A stretch of DNA of 64,000 nt, taken from positions 1-64,000 of the forward strand of contig NZ_CACRUY010000016.1 of NCBI RefSeq assembly GCF_902652685.1, given 5' to 3'. Source of the DNA: Mycobacterium sp. Marseille-P9652 (GTDB lineage Bacteria; Actinomycetota; Actinomycetes; Mycobacteriales; Mycobacteriaceae). Shown in pieces: positions 1 to 64,000 of the stretch. A program made the position numbers and the translations under genes. The notes under the pieces were generated by a model, which saw only the letters and a list, made by a program, of their open reading frames with translations, made no database searches and was not told the DNA's origin. How positions within the stretch are numbered: the stretch's first letter is position 1; every line of letters begins with the position of its first letter.

Positions 1-140
1 CGCTTGGCCCGGGGTACCCGCGGCGCCCCCACCGGTGCCGGCCAAGCCGCCCGGTCCCGCATAAGCGCCGTAACCCCCCCTGATTCCGCCGGCGCCCGCG
101 GCTCCACCGTTACCGCCGTTACCGCCGTTGCCGCCGTTCG
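1..140 (-). pseudogene. 5'-truncated PE_PGRS-type remnant (Gly/Asn-rich), continues past left edge
   Basis: Read on the minus strand from about position 138 down to 1, one frame is open and gives GGN/GGA triplet repeats (NGGNGGNGGNGGAAGAGG, then mixed Gly/Ala-rich sequence). This is the hallmark of PGRS domains of mycobacterial PE_PGRS proteins. The repeat starts abruptly. Upstream on the same strand (140 to about 346) the frame is open but not Gly-rich, has no PE-like domain and no plausible start. I therefore read it as a PE_PGRS gene that has lost its 5' end, perhaps at the boundary of the lipid locus. The 3' part lies outside the window. Chance Gly-rich reading of GC-rich DNA is the alternative, but the regular triplet pattern argues against it. 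Confidence 0.6.
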
Positions 141-546
141 TCTGACCGAGACGCCCGCATAACCGCCTCGTGCCACGATTCGTAAATCGTTGCTGTCTGC
201 CCTAAGTGTCTTCTCGAATGTGGATCGTCATAGCGCTGTCGCCTGGCAGCCTGAGGTGGCTCGTCATACGAGCCGGAACGCCAAATGGTCGTCGCGCATG
301 CTGGCTGGATGGTGCCGTATTGCTGAACCTCGGTCACAGAGGCCGTTAAGACCGGCTCCCTTTGCCCGAACCGATGAACTCGGTGCGCACAGAGCCCCAT
401 GGGAATTCGAGCGACCACCGTCGACAAATCTGCGTGTGACGTCGTCTCTTCCCGCGATGGCGGTACAGAGGTGGCGGCGGGTGAAGTGTCAGTCGATGAT
501 CGCCACTAGTGAGGTGCATTCGCTTACCAATTGGGAGGAGTAGTGC

Positions 547-588
547 ATGAGTAAGGGCCGTGCGGGGCCTAACGGTCGGCTGCGGTAA
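547..588 (+). other. possible 13-codon mini-ORF with strong ribosome binding site
   Basis: ATG at 547 is preceded by GGGAGGAG (533-540) with a 6-nt spacer, a near-ideal Shine-Dalgarno. It encodes MSKGRAGPNGRLR and then stops. Whether it is translated is unknown. It may be a leader peptide or the relic of a gene start; other genes in this window have short 5' leader ORFs. Confidence 0.25.
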
Positions 589-614
589 CGACCGCGACCG
601 AAGGAAGAGGAGGA

Positions 615-686
615 ATGCGGGAGCCTGCACACGCGGAGGCCGCTACCTTCGCAGTGACGACGAAGAGGGCAACAGCGGCGAAGTAG
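615..686 (+). other. possible 23-codon mini-ORF with strong ribosome binding site
   Basis: The sequence AAGGAAGAGGAGGA runs directly up to an ATG at 615. The frame encodes 23 residues beginning MREPAHAEAATFAV and ends with TAG at 684-686. No homologue is recognised. It is 79 nt before the drrA start and could be a leader ORF or a gene-start relic. Confidence 0.25.
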
Positions 687-765
687 ACGCCATCGGACAG
701 AGGCACCGCAAAAATCGCAGGTCTCGGTTTTCCGTTCGACACATGTCTACCAACGGGTATCGTCT

Positions 766-1701
766 GTGATCGTGATCGAACTGGATGGCGTAGCCAAGAC
801 GTTCGACGGTGCGATCCGCGCCCTCCATGGCGTGAGCTTTTTCGTTCCCACGGGCTCGATTTGCGCTCTACTGGGTCATAACGGCGCTGGGAAGACGACC
901 ACGATCAAAATTCTCTCCACGTTGCTGCGGCCCACCTCCGGCCAAGCGATCGTGGCCGGGCACGACGTCGTCCGGCAGCCCGCAATGGTGCGGGCAAGCA
1001 TCGGCAGCATTGGCCAGTTGGCCGCGCTCGATTTCGAACTCAGCGGCCGACAGAACCTGGTTTTGTTCGGTCGGTTGAGGGGAATGCGGCGCAAAGCTGC
1101 GCGGATGCGTGCCGACGACTTGATTCATCAATTCGACATGTCGCATGCCGCTGACCGGCCGGTGCGAACCTATTCGGGTGGCATGCGCCGTCGGATCGAT
1201 ATCGCAGCCGGACTGATGGTTCCACCGGAAGTGCTGTTCCTCGATGAGCCGACAACCGGACTGGACCCACGCAGTCGTCGCGACGTGTGGGACTTGGTGT
1301 CGTCGTTGTCTACCCAGGGCGTCACAATCCTCCTCACCACGCAGTACCTTGAAGAAGCCGACGTGCTTAGCGATTCGATCGTCGTCCTGAACAATGGCCG
1401 CATTGTCGCCAACGGGACAGCTGAAGATCTCAAGCGCCGCGTGGGACTGGGCTACTGCACAGTGAGCCCGGTAAACCCTGCCGACCTCCCCAAGATCTTC
1501 GCCGCGGTCGCCGGACTCGACGGCGCCGAAGCCGATTACGAGGCGAATACCGTCTCAGTGCGCGCGCCTGATGGTGTTGCGATGCTCGCTGAGGTTTTTC
1601 GCCGGGTGGACCGGCTAGGCGTAGAGCTGGTTGACATAGCGCTGCGCAAGCCGTCGTTGGACGAAGCGTTTTTGCACATTACGGAAAGCGTCACGACGTG
1701 A
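766..1701 (+). CDS. drrA: ABC transporter ATP-binding protein, daunorubicin-resistance (DrrA) family
   Basis: This 311-residue cytoplasmic ATPase should power export together with the two permeases that follow. Walker A (GHNGAGKTT) lies at about residues 37-45, the Q-loop Gln at about 84, the YSGGM signature at about 136-140, and Walker B LFLDEP with the EPTTGLDP D-loop region at about 157-168. The C-terminal extension of about 90 residues is typical of DrrA/CcmA-like subunits. The start is GTG at 766, with no strong Shine-Dalgarno. The stop overlaps the drrB start in a GTGA, so the genes are translationally coupled. In mycobacteria DrrABC exports complex lipids such as phthiocerol dimycocerosates. 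The context of glycosyltransferases and lipid synthases suggests a glycolipid substrate here, which is inference. Confidence 0.93.
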   Translation: MIVIELDGVAKTFDGAIRALHGVSFFVPTGSICALLGHNGAGKTTTIKILSTLLRPTSGQAIVAGHDVVRQPAMVRASIGSIGQLAALDFELSGRQNLVLFGRLRGMRRKAARMRADDLIHQFDMSHAADRPVRTYSGGMRRRIDIAAGLMVPPEVLFLDEPTTGLDPRSRRDVWDLVSSLSTQGVTILLTTQYLEEADVLSDSIVVLNNGRIVANGTAEDLKRRVGLGYCTVSPVNPADLPKIFAAVAGLDGAEADYEANTVSVRAPDGVAMLAEVFRRVDRLGVELVDIALRKPSLDEAFLHITESVTT

Positions 1702-2459
1702 CAGCGCTTGCTGCTCTGACCGAGCGTGTTGTGCTCGCCACAATGCGGGATGACCTGCCTTTCGCGGTTTTGGCGCCTGTCGCGAATTTCGCCTTTTTCA
1801 CCCTTGCGCTGGGCAAAGTGATCGACACTGGCGGCATCAGCTATCCCCAGTACGTACTACCGGCCATTCTCATCCAAGCGATTTTTCTCGGTGGGCTTAC
1901 AACGGTCGAGCGGGCTGCTCGAGATGAATTAACCGACTTTGCGGATCGGCTTCGGACCCTTCCCATATCCCCTATGACACCGGTGACGGCTCGCATGGTG
2001 TATTGCCTATTTCGCGGCATTCTTGGGCTGCTAGCCACGATCGCTATCGGGTACCTGTTCGGATTTCGTATGTCCGGCGGGTTCATCTATTCGGCAGCAT
2101 TCGCCGTTCTTGCCCTCATGTTGACGTTGGCTCTGTCGCTGGCAGCCGATACAGCCGGGGTTCTTTCCGAGGTGTCGCGGAGAAAGAACGCCAGAGGCGG
2201 CGGGCTCAGTCAGTTGCTTGTGGTTCCCCAGATGCTGCTCGTGATGCTGTCAACCGGGATGGCGCCGGTCGACTCATTCCCCGAGTGGCTGCATCCTTTC
2301 GTGCGTCACCAACCCGTTTCTGAGGTGACTCAAACCCTGCGTGGATTCGCCTCCGGTCATGTCGTGGTCGGCAACCTGGTTACCAGCTTGGCGTGGTGCA
2401 TAGGTCTGCTGGTGGTGTTCGGTGCGCTAGCGGTGCGCGCACAGAGGCGGCTCCAATGA
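1698..2459 (+). CDS. drrB: ABC-2 type permease, DrrB family
   Basis: This 253-residue integral membrane protein has about six hydrophobic segments. It carries the ABC-2 signature region around LRTLPISPMTPVTARM (about residues 85-100) before a TM block. It should form the transmembrane half of the exporter with DrrC and take energy from DrrA. GTG at 1698 overlaps the drrA TGA by 4 nt, and its own TGA overlaps the ATG of drrC, so the three cistrons are tightly coupled. A substrate cannot be read from the sequence; DIM/PGL-like or GPL-like lipids are the precedent. Confidence 0.88.
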   Translation: MTALAALTERVVLATMRDDLPFAVLAPVANFAFFTLALGKVIDTGGISYPQYVLPAILIQAIFLGGLTTVERAARDELTDFADRLRTLPISPMTPVTARMVYCLFRGILGLLATIAIGYLFGFRMSGGFIYSAAFAVLALMLTLALSLAADTAGVLSEVSRRKNARGGGLSQLLVVPQMLLVMLSTGMAPVDSFPEWLHPFVRHQPVSEVTQTLRGFASGHVVVGNLVTSLAWCIGLLVVFGALAVRAQRRLQ

Positions 2460-3247
2460 GCACGGACGCGCCGCTGCGCAGTTCACTGAGCGGCGAAACG
2501 TTGGTGTTCGCGGGCCAGCTGCTCACTCGGTGGCAGCGCCAGCCGGCAATGCTCATCGAGGGTCTGGTGTACCCGACCTTTCTGCTTATCACCTTCAAAT
2601 TGCTGTTAGGCAAGTCGATTCTGCGGATCACGGGCACAGAAAGCTTATATGGCTTAGTACCGATGTGTGCGGTGGTCGGCGCGATGTTGGGGGCGATTGC
2701 CGCCGGCCGCCATATGACATGGGAGCGCGACGGCGGTCTGATCGGCAGGTTTTGGGTGTCTCCTGTACATCGGGCGAGCGCCTTGACCGGTAGGCTGCTC
2801 GCAGAGGTCGTCCGCACGTTGATGAGTTCCGTGCTGATAACAGCGGTCGGTATTGGCCTTGGACTCCGTTTCAAAAACGGCTGGCTCGCGGCGATCCCAT
2901 TCATGCTCGTGCCGGTACTTGTGATTGTGGTCTTCTCGATGGCAGTGATAGCCGTCGCAGTTCGGGCCAAGACCGGTGCAGTGCTGAGCTGGCTCGGGAT
3001 ACCCGCCACTGGACTGGTATTCGCGAGCTCTGGCTTCGTTCCCCCTCAGGCGCTGCCATCGCCCGTGCGGCTCAATATCCAGCTTCAGCCGATGTGGGGC
3101 CCTATTGAGGCGATGAGAGCACTTGCACAAGGTGGCCCCGTGCTATGGCCGTTACTGCTGAGCGCGATGTGGGCTGTTGGTCTGGCCGCGGCGCTTGGGC
3201 CATTGGCCGTCCGCGGGTACCGCGCGGCAGCCGAAAACCCCCACTGA
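2456..3247 (+). CDS. drrC: ABC-2 type permease, DrrC family
   Basis: This is a 263-residue polytopic membrane protein. I chose ATG at 2456 (MSTDAPLRSS) because it sits in an ATGA overlap with the drrB stop; an upstream in-frame ATG at 2393 would lie far inside drrB. The motif RDGGLIGRFWVSPVHRAS with following hydrophobic segments is the ABC-2 permease signature. Together with drrA and drrB it makes a complete exporter. The glycosyltransferase 57 bp downstream is probably in the same transcript, which ties export to glycan assembly. Confidence 0.88.
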   Translation: MSTDAPLRSSLSGETLVFAGQLLTRWQRQPAMLIEGLVYPTFLLITFKLLLGKSILRITGTESLYGLVPMCAVVGAMLGAIAAGRHMTWERDGGLIGRFWVSPVHRASALTGRLLAEVVRTLMSSVLITAVGIGLGLRFKNGWLAAIPFMLVPVLVIVVFSMAVIAVAVRAKTGAVLSWLGIPATGLVFASSGFVPPQALPSPVRLNIQLQPMWGPIEAMRALAQGGPVLWPLLLSAMWAVGLAAALGPLAVRGYRAAAENPH

Positions 3248-3304
3248 CACTTGCAATATGCGCCGTATCCAAAGCGCCTACGACGACTGGGAGGCTGTTC
3301 CGCC

Positions 3305-4555
3305 ATGAGGGTTGTGTTGGCATCCTATGGCACTCGGGGCGATGTAGAGCCGTGCCTCGCGCTCGGCCGTGAGTTGCTGGGCAGAGGACACAACGTGTGC
3401 GTAGCGGTCACGCCCGGCCTGGTTGGCTTCGCTGGGGCGGCTGGGCTTGAGGCGGTCCCTTTTGGACCGGATTTCCGCTACTTCGACGACACGCAGCTCA
3501 AACTGGCGCCGGCGAGGGATCTTCGCATTCTCTTGAACATTCCGCGTCTTATCCGGTTATCGCGCGAAGCTCAGGACCTCATGGCGCGGACCTGGAGAGA
3601 GACAAGCGCGGCGCTAGTGCCGCTGGCGCAGGGGGCAGATCTACTAGTCACACATGAGAATCTCGAAGAATCGTCTCTGAACATCGCGGAGTACTACGAG
3701 ATTCCGTTGGCCACGGTGCATGTCACCCCGAAACGTCCCAACGGACGGATACGCTCCGCCACAAAGCTAAACGAGTGGCGCAACTATTGGGGAATGTTCA
3801 AGAAAATAGACAACGCGCAGCGCCGTGAACTCGGCTTACCGAAGGCGACAACTCCGTCGCCGCGACGAATCGTCGAACGCGGATCGCTGGAAATCCAAGC
3901 TTACGACGACGTATGTTTTCCAGGCCTGGCGACCGAGTGGGAGAAGTTCGGAGGCCAACGTCCCTTTGTCGGCGGGCTGACGCTGGCTTTGGCGGCGGAA
4001 GCCGATGACGCGGTTACGTCATGGATTGCCGCCGGCACGCCGCCGATTTACTTCGGCTTCGGCGGCACGCGCGTCCAATTGCCGGCCCACACACTCGCCC
4101 TGATCGCCTCTGCCTGTGAGCAGGTGGGCGAGCGTGCGTTGGTTTGCGCCGCGACGTCCGATTTCAGCGATGTCCCGCAGTTCGAGCATGTCAAGGTTGT
4201 GGGCGCGATGAATTACGCGACAATTTTCCCCGGTTGTCGCGCGGCTGTGCATCATGGCGGCGCTGGCACCACGGCGGCAAGCCTGCGCGCTGGGCTCCCA
4301 ACGTTGGTGCTGTGGACATGGCCAGACCAAGCCGTTTGGGGGACTCAGGTCACCAGACTGAACGTGGGTGCCGCTCGGCGTTTGACAACCGTCACGGAGG
4401 AATCGCTGGTAGCGGACCTGCGCAAGATTCTTATGCCTGAATACGCCGCGCGAGCGCAAGAGCTGTCCGCGTGCCTGACAAAACCGAATGAGAGCGTTGC
4501 CCACGCTGTCGATCTCTTGGAGGAATTCGCTCGCGCAAAGTGTTCCGCTAATTAG
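3305..4555 (+). CDS. GT1-family glycosyltransferase (GPL Gtf/Rtf-like)
   Basis: This 416-residue GT-B enzyme of the UGT/sterol-glucosyltransferase type includes the GPL glycosyl- and rhamnosyltransferases of mycobacteria among its family. The N-terminus MRVVLASYGTRGDVEPC is the classic donor-fold start. The C-terminal nucleotide-sugar signature VHHGGAGTTAASLRAGLP is at about residues 314-331, followed by LWTWPDQ. I chose ATG 3305 because it begins the conserved fold and has GGGAGG about 10 nt upstream; an upstream in-frame ATG at 3251 would add an unconserved tail. It is one of four paralogues in this window (also 7191, 21245 and 40570). Donor and acceptor are not predictable. It likely belongs to the drr operon. 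Confidence 0.88.
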   Translation: MRVVLASYGTRGDVEPCLALGRELLGRGHNVCVAVTPGLVGFAGAAGLEAVPFGPDFRYFDDTQLKLAPARDLRILLNIPRLIRLSREAQDLMARTWRETSAALVPLAQGADLLVTHENLEESSLNIAEYYEIPLATVHVTPKRPNGRIRSATKLNEWRNYWGMFKKIDNAQRRELGLPKATTPSPRRIVERGSLEIQAYDDVCFPGLATEWEKFGGQRPFVGGLTLALAAEADDAVTSWIAAGTPPIYFGFGGTRVQLPAHTLALIASACEQVGERALVCAATSDFSDVPQFEHVKVVGAMNYATIFPGCRAAVHHGGAGTTAASLRAGLPTLVLWTWPDQAVWGTQVTRLNVGAARRLTTVTEESLVADLRKILMPEYAARAQELSACLTKPNESVAHAVDLLEEFARAKCSAN

Positions 4556-4826
4556 TGAAGGCGGCCTATCGTATGATCCCGCATGACTTTCGCAGCTTGC
4601 CTTGGCCGTTGATCGTGTCGTCGCGCGAAGTAATTTACCCTCCCAGCGGGTCGGCGAAGGCCTTGAGAATAAATTCATGACAACGATGGAGATCCCGTGG
4701 CGGCTGCGCCTCCCTTCAACGCGAAGCAGTCGAGGCTGACATGCGTTCGAAGACGTCGTCGACCTCATTAATGTCCTGCTGTTGCATCTGGGAAGTGCCG
4801 TTCCTTAAGTTAATATGTGAGGCGAC

Positions 4827-5570
4827 ATGAGTCACGCGGAGCAAGTTGGATACTTCAAAGCGGTTGCCGACGCAAATAAGAAGTTCGTCGAGGGCGCGAG
4901 CGTACTGGAAATCGGGTCCTACGACGTCAACGGGAGCGTGCGCAACCTATTCCCGACTGCGGGACGCTACGTTGGAGTCGACCTCGTCGCCGGTCCGGGT
5001 GTCGACGTGGTGCGACTCGGCCATGAGGTTGATGATCCCGACGGTAGTTATGACCTGACCCTTTCTGGCGAGTGCTTCGAACACGATCCGCACTGGCAGA
5101 AAACATTTCTGAATATGGTGCGCCTCACCCGTCCGAGAGGATTGGTCGCCGTCAGTTGCGCATCCCGTGGTCGACCTGAGCACGGTACAACTCGTACAGA
5201 CAGGGCGTCGTCGCCAGGTACTCAGGCGGCAGGCATGGATTACTACCGGAACCTCAGCAAGAGTGACTTCGAGGACAATCTGCCTCTTCGGTCCATCTTC
5301 TCCGAGTACCGCTTCTGGTACTTGCCGACCCACTTCGATTTATACTTCGCAGGCGTTAGAGCCGGCGATGGAGGAGAGCGTGCGTGGGCGCGCCTTCCCG
5401 ACGATGCTGCGGTAGAGCAGTTGAGATCGTTAATGCCGTGGCAAGACAAAGCTTTTCGAGTGCCGCTTAGGGTGCTCTCCAAGATAATTCCGGAACCCCG
5501 TTATCAGTCCCTGGTGCTGCCATACTGGCTCAAACTATTAAGCCTCGATCCGGAACAACAGAGCCAATGA
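4827..5570 (+). CDS. class I SAM-dependent methyltransferase-like protein
   Basis: This 247-residue protein has a glycine-rich motif I, VLEIGSYDVNGS, at about residues 26-37. An acidic strand YVGVDLVAGPGVDVV follows, then SGECFEHDPHWQKT, where the Glu/His region replaces the usual post-II motif of Methyltransf_11-type enzymes. ATG 4827 has GAGG 6 nt upstream. A sugar or acyl O-methylation role is inferred only from its neighbours, the GT1 genes and a sulfotransferase. It is separated from the preceding glycosyltransferase by about 270 bp, so it may have its own promoter. Base composition is visibly less GC-rich than in the PKS/NRPS half. Confidence 0.7.
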   Translation: MSHAEQVGYFKAVADANKKFVEGASVLEIGSYDVNGSVRNLFPTAGRYVGVDLVAGPGVDVVRLGHEVDDPDGSYDLTLSGECFEHDPHWQKTFLNMVRLTRPRGLVAVSCASRGRPEHGTTRTDRASSPGTQAAGMDYYRNLSKSDFEDNLPLRSIFSEYRFWYLPTHFDLYFAGVRAGDGGERAWARLPDDAAVEQLRSLMPWQDKAFRVPLRVLSKIIPEPRYQSLVLPYWLKLLSLDPEQQSQ

Positions 5571-5777
5571 AAAAACAGCGGCATCGCAGCTCGGCCGGCG
5601 ACCTGCGGCCAACCTCTTCGAGAGCTTATTCTTCAGTGCTCCAGCGACTAGCTGGAGTCTGGAACCCATCATCGAACACAAGTGGCGACCTCCCCGAGTT
5701 AGTGTGCCGCCATGGCATCGTACGTTGCAGTAGCGAATTCCTTTGCGCCGCAGCGCAAAGAGCTCAAAGGTGCTGCT

Positions 5778-6791
5778 ATGACGGTCGATGACACGGAGAG
5801 CGAAACTGCTGGCCGCCCCATCGCTCTCTTTGTCCTGGGCATGCAACGATCCGGAACGTCGGCGCTCACGCGGGTTCTATCCCTGTGTGGTGGTAGGTTG
5901 CCGCCCGCCTTGCTAGAGGCCAACGCCGACAATCGGCCTGGCTACTGGGAGCCCCGCGCAGCCCTAAAAATCGATGAAGCGATTCTTCGTCGCCACGGCA
6001 GCGGGCCGTATGATCCATCGCTGCGCTTGCAGGATGAAGGCGCGTTTGACGCCGAAGAAAAGGCCGCTTGCATCGCCGAAATCGGTCAGTTTTTCGATAC
6101 TCTGCCGGTGGCTGAGCTCGTGATCATCAAGGAACCGAGGATTACGACGCTATCTGGTATTTGGTTCGAGGCGGCGCGTCGGGCCGGATACAGCGTCGTG
6201 GCCGTCATTGCGGTCCGCCATCCGCAAGAGGTAGCCGCATCCCTTGCAGCCATAAATCAGACATCTCCGGAGCTGGCGAGTGCGTTATGGCTGAAGAATA
6301 ACCTGCTGGCCGAAAAAGAAACGCGCAGTGTGCCGCGGGTTTTCGTCGACTATGCCAACCTCCTCGATGATTGGCGCCGTGAAACAAAGCGAATATCGTC
6401 CGCACTCGCTATTGATCTGGACATCCGGGACGAGGACGCGATCGATGAGTTTTTAACGAAGGATTCTTGGCATCAGCGGCATGACGGCCCGGTGATAGAC
6501 CTTTTTGGCACGGAATGGATAACCACGGTTCATGCAACGCTTTGGGCGGCAGCCCGCGATGAGCCCGGAGATGTGTCGGTGCTTGATTGCGTTTTCGAGG
6601 CGTATAGGACGAGTGAACGTGTTTTCCGCGCAGCGTTTAAAAACTTCCGCGAGGATTTCCGCGACAATGTGCGCCCTCCGCGGGGCGTACTCCTTCATCT
6701 ATTCCACCGCGTTGCGTTCAGAGCCGAGTTTCGCCGCCGAAGCCGTCTCGTATTTCGGATCGAGGTACGCCGCCTCCGCCGTCGCGCTTAG
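5778..6791 (+). CDS. sulfotransferase-family protein (PAPS-dependent)
   Basis: This 337-residue protein has the 5'-phosphosulfate-binding loop GMQRSGTSAL at about residues 21-30 and the 3'-phosphate-binding segment VRHPQEVAASL at about 146-156, together diagnostic of the sulfotransferase fold. ATG 5778 is preceded by AAAGG with a 7-nt spacer, and the PAPS loop then sits near the N-terminus as usual; an upstream ATG at 5712 lacks such support. The C-terminus is very Arg-rich. It presumably transfers sulfate from PAPS to a sugar hydroxyl of the glycolipid. Related mycobacterial Stf proteins can also be sulfokinases or remain uncharacterised. Confidence 0.75.
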   Translation: MTVDDTESETAGRPIALFVLGMQRSGTSALTRVLSLCGGRLPPALLEANADNRPGYWEPRAALKIDEAILRRHGSGPYDPSLRLQDEGAFDAEEKAACIAEIGQFFDTLPVAELVIIKEPRITTLSGIWFEAARRAGYSVVAVIAVRHPQEVAASLAAINQTSPELASALWLKNNLLAEKETRSVPRVFVDYANLLDDWRRETKRISSALAIDLDIRDEDAIDEFLTKDSWHQRHDGPVIDLFGTEWITTVHATLWAAARDEPGDVSVLDCVFEAYRTSERVFRAAFKNFREDFRDNVRPPRGVLLHLFHRVAFRAEFRRRSRLVFRIEVRRLRRRA

Positions 6792-7190
6792 ACCGAGACA
6801 TTCCGCATGCTATTCGGATCACTTACACTCCTGCTCCCTGAGGCCGAACCAAGTAGTGGGCAGGCTGGTCTGCGGTGCGCAGCATCTTTGAGAGCCGCCG
6901 CGATGCGAGCCATCAGTTCGCGCATGCTCATATCCCTGAAAGAGTCGGACCTTCTGCTGCGGCCAGCAGGTCGATCCTTCGCGAGCTTGGCTCCTTTTCG
7001 GTTCGCCTGCGCCGGCCTCCGTGTAATTCACAATCGGTTGGCGGGCCGGTGCAGATGATGACTTCCTTGAGCCAGCCAGTGACCCGACGCTGCGGCCGTG
7101 CTGGGGGAAGCGGTAATAATGGGTGCCCCGGTTACGTCTTTGCCATGACAACCGAAATTATTTGTGACGACTGAAAGGCTTGAGCCCGCG
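6792..7190 (+). other. gap between sulfotransferase and glycosyltransferase; no gene seen
   Basis: About 400 bases hold no frame with a recognisable domain. A short inverted repeat, CTGCTG-CGGC-CAGCAG, occurs near 6956-6971 without a following T-run. The 3' end provides the ribosome binding region of the next gene (GAAAGG at about 7173-7178), which resembles the leader of the paralogue at 21245. Confidence 0.4.
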
Positions 7191-8480
7191 ATGAAGTTTG
7201 TGCTGGCATGCTATGGAAGTCGCGGCGATGTGGAGCCCTCCGTCGCTGTGGGTCGAGTGCTGCAGCACCGAGGGCACGAGGTCTGCATGGCCGTCTCGCC
7301 GAACCTGGTCGGATTCACCGAGAAGGCGGGGCTGACAGCTGTCGCCTACGGGTTGGACACAAAGGCCCTGCTGGACGCTCAGCGCAATTACTGGACGTGT
7401 CGCTTTCATACTCCTTGGAATGTCAAGAAGCTCAATAGATTACAGCGTGAAAATCTGGACATCTCGAACGAATGCTGGCTGGAGATGGGCAAGACACTCG
7501 TCACGCTGGTCGAAGGGGCCGACCTGCTGTTCACCGGCTTGACCTTCGAGCAGCCCGCCGCCAACGTCGCCGAGTTCTACGACATTCCGTTGGCGACATT
7601 GGACTACTACCCGATCCGGGCCAACGGGCAGCTCCTGCCTTACTTGCCAGCGCCGCTGATCCGCCGCGCATGGCTGATGGGGGAATGGATGAATTGGCGC
7701 GCGATGAAGAAGACAGAGGATGCCCAACGCCGGGAACTCGGCCTGCCGAAGGCCACGCGACCCACATCGCGCCGGATCACCGACAGCGGTGCACTGCAAA
7801 TCCAGGCCTACGACGAACTATGGTTTCCCGGGCTAGCCGCCGAGTGGGCGACCTTCGATGGCCAGCGGCCCTTTATCGGCACCTTGACGATGGAGTCACC
7901 AACCGACGCCGACGAGGAGGTCGCGTCATGGATAGCGCGGGGCACGCCGCCGATCTTCTTCGGCTTCGGCACGATACCCATCGCAGCTCCCGCCGACACG
8001 CTCGCCATGATCGCCGCGGCCTGCGCGCAGGTCGGCGAGCGGGCACTGGTCTGCGCCGGATCGACTGACTTCAGCGATGCCGCTGATTACGAGCACGTCA
8101 AGGTGGTGGGCACGGTCAACTACGCGACGACCTTTCCCACCTGTCGCGCCGTCGTGCACCACGGTGGAGCGGGCACCTTGGCCGCGGGTCTGCGTGCCGG
8201 AGTCCCGACGTTGATCCTGTGGACGCTGCCCGATCAGATCATCTGGGGAGCTCAGCTCAAACGGCTCAAAGTTGGCTCCGCCCGACGCTTCTCGTCTGTC
8301 ACCCACAAATCGTTAGTCGCGGAGCTCCGCACCATCCTCGAGCCGCACTACCTCAGTCGCGCCCGCGAAATCGCCACCCAAATGACTAGACCCGCAGATA
8401 GCGCCGCCACCGCCGCAGATCTCCTCGAAAAATTCGCCCGCCGGCGGCGCGCCAGCCATTCACTGAAGCCGAGTTGTTAG
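7191..8480 (+). CDS. GT1-family glycosyltransferase (GPL Gtf/Rtf-like), paralogue 2
   Basis: This 429-residue GT-B enzyme starts MKFVLACYGSRGDVEPS, almost the same opening as the paralogues at 21245 and 40570. The donor-binding signature VHHGGAGTLAAGLRAGVP lies at about residues 321-338, followed by LWTLPDQIIWG. ATG 7191 gives the conserved N-terminus and has AAAGG 12 nt upstream; a GTG at 7164 would add nine unconserved residues. It probably adds a (deoxy)hexose to the lipopeptide or to an existing sugar. The gene is convergent with the GT4 gene. Confidence 0.88.
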   Translation: MKFVLACYGSRGDVEPSVAVGRVLQHRGHEVCMAVSPNLVGFTEKAGLTAVAYGLDTKALLDAQRNYWTCRFHTPWNVKKLNRLQRENLDISNECWLEMGKTLVTLVEGADLLFTGLTFEQPAANVAEFYDIPLATLDYYPIRANGQLLPYLPAPLIRRAWLMGEWMNWRAMKKTEDAQRRELGLPKATRPTSRRITDSGALQIQAYDELWFPGLAAEWATFDGQRPFIGTLTMESPTDADEEVASWIARGTPPIFFGFGTIPIAAPADTLAMIAAACAQVGERALVCAGSTDFSDAADYEHVKVVGTVNYATTFPTCRAVVHHGGAGTLAAGLRAGVPTLILWTLPDQIIWGAQLKRLKVGSARRFSSVTHKSLVAELRTILEPHYLSRAREIATQMTRPADSAATAADLLEKFARRRRASHSLKPSC

Positions 8481-8550
8481 CGGACGCCATCTCCGTTTTC
8501 TGCAGCGTCCTTCGACCTCGTGTTGGATCGGGTCGTTCCCCGGCGGAAGG

Positions 8551-9864
8551 TCAGTTCGAGCAGGAACTTCCCAGGCCAAGAATCGTGGCCAGTTCGTTGT
8601 CGTGACGCCGACGTTCGAAGCGAAGCGCGGCGGTGATCGCACGGTCAGCGAGGCGTCGCCGCAGACCCTCGTCCGACTCGAGCAGTATCAGGTTTCGCGC
8701 GAGCGCAGTCGCATCCCGCGGCGGGCTCAGTAGCCCGTTGACGCCCGGATCGATGATTTCGAGGGTGCCACCCGTGTTAGTCCCGCACACCGGCAATCCG
8801 GCTCTCATCGCCTCCACGGTGACGCGACCAAATGCTTCACAGTCGCTGCACATGAGGGCGACATGCGCAGCAGCCCAGTAAGGTCCAACGTCGTCGGTTT
8901 GTCCGTGAATTTGCACCAGGTCGGCGACGTCCAGAGTTCGTGCAAGCTTACGCACCGGTTCGGGGTCGCCCGGGCCGACCAGTGACAGCTCGAGCTCAAC
9001 ACCGGCCCTCCGGGCAATGGCAATAGCCTCGACAGCGACGTGTTGTCCCTTGGATTTGAAGAAATGGCCAACAAGCACAACTCGCATAGGCTCGCCCGGG
9101 TGCCGCTCCGGTGGCGTGCCTAATGGGGTCTCGACCACGGGGTAGACCACATGCGTCTTCATGTTCGGATCGTGTGCGAGCAAAGCCCGTTCCACTGCCT
9201 GCGAATTACAGATCACCGATTCTGACAGCCAGCCAATCAGGCGGATGGTTTTCCGGTCGCCGAACAGAAATCGGAACCAATGGTCGTCTTTGCCGAACTC
9301 GTGGACCATCCAAAAGTGCGGAATTCCCAGCAGCTTGGCAGCGACCGCGTGCGAAGGTATGACCATCGTATTGCTGATCACCATCGACGGTTTCAGGCGA
9401 ACAAGTAGCAAAAGTGCTCGCACGATGCCTGGAACGAGAAGCGCGGCGACAACCGCGTTAGCGAGCGGTATGAGAATTGCGCCGACCAGCTTCTCGGCGA
9501 GGGGCGAGTCGATGCGTTCTCGCCACTGTTCGAGATACGCCCACGACGGTACCCAGGTAATCTCCGTCCGGATACCATATTCAGCGCACTCCGCTGCGAG
9601 ACTACCCTTCCTCGGGTAGACGCCGACGAGATCAAGGCCGGGCTGCTTCTTCTTAAGCGCCAAGGCGAAGTCACGAAAAGAGATCGCGCCACCGCCGCCC
9701 AAATCGGCTACGTTTGAGACCACCAACGCCCGAGGGACTGTGCTCGGTTTGTGTAGTCCTTTGACTGTGCGAAGCCGGGATCCCATGCGGCGTAAGGGCT
9801 CGGCAGCGACCATGGCAAGAGTGTATGTCGGCAGTAGTGTCGGCACATAAAATGGTCTAACCAT
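8551..9864 (-). CDS. GT4-type (GT-B) glycosyltransferase
   Basis: This 437-residue protein has the Glycos_transf_1 C-terminal half: VVLVGHFFKSKGQH, LSLVGPGDPEP, then the EX7E motif in CEAFGRVTVE at about residue 343 and GTNTGGTLEII. The N-terminal half has VSNVADLGGGGAISF and a hydrophobic stretch (about residues 125-165), suggesting membrane association. It is a different family from the four GT1 paralogues, so it probably forms a different linkage or uses another sugar nucleotide. It starts with ATG 9864 and is transcribed divergently from the oxidoreductase at 9927 across 62 bp. Donor specificity is unknown. Confidence 0.85.
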   Translation of the reverse strand: MVRPFYVPTLLPTYTLAMVAAEPLRRMGSRLRTVKGLHKPSTVPRALVVSNVADLGGGGAISFRDFALALKKKQPGLDLVGVYPRKGSLAAECAEYGIRTEITWVPSWAYLEQWRERIDSPLAEKLVGAILIPLANAVVAALLVPGIVRALLLLVRLKPSMVISNTMVIPSHAVAAKLLGIPHFWMVHEFGKDDHWFRFLFGDRKTIRLIGWLSESVICNSQAVERALLAHDPNMKTHVVYPVVETPLGTPPERHPGEPMRVVLVGHFFKSKGQHVAVEAIAIARRAGVELELSLVGPGDPEPVRKLARTLDVADLVQIHGQTDDVGPYWAAAHVALMCSDCEAFGRVTVEAMRAGLPVCGTNTGGTLEIIDPGVNGLLSPPRDATALARNLILLESDEGLRRRLADRAITAALRFERRRHDNELATILGLGSSCSN

Positions 9865-9926
9865 TGCTGAGAGCCGGTTGATTGCTCGATCCCTCGTACT
9901 GATCCTGGGGTGCTAGCATCCGACCC

Positions 9927-10916
9927 GTGCCTAAATGCAGCGGGACGGTGCGGATCGGCATCCTGGGCGCAGCGCGTATCGCGACTGCGGCGCTGATCAA
10001 ACCGGCAAAGGAGAACGACGAAGTCGTCGTCGCCGCGGTCGCGGCGCGCGATGTTTCCAACGCTGAGACTTTTGCCGCCAAAAACGGCATCCCGCGAGTG
10101 CACGAAAGCTACGAGGCGTTGTTGGACGATCCCGACCTCGACGCCGTATATAACCCGCTGCCAACTGCTTTGCACGGAAGATGGACTCGGGCTGCGCTCG
10201 ACGCGGGCAAGCACGTGTTATGCGAGAAGCCGTTGACTGCCAATGCCGCGGAGGCCCAAGACATTGTCGAACTTGCCGCCAAGGCAGAGCGCATAGTAAT
10301 GGAGGCGTTTCACTACCGCTACCACCCTTTTGCCACACGCGTCGAGGAGGTAATTGCCTCAGGGGAATTGGGCGAGCTGCGGCGGGTGGAGGCGAACTGG
10401 TGCTTCTGGATGCCCAGATTTTCCACCAACCGCTACAACTACTCCTTGGGCGGTGGCGCGCTCATGGACCTAGGGTGCTACGCGGTCGACATGGTCCGCA
10501 CGTTCGGCGGTTCGACCCCGGAGGTTATTTCGGCCCATGCGAAATTGCACGGTCCGCAGATCGACCGGGCGATGACGGCCGAGCTGCGGTTCGCCGGCGG
10601 ACACACCGGCCGAGTGAATTGCTCCATATGGTCGTCGAATCCACCGCGGTTCACGGCCAGAGTGGTCGGCGATCGCGGCGAGCTGCGGCTCAATCCGCTG
10701 GTACCGTTCCAGCGGTTCTCGGTGCGATCAACCAGCGGAAAGCGAGTAGAAAATTTTGGGACTCGCCCCACCTATGCGTATCAGCTTGACGCTTTCGCCG
10801 CCGCCGTGCTGCGGGGAGAACCGGTCAAGACTGGGCCGGAAGACGCCCTTCAAACGATGACCGTCATCGACGCGATCTACCGCGCTGCCGGCCTTCCGCT
10901 TCGCAACCCGGCCTGA
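9927..10916 (+). CDS. Gfo/Idh/MocA-family NAD(P)-dependent oxidoreductase
   Basis: This 329-residue enzyme has the Rossmann motif GILGAARIA (about residues 11-19), the family motif CEKPL at about 99-103, and HYRYHP at about 129-134 in the substrate domain. Family members oxidise or reduce sugar or cyclitol hydroxyls, including nucleotide-sugar 3-positions. In this glycan locus a role in making a modified sugar donor is plausible but inferred. It starts with GTG 9927, with no clear Shine-Dalgarno, and shares a short divergent promoter region with the GT4 gene. Confidence 0.82.
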   Translation: MPKCSGTVRIGILGAARIATAALIKPAKENDEVVVAAVAARDVSNAETFAAKNGIPRVHESYEALLDDPDLDAVYNPLPTALHGRWTRAALDAGKHVLCEKPLTANAAEAQDIVELAAKAERIVMEAFHYRYHPFATRVEEVIASGELGELRRVEANWCFWMPRFSTNRYNYSLGGGALMDLGCYAVDMVRTFGGSTPEVISAHAKLHGPQIDRAMTAELRFAGGHTGRVNCSIWSSNPPRFTARVVGDRGELRLNPLVPFQRFSVRSTSGKRVENFGTRPTYAYQLDAFAAAVLRGEPVKTGPEDALQTMTVIDAIYRAAGLPLRNPA

Positions 10917-10941
10917 ACGTTGATCCATTCCCCCCAGTCGG

Positions 10942-10970
10942 CATTTCGCTCGAGATGAAATGTGCTTTTT
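10942..10970 (+). terminator. weak candidate intrinsic terminator after the oxidoreductase
   Basis: A 6-bp perfect stem, CATTTC (10942-10947) with GAAATG (10957-10962), has a 9-nt loop and is followed by TGC and five T residues (10966-10970). It lies between two convergent genes, where a terminator is expected. The stem is short and AT-rich, so confidence is low. Confidence 0.3.
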
Positions 10971-10998
10971 GATCAATGGGCGGAGGCGGCCTATCGAA

Positions 10999-12639
10999 TC
11001 AGGTGGCGAAATGCGCTTCGTCGACGTGTGCGGCAACCCGCAAAGCGTTGGCCGCGACCGTCAAGCTGGGATTCAAACCGGCACTGGACGGGAAGAAGGA
11101 TGTATCCACGACGTAGAGATTCTCGAGCTCGTGGGCCCGGTTTTGGGGGTCCAGCACGCTGGTTCGCGGGTCGGTGCCGAAACGGCAGGTTCCGCAGACG
11201 TGGCCCAGGTTCGCGTTGCCCTCGCCATTGCCCAGGCTGATCTGGCGGAAAGGCTGTAAGACCTCTTTGACTTGCGTTAGAAACGCCGCATGGCGCTTGC
11301 GGTCGCTGGGGTGTAACCGATATTGAATCCGCAGTCGCTGACGGCGGTCGACGCTGGGCCGGTCGGGCGGCAAGACGCGGTTGTCCAGATAGGGCAGGTC
11401 TTCCATGATCGCGGCCAGCACGAGTCCGCCCGTGAAGAAACGCCTGTAGATTTGGCGCACCATCGGGTTCATGAGACGCATCGCCTTTCCCTGCCAGCCG
11501 GGACGATTGGTCACCATCTCCATGGGCGGCATCGCGCCGAATGACTGCAGGGTGCCGAATTTCTGGCCTTCCCAGAAATAGAAGTCGTTGAGCCCAATTT
11601 CCTTGTTTGCGGCCGTGGTGTCGTGGCCCGGTTGCAGCCAGATCTGGAAGGGGTCCATGAAATGGCGCATCAAGTTTCGTCCCACCCAGTCCGAGCCATT
11701 GGCCAACCCGCGCGGCCAATCACCTGAACGGGAATTAAGCAGCAGCAGGGGAGTCACCAGGGCTCCGGCGGCCAGCACCACCACCTTGGCCTTGAGGGTG
11801 AGCATGTCGCAGCGATGTTCGGCGATGACCTGTTGCACGCGGGCGCGGTCTGCCTCTAGGCGCACGACCCGGCATTCGGTCAGCAGCCGGGCGCCGTGCT
11901 GCGTGACTGCCGGGAGCACGCCATTGCGGGCTGCGTCGTTCTTGCATGACTGGGGACACAGGTAGGTCTGGCAGGTGGCGCAGCCATTGGTGTATTCGCA
12001 GGCCATCGGCAGGTGGTAGGGGTGCAACCCACGGCCGGTAAAATAGTCGATCAGCTGCTGATTGTCGGCCGAAAAGGGCGGCGCACAAGGCAGTTTGACC
12101 TTAGCGGCTTCCGGCCGTAGGGGATCGGGTGTGCCGCGCACCCCCAACAATTTTTCGGCTTCGGCGTACCAGGGGCTCATTTCGTCGTAGGTGATCGGCC
12201 AGGACTCGGGCACGGTCGAATCACCTGGTTCGTCGAAATTTTGTCGAGGGGTGAAATCCTGCGCGAAGAATCGTTCGCAGACCATGCCGTACAAAGCCGA
12301 GGAGCCGCCGGTTCCGCTGCCGATGAATGGCACGAAGCGCTTGGGGAAGCGGCCGCTGATGTCTTCGACTTCGTCAGTGGTACGCCCTGCGCGGGCCAAG
12401 GCCTCGTAGTAGGTAACAGGGGAGCGGGCCGCACGTGGTTCGGCCAGTTCGGGCATGGCTGCGCGAATCGTTCCCGGTGTCCCTGGCAGAGTCGAGCGTC
12501 CCTTTTCCACGAACAGCACCCGCCGGCCGGACCGGGACAGCGAGTAGCCCAGCATGCCACCCCCCATGCCGGTGCCCACGACAATCACATCCCAAAGCAC
12601 GCGTTCGGCCTCGCGCGCGCTTAATTCGCCGTCAGCCAA
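10999..12639 (-). CDS. GMC-family FAD-dependent oxidoreductase
   Basis: This 546-residue flavoprotein has the FAD dinucleotide-binding motif VVGTGMGGGMLG at about residues 20-31 and the flavin-contact loop GSGTGGSSALYG at about 110-121. The C-terminal GMC signature runs GTCRFGTDPRTS, then LYVVDTSFFPSS and NPSLTVAANALR. A Cys-rich patch (GCATCQTYLCPQSC) lies mid-protein. GMC enzymes oxidise alcohols such as cholesterol or sugars; the substrate here is unknown. I accept TTG 12639 as start because GAGGAG lies 5 nt upstream. An oxidation step on a sugar or fatty alcohol of the lipid is conceivable. It is followed on the same strand by an acyltransferase gene 5' to it, 151 bp away. Confidence 0.85.
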   Translation of the reverse strand: MADGELSAREAERVLWDVIVVGTGMGGGMLGYSLSRSGRRVLFVEKGRSTLPGTPGTIRAAMPELAEPRAARSPVTYYEALARAGRTTDEVEDISGRFPKRFVPFIGSGTGGSSALYGMVCERFFAQDFTPRQNFDEPGDSTVPESWPITYDEMSPWYAEAEKLLGVRGTPDPLRPEAAKVKLPCAPPFSADNQQLIDYFTGRGLHPYHLPMACEYTNGCATCQTYLCPQSCKNDAARNGVLPAVTQHGARLLTECRVVRLEADRARVQQVIAEHRCDMLTLKAKVVVLAAGALVTPLLLLNSRSGDWPRGLANGSDWVGRNLMRHFMDPFQIWLQPGHDTTAANKEIGLNDFYFWEGQKFGTLQSFGAMPPMEMVTNRPGWQGKAMRLMNPMVRQIYRRFFTGGLVLAAIMEDLPYLDNRVLPPDRPSVDRRQRLRIQYRLHPSDRKRHAAFLTQVKEVLQPFRQISLGNGEGNANLGHVCGTCRFGTDPRTSVLDPQNRAHELENLYVVDTSFFPSSAGLNPSLTVAANALRVAAHVDEAHFAT

Positions 12640-12790
12640 TCGAGCTCCTCAGCGATCCCGGCCAGGCGGCGAACGACGTCATAATGCGTCAACATACACA
12701 ACGGATTGAACAGGTGTCTGATAACGCGGTCCGCTGCAAAAGATGCGGGCGTCAAGGCTGAGTTCGGAGCGATTTCGCGGGGACGTCGTG

Positions 12791-14968
12791 TCAGCCGTGT
12801 GCGAGCGCACGGTCGGCCAACGCGCCGATCACTGGTGCCAAACGCCGGGAGTATTCGACCGTCAAGTGATTCGAATCGAGGTAGACGAGGGTATTGCCGA
12901 TGATGACTGGGCAGCGGTCAACGGTGCAGAAGAGTGCGGTCAGGTCGGCGTACTGTCCATCGCCGGCATCGGTGGCGGCGGCTTCGGCTGCGATGCCGGT
13001 TTGAATGACCGCGGTCGACCTTTTTGGTGCGCACGCCGTTGCGTCATCGAGGTGGCTGGATAGGCAGATCGGCACGACTGAGTGCGGGTTCGGTGTTGGC
13101 CCGAGCACCAGCACCTGCGCGCCGGTGTCGTGCAGCCGCTGCACGAGGCGGGTCAGGCTGTTGATCCAAGCCGGGCCATAGGACATCAAACCCGTGCCGG
13201 CGCCGTAGTCGCGCGCGATGCTAAGCACGACCAATCGCGGGCGTTCGGCCTGAAGTCGGGCGATGATCTGACCGCGCCATTGCTCGCATTCGGTGTACTC
13301 CCGATGTAGGAGTGGGCTGATGATGGGTAAATCGAGTAAGGGGCAGAACCCCTTGTTCAACATTTCAAGTCGCCAGTGTCGCTGCGCGGCGACCTGCTGA
13401 AACGCCGAGCTCCACATGGCGGCATGTGAGTCGCCGACTACGGCGACCGTCGTGGTCGAGTCAGTATCGCCCGATGCGCACTCAGGCTGTGTGACTTCGA
13501 AAAGATTGCGGGCGCAGCCGTCACGGCCCATAGTCTCTCTTTCCCCTGCCGTAGCGGAGAGGGGCGGCTCTAGGTTCGACGGCACGGCTTTAAGCTCGGC
13601 GGATGCAGCGACCGCGGACTGCACCTCGGCGAATGCACGCTGGACCGCAGCGTCGTAGGCATCCAGGCTGGAGCCTGCGGGGGTAGGCATCACAGTGACG
13701 GTCAGCGCCGCGGCCGGCGCACCGTGTCCAACCGGGGCGGGCACCCATACCAGCAACGCCATGCCCACAGAGACCGCAACCGCCGTGGCGACACCCCCGA
13801 GTGCGAGACTGCGGGTGGCCGACCCGCGTACCGACAGGGCGAATCGGAGCGGATTCTCGATGAAGCGCAGAGTCAGCACGGCCAGCCCTCCGGAGATGAC
13901 GACCGTGCCCAGCCTGCCGGCCAACCCCAGCGGGTGGCCCAAGAGCGGCGCGGCGAGCACCAGAACTGGCCAGTGCCAGAGATACCACGAGTACGACACC
14001 CTTCCGACAGCGCGAATCGGCGGCAACGCCAGCACGCGTCCGACTCCCCGAGCCGGCGCGGCGCAGCCGGCGCCGATCGCCAGCACTGTCCCGAGCGCGG
14101 GCAGCAGCGCAGCGGTGCCCGGGTAAGGCGTGGTTGCGCTCAAGCCGGTGCAGGTCAGCAGAATCGTCCACAGCCCTGCCCAACCTGCGATGGCTGTGAG
14201 CGGTGCTGGTATGCGGCGCCACTGGCTGGCCGTCAGCGCCACCACACCGCCCGCTGCTAGTTGCCAGGCCCGAGTCGGCATCAGGAAGAACGCGGCAGGC
14301 GGCCACATGTTGGTGAGCACCAGGGAGATCGCAAATGACAGTGATGCGACCAAGAGGAGGGTCACGAGGTACGGCCTTACCGACGACCTCTTGTGAGCGG
14401 CCGCGCGCCGACGCGTACGCCGGATGAGCCAAGCCGTGCCAATGATCAGGGGGGGCCACACTAGGTAGAACTGCTCCTCGACCCCCAAAGACCAGTAGTG
14501 CTGGAACGGCGACGGGGTCTCCTCATGCGCGAAGTAATCGGCGTTCTGTAGAACGAACCACATGTTGCTCACATACAGCGAGCTGGCGATACCGTCATAG
14601 GTGACGGTTCGGACTTGCAACGGGGATAACAGCACGGCAGAGGCGATTAGCGTGACGGCCCCTACTATGGCCGATGCCGGCAGAAGGCGGCGGGCCCTGG
14701 CTCCGTAGAAGCGGCGCAGCCCGACGGTGCCGGAGTTGCTCACCTCGCGCCAGAGCATCCCGGTAATCAGAAACCCCGAGATGACGAAGAACACGTCCAC
14801 CCCGACGAACCCGCCGCCTACCCCGGGCGACTCGGCGTGAAACAGGACAACGGCCAACACTGCAACAGCGCGCAACCCCTCGATATCTGCCCGAAATCGC
14901 GTCTGTGCCGGCTGCCGATCCTGCGAGGTCTCGGTAGGGCTAACTCGATCGCCCTGCAGCACAGTCAC
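12791..14968 (-). CDS. acyltransferase-3 (OafA/YrhL-type) with C-terminal SGNH domain, paralogue 1
   Basis: This 725-residue protein has an N-terminal membrane acyltransferase domain (about residues 25-390, around ten hydrophobic segments) opening with FRADIEGLRAVAV and the catalytic-type LFHAE (His44). A C-terminal periplasmic SGNH domain carries GDSHA at about residue 512 and DSNH at about 701. Such proteins O-acetylate or O-acylate surface glycans: the AT3 part moves the acyl group across the membrane and the SGNH part transfers it. GTG 14968 is 36 nt from a repeated promoter module. Two full paralogues (15312 and 23756) and two 5' relics occur in the same window. Target glycan and acyl group are inferred, not shown. 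Confidence 0.9.
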   Translation of the reverse strand: MTVLQGDRVSPTETSQDRQPAQTRFRADIEGLRAVAVLAVVLFHAESPGVGGGFVGVDVFFVISGFLITGMLWREVSNSGTVGLRRFYGARARRLLPASAIVGAVTLIASAVLLSPLQVRTVTYDGIASSLYVSNMWFVLQNADYFAHEETPSPFQHYWSLGVEEQFYLVWPPLIIGTAWLIRRTRRRAAAHKRSSVRPYLVTLLLVASLSFAISLVLTNMWPPAAFFLMPTRAWQLAAGGVVALTASQWRRIPAPLTAIAGWAGLWTILLTCTGLSATTPYPGTAALLPALGTVLAIGAGCAAPARGVGRVLALPPIRAVGRVSYSWYLWHWPVLVLAAPLLGHPLGLAGRLGTVVISGGLAVLTLRFIENPLRFALSVRGSATRSLALGGVATAVAVSVGMALLVWVPAPVGHGAPAAALTVTVMPTPAGSSLDAYDAAVQRAFAEVQSAVAASAELKAVPSNLEPPLSATAGERETMGRDGCARNLFEVTQPECASGDTDSTTTVAVVGDSHAAMWSSAFQQVAAQRHWRLEMLNKGFCPLLDLPIISPLLHREYTECEQWRGQIIARLQAERPRLVVLSIARDYGAGTGLMSYGPAWINSLTRLVQRLHDTGAQVLVLGPTPNPHSVVPICLSSHLDDATACAPKRSTAVIQTGIAAEAAATDAGDGQYADLTALFCTVDRCPVIIGNTLVYLDSNHLTVEYSRRLAPVIGALADRALAHG

Positions 14969-15024
14969 CTACCTGGGTACGAGGACGCGTCGTTCGATCG
15001 ACGAATTATCACACATGTGTCGAA
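14969..15024 (-). promoter_or_regulatory. repeated promoter module, copy A (drives the 12791-14968 acyltransferase)
   Basis: On the minus strand, TTCGACACATGTGTGATAAT spans 15024-15005. It contains an ACA-CA-TGT inverted repeat directly before TGTGATAAT, which resembles an extended -10 (TGN plus GATAAT). Thirty-six nucleotides then lead to GTG 14968, passing AGGTAGGT as ribosome binding site. No TTGACA-like -35 is visible, so activator or repressor binding at the inverted repeat is plausible. Four further copies of the module are listed. Confidence 0.65.
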
Positions 15025-15259
15025 TTTCGATGGAGGCAGTCACGCCGCAATGGGGCACGACTCGTTGAGTCGACTGCATTGCCGGTATTTCGCGAATGAC
15101 TGCAGGGTGCCGCGTGGTACTGACCCCCTGCTGCAAAACATCTGCAAACGAAATTGGACTGAACACCTCTCTGGTAGGAGGGGAACTCGAGGAATCCGAA
15201 TCCGAGCCTTCTGGGGACAACGGTGACGCCGTGATTGGCCATCATCGTCAGCTTGCTGA

Positions 15260-15311
15260 ACAGCTGTGTGATAATGCCTCGACTCTAAGAACGCGTCCTC
15301 TTCCCAGGTAG
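15260..15311 (+). promoter_or_regulatory. repeated promoter module, copy B (drives the 15312 acyltransferase)
   Basis: ACAGCTGT (15260-15267), GT, then GATAAT (15270-15275), with CCTCGACTC next and AGGTAGGT just before the start. The gap from GATAAT to GTG 15312 is 36 nt, the same as in copy A. Copies A and B face away from each other in one divergent intergenic region. About 235 bp between the two modules hold nothing else I recognise. Confidence 0.65.
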
Positions 15312-17486
15312 GTGGTCTTGCACCCGGCCGACAGCGTTAGCACTGCTGGCGAGGCGCCGACTCAACGCTCGACACAGCCGCAATTTCGCCCGGACATCGA
15401 GGGCTTGCGCGCGGTCGCGGTGGTAGCCGTTGTCCTGTTTCACGCTGAATTGCCCGGGGTGAGTGGCGGCTTCACCGGGGTGGACGTGTTCTTCGTCATC
15501 TCCGGTTTCCTGATCACGGGGATGCTCTTGCGAGAGGTGAACACGACTGGCAACGTCCGGCTGCGCCGCTTCTACGGAGCCAGGGCCCGCCGCCTGTTGC
15601 CGGCATCGGCCACAGTGGGCGTCGCTACCGTGCTTGGTGCGGCGGTCTTGTTGCCCGTGTTGCAGGCCGAGCCCATCATTCGTGACGGGATCGCCAGCGC
15701 GTTGTACATCGGCAACTACTGGTTTGCTCTGCAAGGAGTCGACTACCTGGCCGCCACGGCGACGCCATCGCCGTTTCAGCACTACTGGTCACTTGGGGTA
15801 GAGGAGCAGTTCTACCTGGTCTGGCCAGCAATGATCATCGGTACGGCCTGGCTCGTCCGGCGCGTGCGCCGCCGCACGGATGCCGCCTCCTCGCAGCGGC
15901 CGTATCTGGTCGTTCTTGCGCTGGTCGCGGCGATATCGTTTGCGATGTCGTTGGCGCTCACTCACCTAGCGCCTCCCGTGGCTTTCTTCTCACTGCCCAC
16001 GCGTGCCTGGGAATTGGCGGCCGGCGGCCTGGTGGCCCTCACCGGGGCCCACTGGCGCCGGCTTCCTCCTCTGCCCGCGGCGATCGCGGGGTGGTCGGGG
16101 CTGGGCTTGATATTGCTGGCCTGCACTTGCTTGGGTCCAACCACCCCCTATCCGGGCACTGCGGCGCTCTTGCCGGTACTGGGTGCGGTGCTGGTAATCG
16201 GCGCGGGTTGTGCCGCACCGGCTCAAGGGAGCGGGCGGGTCCTGGGAGTGCGGCCGATGCGGGCCATCGGCCGAGTGTCTTATTCGTGGTATCTGTGGCA
16301 CTGGCCGATGCTGATGATCGCGCTTTGGTCGTTAGCGCCCGTAATGGGCCATGCGGTGTGGCTGGCTCTGGCGGCTGTCCTGATCTCCCTTGCGCTGGCC
16401 GTGCTGACCCTGCGCATCATCGAGAATCCGTTGCGATTCGCCCCCTCCATGCGTCGGTCAGCTGCCCGCAGTCTCGCGCTCGGCGGTGGCGCCACCTCGT
16501 TAGTTGTCTGTGTAGGCGTGGCCTTGCTGATGTTATTGCCGACCCCGGTCGGTCGGGGCCCGAATGCTCCGACGCTGACGGTCACCGTGGCGCCTACGCC
16601 TTGGGGCTCTGGCGTTGAGGCATACGACGCGACCGTGCGGGATGCGTTTGCGCAGGTGCAGGCCGCGGTCGCAGCATCGGTTGCGGTGAGAGCCGTACCG
16701 TCAAATTTGAAGCCACCACTCGCCGCGACGCCCAAGTTGTCGTTCTTAGCCCCCGAACGCTGCCTTCTCAGTTTTTTCGAAATCAGACAACCCGAGTGTG
16801 CGACAGGTGACGCCACCTCGACGAGCACGATAGCGCTGGTCGGTGACTCGAACGCTGAGATGTGGCGCCCGGCGCTCCAGCACGTCGCCGAACAGCGGCG
16901 TTGGCGGCTGGAAACCATGACCAAGGTCGCGTGCCCCTTGCTAAATCTACCGATCCGCAACCCCGTCTTTGGCCGGGAGTACAGCGAGTGTGAGCAGTGG
17001 GGAGGTCAAATCACGGCCCGGCTGCGTAACGAGCACCCGCGGCTGGTCGTGCTCAGCGCGATGCGGCGATACGGCGCCCTGTACGGTATTACGCCGTACG
17101 GTGCCGCATGGATGGACAGTCTTCGCCGTGAAGTGCTCGAGCTGCGCGGCATCGGTGCGCAGGTACTGGTGCTCGGGCCGATCCCGGATCCGCACGTGCA
17201 GGCACCGTTTTGCCTCTCCAGCCATCTTGATGACGCCACGGCCTGCTCGTCGCCGAGATCGACGGCGGTCGACGAAGCCGGTATTGCCGCCGAGTCGGCC
17301 GCCATCAAAGCCGCCGGTGGACAATACGCGGACCTCAGCGATCTGTTCTGCACCGCCGAGCGCTGCCCTGTGATCGTGGGAAATGCCCTGGTATATCAAG
17401 ATGAGAACCACGTGACGGCCGAATACGCTCGGTTGCTGGCGCCGTTGATCGGGGCGTTGGCCGACCGCGCGCTTGCCCGCGGTTGA
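15312..17486 (+). CDS. acyltransferase-3 (OafA/YrhL-type) with C-terminal SGNH domain, paralogue 2
   Basis: This 724-residue protein has the same architecture as the divergent neighbour. An AT3 membrane domain carries FRPDIEGLRAVAV and LFHAE (His44), followed by a linker and an SGNH domain with GDSNAEMW at about residue 510 and DENH at about 697. The start GTG 15312 gives MVLHPADSVS, an N-terminus shared with the paralogue at 23756 (MTLHPADSVS), which supports the choice. The Shine-Dalgarno is within CCAGGTAG. Predicted function is O-acylation of an extracytoplasmic glycan. Here GDS is followed by Asn rather than the His of paralogue 1, so the paralogues may differ in activity. Confidence 0.9.
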   Translation: MVLHPADSVSTAGEAPTQRSTQPQFRPDIEGLRAVAVVAVVLFHAELPGVSGGFTGVDVFFVISGFLITGMLLREVNTTGNVRLRRFYGARARRLLPASATVGVATVLGAAVLLPVLQAEPIIRDGIASALYIGNYWFALQGVDYLAATATPSPFQHYWSLGVEEQFYLVWPAMIIGTAWLVRRVRRRTDAASSQRPYLVVLALVAAISFAMSLALTHLAPPVAFFSLPTRAWELAAGGLVALTGAHWRRLPPLPAAIAGWSGLGLILLACTCLGPTTPYPGTAALLPVLGAVLVIGAGCAAPAQGSGRVLGVRPMRAIGRVSYSWYLWHWPMLMIALWSLAPVMGHAVWLALAAVLISLALAVLTLRIIENPLRFAPSMRRSAARSLALGGGATSLVVCVGVALLMLLPTPVGRGPNAPTLTVTVAPTPWGSGVEAYDATVRDAFAQVQAAVAASVAVRAVPSNLKPPLAATPKLSFLAPERCLLSFFEIRQPECATGDATSTSTIALVGDSNAEMWRPALQHVAEQRRWRLETMTKVACPLLNLPIRNPVFGREYSECEQWGGQITARLRNEHPRLVVLSAMRRYGALYGITPYGAAWMDSLRREVLELRGIGAQVLVLGPIPDPHVQAPFCLSSHLDDATACSSPRSTAVDEAGIAAESAAIKAAGGQYADLSDLFCTAERCPVIVGNALVYQDENHVTAEYARLLAPLIGALADRALARG

Positions 17487-17640
17487 GATGGTGCAAATCG
17501 ACATCCTGCGCGCTTCGCACTCGCGCCGCCGACTTTTCTCCTCCCGACGAAGGCAACACCGGCCTCCGCTCTGCCAGCCGTCCTCAACGTTGATCCGTTC
17601 GCCTCTAGGTGCATCGATGACAAGCCGCGTGCCGCATCGA

Positions 17641-18435
17641 TCAGTGACGAACCGGTTTCGGCCGTGCGATCTCAGGAGGCAGCACACTATCTGCGAGCCA
17701 GGCGTCGAGGGTGCGCGCGAAGAGGTCGGGATAGTGCGTGGGCCAGTCGTGCGGCATACCGACCGCGACCCTGTTGACTCCGTGGGGCATTTGCCGCGCG
17801 AGCACCGCAGCCCAGCGGCGTGCGCTGGGCAGCTCCTTACTGCCGGTGACGAACAATGTCGGCGATTCCGATTTGCAGAGTTCTTCCGGGATCGTGAATC
17901 CCGCGGCCGCCATGATGACGTCCGCGAGCTGCCCACTGGTGATGAGACGTACGTCATCGCGATAGTCATCGAGTCGGGCCCGTGGAACCTTCGCTTGCCA
18001 GGCATTGCGGTGCTGGCGCACCATCCAGCGGTAGATCGGGTTGCGGGCCGGCAATGCCACGAGGCGGCGCGTCAGCTCGGCGAACGGCAGGGTGTTGACA
18101 AACGTCCCGCAGAGCACCGCCCGATCGACGAGTTCTGGCTCGGTCGCGAGCAACTGGACTCCCACTTGGGCACCCAGCGACAGGCCCACAATGTGGGCGC
18201 GGCCCGCGCGCACCCGGGAGCGGATAAGTTCGGCCACCAAGCCGGCGGCTCTGCCCATGTCGAATGGTCCCAGCTCGAAGCTCTTGCCGAAGTGGGGCAG
18301 GTCGGGGACCAGACAGCGATATTGCTGCATGCGTTCGACCACCGCCTCCCAGGACCAGCCGCTCGTGTACGCGCCGTGCAAGAAGACGATGGCGGGTGCC
18401 CTCGCCGGACCGGATTCGCGCACGAACAGGTCCAT
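17641..18435 (-). CDS. alpha/beta-hydrolase
   Basis: This 264-residue protein has the oxyanion-hole region FLHGAYTSG at about residue 20, the nucleophile elbow GLSLGAQ with Ser at about 86, and a late His in MPHDWPTHYP. ATG 18435 (MDLFVRESG) starts right at the fold; an in-frame start at 18519 would add 28 residues of low-complexity sequence. The substrate is unknown: acyl-ester or thioester hydrolysis in lipid assembly is possible, but many housekeeping hydrolases look alike. It is convergent with paralogue 2 of the acyltransferases and divergent from the nucleotide-sugar operon. Confidence 0.78.
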   Translation of the reverse strand: MDLFVRESGPARAPAIVFLHGAYTSGWSWEAVVERMQQYRCLVPDLPHFGKSFELGPFDMGRAAGLVAELIRSRVRAGRAHIVGLSLGAQVGVQLLATEPELVDRAVLCGTFVNTLPFAELTRRLVALPARNPIYRWMVRQHRNAWQAKVPRARLDDYRDDVRLITSGQLADVIMAAAGFTIPEELCKSESPTLFVTGSKELPSARRWAAVLARQMPHGVNRVAVGMPHDWPTHYPDLFARTLDAWLADSVLPPEIARPKPVRH

Positions 18436-18671
18436 AAGCAGGGACCCTAACGCGTTAGGCAGCGATCTTTCAGTCTCCGATAACGCGGGGCCAACCGGCG
18501 TTTGCCGGCCACGTCGCACCGGGGAATCCGCGGGTGGGCGGCTAGGGCGAAATTCGGGACCGTACTCCTATTACACGGGTGTTGGATTAGACTGCCACGG
18601 GTTAGCGGGGTTGGAGGTCGCCGCTCACCTTTCAGGACGCGCACGGGGGACCGAAGGGGCTGGGTTCCGCG

Positions 18672-20054
18672 ATGGCAGACGGTGTGTTCGGACGTAGCGA
18701 CGCCGAAATCGATCTCCTGGTCCGCGGCATGCGATCGGGCATCGCCGTGGTGGGCTTCGGCTACATCGGCACCGTCATCGGCGCCGTGCTGGCCGACCGC
18801 GGCTGGCCGGTGACGGGAATCGATGTTCGACAAGCCGTCGTCGACGAGATCAACCTGGGCAAGACGACTGTGCCCGAGCCGGGGCTTGACGAACTCGTCG
18901 CCAACAGCGTGCGCATCGGCCGGCTTCGCGCCACGACCGACTTTGGTGCCCTCGAAGACAACGACTTCGTCATCGTGACCGTTGGCACGCCACTGGGACC
19001 GGACTTCGAGCCCATCGTTGACGACATCAAAGCCGCGGCCAAGGCCGTGGGGGAGCACCTCCGTCCCGGCCACCTCGTCATCCTCAAGAGCACCGTGCCA
19101 CCCGACACCACCGAAAACCTCGTCCGCCCGATCCTCGAAGAGGCCTCAGGGCTGCGCGCGGGCGTCGATTTCGGTTTGGCGTTTTGCCCCGAGCGGCTCG
19201 CCGAAGGTCAAGCCATCAAGGAACTGACGTCGATCCCCGTTGTGGTCGGCGCGGTCGACGAGCGCAGCGCTCGCGCCTGCTCCACACTGTGGCGGCACGC
19301 CCTCGGAGTGGACTCCGTCGTCGTCGACGATCCGCGCACCGCCGAGATGGTCAAGCTTGCTGACAACCTCTGGGTCGACCTCAACGTCGCGCTGGCAAAC
19401 GAGCTGGCCAAGGTCTGCGACCGGCTGGGCATGGACGCCTTGCAAGTCATCGAGGCGGCGAACACGATGCCCAAGGGCGGCCGCGACGCGAACATCCTCA
19501 GGCCGAGCATGGGTGTGGGTGGTTACTGCCTGACGAAAGACCCGTGGTTCGTCAACCACCTGGGCCAGTCCGTCGGGCTGGATCTGGCCATCCCGCGGAC
19601 GTCACGGACGGTCAACGACACGATGCCGGCCTACACCTACGGGCTGCTCACTCAGCTCCTCGCCAGTCAGGGCAAGACGGTCGGAGCCAGCAAGATCGCT
19701 GTGCTGGGCATCGCGTTCAAGAACAACACCGGCGACTGTCGGCTCACGCCCACCAAATACGTCGTCGGCCTGCTCGAGGAATCCGGCTGCCAAATTGCAA
19801 TCCATGATCCGTGGGTGCCGGACGACGAGGCCCGCACGGTAACGAAGATCCCGATGACCCCGGACATTGAATCGGCGGTCAAGGACGCCGACGCCTTGGT
19901 GGTGCTGGCGGGGCACCGGGAATTCCATCAGATCCCCCTTGTGCGGCTCGCCGAACTGGCGTCGACCGGGTGCGTGTTCCTCGACGGCCGGAACAGCTTC
20001 GACCCAGCGGCGGTTCGCGCCGCCGGCTTCGTCTACAAGGGGATAGGCCGGTAA
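18672..20054 (+). CDS. UDP-glucose/GDP-mannose 6-dehydrogenase-family nucleotide-sugar dehydrogenase
   Basis: This 460-residue enzyme has the NAD motif VGFGYIG (about residues 27-33) and TPLGPDF in the first Rossmann domain. The catalytic cysteine is in GVGGYCLTKDPW (Cys at about 286), and the UDP-binding domain is C-terminal. The family oxidises the C6 hydroxyl of a nucleotide hexose to the uronic acid with two NAD+. The next gene, an SDR related to UDP-glucuronate decarboxylases/epimerases, starts 48 bp downstream and a GT1 enzyme follows, so the three look like a make-and-transfer unit for a uronic acid or a sugar derived from one. The sequence alone does not separate UDP-Glc from UDP-ManNAc or UDP-GlcNAc as substrate. 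Confidence 0.87.
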   Translation: MADGVFGRSDAEIDLLVRGMRSGIAVVGFGYIGTVIGAVLADRGWPVTGIDVRQAVVDEINLGKTTVPEPGLDELVANSVRIGRLRATTDFGALEDNDFVIVTVGTPLGPDFEPIVDDIKAAAKAVGEHLRPGHLVILKSTVPPDTTENLVRPILEEASGLRAGVDFGLAFCPERLAEGQAIKELTSIPVVVGAVDERSARACSTLWRHALGVDSVVVDDPRTAEMVKLADNLWVDLNVALANELAKVCDRLGMDALQVIEAANTMPKGGRDANILRPSMGVGGYCLTKDPWFVNHLGQSVGLDLAIPRTSRTVNDTMPAYTYGLLTQLLASQGKTVGASKIAVLGIAFKNNTGDCRLTPTKYVVGLLEESGCQIAIHDPWVPDDEARTVTKIPMTPDIESAVKDADALVVLAGHREFHQIPLVRLAELASTGCVFLDGRNSFDPAAVRAAGFVYKGIGR

Positions 20055-20102
20055 GCGGCCGAAGGCGAACGTCGACCGCTACACGGAATCGAAAGAGCAA
20101 AT

Positions 20103-21104
20103 ATGTCTAATGTCGTAGTGACGGGCGGCTACGGCTTCATCGGATCGCATTTGGTTTCAGCGCTGCTGAACCGTGGAGACTCGGTCACGGTATTCGACTG
20201 CGCCAAGAACACCCGCGACACCAGCATTGACTTCGACCGGCATGCAAATTTTCGGTTCGTGCAAGGTGATGTGACCGATTCGACCGCGCTGGAACAAGCC
20301 CTGACTCCCGGCGTTGACCTGGTCTTCCACCTCGCCGCGGTGGTCGGCGTCAAGAACTATCTCAACGATCCGCTGGCGGTTCTCGACGTTAACGTGATCG
20401 GCACTCGCAACGTCCTCCAGCTCAGCCAGCGGCACGGAACACGCGTGGTGTTCGCCAGCACTTCCGAGGTGTTCGGGAAAAACCCGAACCCACCGTTCGC
20501 CGAGGACGACGACCGCGTCCTGGGTTCGACGAGGACCGCGCGGTGGAGCTACAGCACCAGCAAGGCCATGGCCGAGCACCTCGTCTTCGCGATGCATGCC
20601 GCCTACGGTTTGCCGGTGACGGTGGTGCGCTACTTCAATGTGTATGGCCCGCGGCAGAATCCGATCTTCGTAATTTCACAGAGCATCCACCGGATCCTCA
20701 ATGGCCGCCCGCCGTTGCTCTACGACTCGGGCGACCAAACCCGGTGCTTCACCTATGTCGACGACGCCATCGCCGGCACGTTGCTGGCGGCCGACAGCGC
20801 CGCAGCGATCGGTGAGGCCTTCAACATCGGCAGCATGACCGAGACGACAATGCGTGACGTGATTGACCTGGCGATCAAGATCGCGAACGTTGATTCGGTG
20901 TCCCGTCCCGAAGCTGTTGACACAGTGGCGCGTTACGGGGGTCGCTACGAAGACATCCCACGTCGTATCCCGGACTCGACGAAGGCACAACGAGAGTTGG
21001 GGTGGCGCCTTCAGGTCGATGTTGAGGAAGGGATCCGCCGCACTATTGAATGGGCGCGGGCTAACCCGTGGTACCTCGAAGAACCCGCTGGGCATCGGGC
21101 TTAA
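20103..21104 (+). CDS. extended SDR, NAD-dependent sugar epimerase/decarboxylase-like
   Basis: This 333-residue protein has GGYGFIGSH at about residues 8-16, the STSEVFGK strand at about 119-126, the catalytic YSTSK (Tyr150, Lys154) preceded by ARW, and RYFNVYGPRQ. The STSE plus RW-YS-SK combination resembles the UDP-glucuronate decarboxylase (ArnA C-domain/UXS) branch, although GalE-like epimerases share most of it. After the upstream 6-dehydrogenase, a UDP-uronate to UDP-pentose or UDP-galacturonate step is the economical guess. The ATG start at 20103 follows GAAAGAG by about 7 nt. Confidence 0.8.
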   Translation: MSNVVVTGGYGFIGSHLVSALLNRGDSVTVFDCAKNTRDTSIDFDRHANFRFVQGDVTDSTALEQALTPGVDLVFHLAAVVGVKNYLNDPLAVLDVNVIGTRNVLQLSQRHGTRVVFASTSEVFGKNPNPPFAEDDDRVLGSTRTARWSYSTSKAMAEHLVFAMHAAYGLPVTVVRYFNVYGPRQNPIFVISQSIHRILNGRPPLLYDSGDQTRCFTYVDDAIAGTLLAADSAAAIGEAFNIGSMTETTMRDVIDLAIKIANVDSVSRPEAVDTVARYGGRYEDIPRRIPDSTKAQRELGWRLQVDVEEGIRRTIEWARANPWYLEEPAGHRA

Positions 21105-21244
21105 GACAGTCGTTTGTCCAGGCCTCTGGATTTTATGTCTGTAGCGCCAGCGACCACGTTATGCTGCTCGGCGCAGCTGGGAATGTGGGCTGCCGCTCCC
21201 ATTACTCAGACTCGCACGGGAAGTGAAAGGTTGGGATTTCGCCG

Positions 21245-22525
21245 ATGAAATTTGTGCTGGCAAATTGGGGAACTCGGGGCGAAGTCGAGCCTTACGTCAC
21301 AGTCGGCCGCGAGCTGGTGCGTCGCGGGCACGAGGTGCACATGGCTGTCGCGCCCGAAATGGTCGGTTTCACCGAGGCCGCCGGGCCTAGGGCGGTGGCC
21401 TACGGACCGGCTTTGAAGGCGATCCTGGACCCGCATCGCGATTTCTGGGCTGGCTTGTTTGCCCATCCCTGGAGGGTCCAGGAGTTGAGCAAGCTTTCCG
21501 GCGAGTACTCGAAGCCACTCATCGAGTGTCGTGCGGAGGTGAGTGAGACGCTGACGTCGTTGGCGGACGGGGCCGATCTTTTGCTCACCGGCATGAACTA
21601 CGAAGATGACGCGGTCAATGTGGCGGAGCATTGCAACATTCCCCTTGCCACACTGCATATTTTCCCCCTGCGGGCCAACGGCCAGCTCCTACCGTTTCTC
21701 CCGGCGCCGCTGGCGCGTTCCGCAATGACGCTGCTCGACTGGGCGGCTTGGCGCGGAGGGAAGAAAGTCGAGGATGCGCAGCGCCGTCAACTCGGTTTGC
21801 CGAATGCAACGCGGCCCTGGCCGCGCCGGATCACCGAACACGGATCGCTGGAGATCCAGGCTTACGACCAAGTCTGCTATCCCGGGCTGGCAGCCGAATG
21901 GGCGAAATGGAACGGGCAGCAGCCGCCCAAGAGGCCGTTCGTGGGTGCGCTGACGATGGAGTTGCCGACGGATACCGATGGAGAGGTCGCATCGTGGATT
22001 GCGGCGGGGACCGCGCCGGTTTGCTTCGGATTCGGCAGCGTAGGGGTTGAATCTGCTGCCGACACGCTCGCGATGATCAGCTCGGCTTGCGCACAGCTTG
22101 GCGAGCGCGCGTTGATCTGTGCCGCCGGGTCCGATTACAGCAACGTCTCACACCCAGAACACGTCAAGGTTGTTGGCGTGATGAATTACGCGGCGGCCCT
22201 GCCAGCCTGCCGTGCATTCGTGCATCATGGAGGTGCGGGCACCACCAATGCTGGCCTGCGCGCGGGACTGCCGACTCTGATCCTCTGGACGTTGCCCGAC
22301 CAGGGGCTTTGGAGCGCGCGCGTCAAACGGCTGAAAGTCGGTACCGGGCGCCGCTTTTCGGCCACCACCGAGAAGTCGTTGGTCGCAGACCTTCGCACCA
22401 TCCTGGCCCCGCAATGCCTCAGCCGGGCCCGTGAACTCGCCGCCCGGATGACCAAACCCGCTGATAGTGTTGCGACCACCGCCGATCTTGTGGAGAACTT
22501 CGCCCGCTTGGGAAATGTCGGTTGA
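21245..22525 (+). CDS. GT1-family glycosyltransferase (GPL Gtf/Rtf-like), paralogue 3
   Basis: This 426-residue GT-B enzyme begins MKFVLANWGTRGEVEPY. The donor-binding signature VHHGGAGTTNAGLRAGLP lies at about residues 325-342, followed by LWTLPDQGLWS. The leader GTGAAAGG and the region up to ATG 21245 resemble those of the 7191 paralogue. It follows the nucleotide-sugar dehydrogenase and SDR genes by 140 bp and may transfer their product. It ends 4 bp before the convergent end of the next gene. Confidence 0.88.
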   Translation: MKFVLANWGTRGEVEPYVTVGRELVRRGHEVHMAVAPEMVGFTEAAGPRAVAYGPALKAILDPHRDFWAGLFAHPWRVQELSKLSGEYSKPLIECRAEVSETLTSLADGADLLLTGMNYEDDAVNVAEHCNIPLATLHIFPLRANGQLLPFLPAPLARSAMTLLDWAAWRGGKKVEDAQRRQLGLPNATRPWPRRITEHGSLEIQAYDQVCYPGLAAEWAKWNGQQPPKRPFVGALTMELPTDTDGEVASWIAAGTAPVCFGFGSVGVESAADTLAMISSACAQLGERALICAAGSDYSNVSHPEHVKVVGVMNYAAALPACRAFVHHGGAGTTNAGLRAGLPTLILWTLPDQGLWSARVKRLKVGTGRRFSATTEKSLVADLRTILAPQCLSRARELAARMTKPADSVATTADLVENFARLGNVG

Positions 22526-22529
22526 GCGG

Positions 22530-23642
22530 CTACTTCAGCAGGGCGGTCATATGGGTGTGATCACTTGCCTTGGCACGTGATTCGAGCTGCTCGTTGATCC
22601 AGTTGAGCAAGGCACGCAGACCGTCCTCGAGCTTCCATTTTGGGCGCCAGGCGAGTTGCTTCATTGCCGGCTCGATGTCGCATTTGGCAGCGCGTACGTC
22701 ACCGTCGCGAAATTTCCCTACGACCTTCGGAGCGGGGGCATCGCAAATGGTGGCAATCTTTCGAGCCAGCTCGTGGATGGTAGTTGGCGTACCCGACCCG
22801 ATGTCGAGGCAGCGTGGTTCTGTCGCAGGTTTCTCGATCGCGGCGAACAGCGCCTCTACGACGTCGTCGACATAGACGAAATCACGAAGGATGTGCCCGT
22901 CTTCGTACACCTCCAGCGGGCGCTGCTCGCGTGCCTGTCGCGTGAAAAGAGCGACTATTCCGGTGTAGGAATTCGTCAACGACTGGCCCGGTCCGTAGAC
23001 ATTCTGCAGCCGCAGCACGCTGAGGCGCGTGTCATGGGCGGCTGTCCAGGCGGCCAACACGTGTTCTTGGGCGAGTTTGGTCGCGGCGTAAATGTTGGTG
23101 GGCCGGGGTTCGGTTCGGCCGGCGCGGCTGGTCAGCGGGACAGCGGGATTGTCGTTGGGCCCGTGCGGATCCCACATGCCGGCCAGCAGTTGAGCGTGAC
23201 TGCGCGGCTGCGGGTAGAAGACCTGAGAGCCGCACTGCCAAGCGCCTTCGCCGTAGACGGCGCGCGATGAGGCTACGACGAGTTGGTCGGGCACGTGTGC
23301 TGCGCGGCTCAAGGCGTCGAGGAGTTGGGTGGTGCCCACTACGTTCACCGAGCCGTGGCGCGTCGCCTCAGACAGCGACTGCGCCGTTCCCGTCTCGGCC
23401 GCCAAATGGACGACTTGGGACGGTCGGCACAACCGCAGCACCGCATCCCAGTCGGGGGCGTGAGTGACATCGCCGGTGCAGAGCCGTACTGATGGCGGTA
23501 GGTCGATCGTCGTATCTGGGCCGTGCACCTGCGGGTGCAATACATCCATGACGGCGACGTCATAGCCGGCTTGGGTGAGGCGGCGCGCAAGTGCCGACCC
23601 GATGAATCCAGCCCCGCCAGTAATCAGAACCGATGCGGACAA
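22530..23642 (-). CDS. extended SDR, dTDP-L-rhamnose 4-epimerase-like
   Basis: This 370-residue protein has GGAGFIGSA at about residues 9-17 and an unusually long insertion after SSRAVYGEGAW, with YPQPRS and a WDPHGPND segment before the catalytic IYAATK (Tyr at about 185). That YGEGA...YP..RS layout is, from memory, characteristic of the WbiB/StrP-like dTDP-L-rhamnose 4-epimerase branch, which makes dTDP-6-deoxy-L-talose. 6-Deoxytalose is a hallmark sugar of mycobacterial GPLs, which would fit the locus. The start is TTG 23642 with GAGAGGG 8 nt upstream. It could instead be another NDP-hexose epimerase. Confidence 0.75.
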   Translation of the reverse strand: MSASVLITGGAGFIGSALARRLTQAGYDVAVMDVLHPQVHGPDTTIDLPPSVRLCTGDVTHAPDWDAVLRLCRPSQVVHLAAETGTAQSLSEATRHGSVNVVGTTQLLDALSRAAHVPDQLVVASSRAVYGEGAWQCGSQVFYPQPRSHAQLLAGMWDPHGPNDNPAVPLTSRAGRTEPRPTNIYAATKLAQEHVLAAWTAAHDTRLSVLRLQNVYGPGQSLTNSYTGIVALFTRQAREQRPLEVYEDGHILRDFVYVDDVVEALFAAIEKPATEPRCLDIGSGTPTTIHELARKIATICDAPAPKVVGKFRDGDVRAAKCDIEPAMKQLAWRPKWKLEDGLRALLNWINEQLESRAKASDHTHMTALLK

Positions 23643-23755
23643 CTTACGATCCCTCTCGTCGCTTTATGAGGGAAGAATGCGACCGCGACACCCCGCTCGG
23701 TGTGCGTGCCACGCCGATCATAGGGCAGACCACGCCATCGTCACCGCGTGCCATG

Positions 23756-25942
23756 TCAACCCGCGGCGAGTACTCGGTCAGTCAGCGCTCCCAACACCGG
23801 GGCCAACAGCCGACTGTATTCGATCGTTACGTGGTCCTGATCGCGGTAGACCAAGGTGTTGCCGACGATGACCGGGCAGCGATCGGCGGTGCAGAAAAGC
23901 TCGGTGAGGTCGGCGTATTGCCCGCCGCCGGCTTTCGTGGCAGCCGCCTCGGCCACGATTCCGGGTTGTTTCACGGCCCTGGACTTGGCTGGCGAACAGG
24001 CGTTAGCGTCGTCGAGATGGACGGACAGGCATAGGGGTACGACTGACTGCGGGTCGGGTATCGGTCCGAGCAGCAGCACTTGGGCGCCCATACTGTGCAG
24101 TTGCTGTACTTGGCGGCTCAGGCTGGCGATCCATGCAGGATCATACGACGTAAAGCCCGAGGCCCAACCGTATTGGGCGCCGTACCGCCGCATCATGCTG
24201 AGCACCACCAGCCGCGGGCGCTCGGCCCGTAACCGCGCAACGATCTGCCCCCGCCACTGTTCACACTCGGTGTAGTCCCGGCCAAACAGGGGGATGGCGA
24301 TTGCCATGTCCATCAATGGGCAGTAGGCCTTGGTCAAGGTCTCGAGCCGCCAGTGCCGCTGGGCGGCGACCTGCTCGAAAGCTGGCTCCCACATGGCCGC
24401 ATTGGAATCTCCGACCACTGCCAGTGTCGTCGAAGAAGCGGTGTCACCCGTCGCGCACTGCGGATGATCGATCAGGAGAAGATCGCGCAAGCAGCCATTC
24501 GCGCCGAGCGGTCTCTTTGCCGCTTCGGCGAGCGGAGGATTCAGGTTCAAAGGGACGGCTTTGACGTCGGCCGAGGCCGCGACCGCGACCTGCACCTGCG
24601 CGAACGCCTCTCGCATCGCCGCGTCGTACGCGGCGATGTCGGAGCCCGCCGGGGGAGACGTTGCAGTGATGGTCAGCGCGGGCGCTGCAGGGCCACGGCC
24701 GACCGGGGTCGGCACCACAACCAGGAGGGCCACACCCACACCCACTGCCACCGCGGTGGCGGCGCCGCCGAGCGCGAGGCTGCGGGCGGCCGACCGGCGC
24801 ACGGGTACGGCGAATCGCAGCGGGTTCTCGATGAGACGCAGGGTAAGCACAGCCAACACGAGGGAAAACAGGATCGCGACAACTCCCAGCCAGAGTGGAT
24901 GCCGGGGCCATGCCGCGGCAGGCATCGCCACGAGCAGGACCGGCCAATGCCACAGGTACCACGAGTAGGACACCCGGCCGATCGCGCGCATCGGCCGCAC
25001 CGAGAGCAGATGGTCGACGCCCCGCGCCGGGGCGGCGCAGCCCGCGCTGATCACTAGCGCCGCACCCAGCACGGGCAACAACGCCGCAGCACCCGGATAG
25101 GGTGTGGACCGATTCAATTGAGAGCAGGCCAAAACTATTAGGGCCAGGCCTCCCCACCCGGTGATTGCTGCGGGCAGTGCCGGCAGTCGACGCCACTGTC
25201 CGGCGGTCAGCGCCACCAGACCACCGACTGCCAACTCCCAAGCCCGGGTGGGCAGCGAAAAGAATGCGACCGGAGGCGCCGGGCGAGTGGTCGCCAGCGA
25301 CACTGCAAACGACAACGCGGCAACCAGCGCCAGGACTACCAGATATGGGGTAGTCCTAGAGCCGGCATGGGTTTGGCGCTGTCGGCTTGTCCGTCGGATC
25401 AGCCACGCTGTCCCGATGATCAAGGCCGGCCACACCAGGTAGAACTGCTCCTCGACGCCCAACGACCAGTAGTGCTGGAACGGAGAAGGCGGCAAGTTGG
25501 TCGCTAGGTAGTCGACGCCTTGCAGCATGAACCGGTAGTTGCTGACATACAACGCGCTGGCGATGCCGTCATCGATGATGCCTCGGGACAGCAACGCTGG
25601 CACCAGGGCAGCCGCGCCGAGCATGATCACTACCCCGACCGTGGCGGATGCCGGTAGCAATCGCCGGGCCCGCGCCCCATAGAAGCGCGCCAGCCGGACG
25701 GTGCCGGTGGTGCCTGCCTCGCGCCAGAGGAGCCCGGTGATCAGAAACCCCGAGATCACGAAGAACACGTCCACGCCAACAAATCCCCCACTCACACCGG
25801 GTATGTCGGCGTGAAATAGGACAACGGCCACCACCGCGACCGCGCGCAGGCCCTCGATATCGGAGCGAAATCCCGCTCGTGCCAAGCGTCGACTCTGTAT
25901 TGCTTCGGTATGGCTAACGCTGTCAGCCGGGTGCAAGGTCAC
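23756..25942 (-). CDS. acyltransferase-3 (OafA/YrhL-type) with C-terminal SGNH domain, paralogue 3
   Basis: This 728-residue protein is closely similar along its length to the 15312 product. It has FRSDIEGLRAVAV, LFHAD (His44), an AT3 membrane domain, and an SGNH domain with GDSNAAMW at about residue 511 and DQDH at about 700. The GTG start at 25942 gives MTLHPADSVS and follows AAGGTAG. Predicted role is O-acylation of a surface glycan. Three such enzymes could acylate three positions or provide strain-variable acyl patterns. The gene sits 113 bp downstream of the epimerase start on the same strand. Confidence 0.9.
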   Translation of the reverse strand: MTLHPADSVSHTEAIQSRRLARAGFRSDIEGLRAVAVVAVVLFHADIPGVSGGFVGVDVFFVISGFLITGLLWREAGTTGTVRLARFYGARARRLLPASATVGVVIMLGAAALVPALLSRGIIDDGIASALYVSNYRFMLQGVDYLATNLPPSPFQHYWSLGVEEQFYLVWPALIIGTAWLIRRTSRQRQTHAGSRTTPYLVVLALVAALSFAVSLATTRPAPPVAFFSLPTRAWELAVGGLVALTAGQWRRLPALPAAITGWGGLALIVLACSQLNRSTPYPGAAALLPVLGAALVISAGCAAPARGVDHLLSVRPMRAIGRVSYSWYLWHWPVLLVAMPAAAWPRHPLWLGVVAILFSLVLAVLTLRLIENPLRFAVPVRRSAARSLALGGAATAVAVGVGVALLVVVPTPVGRGPAAPALTITATSPPAGSDIAAYDAAMREAFAQVQVAVAASADVKAVPLNLNPPLAEAAKRPLGANGCLRDLLLIDHPQCATGDTASSTTLAVVGDSNAAMWEPAFEQVAAQRHWRLETLTKAYCPLMDMAIAIPLFGRDYTECEQWRGQIVARLRAERPRLVVLSMMRRYGAQYGWASGFTSYDPAWIASLSRQVQQLHSMGAQVLLLGPIPDPQSVVPLCLSVHLDDANACSPAKSRAVKQPGIVAEAAATKAGGGQYADLTELFCTADRCPVIVGNTLVYRDQDHVTIEYSRLLAPVLGALTDRVLAAG

Positions 25943-25999
25943 CTACCTTGGAAGAGGAACGAGTCCGCAGAGTCGAGGAATTATCACACACGTGTCTAA
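25943..25999 (-). promoter_or_regulatory. repeated promoter module, copy C (drives the 23756-25942 acyltransferase)
   Basis: Minus-strand GACACGTGTGTGATAAT spans 25996-25980: inverted repeat ACA-CG-TGT, GT, then GATAAT. CCTCGACTC follows, as in copy B, and the distance to GTG 25942 is 37 nt. Farther upstream, AGTTAACAGTTG near 26020-26031 matches a similar AGTTAACAACTC stretch upstream of copy D, so the two regions share descent beyond the core. Confidence 0.65.
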
Positions 26000-26219
26000 G
26001 GCATCGGGCCGATTCCGCAACTGTTAACTACCTGCGAGCGCGCGTCGGCCAATATGATGAAGGCTCGGGACGGCCGCGGTCGAAGGCAAGCGGCGCTTAA
26101 ACCGCTGCGTCGGCTGTAAGTTCCCCTTATCTCGTCAGTTTCGGCACCGCGGCCAGCTCGGCGTTGATGCGCATTTAGCTGCGGCGAAGGCGATGAGCTC
26201 TACTCGACGCCACTGGCGA

Positions 26220-27548
26220 TCATGGGCATGCCGACACCCACATCGGATCGGCGGCCAACTGCGAGCAGTGGGTCATCAGACGCTGGTTCCCTTGCTCAGT
26301 GCTGATCGCAGTGAGGATTGGGAGTGCAGTGAAAGCGACGATTGCAACTGCGAAGGAGATTCGGGTGCGTCTGGCGGCCGGCCGGGCCGACTCGGGTTCA
26401 CGGCTCGCATAGAGCAGATAAACCACGCCGACATCGAAGCTGATGACTATCCACCATCGGAGCCAATCGGCAGCAGTTGCGAAAATCGGAAGCAATAAAA
26501 GGGCCGCCAGAGCTATCCACGAATGCCGGCGTTGGACGGCTTGGCGAATTCGCCCGAGGGGCACGCCGGAAAAACCCCGGACGACGAACACCGTCACGGC
26601 GAAAACGACAAGCCCTGCAATGGTCTGCATTATCCACGGTCCCCAACCGAGCGGATTGAGTTCGATCAGGGGCGTTTTCCTCGTTGTTACGGTAATATAG
26701 CGACAAGTCCAGTCGTGATAGTCCACATACCGACCGGGCGCAAATAGCAAGGTTCTGTGTGGCAACCGCGCACATTGCGAGGAAACGTCTCGCTGCCTCA
26801 GCCCCGCAATCGCCAGCGCGACCGCCAAGCCAGGAGCTACGGCAAGAAGGGCACTGACGCGCTGAATTTTGACGGAGGTACGCGGCAGAACCGCGATCGC
26901 CAGGATCGCACCGAGCGCCTGCAGAAACGGAACAGCCTCGTGGATCAGCGTCAGTACCGCCACAGTCATGCCATAAATGCCACTCGCAGGCAGTAGCGAT
27001 CGGCTCCCCTTCGGCGAGGCGAGCATCACTGCGAAGAGCGCCAACGCTGCCTCGCCAAGAAGGTCGGGAGTTGGTGCCGCCACAGCCCGCACCAAACCGA
27101 AAGGCAGCGCCGGGATGAGTAGGGCGAGCATCAACCGGCGTTCGGAGCGACCGAATGTGCTTGCCACCGTCCACGCCACTGCCGCGATGGCGACTCCGAA
27201 GAGGGTCGGGACAAGCCAGCGCATTATCAATAGGCCGGTGAAGTAGAGGCTGGCGGGGAAGAGGTCAATAATCTCGCCAATGAGTCCACGTCTAACAAAG
27301 CCGTGGCGGTAATCGATCGCATAGTAAGCGAAAAATTGCAGATTAGGCTCGTAAATACTCGCGTATGCAACCGAAGACGCGATATAGAGCAGCACAAGCA
27401 GACCGATGATCGCGTAGACGGCCGTTACCCGATTGCTCGGCTCATCACACTCCCCAGTTCGAAGCGATTCTTCGGTTTGGTGGCGACGACCGGTGCCAAA
27501 TCCCGTCTGCCTCGTGCGACCGTCTAGTCGCTCGGGTTCTGGTTTCAT
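26220..27548 (-). CDS. polytopic membrane protein of unknown function, paralogue 1
   Basis: This 442-residue protein has a hydrophilic N-terminus of about 40 residues and then roughly ten hydrophobic segments. I do not recognise the family. Conserved with the paralogue at 28003: YEPNLQFF-YYA-DY with GF-RRGL-GEI in the loop after TM1, HDWTCR-ITVTTRKTP, WWI-ISFD, and four Cys (QCARLPH, DWTCR, THC, and the second-last residue of the protein). The Cys probably sit in extracytoplasmic loops. An acidic first loop and many TMs recall GT-C glycosyltransferases or polysaccharide polymerase/flippase proteins, which is speculation. ATG 27548 overlaps the stop of an upstream leader ORF (ATGA). Confidence 0.75.
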   Translation of the reverse strand: MKPEPERLDGRTRQTGFGTGRRHQTEESLRTGECDEPSNRVTAVYAIIGLLVLLYIASSVAYASIYEPNLQFFAYYAIDYRHGFVRRGLIGEIIDLFPASLYFTGLLIMRWLVPTLFGVAIAAVAWTVASTFGRSERRLMLALLIPALPFGLVRAVAAPTPDLLGEAALALFAVMLASPKGSRSLLPASGIYGMTVAVLTLIHEAVPFLQALGAILAIAVLPRTSVKIQRVSALLAVAPGLAVALAIAGLRQRDVSSQCARLPHRTLLFAPGRYVDYHDWTCRYITVTTRKTPLIELNPLGWGPWIMQTIAGLVVFAVTVFVVRGFSGVPLGRIRQAVQRRHSWIALAALLLLPIFATAADWLRWWIVISFDVGVVYLLYASREPESARPAARRTRISFAVAIVAFTALPILTAISTEQGNQRLMTHCSQLAADPMWVSACP

Positions 27549-27694
27549 GCTGTCGCCTCAACGCGGGCGATCCGCCAGGCGAACCGCGATGGCATGTAAG
27601 CCCTGGACGCCGGAGCGTGGGATCCCGTACGTGGCGCTTGTCGACTAGGTACTGCTTCGCGAAGGCTAACGCTGTCGGCGGGCTTCAAGGTCAC
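27545..27694 (-). pseudogene. 49-codon leader ORF: relic of an acyltransferase 5' end, coupled to the membrane protein gene
   Basis: GTG 27694 lies 36 nt behind promoter copy D and starts MTLKPADSVSLREA, matching the N-terminus MTLHPADSVS of the acyltransferases at 15312 and 23756. After about 20 codons the resemblance fades. The frame stays open to a TGA at 27547-27545 that overlaps the ATG of the membrane-protein gene. The body of the acyltransferase is gone. The exact 4-nt overlap suggests the relic now serves as a translated leader that loads ribosomes for the downstream gene. The overlap and N-terminal match are seen directly; the coupling is inferred. Confidence 0.65.
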
Positions 27695-27750
27695 CTACCT
27701 TTAAAGCGAACGAGCGGGCAAATCGCAGGCATTATCACACAAGTGTCGAA
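27695..27750 (-). promoter_or_regulatory. repeated promoter module, copy D (upstream of relic leader and membrane protein)
   Basis: Minus-strand TTCGACACTTGTGTGATAAT ends at 27731: ACA-CT-TGT, GT, GATAAT. It is 36 nt from GTG 27694 and passes AAGGTAGGT. This is the same geometry as the acyltransferase promoters, though the gene it now serves is unrelated. The remaining bases up to the next gene end at 28003 (about 250) hold only the AGTTAACAACTC stretch shared with copy C. Confidence 0.62.
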
Positions 27751-28002
27751 TAACTTGGACTGGTTACACGAGTTGTTAACTGTGGGCGAGAGGCGGTCGG
27801 CGAACGCCTCGATTAACGGGACTCGCAAAACATCCTCATTATCGTGCGGTGGGAGAACTCAAATGCGACACCGCGGCATCGACAAGGGAAATACAATCTC
27901 GCCCACGTGCAAGAGGAGTGCAGGCTTGGCGGCTGAGTCGGTGTAGCCGCGGAGCGGGCGGCTAGGTCGGAAGGTCACCAGCTAGGCCGACGCGATCGCC
28001 GA

Positions 28003-29328
28003 TCAGGGGCAGATCCCCACCCACATCGGGTCATTAACCAGCTGCGGGCAGCGTGTCAACAGGGCCCGCACCGATTGTTCGGTGTTGACCGCAGCAGGGA
28101 TTGGGGCCAGAGCAAAAAAGACGATCGTCACCGCGAACCAGACCCGGGTGCGTCTGGTGGCCGAGCGTGTCGATTCGGGTTGACGGCTCGCATAGAGCAG
28201 ATAAATCACGCCCAGATCGAAAGAGATTGCAATCCACCATCGGGTCCAATCGGCCGAGGTTGCGAACACCGGAATCAACAACAGCGTCCCCAGAGTTACC
28301 CACGGAAGCCATCCCCGCAGGGCTTCGCGAAAGCGTCCGACGGGCACGCCGGAAATACGCTTGATGGCAAGCATCGACAGCGTGAGGATAAGGACCCCCG
28401 CCATTGTCGACATGATCAAAGGATTCCAACCGATCTGGTTGGGACCGATGAGGGGAGTCTTTCTGGTTGTGACGGTGATGAAGCGACAAGTCCAGTCGTG
28501 ATAGTCGACGTAAGCGTGTTCGCCGCTTGGAGCGTGGCCAGGCGCCCAGCGAACGGCGCTGTGCGGCAACCGAGCACAATGCGGCGACACGTCTTGCCGT
28601 CGCAGCAACGCTATCGCCAACGCGACGGCTAAGCCTGGACCCACCGCGAGAAGCGCGCTGAGGCGCTGCATTCTGACGGAACTATGCGCCAGAACCACAA
28701 TCGCCAAAACGGCGCCGAGCGCCTGCAGAAACGGAACCGCCTCGTGGATCAGCGTCAGCCCCGCAATCGCTGCACCATAAATACCACTGGCAACCGGTAG
28801 CGATCGGTCGCTTTTCCCAGAGGCGAGCACAACCGCGAACAGCGCCAGCGCTGCCTCGCCTACGAGGTCGGGAGTGGGCAACACAACAGCGTGCATCAAG
28901 CCGAACGGCAACACTGGAGTGAGGAAGGCCAGCATCAGCCGCCGCTCTGAGCGGCCGAATCTGACTGCAACAGTCCACGCGACCGCCGCGATGCCGACTC
29001 CGAAAAGCGCTGGCACCAGCCAGCGCAAAGCCAACAGGCCGGTGAAGTAGTGGTCAGCGGGAAAGAGGTCCAAAATCTCGCCGCCGAGGCCCCGCCTGGC
29101 AAAACCGAGGCTGTAATCGACGGCGTAGTAAGGGAAGAACTGGAGATTCGGTTCGTAAACACTCGCGAAAAGGACCCAAGACGCGATATACAAGAGAACA
29201 AGCAGTCCGACGATCGCGTAAGCGAATTTGCGCCGGCTGGGCGGCCCGTTCCATCGCAAGGCCGCTGGCGGTTGGTCGGATTGCTGTTGCGTCGTAGGCG
29301 AACCTAGCCGCCATGCTTCAGGGCTCAT
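28003..29328 (-). CDS. polytopic membrane protein of unknown function, paralogue 2
   Basis: This 441-residue protein is homologous to the 26220 product throughout its membrane part. It shares YEPNLQFFPYYAVDY, GFARRGLGGEILDLFP, HDWTCRFITVTTRKTP, WWIAISFDLGVIYLLYASR and the same four Cys. I chose ATG 29328 (MSPEAWRLGSP) because AAGGGCGA lies just upstream; an in-frame ATG at 29391 would overlap the PKS gene. It starts 44 nt after the FAAL-PKS stop on the same strand, so the two are probably co-transcribed. That argues for a role in export or membrane assembly of the PKS product, or a GT-C-like transfer step. No family assignment. Confidence 0.75.
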   Translation of the reverse strand: MSPEAWRLGSPTTQQQSDQPPAALRWNGPPSRRKFAYAIVGLLVLLYIASWVLFASVYEPNLQFFPYYAVDYSLGFARRGLGGEILDLFPADHYFTGLLALRWLVPALFGVGIAAVAWTVAVRFGRSERRLMLAFLTPVLPFGLMHAVVLPTPDLVGEAALALFAVVLASGKSDRSLPVASGIYGAAIAGLTLIHEAVPFLQALGAVLAIVVLAHSSVRMQRLSALLAVGPGLAVALAIALLRRQDVSPHCARLPHSAVRWAPGHAPSGEHAYVDYHDWTCRFITVTTRKTPLIGPNQIGWNPLIMSTMAGVLILTLSMLAIKRISGVPVGRFREALRGWLPWVTLGTLLLIPVFATSADWTRWWIAISFDLGVIYLLYASRQPESTRSATRRTRVWFAVTIVFFALAPIPAAVNTEQSVRALLTRCPQLVNDPMWVGICP

Positions 29329-29371
29329 ATTGTCGCCCTTGGCGCGGGCAACAAGTCGCTCAAAATCAGGT

Positions 29372-32300
29372 TCAACAATCGATTTCTGCAATCAAATCGA
29401 ATTCCGCGAAAGTGCGAGACACCATGTCTCGCAGCTCGTTTGGAGTATTCGGCCGACCGAGAACATAAGCCGAAATACGGAAAAAGATCTTCCCGCGGCT
29501 TCGCCCCGAACCTACGAACAGTTGCCCGCCTATGTGCTCGAGGGTGCTTTTCTTGATATCGGGTTCAACCGATCTCATAAACGCGTACTCGGCGTCGGTG
29601 CCGTCCGGCCGGTTCACTGCCGGGGGCAGGTCGCCGACGTTGGAGACGGTAACCGGATGGTTGGCGCCACCCGCCGCCAGCCCTGCCAGCCTCCGGTTCA
29701 ACCGCTTCGGAACCAACGGTGCCAGTGGGAATGTCGACAAATATTCGTCGTCCGGGTTCTTCATCGCCGCAAGGATGTCCCGCGTGATTTTGGCGTGCAT
29801 ATCCCCGAGGTCTGTCGCCGCATGCGTTGGGTCGACTGCGACGTCGACCACTGTGAGCGCGTTGGCGCGTGTATCGCCTTCGGTCCGAAGCGTCACGGGA
29901 AATCGTAGGGTGACCGTTCCGTCGCCATGAGCGCGCCCCGCTCGCACCGCGAGCCTGCACGCTACCGCCGCCACCAGCGAGTTACTGCTCGCAGCAAGGC
30001 TTTTCGCGCGGGCATCCCAATCCGCCAGGTCGACGTACGCGGTGAGGGCAGGCACCTCCACTGTTTGATCGCTGTCGGCCGTCCTCGAGGTAGGCGCTGG
30101 TGCCGCCTTGATCGAGGAGGTGAATTGCTTCCGATCGGGCCAAATTTTTCGAGCCGCGGACACCGCCGCCCGACCCATGTCCGGCAGGTCTTTTGCGGTT
30201 TGCCGAAGGTCCTCCCGCATCGCATGCCGGCGGGTGCGCGATCCCGCGGGCGGGTAGCCGAAGTCGTGGATTCTGCCCTCAGCGGCATCCGCGATCGCCT
30301 GGCCGAGGCCAATCCCGTCGACGAGCGTATGCGAAACCACCAAGCTGACCGCAGCGCCGCCGCCATCGAACGAAAGCACTCCAAGATGCCAGCCAGGTCC
30401 CCACTCGGGATCAATGGGAAGGCGCGCCCGCTCGTCGAGCCAAGCGTTCAGTTCGGCGCGCGGCCGTGGCGTTGCGTCGATGTCGATGTTGTTCGGCGCC
30501 GGGGCCAAAACCCAGCGATCACGCGCGAACGGTAACGGAGACCGTTCGATCCTGCGTCCCAACAACCCGCATCCCAGATTGCGGTGGAAGCGCCGTAACG
30601 CCTCGACATCGACGGCATGGTCATAGAGCCAAGTGAACTGAGTCAGCGTGCCGTGAACCGCTCGCATCGCGAGAAACACCGCTTGATCGACATACGTCAG
30701 CCGGTTGTCGACCGGCTCAGCTGCACGCGTGCTGACGTCAGCCTCTGGCGCCGGGGGAGGAGCGGCGGTGTCCGTGAGCAGCTCGGTCAGGTGCGCGGCG
30801 AGCGCGGCCGGCGTGGGCTGGTCGAGGACCAGGGTTGCCGGTAGGGCAAGACCGGTGTGTTGGTTGAGGGTGTTGCGTAGCTCCAAGGCGGTCAGCGAAT
30901 CGATGCCCAGGTCTTTGAACGGTCGGTCGGGATCGAGGGCTGCCGGGTCGGGATGGGCCAGCACGGCCGCGGTCGTGGCGGTGACCATCGCCGTGAGAGC
31001 GTGGAGTCGTTGTTCCGGGGTTTGGGTGGCGAGCTGAGCCTGCAGACTGCGGGCGCTGACCGCGCTCGCGCGTGGGCGGCTGCTGGCAAGTGTCGACAGG
31101 ATCGCGGGAAGGGCGTTCTGGCGTGCTTGGCGCGTCAATGCGGCGGTGTTGAAGGGACTGGCCAGCACGTTGGGCCGCTGACTGGCGAGGGCCGCGTCGA
31201 AGAGCGCGAGGCCGTGCTCGTTGGTGATTGGGGTCAGGCCCGTTCGGGCCAGGCGGGTCAGGTCGGCGGTGCTGAGGTGGGCGGTCATGCCGCTGGGGGT
31301 TTGCCAGTAACCCCAGGCCAGGCTGGTGGCCGGGAGTAAAGCGTGATGGCGGTGCTGGGCCAGCGCGTCGAGGAACGCGTTGGCGGCCGCGTAGTTGGCC
31401 TGCCCGGGGCTGCCCAAAATGCCCGCGGCAGAGGAGAACAAGACGAAGGCGGCCAATTCGCGGTCAGCGGTGAGGCGGTGCAGATTCCAGGCGGCATCGG
31501 CCTTGGCGGCCAGGACCGCGTCGAGTTGATCGGGGGTCATGTCGGCCACCGCAGCGTCCTCCAGGAGCCCGGCGGCGTGCAGAACTGCGGTCAACGGATG
31601 CTGAGCCGGAACGCTCTCTAGCGTTGCGGCCAGCTCGGCGGGGTCGGCGGTGTCGCAGGCGGCGACGGTGACGTGTGCGCCAAGCTGGGTCAGGCGCTGT
31701 TGAAGATCCGCTGCACCGGAGGCGGCCGGGCCGCGGCGCGACACCAGCAGGAGATGCCTGATGCCGTAATGGGTGACGAGGTGTTCGGCGAAGAGCGCGC
31801 CGAGCATCCCGGTGCCCCCGGTGATCAGCACCGTGCCCTCGGGATCCAGCGACGGGGGCGGGATCAGGACGATTTTTCCGGTATGGATTCCCTGACTCAT
31901 GTCGCGGAACGCCTGGGGGGCGTTCAGCAGTCCGTAGCTGGTGGTGGGCAGGGGTTTGAGGGCGCCGGACGTGAATAACGCTTCGAGGGCCGCCCAAGCC
32001 GGTTGCAGCGCTTCCGCGGGTGCGCTGGCCAGGTCGTAGGCCTGGTAATGCACCCCGGGATGGGCGGCAGCGACCTCGCCGGCCACGCGGATGTCGGTCT
32101 TGCCGATCTCGATGAAGCTGCCCCCGCGCGGTAGCAGTTGCAGCGACGCATCGACGAACTCTCTGGCAAGGCTATTGAGCACGACGTCCATGCCCCGGCC
32201 GCCGGTGGCGGCGCGGAAGGTGTCGAGGAAGTCCAGCGTGCGCGACGAGGCGATGTGGTCGGGGTCGACCCCCAGCCCGGTGAGCACGTGCTGCTTGCTC

Positions 32301-35300
32301 GGGTGGGCGGTGGCGAAGACCTCGGCACCGAGGTGACGCGCGATCTGGATGGCGGCCTGCCCGACACCGCCGGCCCCGGCATGAATGAGCACCCGCTGGC
32401 CCGCCGACAGTCCGGCGATTTCGACTAGGGCGACGTAGGCGGTCAAGAATGCCACCGGGGCCGATGCGGCCTGGGTGAACGACCAGCCCGCCGGCACCGG
32501 TACCACCATGCGCTCGTCGGCGATTGCGTTGGGCGCGAACGCGTTGTGGGTAAACGAGCCCATCACCGGGTCCCCGGGACGCAGCGAACTTCCGGGCGCG
32601 GCCTCCAGGACGATCCCGGCGGCTTCGCTGCCCATATTTTCATCGGCGATGGCACCCAGCGCCACGACCACATCGTGAAAATTGAGCCCCGCAGCCCGTA
32701 TCCGCACCCGGATCTGACCGGGGGCCAGTGTCTCGTGGGTCGTGGGGACCAGGCTCAGGTTGCTCAAGTCACCCCTACCGGTACTGGCCAACTGCCAGTC
32801 GGGCGCATCGGGTGGGGCCAGGATCAAGGGGCGGGCCAAGCGGGGAACGTGGGCAACGCCGTCGCGCAGCGCCAGTTGCGGCTCGCCATACGGTCGCGCC
32901 GCGGCGATGGCGAGCAAATTGTCGTCGGTGGCGGCGGCATTGTCGGTGTCGAGCAGGATGATCCGGTCGGGGTGCTCGTTCTGGGCGGTGTGGATCAGGG
33001 CCCATGCCGCGGCATGGTCCAGATCCGGAACGCTGTCAAAAGCGTTGACGCTGATCGCATTCCGGGTGACGACCAGCAGGCGAGCGTGGGCAGTGTCGGG
33101 CCGGGCCAGCCAGCTCTGCAGCTGGGCCAGCACGTCGTGGGCCAGGATGTGCAGCTGCCGCGGCGGGTCAGCGCTGTCCTCTGATTCGGGCAGGAACCAG
33201 ATCACCAATTCTGGGCAGGGGGCCACGCCGGCCAGATCGGTGTGTACCAGGCCTCCTCGGAGGCTGGCGGGTAGCCGTTCGGGTGAGCCGGTGACAACCG
33301 CCCACTCTGAGGCGGTGGCTGCCGCGGAGCTGTCATCGAGCAGGGGCGGCCAGCTCAGTTGGAACACGCTGTCACGGAGTCCGGCCACCGCGGATGGCTG
33401 CCCATCAACGTCGGCCAGTTCCCGCAGGGTGATCGTTCGGATGGTGATCACCGGGGCGCCAGTGGGGTCGGCCGCGTTCAGCGTGAACGTGTCCTCTCCC
33501 GTGCGGGTCAATTCGACCTGCAGCTGGGTGGCCGTGGTGGCATACAGGCTGATCCCGCCGAACACGTAGGGAAGCCTCAACGACGACCCAGCCTCACCGG
33601 TGCGGTCCGGCATTGATGCCATCGCATGCAGGGCGGCGTCGAGCAGGGCGGGGTGAATACCGTAGCCCGCGACATCGGTGCCGGCGGGCAACGCCACCTC
33701 TGCACGGACCTTGTCGGGTTGGGCGGGGTCGGAGCCGATACCCCGCAGCGATCGGAACGGACCGCTGTAGCCGTAACCCCGCTGGGCCAGCCTCTCGTAG
33801 AAGTCGTCCTGATCGACGGCGTCGACACCGGTCGCCTCCATGACCACGGGGGCGGCGGACTGGCCGGAGCTCAGCTCGCCGCTGGCGTGCAGTATCCATA
33901 CGCCGGACTGGCCGCCGGTACGCGAATGGACGCTGAACGCACGCCGCCCGGTATCCCCGGCGGATAGCACGGCGATCTGCAGATCGGTGGGCGCACCCTC
34001 CGCCAACCTCAGGGGGGCGTGCAAAACGAGTTCGTCGATCACCGGACAGCCGGCGTACTCGGCGGCCTGCAGCACGACATCGATAAACCCGGTGGCGGGA
34101 AAGAGGACGGTGTCGTGCACTTGATGGCCGCGTAGCCAGGCCTGGGTGGCCGTCGACAACCGACCGGTCAACACGACCTGGTCCTGGTCGGCAAGGTCGA
34201 TCACCGCACCGAGCAGCGGATGCTCGGTAGGGTCCTGGCCGAGCCCGGACGCGTCGCCGGCCGGGGCCGGGTTCAGCCAGAAGCGGCGATGTTCGAACGG
34301 GTAGGTGGGCAGCTCAACGGTGCGGGCGTGCGGATACAGGGCCGACCACGAGGGGCTGTGGCCGTGGTTGTGCAGGTGGGCCAAGGTGGTGGCGAGGTTG
34401 TCTTGGTCGGGATGGTCGCGGTGCAAAGTGGTGATGACCGTTGACTGGGTCCGTCCCGCGAGCTGGGCCAGGGTGTCGGTGATCGCCGGGGCCAGGACCG
34501 GGTGCGGGGACAGCTCCACGAAGGTGTGCTCCCCGGCGGCCAGTCGCTCGACCACCCGGGCGTGAAATCCGACCGGCTCGCGCAGGTTGCGGAACCAGTA
34601 CTCGGCGTCCATGGTGGTGGTGTCCACGGGTTCCGACAGCGCCTGTCCCACTGTGGAATAGAGCGGAATACTCGAGGGCATCGGAGTCAGGTCGGCCAGC
34701 TCGTCCAGCAGCTGATTTCGGAGGGGCTCCACTTGAGACGAGTGGGATGCGTAATCGACGGCGATCGAGCGGACGTGGATGCCGTCACGCTCACAGGTTG
34801 CGGAGAACCCTTCCAGCGCGTCGGGGTTGCCGCTGACGATGGTGTGTGAGGGACCGTTGATCGCGGCGATGCTCAACGCCTCACCCCAAGGCCTCAGCAG
34901 TGGTTCCAGTCGGTCGGCGCTCAGCAGCACCGATGCCATGGCACCGGTACCCCCCAATGCGCTGAGCGCCTGACTGCGCCGCGCCACAACTTTGGCGGCG
35001 TCCGGCAGTGAAAGCACTCCGGCGATATAGGCCGCGGCGATCTCTCCCTGAGAGTGGCCGATCACTGCATCGGGGACGATCCCGCAGCGCTTCAACACTT
35101 CGGCTAGCGAGACCATCATCGCGAACAGCACCGGCTGCACGACATCGACGCGGTCCAATGTTGGGGCCCCCGGCTCCTGACATAGAACCGCGCGTACCGA
35201 CCACCCGGTCAAAGGGCGCAATGCGTTGTCACAGTCGTCGACGGCGTCGGCGAAGACGCGGTGATGTTCGTAGAGCTCGCGGCCCATGCCGGGGTACTGG

Positions 35301-38300
35301 CCGCCCTGGCCGGGCAAGACGAACACGACCTTGCCGCGCGCGTGGGCCAAAAAGGTGTGACTGGTCAGCTGCGGATGAGTTTGGCCGGCGCGCAGCGCAT
35401 CCAGGGCGTCCAACAGCTCTTTGCGTGGGTCGGCGGCGGCCGCCGGCGCGGTGATCACCGCTCGATAGGGGTGATGGGTGCGAGTGGTGGCCAGGCTGTA
35501 GGCCACATCGTCCAAGCCCAGGTCGGGCAGGCCGCTGAGGTGGCGGTGCAGCCGGTCGGCCTGCGCGCACAACGCGGCGGGGGAGCGCGCCGAAATCGGC
35601 CACAAGAGCCCGGCCTCGACGCGGGTTTCCCCGGCCGCGTGTTCGGCCTGCGGGGCGGGGGCTTGTTGCAGGATCAGGTGGGCGTTGGTGCCGCTGATCC
35701 CGAACGAGGACACCCCCGCCGTGCGGGGATGATCGGTGGCCGGCCATGCCACCGGCTCGGTGAGTAGGCGAACGGTGCCGGACGACCAGTCGATGTGCGG
35801 GTTTGGGCGCTCGACGTTGAGGGTCGGGGGCAAGGTGTCGTGGTTCAGGGCCTCGACTATCTTGATCATCCCGGCCACGCCGGCGGCGGCCTGGGTGTGG
35901 CCGATATTGGATTTGATCGACCCCAACCACAACGGGTGCCCGGCACTGTGGGCGGCGCCGTAGGTGGCGATCAGGGCACGCGCCTCGATCGGGTCACCCA
36001 ACGTGGTGCCGGTGCCGTGAGCCTCGACCACATCCACCTCGTCGAGGCCGATTCCGGCGTTGGCCACGGCCTGGGCGATGACGCGTTGCTGGGCCAGCCC
36101 GTTGGGCGCGGTCAAGCCATTGGAGGCGCCGTCCTGGTTGATCGCCGAACCGGCGATCACTGCGAACACCTGGTGGTGGTTTTGTTGGGCATCGCTGAGT
36201 CGTTCCAGGACCAGTACGGCGGCCCCCTCACCCCAGCCGGTGCCATCGGCGTTGGCGGAGAACGCTTTACACCTACCGTCGGCGGCCAGCCCGCGTTGGC
36301 GGGCGAACTCGGTGAAAATCGTCGGGGTGGTCATCACCGTCACGCCACCGGCCAGCGCCAGGCTGGACTCTCCCTTGAGTAACGACTCACACGCCCAATG
36401 CGCGGCCACCAGCGATGACGAGCAGGCCGTGTCCACGGTGACAGCGGGACCCTGCAGCCCGAACGCGTACGCGACACGGCCGGAGATCACGCTGGTGGAT
36501 GAACCGGTCAGGCCATAGCCCTCCGCACCGTCGGAACCACCGGCGCCGTAGGTTTGCGACCACGCTCCGACGAACACCCCGGTGTCCGAGCCCGCCAACG
36601 TGGTGGGATCGATGCGGGCGCTTTCCAACGCTTCCCAGCACACCTCGAGCAGCATTCGCTGTTGAGGGTCCATGGTTTGGGCCTCGCGCGCCGAGATCCC
36701 GAAGAAGTCGGCGTCAAAGCCGGCGACGTCGGCCATGAAACCGCCGGCCCGCGCGTAGGTCTTGCCGACCGCGTCGGGGTCGGGGTCGAACAGGTCCGCC
36801 AGGTTCCAGCCGCGGTCGGAGGGAAAGTCGCCCATTGCGTCGGTGCCGCCAGCCACCAGATCCCACAGTGCCGCCGGCGAATTCACCCCGCCGGGGAAGC
36901 GGCACGCCATCCCCACCACGGCGATCGGCTCGTCCACGCGCGCTTGAGCACCCGCCGGCGCAGCGGCCGAGGCGGGGCCGGTGAGCAACTGACTCAGCCG
37001 GGTGGCCAACTCGTCGGGGGTGGGGTAGTCGAAGGCCAGGGTGGGCGGTAACTCCAGTTCGGTAACGGCTTTCAGCCGGTCAATCAACTCGGTCACCTTC
37101 ACCGAGTCGAAACCCAGGTCCTTGAATGTGAGCTCGGGATCGAGGTCCTGAGGGCTGGCTTGGCCCAGCACCTTTGCCGCCTGCGCGCACACCTCTTTCA
37201 CAAGCATGTCGTGTTGCTGCTGACGCAGGGTGCGAAGTCGTTGGGCCAATCCCGAGTCGGCGAGCGCGGCGGCGCCTGCGTCATCAGCGTCTTGCTGCTC
37301 CGGCGCGGGAGTCGTCCCGTCGATGCGGGTGAACTGATCGTGCATGTACAGCTGTAGGCAGTCCCTTCGCCTGACCTTGCCGCTAGTGGTCAGGGGGATC
37401 GAACCCTGTTGCACCAGAACGAGATCCGCCACGCTCAGACCGTGCGCCCGCGAAATCGCGGCGGTGATTTCACGCCTGAGGGTAATGATCCTGCGAGCGG
37501 CCGCCTCGTCGGGCTCGTCCCGCTTCTTGACTTCGACGATTGTGACCAGCTGCTCGGCGCCGTCATCGCCCGCAACCGCAATGGCCACGCAGCGGTTATG
37601 CGTGATCTCCTGGATCGTTTCCTCGATGTCGTCGGCGGGGTAGTTGCGCCCGTAGACGATCAGAAGATCTTTGATCCGGCCGACGATGAACAGCTCCCCC
37701 TGAGAAACGAAGCCCAAGTCTCCGGTTCTCAGCCAAGGGCTCTCGGGTGTGCCGGCCGACGCACCGACCAGCGTTGCGCCGAAGGTGCGTTGGGTTTCCT
37801 CGGGCTTCTGCCAATAGCCGGCTGCGACGTTGTCGCCATGCACCCAGATCTCACCGACCGTTCCGTCCGGCAGCTCGGAACCGGTGTCGCGGTTGACGAT
37901 GCGCACCATCGGTGACGGCGGCACGCGGTAACTGACTAGCGGCGTGCCGTCGCCGTTCGCGGACCGCTCCGCAAGGCCGGCGGTCAACTTCTCGGCTTCG
38001 AACCAAACGCTGGCCGGTTCTCGACCCCACCGGCCGGTGGCCACGTACACCACGGCCTCCGCCAGCCCATACGAGGGCCGGATCACTTCGGGGCGGAGAT
38101 TGAACTGAGCGAAGCGCTCCGAGAACCGCCGCAGCGTCGCGGGCTGCACGCGTTCACTCCCGTTGATGATGGCGTGCACACCGCCAAGGTCCAGCCCTGC
38201 CATGTCGTCGTCCGACGTTTTCCGCACCGCCAATTCGAAGGCAACGTTCGGCGCTGCCGTGAACACGCGACTTCTGCTTGCCAGCAATTGCATCCAGCGC

Positions 38301-39055
38301 GCCGGCCGCTGCAGGAAGGACACGGGGCTCATCATCACGCAGTGATTTCCGCCCAGAACCGGCATGACGGTTCCCAATACCAAGCCCATGTCATGAAACA
38401 GGGGTATCCACTGCACCAAGGTGGTGTCCGGCGGGGTAATCCCTCCGTGCTCTGCGAAGAGATCGGCCGTCAACTGTTCGTAATTCACCCGAATGTTTCT
38501 GTGCGAGATCATCACTCCCGCGGGTATCCGTGTCGACCCGGACGTGTATTGCAAATGCGCAATGCTGGGCGGGTCATCGATCTCGACAGCGGACACCATC
38601 TCGGAGTCCAGGTCCAGCAGATCAAGCTCGATGACTGACGGTGCAGCCTCGCCCGGCTTCGAAAAGATGTGGTCGGCGAGGCTGCCTGCGACGGAGGACG
38701 TGGTCAGGATGGCGGCAGGCGACGCGTCACGCAGGACAGCGCCGACTCGCTCATCGGCGGCGCCGCCCAGCGGTTCCGACAGCGGAACCGCGATCATCCC
38801 GGCCTCCAACGTGCCCAGAAACGCGGCGACGTAGTGGAGTCCTTGGGGCGCCGATATCACGACGCGGTCACCGGTTGATCCGCAAGACCTCAGCTCGCGT
38901 GCGACGTTGAGCGTTCGCCGATACAACTGCGACCACGTCAGGGTTTCCGCGGCGCCGGCCCAGTCCTGCTCGTAATTGAGAAAGGTATACGCGGTCTCGC
39001 TGGGTCGTAGCTTCGCGTGCTTCCGCAGCGCCGCCGGGATGGAAGGCTCGGTCAC
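29372..39055 (-). CDS. fused FAAL-ACP-KS-AT-DH-ER-KR-ACP-acyltransferase (PapA-like) megasynthase
   Basis: This 3227-residue protein has the following approximate domains. FAAL/FadD AMP-ligase 1-580 ([13 protein letters not shown] at 169-181). ACP1 610-690 (GFDSVKV, Ser near 650). KS 705-1130 (DTACSSS near 873). AT 1250-1560 (GHSQGE near 1334; YASH near 1435, the methylmalonyl-CoA pattern). DH 1610-1880 ([10 protein letters not shown] near 1645). ER 2110-2390 ([17 protein letters not shown] near 2228). KR 2405-2620 ([15 protein letters not shown]). ACP2 2680-2760 (GIDSLTAL). A condensation-superfamily acyltransferase 2820-3227 (HTLVDG near 2908). No thioesterase is seen. It should activate a fatty acid, extend it by fully reduced methylmalonyl unit(s) and transfer the branched acyl directly to an acceptor. 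In LOS and similar loci these parts are separate FadD, Pks and PapA proteins. Start GTG 39055 overlaps a leader ORF stop (GTGA). Confidence 0.92.
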
Positions 39056-39192
39056 AGCGGCAGGCCAGCGTGAAACAGGTGGGCCTTGGCGCCACAGGGC
39101 CCTTCGTTATCCATGCGACGTTTTGACCGCACCGCGCGCTCACCCGGCAGCCCTTCGACAGGGCAAAAGCCGTCGGTGTGCCGCACGATCAC
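39052..39192 (-). pseudogene. 46-codon leader ORF: relic of an acyltransferase 5' end, coupled to the FAAL-PKS gene
   Basis: GTG 39192 lies 38 nt behind promoter copy E. The frame runs 46 codons to a TGA (39054-39052) that overlaps the GTG start of the FAAL-PKS. Near its end it reads HLFHAGLP at codons 38-45, matching VLFHAELP at residues 41-48 of the acyltransferases, including the catalytic-type His. The DNA CTGTTTCACGCTG is identical to the 15312 gene there. The intervening sequence is scrambled. I read it as a decayed acyltransferase gene start retained as a translated leader. Confidence 0.6.
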
Positions 39193-39250
39193 CAACCTTG
39201 GAAGAAGAGGACGGTTCTTCGAGTCGGGGAATTATTACACAGCTGTCCAA
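39193..39250 (-). promoter_or_regulatory. repeated promoter module, copy E (upstream of the FAAL-PKS)
   Basis: Minus-strand TTGGACAGCTGTGTAATAAT ends at 39231: ACA-GC-TGT, GT, AATAAT. CCCCGACTC follows, and AAGGTTGGTG carries the ribosome binding site and GTG 39192; the gap is 38 nt. The remaining bases to 39448 form a divergent region toward the TylF-like methyltransferase, in which I see no gene. Confidence 0.62.
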
Positions 39251-39448
39251 CGCGTTGGGTATCTTGGCGAATCATTACGTCATCGCCGCAGGCTTGGGAG
39301 TCCTCGCTGTCTGGGCTGTCCAACAGCCGACGGATGGCACCGCGGAGCGATCGGCGGTGAGCGCAAGAACCTGGACATCGCCTCGTGGCTTCCGCGCCAA
39401 AGCGGAGGTGCAAGAGACCGCGTCAGTCGAGCGTCGGAAGGTGAGTAC

Positions 39449-40573
39449 GTGAGGGTAGTCGACAGTCGGAAGTCGTATAGGCCGGCGGCGGTCGATCGGG
39501 CGAGTCTTCACCGTGTGTGGCAAGCGATGCTTGTCGGCAGCGCGATCGCCGTGGCTGTCGCGTGTTATTTCGCGCCCGTGGTACTCGTCGTGCTCGGCGT
39601 GCTTGTGCTGCTGCTTGTCGGTGCTCGCTTGGCTTATCCGGGTCGCGACCGTTACATCCCCAACTTATATGCCCGGGACACCAGGGTTTATGACGATGCC
39701 TATCGCGCATTCATCGCGCGCACGCTCAAGGACATCCGGCGGTGCAAAATTCGTGGCCACACGTTGTTGTGGGAAGCAAGGCGACTGCCGGAACCGAGCC
39801 GCCAGAATTCCGACGAATTGTTTCTCGATTTGGGCGTCTGGCTCGGCTGGTCGACGAGGCTGACATCTGACGCTTCGGGCCGCCAGGTATACGGCTTCGA
39901 TACCTTCGAGGGTCTTGTCGAAGACTGGCAAGTCGACGACCAGATGCTTATCAAGCGTGGCAGCTTCTCGCTATCGGAACCGCTCGCCAAGCGTTCCATG
40001 CGGGACACCGGCGTGAGCCTGCGCGACGGGATACCCGCGGAGCTCGGTCGCAAGGTCCAATTCATCAAGGGAAGCACCTACGAGACACTGACCCCGTTCT
40101 TGGCCGACCGGCCGGCCTGCCCGATTCGGCTCTTCCACATGGATTTGGACACCTACGAGAGTTGCCTGCACGCCTTGGAAACATGCAAGGACCGATTCGT
40201 CGAAGGATCGATTCTTGTCTTTGACGAATACCTTGTCACGAACGCCGAAATGCGGGCATTTTTCGAGTTTCAAGACAAGTACGAGCTGGAATGGCGATAT
40301 CGGGCCTGGGGGCTCGAAATCATGGAGATGAACCTCGAGATGGTCGTCTCGCGGTGGAAGCGCGCGGCGTACTACGTCATGTGGATCGCAGCGTATTGGT
40401 TGGCGGGCGACGGCAGCTATGTGTGGAAGTTCTTCGGCAGACGGTTCTGGCGATTCTGGCTGGGTGCACCGATCGGCGACATCCTTTTCATACTTGGCGC
40501 TGCCGGGCAACGGAAATCGGTAAGCCTGGAAATCACCGGTCTGGGTAAGTTGGGCCGGACATCCCCACGATGA
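39449..40573 (+). CDS. TylF/macrocin O-methyltransferase-like protein with N-terminal membrane hairpin
   Basis: This is a 374-residue protein. I chose GTG 39449 (MRVVDSRKSYRP) because GGAAGG lies 7 nt upstream; earlier in-frame starts fall in the divergent promoter region. Residues about 27-65 are strongly hydrophobic (one long or two short TMs). The catalytic domain shows LDLGVWLGWSTR, GFDTFEGL, FHMDLDTYES and VFDEY, the pattern of TylF-type sugar O-methyltransferases, which include mycobacterial rhamnosyl O-methyltransferases. Membrane anchoring is unusual for the family and would place it beside the glycolipid. The stop overlaps the next gene's ATG, so glycosyl transfer and methylation are coupled. 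Confidence 0.78.
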   Translation: MRVVDSRKSYRPAAVDRASLHRVWQAMLVGSAIAVAVACYFAPVVLVVLGVLVLLLVGARLAYPGRDRYIPNLYARDTRVYDDAYRAFIARTLKDIRRCKIRGHTLLWEARRLPEPSRQNSDELFLDLGVWLGWSTRLTSDASGRQVYGFDTFEGLVEDWQVDDQMLIKRGSFSLSEPLAKRSMRDTGVSLRDGIPAELGRKVQFIKGSTYETLTPFLADRPACPIRLFHMDLDTYESCLHALETCKDRFVEGSILVFDEYLVTNAEMRAFFEFQDKYELEWRYRAWGLEIMEMNLEMVVSRWKRAAYYVMWIAAYWLAGDGSYVWKFFGRRFWRFWLGAPIGDILFILGAAGQRKSVSLEITGLGKLGRTSPR

Positions 40574-41838
40574 AATTTGTACTCGCGAGCTGGGGAAGCC
40601 GCGGCGACGTCGAACCGATCCTCGCGGCGGGCCGCGAGCTGGTGCGCCGCGGGCACGAGGTCTGCATGGCCGTGCCGCCGGACCTGGTGGGCTTCACGCA
40701 ATCGGTCGGAGTCGAGGCCGTCGGCTTCGGCCCCGAGGCGCAACCCATTCTGGACGCGCACCGCGAATTCTGGACCCACTTCTTCAGCCGCCCCTGGCGG
40801 ATCCGGGACTTGGTTAGGTCGCGGCTCGAAGTCTCCGCACCCCTGCTGCGCGCGTGGCAGGAGATGAGCACGACGCTGTTGTCGCTGGCGGACGGGTCTG
40901 ACCTGATATTCACCGGCATCAACTTCGAGGATGCCGCCGCCAACATCGCCGAGTATTACGGCATTCCGCTCGCCACCTTGCATTACTTCCCGCTGCGGCC
41001 GAACAGCCAGACCCTGCCGCTACTGCCGGCGCGAATGGCGCGCGCGGCGGTTACGGCATATTGGTGGGTCTCGTGGCAAGCGACAAAGAAGGTCGAGGAA
41101 GCCCAGCGCCGCGACCTCGGACTGCCAAAGGCGAGGGGACCGGCGGCACGGCGAATCACTGAACGAGGATCTCTGGAGATCCAGGCCTACGACGAGGCGT
41201 TCTATCCCGGCCTGGCCGGCGAATGGGCGGGGTATAAACGTCAACGTCCATTTGTTGGCGCGCTCACCCTCGGGTTGGCCACGGATGCCGATGAGGACGT
41301 CGCATCCTGGATCGCCGCGGGTACGCCTCCGATTTATTTCGGCTTCGGCAGCACCCCGCTCGCATCTCCGGCCGACACAATCGCGATGATCGGCGCGGCC
41401 TGCGCGGAGTTGGGTGAGCGGGCGCTGGTGGGCGCCGCCGGAGCCGACTTCAGCGGCGTCCGTACTCCTGACCATGTCAGGGTGGCGGGCGCGGTGAATT
41501 TCTCGTCCGTCTTTCCCGCGTGCCGCGCGGTTGTGCACCACGGGGGCACGGGCACCACGTCGATGGGCCTGCGCGCCGGCATCCCCACCCTGGTTCTCCC
41601 GACGGATATCGATCAGACGCTCTCCGGATCCAGGGTCAAACGGCTCGAGGTGGGCACCGCACGACGGTTCTCGAGAACGACCAAAGAATCGCTCGTGGCG
41701 GATCTGCGCACCATTCTCGCCCCGGAATATGTCGCCCGTGCGCGCGAGCTTGCCACCCGGATGACCGACCCCGCCAAAAGCGTCGCTGCGGCCGCCGACC
41801 TTCTCGAGGATTTCGCCCGCTCGCGCCGCATTAGCTGA
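40570..41838 (+). CDS. GT1-family glycosyltransferase (GPL Gtf/Rtf-like), paralogue 4
   Basis: This 422-residue GT-B enzyme begins MKFVLASWGSRGDVEPI. The signature VHHGGTGTTSMGLRAGIP at about residues 321-338 is followed by LPTDIDQTLSG, where the other three paralogues have LWT(L/W)PDQ. This region contacts the sugar donor in GT1 enzymes, so the donor may differ. ATG 40570 lies in an ATGA overlap with the TylF-like methyltransferase gene, a direct sign that the two act on the same sugar. Confidence 0.88.
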   Translation: MKFVLASWGSRGDVEPILAAGRELVRRGHEVCMAVPPDLVGFTQSVGVEAVGFGPEAQPILDAHREFWTHFFSRPWRIRDLVRSRLEVSAPLLRAWQEMSTTLLSLADGSDLIFTGINFEDAAANIAEYYGIPLATLHYFPLRPNSQTLPLLPARMARAAVTAYWWVSWQATKKVEEAQRRDLGLPKARGPAARRITERGSLEIQAYDEAFYPGLAGEWAGYKRQRPFVGALTLGLATDADEDVASWIAAGTPPIYFGFGSTPLASPADTIAMIGAACAELGERALVGAAGADFSGVRTPDHVRVAGAVNFSSVFPACRAVVHHGGTGTTSMGLRAGIPTLVLPTDIDQTLSGSRVKRLEVGTARRFSRTTKESLVADLRTILAPEYVARARELATRMTDPAKSVAAAADLLEDFARSRRIS

Positions 41839-41910
41839 TCCCCGACGGCCGGCGGCGAATAGGGCAGACCGCGACGGACCTGGCGTCGCGCGGCAATTAG
41901 GGATTCGGAT

Positions 41911-41982
41911 GACACGTGTCTGGCCAGGGAAGTATGGTCTAGAACTTGTTGTACCCATGTTCAGTAGATCGGGAGACGCAGG
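41911..41982 (+). promoter_or_regulatory. mbtH-type promoter/leader, duplicate copy in front of the bimodular PKS
   Basis: From 41933 the sequence TATGGTCTAGAACTTG and onward for about 36 nt matches the stretch from 54214 upstream of mbtH with two substitutions. Distances to the start codons are 50 and 51 nt. Just upstream, at 41911-41920, lies a perfect 10-bp palindrome GACACGTGTC, similar to the inverted repeat of the acyltransferase promoters but without GATAAT; the mbtH copy lacks it. Confidence 0.6.
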
Positions 41983-42050
41983 TTGAGCAGCAATCCGTTC
42001 GAACGCAGCGGCACTCTTTTCTTCTTCGTCCGGACGATGGGCGGCAGGAA

Positions 42051-42054
<4 letters not shown>
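41983..42054 (+). pseudogene. 23-codon leader ORF: relic of the mbtH 5' end, coupled to the bimodular PKS
   Basis: TTG 41983 opens a frame reading MSSNPFERSGTLFFFV, aligning with MbtH at 54265 ([17 protein letters not shown]). The DNA AGCAATCCGTTCGA and its mbtH counterpart are nearly identical. After about 16 codons homology ends, and a TGA at 42052-42054 overlaps the PKS ATG (ATGA). GGGAGACGCAGG precedes the start. I read it as an mbtH promoter and gene start placed in front of the PKS and kept as a translated leader. Confidence 0.7.
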
Positions 42055-53018
<10,964 letters not shown>

Positions 53019-53028
53019 GCGTGAGGCG

Positions 53029-53889
53029 CTAGGCGGCCGCGGTCCGGAGTTGGGATCGGAGGATCCGGTACTCCAACAAGCCGGCCCGCATCTGCTCGTA
53101 GATCGCGGACCCGGGCAGCGCGAGGAAGTTCGCCACGCGGGCGTTGTCGTCGCCGTAGACCTGGGCCCAGGTGTCACTGGCCTGATCGCGCGACGCCAAC
53201 ACGTTGGCGGTGATGTCGCGGTCGCTTTCGGTGACGAAGCCCAGGCGCTTCAGGCGCATTCGCACCTGGTCCCAGTCCTCGGGACTCAGGAAGTCGGTGT
53301 GCAGGAACCAGCCTCCGGGACGGAGAATCCGGCCGACCTCCTTGAGGAATTTCGGCAGATTGCCGTAGGAGTGTGACGACTCCACGTTGATGATGGCATC
53401 GCAGGAGTCGTCGGCCAGGGGGACGTCGAGGGCGTTGCCGACGCGGAAGTCGATGGGGTTCTTGGTGTGCGCTTTGCGGCAGAAGGCGATCGCCTCCGAG
53501 GACATGTCGATGCCGATCACTTCGGAGCGGAACTTCTCGGCCACGGTCGCGGTGTTGCCGCCGCGACCACATCCGATGTCGACGATCGTGCGGCCGTTCA
53601 GGTCGAGCGCACCGACGAGTTCGAGCACGAGCCGCACCGAGTTGACGTTGAAGGTTCCTTCGCGAATCTCGAACGCCGCTTCGTTGTTCGAATCGATCGG
53701 CAGGTATCCGTAATTGAGGAAGAACGAGACGTTGGCGACCCCGACCTCCTCGAGGCGCTGACTGAGCATGTTGTAGAAGTTGCGCCAGCCATCCGCGGTG
53801 GTGGACAGCAAGTCGTCGGCCAGGTGCGCGGACATGGCAACCGGCGATTGTTCCCCCGACTGCGTCGATGATTCGCTGCTGGAGTTCAT
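53029..53889 (-). CDS. SAM-dependent O-methyltransferase, GPL Fmt/Rmt-like
   Basis: This 286-residue class I methyltransferase has motif I VDIGCGRGGNT at about residues 103-113, IGIDMS after strand 2 and INVESSHSYGN at the post-II position. An N-terminal NVSFFLNYGYLP segment is typical of the mycobacterial Fmt/Rmt and Rv2952-like lipid methyltransferases. It could methylate the acyl-chain hydroxyl left by PKS module 1 (an Fmt role) or a sugar. It is convergent with the PKS (10 bp apart) and divergent from mbtH. ATG 53889 has GAGGCGA upstream. Confidence 0.82.
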   Translation of the reverse strand: MNSSSESSTQSGEQSPVAMSAHLADDLLSTTADGWRNFYNMLSQRLEEVGVANVSFFLNYGYLPIDSNNEAAFEIREGTFNVNSVRLVLELVGALDLNGRTIVDIGCGRGGNTATVAEKFRSEVIGIDMSSEAIAFCRKAHTKNPIDFRVGNALDVPLADDSCDAIINVESSHSYGNLPKFLKEVGRILRPGGWFLHTDFLSPEDWDQVRMRLKRLGFVTESDRDITANVLASRDQASDTWAQVYGDDNARVANFLALPGSAIYEQMRAGLLEYRILRSQLRTAAA

Positions 53890-54213
53890 GAATGTCGCCT
53901 CACTCGGAGATTGGTCATCGGAGAAACTGCCGGGCTCGGATCGTGTCGGGGCGAGATTACGCGCGTTCGCCGCGCCACTGTATTGATTTGTGCGGTGTTC
54001 ACAGTAGACGCGGCGTTTGCGGCGGGAAAGGGCGTCGCGGCCGTCGGTAAAGGCCGGTCGCCCGAGCCGACGGCGCGAATGACGTTAGGCGTTTCGGAGC
54101 CGATTCCTCCCACCGGGACCCGCATGATCGACGCCCGCGGGCGGGCAGTTCGGGGGCCGCGGTGAACGCCGTCAATTTCCTGTGAAGACGGTGCAACATC
54201 TGACGGCCTCCAC
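53890..54213. other. divergent intergenic region between methyltransferase and mbtH; no gene seen
   Basis: About 320 bases contain no frame with a recognisable product. They presumably hold the methyltransferase promoter, which I cannot place, and any operator of the mbtH-NRPS operon. No copy of the ACA-NN-TGT promoter module is present here. Confidence 0.45.
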
Positions 54214-54264
54214 TATGGTTTAGAACTTGTTATACCCATGTTCAGTAGACGGCCGGGAGGCTCT
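54214..54264 (+). promoter_or_regulatory. mbtH promoter/leader (original copy)
   Basis: TATGGTTTAGAACTTG at 54214 and the following bases up to the GTG are duplicated in front of the bimodular PKS (41933 onward). GGGAGG lies 4-5 nt before GTG 54265 as Shine-Dalgarno. I cannot assign -35/-10 hexamers with confidence; the conservation between the two copies is the evidence for function. Confidence 0.55.
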
Positions 54265-54489
54265 GTGAGCATCAATCCGTTCGATGACGAAGGTGGAACG
54301 TTTTTCGTCTTGGTCAACGACGAGGAGCAGCACAGCCTGTGGCCGACCTTCGCCGACGTCCCGGCGGGCTGGCGGGTGGTCTACGGGGAAGCCGACCGCG
54401 CCGCATGCCTGGACTACATCGAACAGAACTGGACCGACATACGGCCGAAGAGTTTGCGCGAGAGGTTGGCTGCGGGACTGGCGAATTGA
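54265..54489 (+). CDS. mbtH: MbtH-like protein, NRPS adenylation-domain chaperone
   Basis: This 74-residue protein starts [20 protein letters not shown], followed by HSLWP near residue 28, PAGW near 38 and [11 protein letters not shown] near the C-terminus, the full MbtH signature. MbtH-like proteins bind and activate NRPS adenylation domains. GTG 54265 is favoured over an in-frame ATG at 54238 because it gives the standard length, has GGGAGG just upstream, and aligns with the TTG of the duplicated leader before the PKS. It is followed after 47 bp by the NRPS genes, as in GPL loci (mbtH-mps1-mps2). Confidence 0.95.
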
Positions 54490-54536
54490 GGCGCCCCGAC
54501 GAGGACTGCCAAGAGGACATTGAGCAGGTAGGCCGA

Positions 54537-57500
54537 ATGGAACGTGACGACCGGATGCTTCCGCTGACGCGGGGGCAGCTCGATATTTGGCTTGCGCAGG
54601 AAACCGGTGGCTCCGCCACGGAATGGCAGCTCGGTGTCCTGGTGCGATTCGACGGGCCGGTGGACCGGGAGTTGCTCGCGCGGGCGATCCGGCACGCGAT
54701 GCAGGAGGCCGAGCCGGCCCGAGCCGCCATCGTCGAGGTGGATGGCCGAGTCTTCCAGCGGGCGGTCGACCACCCGGACCTCGAGGTGGAGTTCTTCGAT
54801 TTCAGCGAGTCGCGCCATCCCGTGCAGGAAGCGCGCGAGGCGGCCCTCTCGATTCAACGGACGCCGATGCCGTCCGACGGCCCGCTATTCCGATTCGCGT
54901 TGTTTCAAACCTGGGCCGACGAGTTCTACCTGTTCGGCTGCTTCCACCACATGATCATCGACGGCGCGGGAATCACGCTGATCGCCAATCGGATTGCCAC
55001 CGTCTACGCCGCAATTGTTTCCGACGCGCCCATTCCTCCGGCCTTCTTCGGCTCGCTGCAGGACTTGGTTCGGTGCGAGCAGGAATACGAAGCGTCCGCG
55101 GACTATCTGGACGATCAGGCTTATTGGACCGAGAACCTGCCGCCGGAGACCGGTTCCAGCCACAGCTTGCCCTGGGCCGTCGGCGACGGAAACCCGGCGC
55201 AGCCGTCCGCGCCGGTGCGGCTCGACCCGACGGCGCTCCGGCGAGTGCAAGAGCTGTCCGCCGAGTGGAACGTGCCCCGGTCGTCGGTCATCACCGCGGC
55301 GTGCGCACTGCTGGTGCGAAGCTGGTCCGCCGAAGGCGCGGAGGTGGTGCTCGACTTCCCGGTCAGCCGGCGCGTGCGCCGGGAATCGAAGACGATCCCC
55401 GGGATGATTTCCGGGGTCGTGCCCCTGGTGCTGAGCGTCTCCCCGAACGCCACCGTCGCCGATTTCTGTCGGTACGTCGACGCCCGGATCCGCGAAGCGC
55501 TGGAACATCAGCGCTTCCCGGTGCACGCCCTCGAACGCAAAGCCGACTTGCGCACGGGCCAGACGCCCGACCGGGTGAGCGTCAATTTCATGCCGTCCAA
55601 GATGACCATGGACTTCGCCGGCGTGGCGGCGTCGGCGTCGTTCACCAATCCCGTTCAGGTGGGCAGTCTCGGCTTGATCTTCTCGGGCGCCGGCGACCAG
55701 CTCTACCTCAGCACGGCGGCCGCCGGCGGGGCGCTGTCGAGTTCCGACGTCGCGGAACTGGCGCGCCGGTTGGGCCGAGTGCTCGTGGCGATGACCTCCG
55801 ACCCCGGGCGGTCGCTCTCGTCGATGGACCTGCTCGACGCCGCCGAACTCGACACGCTGGATGGCTGGGGTAACCGGGCGGTGCTCACCCGCCCGGCGCC
55901 GCCGATTCCCGCGTCGATCCCCGCGGCGTTCGCGGCCCAGGCGACGCGCGCCCCGGAGGCCGTCGCGATCACGTGCCGCGGGCGTTCGTGGACCTACCGC
56001 GAGGTAGAGGAGGCCGCCGACCGGCTCGCGCATCTTCTCGCCGGCCGCGGTGTGGGCCCGGGGCAGCGGGTGGCGCTGATGTTCGAGCGTTCGGCCCAGG
56101 CGGTCGTGGCGATGCTGGCGGTGCTCAAGACCGGCGCCGCGTACGTCCCGATCGATCCCTCGGTGCCGGCCACGCGCATCGAGTTCATGCTCGAAGACTC
56201 GGCGCCGACGGTGGCGATCACCACCACCGCGCTGGCCGAACGGCTGGCCGGCCGCGATCTGCCGGTCATCGACATCGACCACGTCGGCAACGTTCCCGTC
56301 GGCGCCCCCCTGCCGGCGCCCGACCCGGAGAACGTCGCCTACCTCATCTACACGTCGGGAACCACCGGCGTGCCCAAGGGCGTGGCCATCACCCACCACA
56401 ACGTGATCCGGCTGCTGGAGTCGCTGGACGCCGAGCTGGCGCCGGGGCAGGTGTGGTCGCAGTGGCATTCGCTGGCGTTCGACGTCTCGGTGTGCGAGAT
56501 CTGGGGGGCGCTGCTGTACGGCGGGCGCCTCGTGGTGGTGCCCGAGTCGGTGGCGCGCTCGCCCGAGGACTTCCACGCGCTGCTGGCCGCCGAACGGGTC
56601 ACCGTGCTGAGCCAGACCCCGTCGGCGTTCTACGCGCTGCAGGCCGCGGACGCGCTCGCGCCCGAGCTCGCGAGCCGGCTGGAACTGCAGGCGGTGATAT
56701 TCGCCGGCGAGGCGCTCGAACCCCATCGACTGCGGACGTGGCTCGACAACCACCCCGCGGCACCGCGCCTGCTCAACCTCTACGGCACGACCGAGACGAC
56801 GGTCCACGCGTCGTTCCGGGAGATCCTGCCCGCCGACGTGGACAGCATCGTCAGCCCCGTCGGCGTGCCGCTGGCCCACCTGGGCTTCTTCGTGCTCGAC
56901 GGCTGGCTGCGCCAGGTGCCGGCGGGCGTAGTGGGGGAGCTGCACGTGGCCGGCGCCGGCGCCGGCTACGGGTACTGGCGGCGGCCGGGCCTGAGCGCGG
57001 CGCGGTTCGTGGCGTGCCCGTTCGGCGGGCCCGGCGCGCGCATGTATCGCACCGGCGACCTGGTGTACTGGGGCGCCGACGGGCAGTTGCGGTATGTGGG
57101 GCGCGCCGACGACCAGGTCAAGATCCGCGGGTTCCGCATCGAGCTGGGCGAGGTCCAGGCGGCGCTGGCCGGGCTGGACGGGGTGGTGCAGGCGGTGGTC
57201 ATCGCCCGCGAGAACCGCCCCGGCGACAAGCGCCTGGTCGGGTACGTGACCGGCACCGCCGAGCCGGGCAAGCTGCGGGACGCGCTGGCCGAGCGGCTGC
57301 CGGCGTACATGGTGCCGGCGGCGATCGTCGCGATCGACGCCCTGCCGCTGACGGTCAACGGGAAACTCGACAAGCGGGCGCTCCCGGCGCCGGAGTACTC
57401 CGATGTCGACCGGTATCGGGCGCCGGGGGACGCGGTCGAGCAGATCCTCGCCGACATCTACGCCCAGGTGCTCGGCCTCGAGCGCGTCGGCGTCGACGAG

Positions 57501-59087
57501 TCGTTCTTCGAGCTGGGCGGGGACAGCATCCTGTCGATGCAGGTGGTCGCGCGGGCGCGGGCCGCCGGTGTCGTGTGCCGCCCGCGGGACATCTTCGTCG
57601 AGCAAACCGTCGCCCGGCTGGCCCGGGTCGCCGGGGTGGCCACCGGCGACGCCGACACGGGCGACGACGGGCTCGGTCCGCTGATCGCGACGCCCATCAT
57701 GTGCTGGCTGCGCGGCGTCCGGGGCCCGGTCGATCAGTTCAACCAGACCGTGCTGCTGCAGGCTCCCGCCGGGGTGACCGAGGCCGATGTGGTGGCGCTG
57801 CTGCAGGCCCTCCTGGATCGGCACCCCATGCTGCGGCTGCTCGTCGACGAGGACGCCGGCGGCTGGTCGCTGACCGTGCCCGAGGTCGGGTCGGTGGATG
57901 CGGTGACGTGCCTGCGCACGGTGCAGGCGCTGTCCGACGAGGCCGTGATCGAGGCGCGCTCGCGCCTGGACCCGGCGGCGGGGGCGATGCTCAGCGCCCT
58001 GTGGGTGGTCCCTACGGGCCAGCTCGTGTTGATCGCCCACCACCTGGCCGTCGACGGGGTGTCCTGGCGCATTCTCCTGGAGGATTTGAACATCGCCTGG
58101 GCGCAGCGGCGCGCCGGGCAGCAGCTCGTGTTGCCGGCCGGCGGGACGTCGTTCGGGCGGTGGGCGTCGACGCTAGCGGAGCACGCGCGCCACCCGGACG
58201 TCGTGGAACAGGCGCCGCGGTGGCGTCAGCTGGCGACGGTGCCCACGGTGCTGCCGCCGGCGGGAGTGGATACGTTCGCTGACGCCGGGCAGCTGTCGGT
58301 GGAGCTGGATGCCGAGACGACCCGCCATCTCCTCGGCGACGTGCCCGCGGCTTTCCATGCCGGCATCCACGACGTCCTGCTGATCGCGTTCGCCCTGGCG
58401 CTGGGGGAGTTCCTGGGCACCGGTGGGGCGCCCATCGCCATTGACGTGGAGGGTCACGGGCGCGAGGAGGATCTGGCCGGCCCGGACGAGCACCTGGACC
58501 TGTCGCACACCGTCGGGTGGTTCACCACCAAGTACCCGGTCGCGCTGGGCGTGGGTGGCCTGGATTGGGCCCAGGTCGGCGCGGGGGCCGCCGCACTGGG
58601 GTCGCTTGTCAAGGACGCCAAGGAGCAGCTCCGGGCCCTGCCCGACGGCCTGACCTACGGACTGCTGCGTTACCTGAACCCGGATGTGGACCTGCCGGAC
58701 TCGGAGCCGTCGATCGGCTTCAACTACCTCGGGCGCCTGGGCGCCGGGACCGAGGCCTCGGGCGACGCGTGGCGGCTCTCCTCCGATGGCGGGTCGGTCG
58801 CGCGCGTCGCCGCGGCCATCGCCATGCCGCTGACGCACACGGTGGAGCTGAACGCGGGCACCGTGGACACCGACGCCGGCCCGCGGCTGCGCGCCGGTTG
58901 GACGTGGGCGCCCTCGGTCCTCGACGAGGGGCAGGTCAGCCGGCTGAATCGGTTGTGGTTCGACGCGCTCGCCGGAATCTGCGCGCACGTGCAAGGCGGT
59001 GGGGGCGGGTTGACGCCCTCCGACATCGCCGTCGGACTGAGCCAGCAGCAGATCGACGAGCTCCAGCGGCAGTATGCGGATAGCTGA
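54537..59087 (+). CDS. non-ribosomal peptide synthetase, C-A-PCP-E (GPL Mps1-like first module)
   Basis: This 1516-residue protein has a condensation domain 1-440 ([17 protein letters not shown] near 136), probably a starter C that joins the acyl chain to residue 1. The A domain is 450-950 ([11 protein letters not shown] near 604), PCP near 998 (GGDSILSM), and the epimerization domain 1050-1500 ([10 protein letters not shown] near 1167, VGWFTTKYP near 1325, NYLGR). By alignment to GrsA I read the A-domain pocket as D V C S I A L V H plus Lys, not a code I can assign; GPLs have Phe here. The E domain means a D-residue is passed on. The C-terminal [18 protein letters not shown] resembles a COM donor. 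I chose ATG 54537; earlier in-frame starts overlap mbtH. The end overlaps the next NRPS start by 14 nt. Confidence 0.9.
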
Positions 59088-62000
59088 CGTTCTGCCGCTG
59101 ACCCCTCTGCAGCAGGGGCTGCTGTTTCACGCCAACACCGCGCGGGGCGGTGACGACGTCTACGCGGTGCAGCTCACGATCGCCTTGAGCGGGCGGCTCG
59201 ATCAGGACCGCCTGCGCGACGCGGTGAACACGGTGGTGACCCGGCACCCCAACCTGGCGGCCCGATTCGCCGACAAGTTCGACGTGCCGATGCAGATCAT
59301 TCCGGCCGACCCCGTGGTGCCCTGGCGGTACGTGGACCTCGGCGCCGGCGGCCCCGACCTCGATGAGCGGGTCGGGCAGGTGTGCGCCGCCGAGCGCGCG
59401 GCGGTCTGCGATGTCGTCAATCAGCCGGCCTTCCGGGCGGTTCTGATTCGCACCGCCACGGAGCAGCACCGGCTCGTGCTGACCAATCACCACCTGGTGC
59501 TCGACGGCTGGTCGTTGCCGATTCTGCTGGCGGAGATGTTCGCCTCCTATTACGGCCAGTGGCTGCCCGCGCCGGTTCCCTACCGCAGATACATCGCCTG
59601 GCTGGCCGGCCGCGACCTCGACGCCGCCCGCGCGGCGTGGGGTGAGGTGCTGTCGGGCTTCACCACGCCCACCTTGGTGGGTGCGGCCGGCCACCTGGAG
59701 CCCGGGCGGCGGGGCGTCGCATCGTTCCAGGTGTCCGAGAAGACCACGCGGGCCCTCAACGAGCTGGCGCGGTCGCGACACACCACCGTCAGCACCGTGC
59801 TCCAGGCCGCCTACGCGCGGCTGCTCATGTCGCTGACCGGACAGCCCGACGTCGCCTTCGGCACCACGGTGTCGGGCCGGCCCGCAGAGGTCGTCGGCGC
59901 CGACTCGATGGTGGGCCTGTTCATCAACACGGTGCCGGTGCGGGCGAGCGTCACCGCGGCGACCACCGCCACGGACCTGATCCATGAGCTGCACGCCGCC
60001 AATAACCGCACGCTCGACCACCAGCACCTGGCCCTCAGCGAGATCCACCGCGTGGCCGGCCAGGACCAGCTCTTCGACACGTTCTTCGTCTACGAGAACT
60101 ACCCGCTGGACACCGACGCGATGTCCGCCAAGGACGGGCTGGCCATCACCGGGTTCACCCACCGCGAATACAACCATTACCCGCTGGCCATCCAGGCCCT
60201 GCCGGGCAGCGAGCTGGGTCTGCGCGTCGAATTCGACACCGACGTGTTCGACGCGGACGCCATCCGCACACTCGTCGGGCGATTCGAGCGCGTGCTCGAG
60301 GCGATGACCGCGGACCCGGCCCGGCGGTTGTCCTCGATGGACGTGCTCGACGAGGCCGAGCAAGCCCGGTTGGCGGCGTGGGGCAACCGGGCGGCGTTGA
60401 CCCCCGCGGGGACGGCGCCGGTGTCCATCCCGGCGGTGTTCGCCGCGCAGGTCGCCCGCACACCGGATGCCCTGGCCGTGACCTTCGAGGGCGTCTCGTT
60501 GACCTACCGGGAGCTCGACGACGCGGCGAACCGGTTGGCCCACCTGCTGGCCGCCCGGCGGGTGGGTCCGGGGCAGCGCGTGGCGCTGCTGCTGCCCCGC
60601 TCGACCGAGGCGATCGTCGCGATGGTGGCGGTGGCCAAGACCGGCGCCACCTACGTGCCGATCGATCCGGCGGTGCCGGCGGCTCGGATGCAGTTCGTGC
60701 TCGCCGACTCCGCGCCGGTCGCCGCGCTCAGCACCGCGGGACTGGCCGACCGGCTGGCCGGCTGCGATCTGCTCGTCATCGACGTCGACGACCTCGACGA
60801 GGCCGCGGTCGACGGATCGCGCGGCGTCGTGCTGGCGGGGCCCGCCCCGGACGACATCGCCTACCTCATCTACACCTCGGGCACGACCGGCACCCCCAAG
60901 GGCGTGGCGATCCCGCACCGCAACGTGACCCGGCTGCTCCAGACGCTGGACACCGACATGGGGTTGGCGGGGCAGGTGTGGTCGCAGTGCCATTCGCTGG
61001 CGTTCGACTTCTCGGTGTGGGAGATCTGGGGCGCCCTGCTCTACGGCGGACGGGTGGTCGTCGTGCCCGACGCGGTGGTGCGCTCGGCCGGGGACCTGCA
61101 CGCGTTGCTGGTTGCCGAGCGGGTCAGCATGCTGAGCCAGACCCCGTCCGCGTTCTACGCGTTGCAGGCCGCCGACGCGGCCCAACCCGAGCTCGCCAGC
61201 CGGCTGCGGCTTCGGGCGGTGGTGTTCGGCGGCGAGGCGCTGGAACCCAACCGGCTGCGCACGTGGCTGGACAACCACCCGGGCCTGCCGCGGCTGATCA
61301 ACATGTACGGGATCACCGAGACGACCGTGCACGCGTCGTTCCGGGAGATCCTGCCCTCCGACGTGGACAGCGTCGTCAGCCCCGTCGGGGTGCCGCTGGC
61401 CCACCTGAGTTTCTTCGTCCTCGACGGGTGGTTGCGGGCGGTCCCGGTCGGGGTGGTCGGGGAGTTGTACGTCGCCGGCGCCGGCCTGGCCGACGGGTAC
61501 GTGGGCCGCCCCGGCCTGAGTGCGACCCGGTTCGTGGCGTGCCCGTTCGGGGGGCCGGGGGCGCGCATGTACCGCACCGGCGACCTGGTGCGCTGGGGCG
61601 CCGACGGGCAGTTGCGGTACATGGGCCGCGCCGACGATCAGGTCAAGATCCGCGGCTACCGCATCGAACTCGGCGAGGTCCAGGCGGCGCTGGCCGGGCT
61701 CGACGGGGTGGCGCAGGCGGTGGTTATCGCCCGCGAGGACCTCCCCGGCGACAAGCGTCTCGTCGGCTACGTCACCGGCACCGCCGAGCCGGGCAAGCTG
61801 CGCGCCGCCCTCGCCGAGCGGCTGCCCGCCTACATGGTGCCCGCCGCGATCGTCCCGATCGACGCCCTGCCACTGACGGTCAACGGCAAACTCGACACCC
61901 GCGCCCTCCCGGCGCCCGGATATCGCGACGTCGACACCTACCGCGCCCCGGCCACCGCCGTTGAGCAGATCGTCGCCGACGTCTACGCCCAGGTGCTCGG

Positions 62001-64000
62001 GCTCGAGCGCGTCGGCGTCGACGACTCGTTCTTCGAGCTGGGCGGCGACTCGCTGTCGGCGATGCGCCTGATCGCCGCCGTCAACAACGCCCTCGACGCC
62101 AGCCTCTCGGTGCGGACACTGTTCGAGGCCCCGTCCGTCGCGCAACTGGCGCCACGCATCGGTGGCGACGGGGACCGGCTCGAGCCGCTGGTGGCAGGCG
62201 AGCGGCCCGAGGTGGTGCCGTTGTCGTTCGCGCAGAGCCGGTTGTGGTTCATCGACCAGTTCCAGGGCCCGTCGGCGACCTACAACATGGCGGTGGCGTT
62301 GCGGTTGCGCGGAGGGCTGGACGCCGACGCGCTGGGAGCGGCGCTGGCGGACGTGGTCGAGCGGCAGGAGAGCCTGCGCACCCTGTTCGGCGCGCACGAC
62401 GGGATACCGTGCCAGCTGGTGGTCCCGCCCGAGCGGGCCGACTTCGGCTGGGCCGTCGCGGACGCCACCGGCTGGCCGGAGGGCCGGCTCGGGGAGGCCA
62501 TCGACGCGGTGGCGACCCACGTGTTCGACCTCGCGACCGAGGTGCCCATGCGAGCGAGGCTGTTCCGCCTCGGCGCGGACGAGCACGTGCTGGTGGCCGC
62601 GGTGCACCACATCGCCGCCGATGGCCTGTCGATCGCGCCCCTGGTGCGCGACCTCGGCGAGGCCTATGCCAGTCGCTGCGCGGGGCGCGCCCCGGACTGG
62701 GCGCCGCTGCCGGTCCAGTACGTCGACTACACGCTGTGGCAGCGGGCGCAGCTCGGGGATTTCGGCGACAGCGGCAGCCGCATCGCCGCCGAGCTGGCCT
62801 ACTGGCAGGACGCCCTCGCCGGCATGCCCGAGCACCTGCAGCTGCCGACCGACCGGCCCTACCCGCCGGTCGCCGACCACCGCGGCGGCAGCGTGGTGGT
62901 CAACTGGCCGGTCGAGCTGCAGCGGCAGGTGACCGCGGTGGCGCGCAAGCACAACGCGACCAGCTTCATGGTGTTCCAGGCCGGGCTGGCGGTGCTGCTC
63001 GCCAAGCTCAGCGGCAGCTCCGACGTGGCCGTCGGCTTCCCGATCGCCGGGCGCCGCGATCCCGCCCTGGACGACCTGGTCGGGTTCTTCGTCAACACGT
63101 TGGTGCTGCGCGTCGACGTGGCCGGGGATCCCACCGTCGCCGACGTTTTGGCCCAGGTGCGGCAACGCAGCCTGGCCGCCTACGAGCACCAGGACGTGCC
63201 GTTCGAGGTGCTGGTCGAGCGGCTCAACCCGGCCCGCAGCCTGACCCATCACCCGCTCGTTCAGGTCATGCTGTCCTGGCAGGACTGGCACGCCACCGGT
63301 CCCTTCGACCCCGCCGTCGGGCTGACCCTCGGGGACCTGCAGGTCACCCAACTGCCGCTCGATACCCGCACCGCGCGCATGGACCTCGCGTTCTCGATGG
63401 GCGATTTCAACACCACGTCCGGCGAGCTCGCCGGGATCGGCGGGGTGGTGGAGTTCCGCACCGACGTGTTCGACGAGGCGAGCATCGAAGCGCTGCTCGA
63501 ACGCTTCAAGCGGGTGTTGACCGCGATGACGGCCGACCCGGCGCGGCGGCTCTCCTCGATCGATGTGCTCGACGCGCAGGAGCGCGCCCGCCTGGACGAG
63601 ATGGGCAACCGCGCACTGCTGAACCGGCCCGCACCGGCGCCGGTGTCCGTCCCGGCCTTGTTCGCCGCTCAGGTGGCCCGCGTCCCGGACGCGGTCGCCG
63701 TGACCGACGGGGACGGGACACTGACGTACCGGGAGCTCGGCGAGGCGGCCGACCGGTTCGCGCGGCTGCTGCGCGGCCGCGGGGTCGGCCCGGGCGCGCG
63801 GGTCGCGCTGCTCCTGGAACGCTCGGCCGAGGCGGTCGTGGCGATGCTGGGGGTGCTCAAGGCCGGGGCGGCCTACCTGGCGATCGATCCGGCGCTGCCG
63901 TCGGCCCGCATGCAGTTCATGCTCGACGACGCCGCGCCGGTCGCCGTGGTCACCACCGCGGCGCTGGCCGACCGGCTGGGCGGGTGCGGCGCCGCGGTCA
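59074..64000 (+). CDS. non-ribosomal peptide synthetase, C-A-PCP-C-A..., 3' end beyond the window
   Basis: ATG 59074 opens a frame to the window end (about 1642 residues seen). Domains: C 1-430, opening [11 protein letters not shown] (the type that follows an E domain; HHLVLDG near 138); A 440-950 ([11 protein letters not shown] near 599); PCP near 988 (GGDSLSAM); C 1042-1500 ([18 protein letters not shown] near 1177, LCL type); then the start of a second A domain. I read the first pocket as D F W S V G M V H plus Lys, close to the known Thr code DFWNIGMVHK, so Thr or allo-Thr is likely. No E domain follows it. The start overlaps the upstream stop by 14 nt at the E/C boundary. The second A domain is cut before its pocket residues. 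Confidence 0.88.

Follow-up and report, generated by a model that had tools for sequence, protein, structure and literature searches.

Five copies of a conserved promoter-like module, here called S1 to S5, are found in the window, the whole 64,000-nt stretch of DNA analysed, and all of them lie within one surface-lipid gene cluster. The module is probably an extended-(-10)-like promoter without a -35 element that belongs to mycobacterial membrane acyltransferase-3 (AT3) genes. AT3 duplication would have spread it, and two truncations of AT3 genes would have led to its capture, conceivably along with translational coupling. It would constitute the 5' expression cassette of one AT3-SGNH acyltransferase gene family, and its copies would have multiplied along with the duplicated AT3 genes. 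Two AT3 genes in the locus would then have been cut to their first part, leaving the cassette before another gene, such that the S5 cassette was captured by the FAAL-PKS gene and the S4 cassette by a duplicated membrane-protein gene. In both cases, the AT3 stub would have become a leader ORF, from which ribosomes recruited to the former AT3 site might re-initiate on the gene now downstream. These sequence fossils illustrate a way in which expression can be rewired within a surface-lipid locus: the genes of a membrane protein and a large polyketide synthase apparently rely on promoter and ribosome-binding sequences left behind by an acyltransferase gene that has been lost. The tempting reading of the sites as independent operators of one factor is corrected, and what emerges is a putative promoter whose conserved box is unexplained, situated in a locus decorating mycobacterial outer lipids.

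Module copies and their anatomy

In a pattern search of the window, GACASNTGTGTRATAAT is matched exactly at 15005-15021(-), 25980-25996(-), 27731-27747(-) and 39231-39247(-), and with one mismatch, an A replacing the leading G, at 15259-15275(+). The five copies reported by the initial annotation are therefore all present where it placed them, and a decayed sixth at 12704-12725(+) had escaped it. The putative promoter copies, in their longer form, are as follows.

15005..15026, minus strand: S1, copy of AT3a, AATTCGACACATGTGTGATAAT, with a GTG after 36 nt
15254..15275, plus strand: S2, copy of AT3b, TGCTGAACAGCTGTGTGATAAT, pointing away from S1 (pattern match and AT3 5'-end comparison)
25980..26001, minus strand: S3, copy of AT3c, CCTTAGACACGTGTGTGATAAT, with a GTG after 37 nt
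27731..27752, minus strand: S4, TATTCGACACTTGTGTGATAAT, with an AT3 5' relic behind it (74% identity to the AT3c 5' end)
39231..39252, minus strand: S5, copy of FAAL-PKS, CGTTGGACAGCTGTGTAATAAT (26-base FAAL form exact in 8 genomes)
12704..12725, plus strand: decayed sixth copy, GATTGAACAGGTGTCTGATAAC, with a flank resembling the S5 type and no AT3 start behind it

When up to three mismatches are allowed, GACASNTGTGTRATAAT gives 6 matches in the window against a shuffle mean of 0.27 and a maximum of 3, and none of 100 shuffles reaches 6. Across the whole 5.70 Mb genome, ACANNTGTGTNATAAT at one mismatch or fewer recovers S1-S5 only, and its reversed control at the same threshold finds no match. 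A relaxed 22-mer with 3 mismatches returns 14 matches genome-wide, compared with 2 for the backwards control; nine of the 14 lie outside S1-S5 and are known by sequence match alone, three of them having 2 mismatches, the same as S3.

The module reads TRTT-NR-RCR-NN-YG-TGT-(G/A)ATAAT and is followed by a leader of about 36 nt, which opens with CCTCGAYTC and closes in the ribosome-binding site. The conserved block is longer than proposed initially, taking in TRTT on its 5' side and CCTCGAYTC at the beginning of the leader. TGT precedes the hexamer in all 40 aligned copies, and within the hexamer, position 1 is G in 39/40 and A in 1/40, whereas positions 2 (A) and 6 (T) are invariant in 40/40. 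The hexamer is GATAAT or AATAAT, so not TANNNT; accordingly, the module is not classed among strict TGNTANNNT promoters and would work like an extended -10 at most, the bare extended -10 part being TGTGATAAT, outside of which TRTT and RCR lie.

Information content was calculated for 37 of 40 type-I rows, that is, those of the type described above; L160, L197 and L206 were omitted because their left half departs from RCR. The promoter blocks carry 1.59-2.31 bits per column (1.86 for TRTT, 1.59 for RCR, and highest for GTGATAAT), compared with 0.18-0.27 upstream and 1.13 at leader positions +0 to +9. The value of 0.27 bits at the -35 region bears out the earlier statement that a clear -35 is missing. 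An extended -10 alone does not account for TRTT and RCR. Literature searches, among them one for GTGTGATAAT in mycobacteria, listed no paper on the promoter. In G285, G327 and G017, only 9 nt separate the -10 from the GTG; a leaderless mRNA would look like this, and the spacing is consistent with transcription starting shortly downstream.

AT3 relics and the genes behind them

All five sites are AT3 5' ends, three belonging to intact genes and two to relics. The genes concerned, together with the leader ORFs, are listed below; PF01757 and PF19040 both score above cut-off in all three AT3 proteins of the window.

12791..14968, minus strand: AT3a, acyltransferase-3 plus SGNH protein, 725 aa (Pfam PF01757 and PF19040)
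15312..17486, plus strand: AT3b, acyltransferase-3 plus SGNH protein, 724 aa (same Pfam families)
23756..25942, minus strand: AT3c, acyltransferase-3 plus SGNH protein, 728 aa (same Pfam families)
26220..27548, minus strand: membrane-protein gene, 442 aa, without a Pfam family, 63% identical paralog of 28003-29391
27545..27694, minus strand: leader ORF, 49 codons, AT3 N-terminal relic after S4, its TGA overlapping the ATG of the next gene (ATGA)
28003..29391, minus strand: membrane-protein gene, 462 aa, after FAAL-PKS
29372..39055, minus strand: FAAL-PKS, 3227 aa, with AMP-binding, ACP, KS, AT, DH, ER, KR and ACP (Pfam)
39052..39192, minus strand: leader ORF, 46 codons, AT3 N-terminal relic after S5, its TGA overlapping the FAAL-PKS GTG start (GTGA)

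Sequence comparison establishes the shared descent of these 5' ends: S4 is 74% identical to the AT3c 5' end over 170 nt (E 3.6e-24), and S5 is 76% identical to the AT3b 5' end over 92 nt (E 2e-14). The distance from module to GTG is 36, 36, 37, 36 and 38 nt at the five sites, within the range of 36-38 nt given initially, except that at 27731 and 39231 this GTG opens the relic ORF and not the gene that had been named. As the stop of each leader overlaps the start of the next gene, ribosomes could re-start on the new gene. On the S4 side, in seven other genomes (L015, L022, L023, L025, L029, L031; G249), the gene corresponding to 28003..29391 is followed by the AT3 promoter and an AT3 gene.

On the S5 side, the 26-base FAAL promoter form is found exactly in 8 genomes and is followed by FAAL-PKS in 8/8. 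A leader is present in all eight, ranging from 13 to 77 codons when counted from the later NTG (see below), and its end reaches 1 nt into the FAAL start in 5 genomes and 5 nt in 3. The ORF frame is open in 8/8; because frame +1 is equally stop-free in 8/8, with stops in frame +2 in 6/8, this openness is no evidence by itself, and the FAAL start sequence GTGATTGA inherently supplies the stops at +1 and +5. In G058, G051 and G261, an intact AT3 gene stands behind the site at the same chromosomal place, adjoining a methyltransferase gene. The eight genomes hold different stages of a shrinking AT3 stub before FAAL-PKS.

Related genomes and start codons

Next to S1-S5 as the only sites in the own genome at one mismatch or fewer, the exact pattern occurs at 29 sites distributed over 15 of the 395 other genomes searched in the genus, and 25 of the 29 lie just 5' of an AT3-SGNH acyltransferase gene in the right direction. 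Backwards controls gave none among the matches listed. Surrounding genes were retrieved for 27 sites; an AT3 start lies 27-38 nt downstream in 23 of these loci, FAAL-PKS in two (L007, L014), and an AT3 C-terminal stub followed by an epimerase in one (L019), with no gene link recognised for the last (L012 in G115). The remaining two of the 29 sites are also before AT3 genes, one of them interrupted.

For an unbiased AT3 set, the listed matches with a query start at or before residue 10, down to E 2.3e-281, were taken with the two best candidates per genome. This yielded 83 listed rows outside the own genome, of which 80 were used for the start-codon and alignment counts and three were added later (G302:C51, identical to G302:C34; G125, type II with TGCAATAAT; and G219, of neither type). 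Type II denotes more distant AT3 genes in which the same -10 is preceded by a different sequence. Among the matches listed, 82 distinct rows comprise 35 of type I or close to it, 21 of type II and 26 of neither. The own genome contains seven AT3-like genes: three in the window, three of neither promoter type, and L249, outside the classing. Promoter type follows the AT3 gene tree, on which 38 type-I rows, partly collected using the promoter pattern itself, need 4 changes versus a shuffle mean of 14.0 (0/500 as low). Type I is not a single clade, since at least two of the four changes are forced by well-supported branches.

The comparison of 80 AT3 genes also bears on the start codon. The GTG that had been called as the start is kept in 60 of them, whereas an NTG six nt downstream is kept in 72; this GTG is probably inside the ribosome-binding site, with translation beginning at the TTG or GTG six nt later, and for AT3c the TTG at 25936 is the more likely start. 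Three of 35 type-I relatives, in which the first GTG is kept without the later NTG, count against the later start. Start codons called from a GTG within the ribosome-binding site may therefore be six nt early throughout the gene family.

Regulation and relation to known systems

The ACA-NN-TGT dyad had been taken to suggest one transcription factor, whose protein, bound to a box overlapping the -10 spacer, would switch acyltransferases, FAAL-PKS and membrane protein jointly. Such a regulon is a tentative alternative, clearly behind the duplication and capture of an AT3 promoter. The dyad is perfect in just 18 of 40 aligned copies, and its half-sites show no compensatory change (93/111 complementary cells versus a shuffled mean of 93.2, with 1474/2000 shuffles as high), which rejects it as a strictly kept operator; ACG in 5/8 FAAL promoters breaks the palindrome as well. 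A regulator gene inside the locus was likewise rejected, no DNA-binding regulator family being found among 47 Pfam-scanned proteins of the contig; the larger gaps, 1-766 and 53890-54338, were read for ORFs, and the second holds an MbtH-like gene. Moreover, the five copies are all 5' ends of one gene family, so that shared descent alone explains their likeness. What stands of the locus-wide regulon is a shared module without a -35, confined to the locus in this genome and conserved in related species before acyltransferases and FAAL-PKS; the notion of separately recruited operators does not stand.

Several observations nevertheless favour a dedicated factor. TRTT and RCR are conserved at positions for which RNA polymerase has no sequence requirement, the genome contains the motif in one locus only, the S4 and S5 copies are intact despite a broken AT3 frame while the geneless 12704 copy has decayed, and type II AT3 genes have a different sequence before the same -10. 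A dedicated regulator is conceivable because the conserved TRTT-NR-RCR box is unexplained. In a more specific version, which is somewhat more doubtful still, it would read this box, and the regulon would grow without new operator evolution, as a duplicated AT3 gene carries the box along and neighbours join through truncation of AT3 to a leader ORF handing over ribosomes. If so, type II AT3 genes would form a sister circuit with a different box.

It is improbable that the module represents the promoter class of an alternative sigma factor with G or A, not T, at position -12. GATAAT/AATAAT does replace TANNNT, and Cortes et al. (PMC3898074) suggest that M. tuberculosis starts without TANNNT (27%) may use other sigma factors. 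However, a sigma regulon should extend past a single locus, and the limitation to this one, with just five sites in 5.70 Mb at one mismatch or fewer, led to its rejection, the nine relaxed 22-mer matches elsewhere being known by sequence alone; there is also no conserved second element at -35. Very unlikely is a leader RNA element, an attenuator or riboswitch, with the -10-like block as its upstream edge. The conservation of leader positions +0 to +9 speaks for it, yet single folding of six leaders gave stabilities no greater than those of shuffles (z -0.73 to +1.16), so a folded leader RNA was rejected, and the strongest block GTGATAAT lies 5' of any transcript starting there. Coincidental resemblance, or a mobile repeat unconnected with genes, to which only L012, 1 of 29 sites, would conform, has a negligible probability given the window shuffles, the genome-wide and genus searches with their controls, and the placement of sites at AT3 starts in the right direction.

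The putative AT3 promoter and its captured copies can be compared with several known systems. No -35 consensus is found in M. tuberculosis promoters, whose activity is raised by an extended -10 (Cortes et al. 2013, PMC3898074). The mycobacterial extended -10 (TGNTANNNT, PMC3898074) has in common with the module a TGN directly before the hexamer, the missing -35 consensus, A2 and T6, whereas here hexamer position 1 is G/A instead of T, an extra 5' TRTT-NR-RCR box is present, and the element is locus-limited. Expression of ppe2 in mycobacteria needs a uORF with an AUGA overlap (PMC11260477); uPPE2-ppe2 of M. tuberculosis shares the short leader ORF ending in an NUGA overlap with the main start, while the putative leader ORF here is an acyltransferase relic of varying length, and no riboswitch was found in the leaders.

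The proteins themselves belong with the AT3-SGNH acyltransferases of bacterial surfaces (review, PMC9558356), both Pfam domains being present in all three window proteins. Their best NCBIfam model, SucT, scores 242 bits against a cut-off of 1275, and they are therefore not filed as SucT. Like glycopeptidolipid-type NRPS loci of mycobacteria (PMC3537567, PMC11978893), the locus has an MbtH-like gene by tandem NRPS genes, glycosyltransferases and methyltransferases, to which it adds several AT3 genes and two PKS genes, one of them the FAAL-PKS. Finally, in deletion-born gene fusions (PMC12803068), as would be the case here, the front of one gene becomes attached to a second gene through a deletion; unlike in those fusions, the joined gene in this locus retains its start codon, and what is left of the front gene forms a separate leader ORF.

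Occurrence of the promoter family

The promoter family is real, conserved and limited to the locus. Its five copies lie where the initial annotation had put them, four being exact and one carrying one mismatch to GACASNTGTGTRATAAT:

S1, 15005 (-), preceding the acyltransferase-3 (AT3) gene AT3a
S2, 15254 (+), preceding AT3b
S3, 25980 (-), preceding AT3c
S4, 27731 (-), preceding the 442-aa membrane protein gene
S5, 39231 (-), preceding the FAAL-PKS gene

At up to three mismatches the window holds six matches, a count reached by none of 100 shuffles. When the whole genome (5,703,981 bases, 128 contigs) was searched with the 16-base pattern at no more than one mismatch, only the five sites were returned, and the same pattern read backwards gave none in the whole genome. 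The relaxed 22-mer TRTTNNRCRNNYGTGTRATAAT, at up to three mismatches, gave 14 genome hits against 2 for the control; the five sites differ from it by 0, 1, 1, 1 and 2 bases, three unrelated places also by 2, and a decayed copy at 12704 by 3. This decayed sixth copy (12704-12725, +) lies in the interval separating the GMC oxidoreductase gene from AT3a, and its counterpart at the same place in genome G249 (locus L238, 9113-9128, +) is better kept, reading ACAGGTGTGTGATAAC.

Within the genus, the exact pattern is present in 16 of 396 genomes, own included, with 34 sites in total. This exact-pattern search of related genomes ties the site to AT3 genes at 25 of the 29 sites found in the 15 other genomes. 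Of these 29, 27 were fetched as loci, and in 23 an AT3 start follows in the right direction 27-38 nt downstream, mostly at 36 nt. Two loci (L007 and L014) have the site upstream of FAAL-PKS, L019 has it ahead of an AT3 stub described below, and at L012 no gene link was recognised. The two sites outside the 27 loci also stand upstream of AT3 genes, of which one is split in two. Each of the window's three intact AT3 genes encodes Acyl_transf_3 and SGNH domains.

Promoter classes, half-sites and translation start

AT3c was also searched in the same 396 genomes with two candidates scored per genome, a search unbiased by the promoter pattern, and 222 genomes matched with E no higher than 1e-180. 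Among the matches listed, 80 upstream regions were read, and three more were added. Type I or a close form (GTGTGATAAT at no more than one mismatch) was found in 35 of these 80; type II, TG[TC][AG]ANAAT, in 20, at a similar distance to the gene and in the forms TGTAAGAAT, TGTAACAAT and TGCAACAAT; and neither type in 25. When mapped on a 54-protein AT3 tree, whose rows were partly gathered with the promoter pattern itself, the type-I label requires 4 changes against a shuffle mean of 14.0 (0 of 500 as low), and thus promoter type follows the AT3 gene; type I does not form a single clade.

Forty aligned rows (the 35 and the five window copies) give TRTT-NR-RCR-NN-YG-TGT-GATAAT-N-CCTCGAYTC, with weighted information per column of 1.86 bits for TRTT, 1.59 for RCR, 1.97 for YGT, 2.31 for GTGATAAT and 1.13 for leader positions +0 to +9. 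The reported lack of a -35 element is borne out, the -35 window holding only 0.27 bits per column and far upstream sequence 0.18.

The dyad ACA-NN-TGT, initially read as an operator, is perfect in 18 of the 40 rows, the others being mainly ACG/TGT (7), GCA/TGT (6) and ACA/CGT (4); complementary cells number 93 of 111, the mean after shuffling of the right halves being 93.2; and ACG occurs in five of eight FAAL promoters. Because of these results the palindrome is not regarded as conserved as a unit; each block is conserved independently. An extended -10 reading could take in the right half, YGTG, but not the left blocks. For one conserved box of the family no reader is known.

As for translation, the GTG first taken as the start is codon 1, which can start in 60 of the 80 AT3 genes among the matches listed, versus 72 for codon 3; in type II genes the counts are 12 and 20 of 20. 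G249 and G201 have GCG in place of this GTG in their FAAL leaders, with the TTG retained. Owing to these observations, and to the similarity of AAGGTAGGTGACC to the complement of the 16S rRNA end, the putative start is placed at the later NTG in most AT3 members. In three type-I genes (L174, L181 and L184; genomes G285, G327 and G017) only the GTG is kept, 9 nt after the -10; this natural leader deletion would yield mRNAs that look leaderless by prediction.

Acyltransferase relics and the FAAL promoter

The stretch running from the S4 promoter up to the following gene shares 74% identity with the 5' end of AT3c (170 nt, E 3.6e-24), and S5 shares 76% with AT3b (92 nt, E 2e-14); close to the FAAL start another 14 bases match exactly. 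The S4 frame (VTLKPADSVSLREAV..., 49 codons) closes with a TGA that overlaps the start codon (ATG) of the 442-aa membrane protein gene, and the S5 frame (VIVRHTDG...HAGLPL, 46 codons) with a TGA overlapping the FAAL GTG. Judged from sequence, S4 and S5 are acyltransferase relics. This membrane protein and the product of the preceding gene are paralogs with 63% identity; the place after that preceding gene holds the site and an intact AT3 in seven related genomes, and AT3 fragments in G230. Neither membrane protein (26220-27548 and 28003-29391, both -) matched a Pfam or NCBIfam family. In L019 (G392, 1501-1634), the promoter is joined straight to a C-terminal AT3 stub, LFCTNNRCPVIVGNTLGALADRMLARG, followed by an epimerase gene, a further stage of AT3 loss.

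A 26-base FAAL promoter form is exact in eight genomes, with FAAL-PKS next in all. Their leaders span 83 to 275 nt, and the leader ORF, counted from the NTG six nt past the GTG position, has 13 to 77 codons and ends 1 nt into the FAAL start in five genomes and 5 nt in three. A strong claim for this ORF is weakened, because frame +1 is also stop-free in all eight leaders (frame +2 has stops in six) and the FAAL start sequence itself supplies both leader ORF stops.

The 5' flank of the FAAL promoter recurs at AT3 promoters that occupy the same position next to the methyltransferase gene. Compared ungapped, the G058 AT3 flank shares 30-35 of 45 positions with the FAAL flanks of six genomes, and 25 and 19 with the other two, both of which carry indels. 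S2 shares 28 of 45 and S3 17, and therefore S2 may belong to that line of descent.

Locus content and known systems

The locus also encodes an ABC exporter, several glycosyltransferases, methyltransferases, a second PKS and the following genes, a content consistent with a glycopeptidolipid-type product:

54238-54489 (+), MbtH-like gene
54339-59087 (+), first of the tandem NRPS genes, in a frame different from the second
59041 (+) into L033, second NRPS gene, open to contig position 71626

This order, with the two NRPS genes behind the MbtH-like gene, is a glycopeptidolipid-like arrangement. Past them, L033 and L034 (contig 64001-97856) carry a PE_PGRS gene and biotin, NAD and histidine pathway genes.

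The promoter family is ordinary in kind; its capture history is unusual. A literature search of open-access papers with chosen wording gave none on this site. In PMC3898074, M. tuberculosis promoters are described without a -35 consensus, and TGN before TANNNT is associated with higher activity. TGT occurs here too, but before GATAAT or AATAAT; because of this hexamer, the promoter would work like the extended -10 class without strictly being a member. Expression of ppe2 requires a leader ORF that overlaps the gene start at AUGA (PMC11260477), and the S4 and S5 leader ORFs would act as modelled on it.
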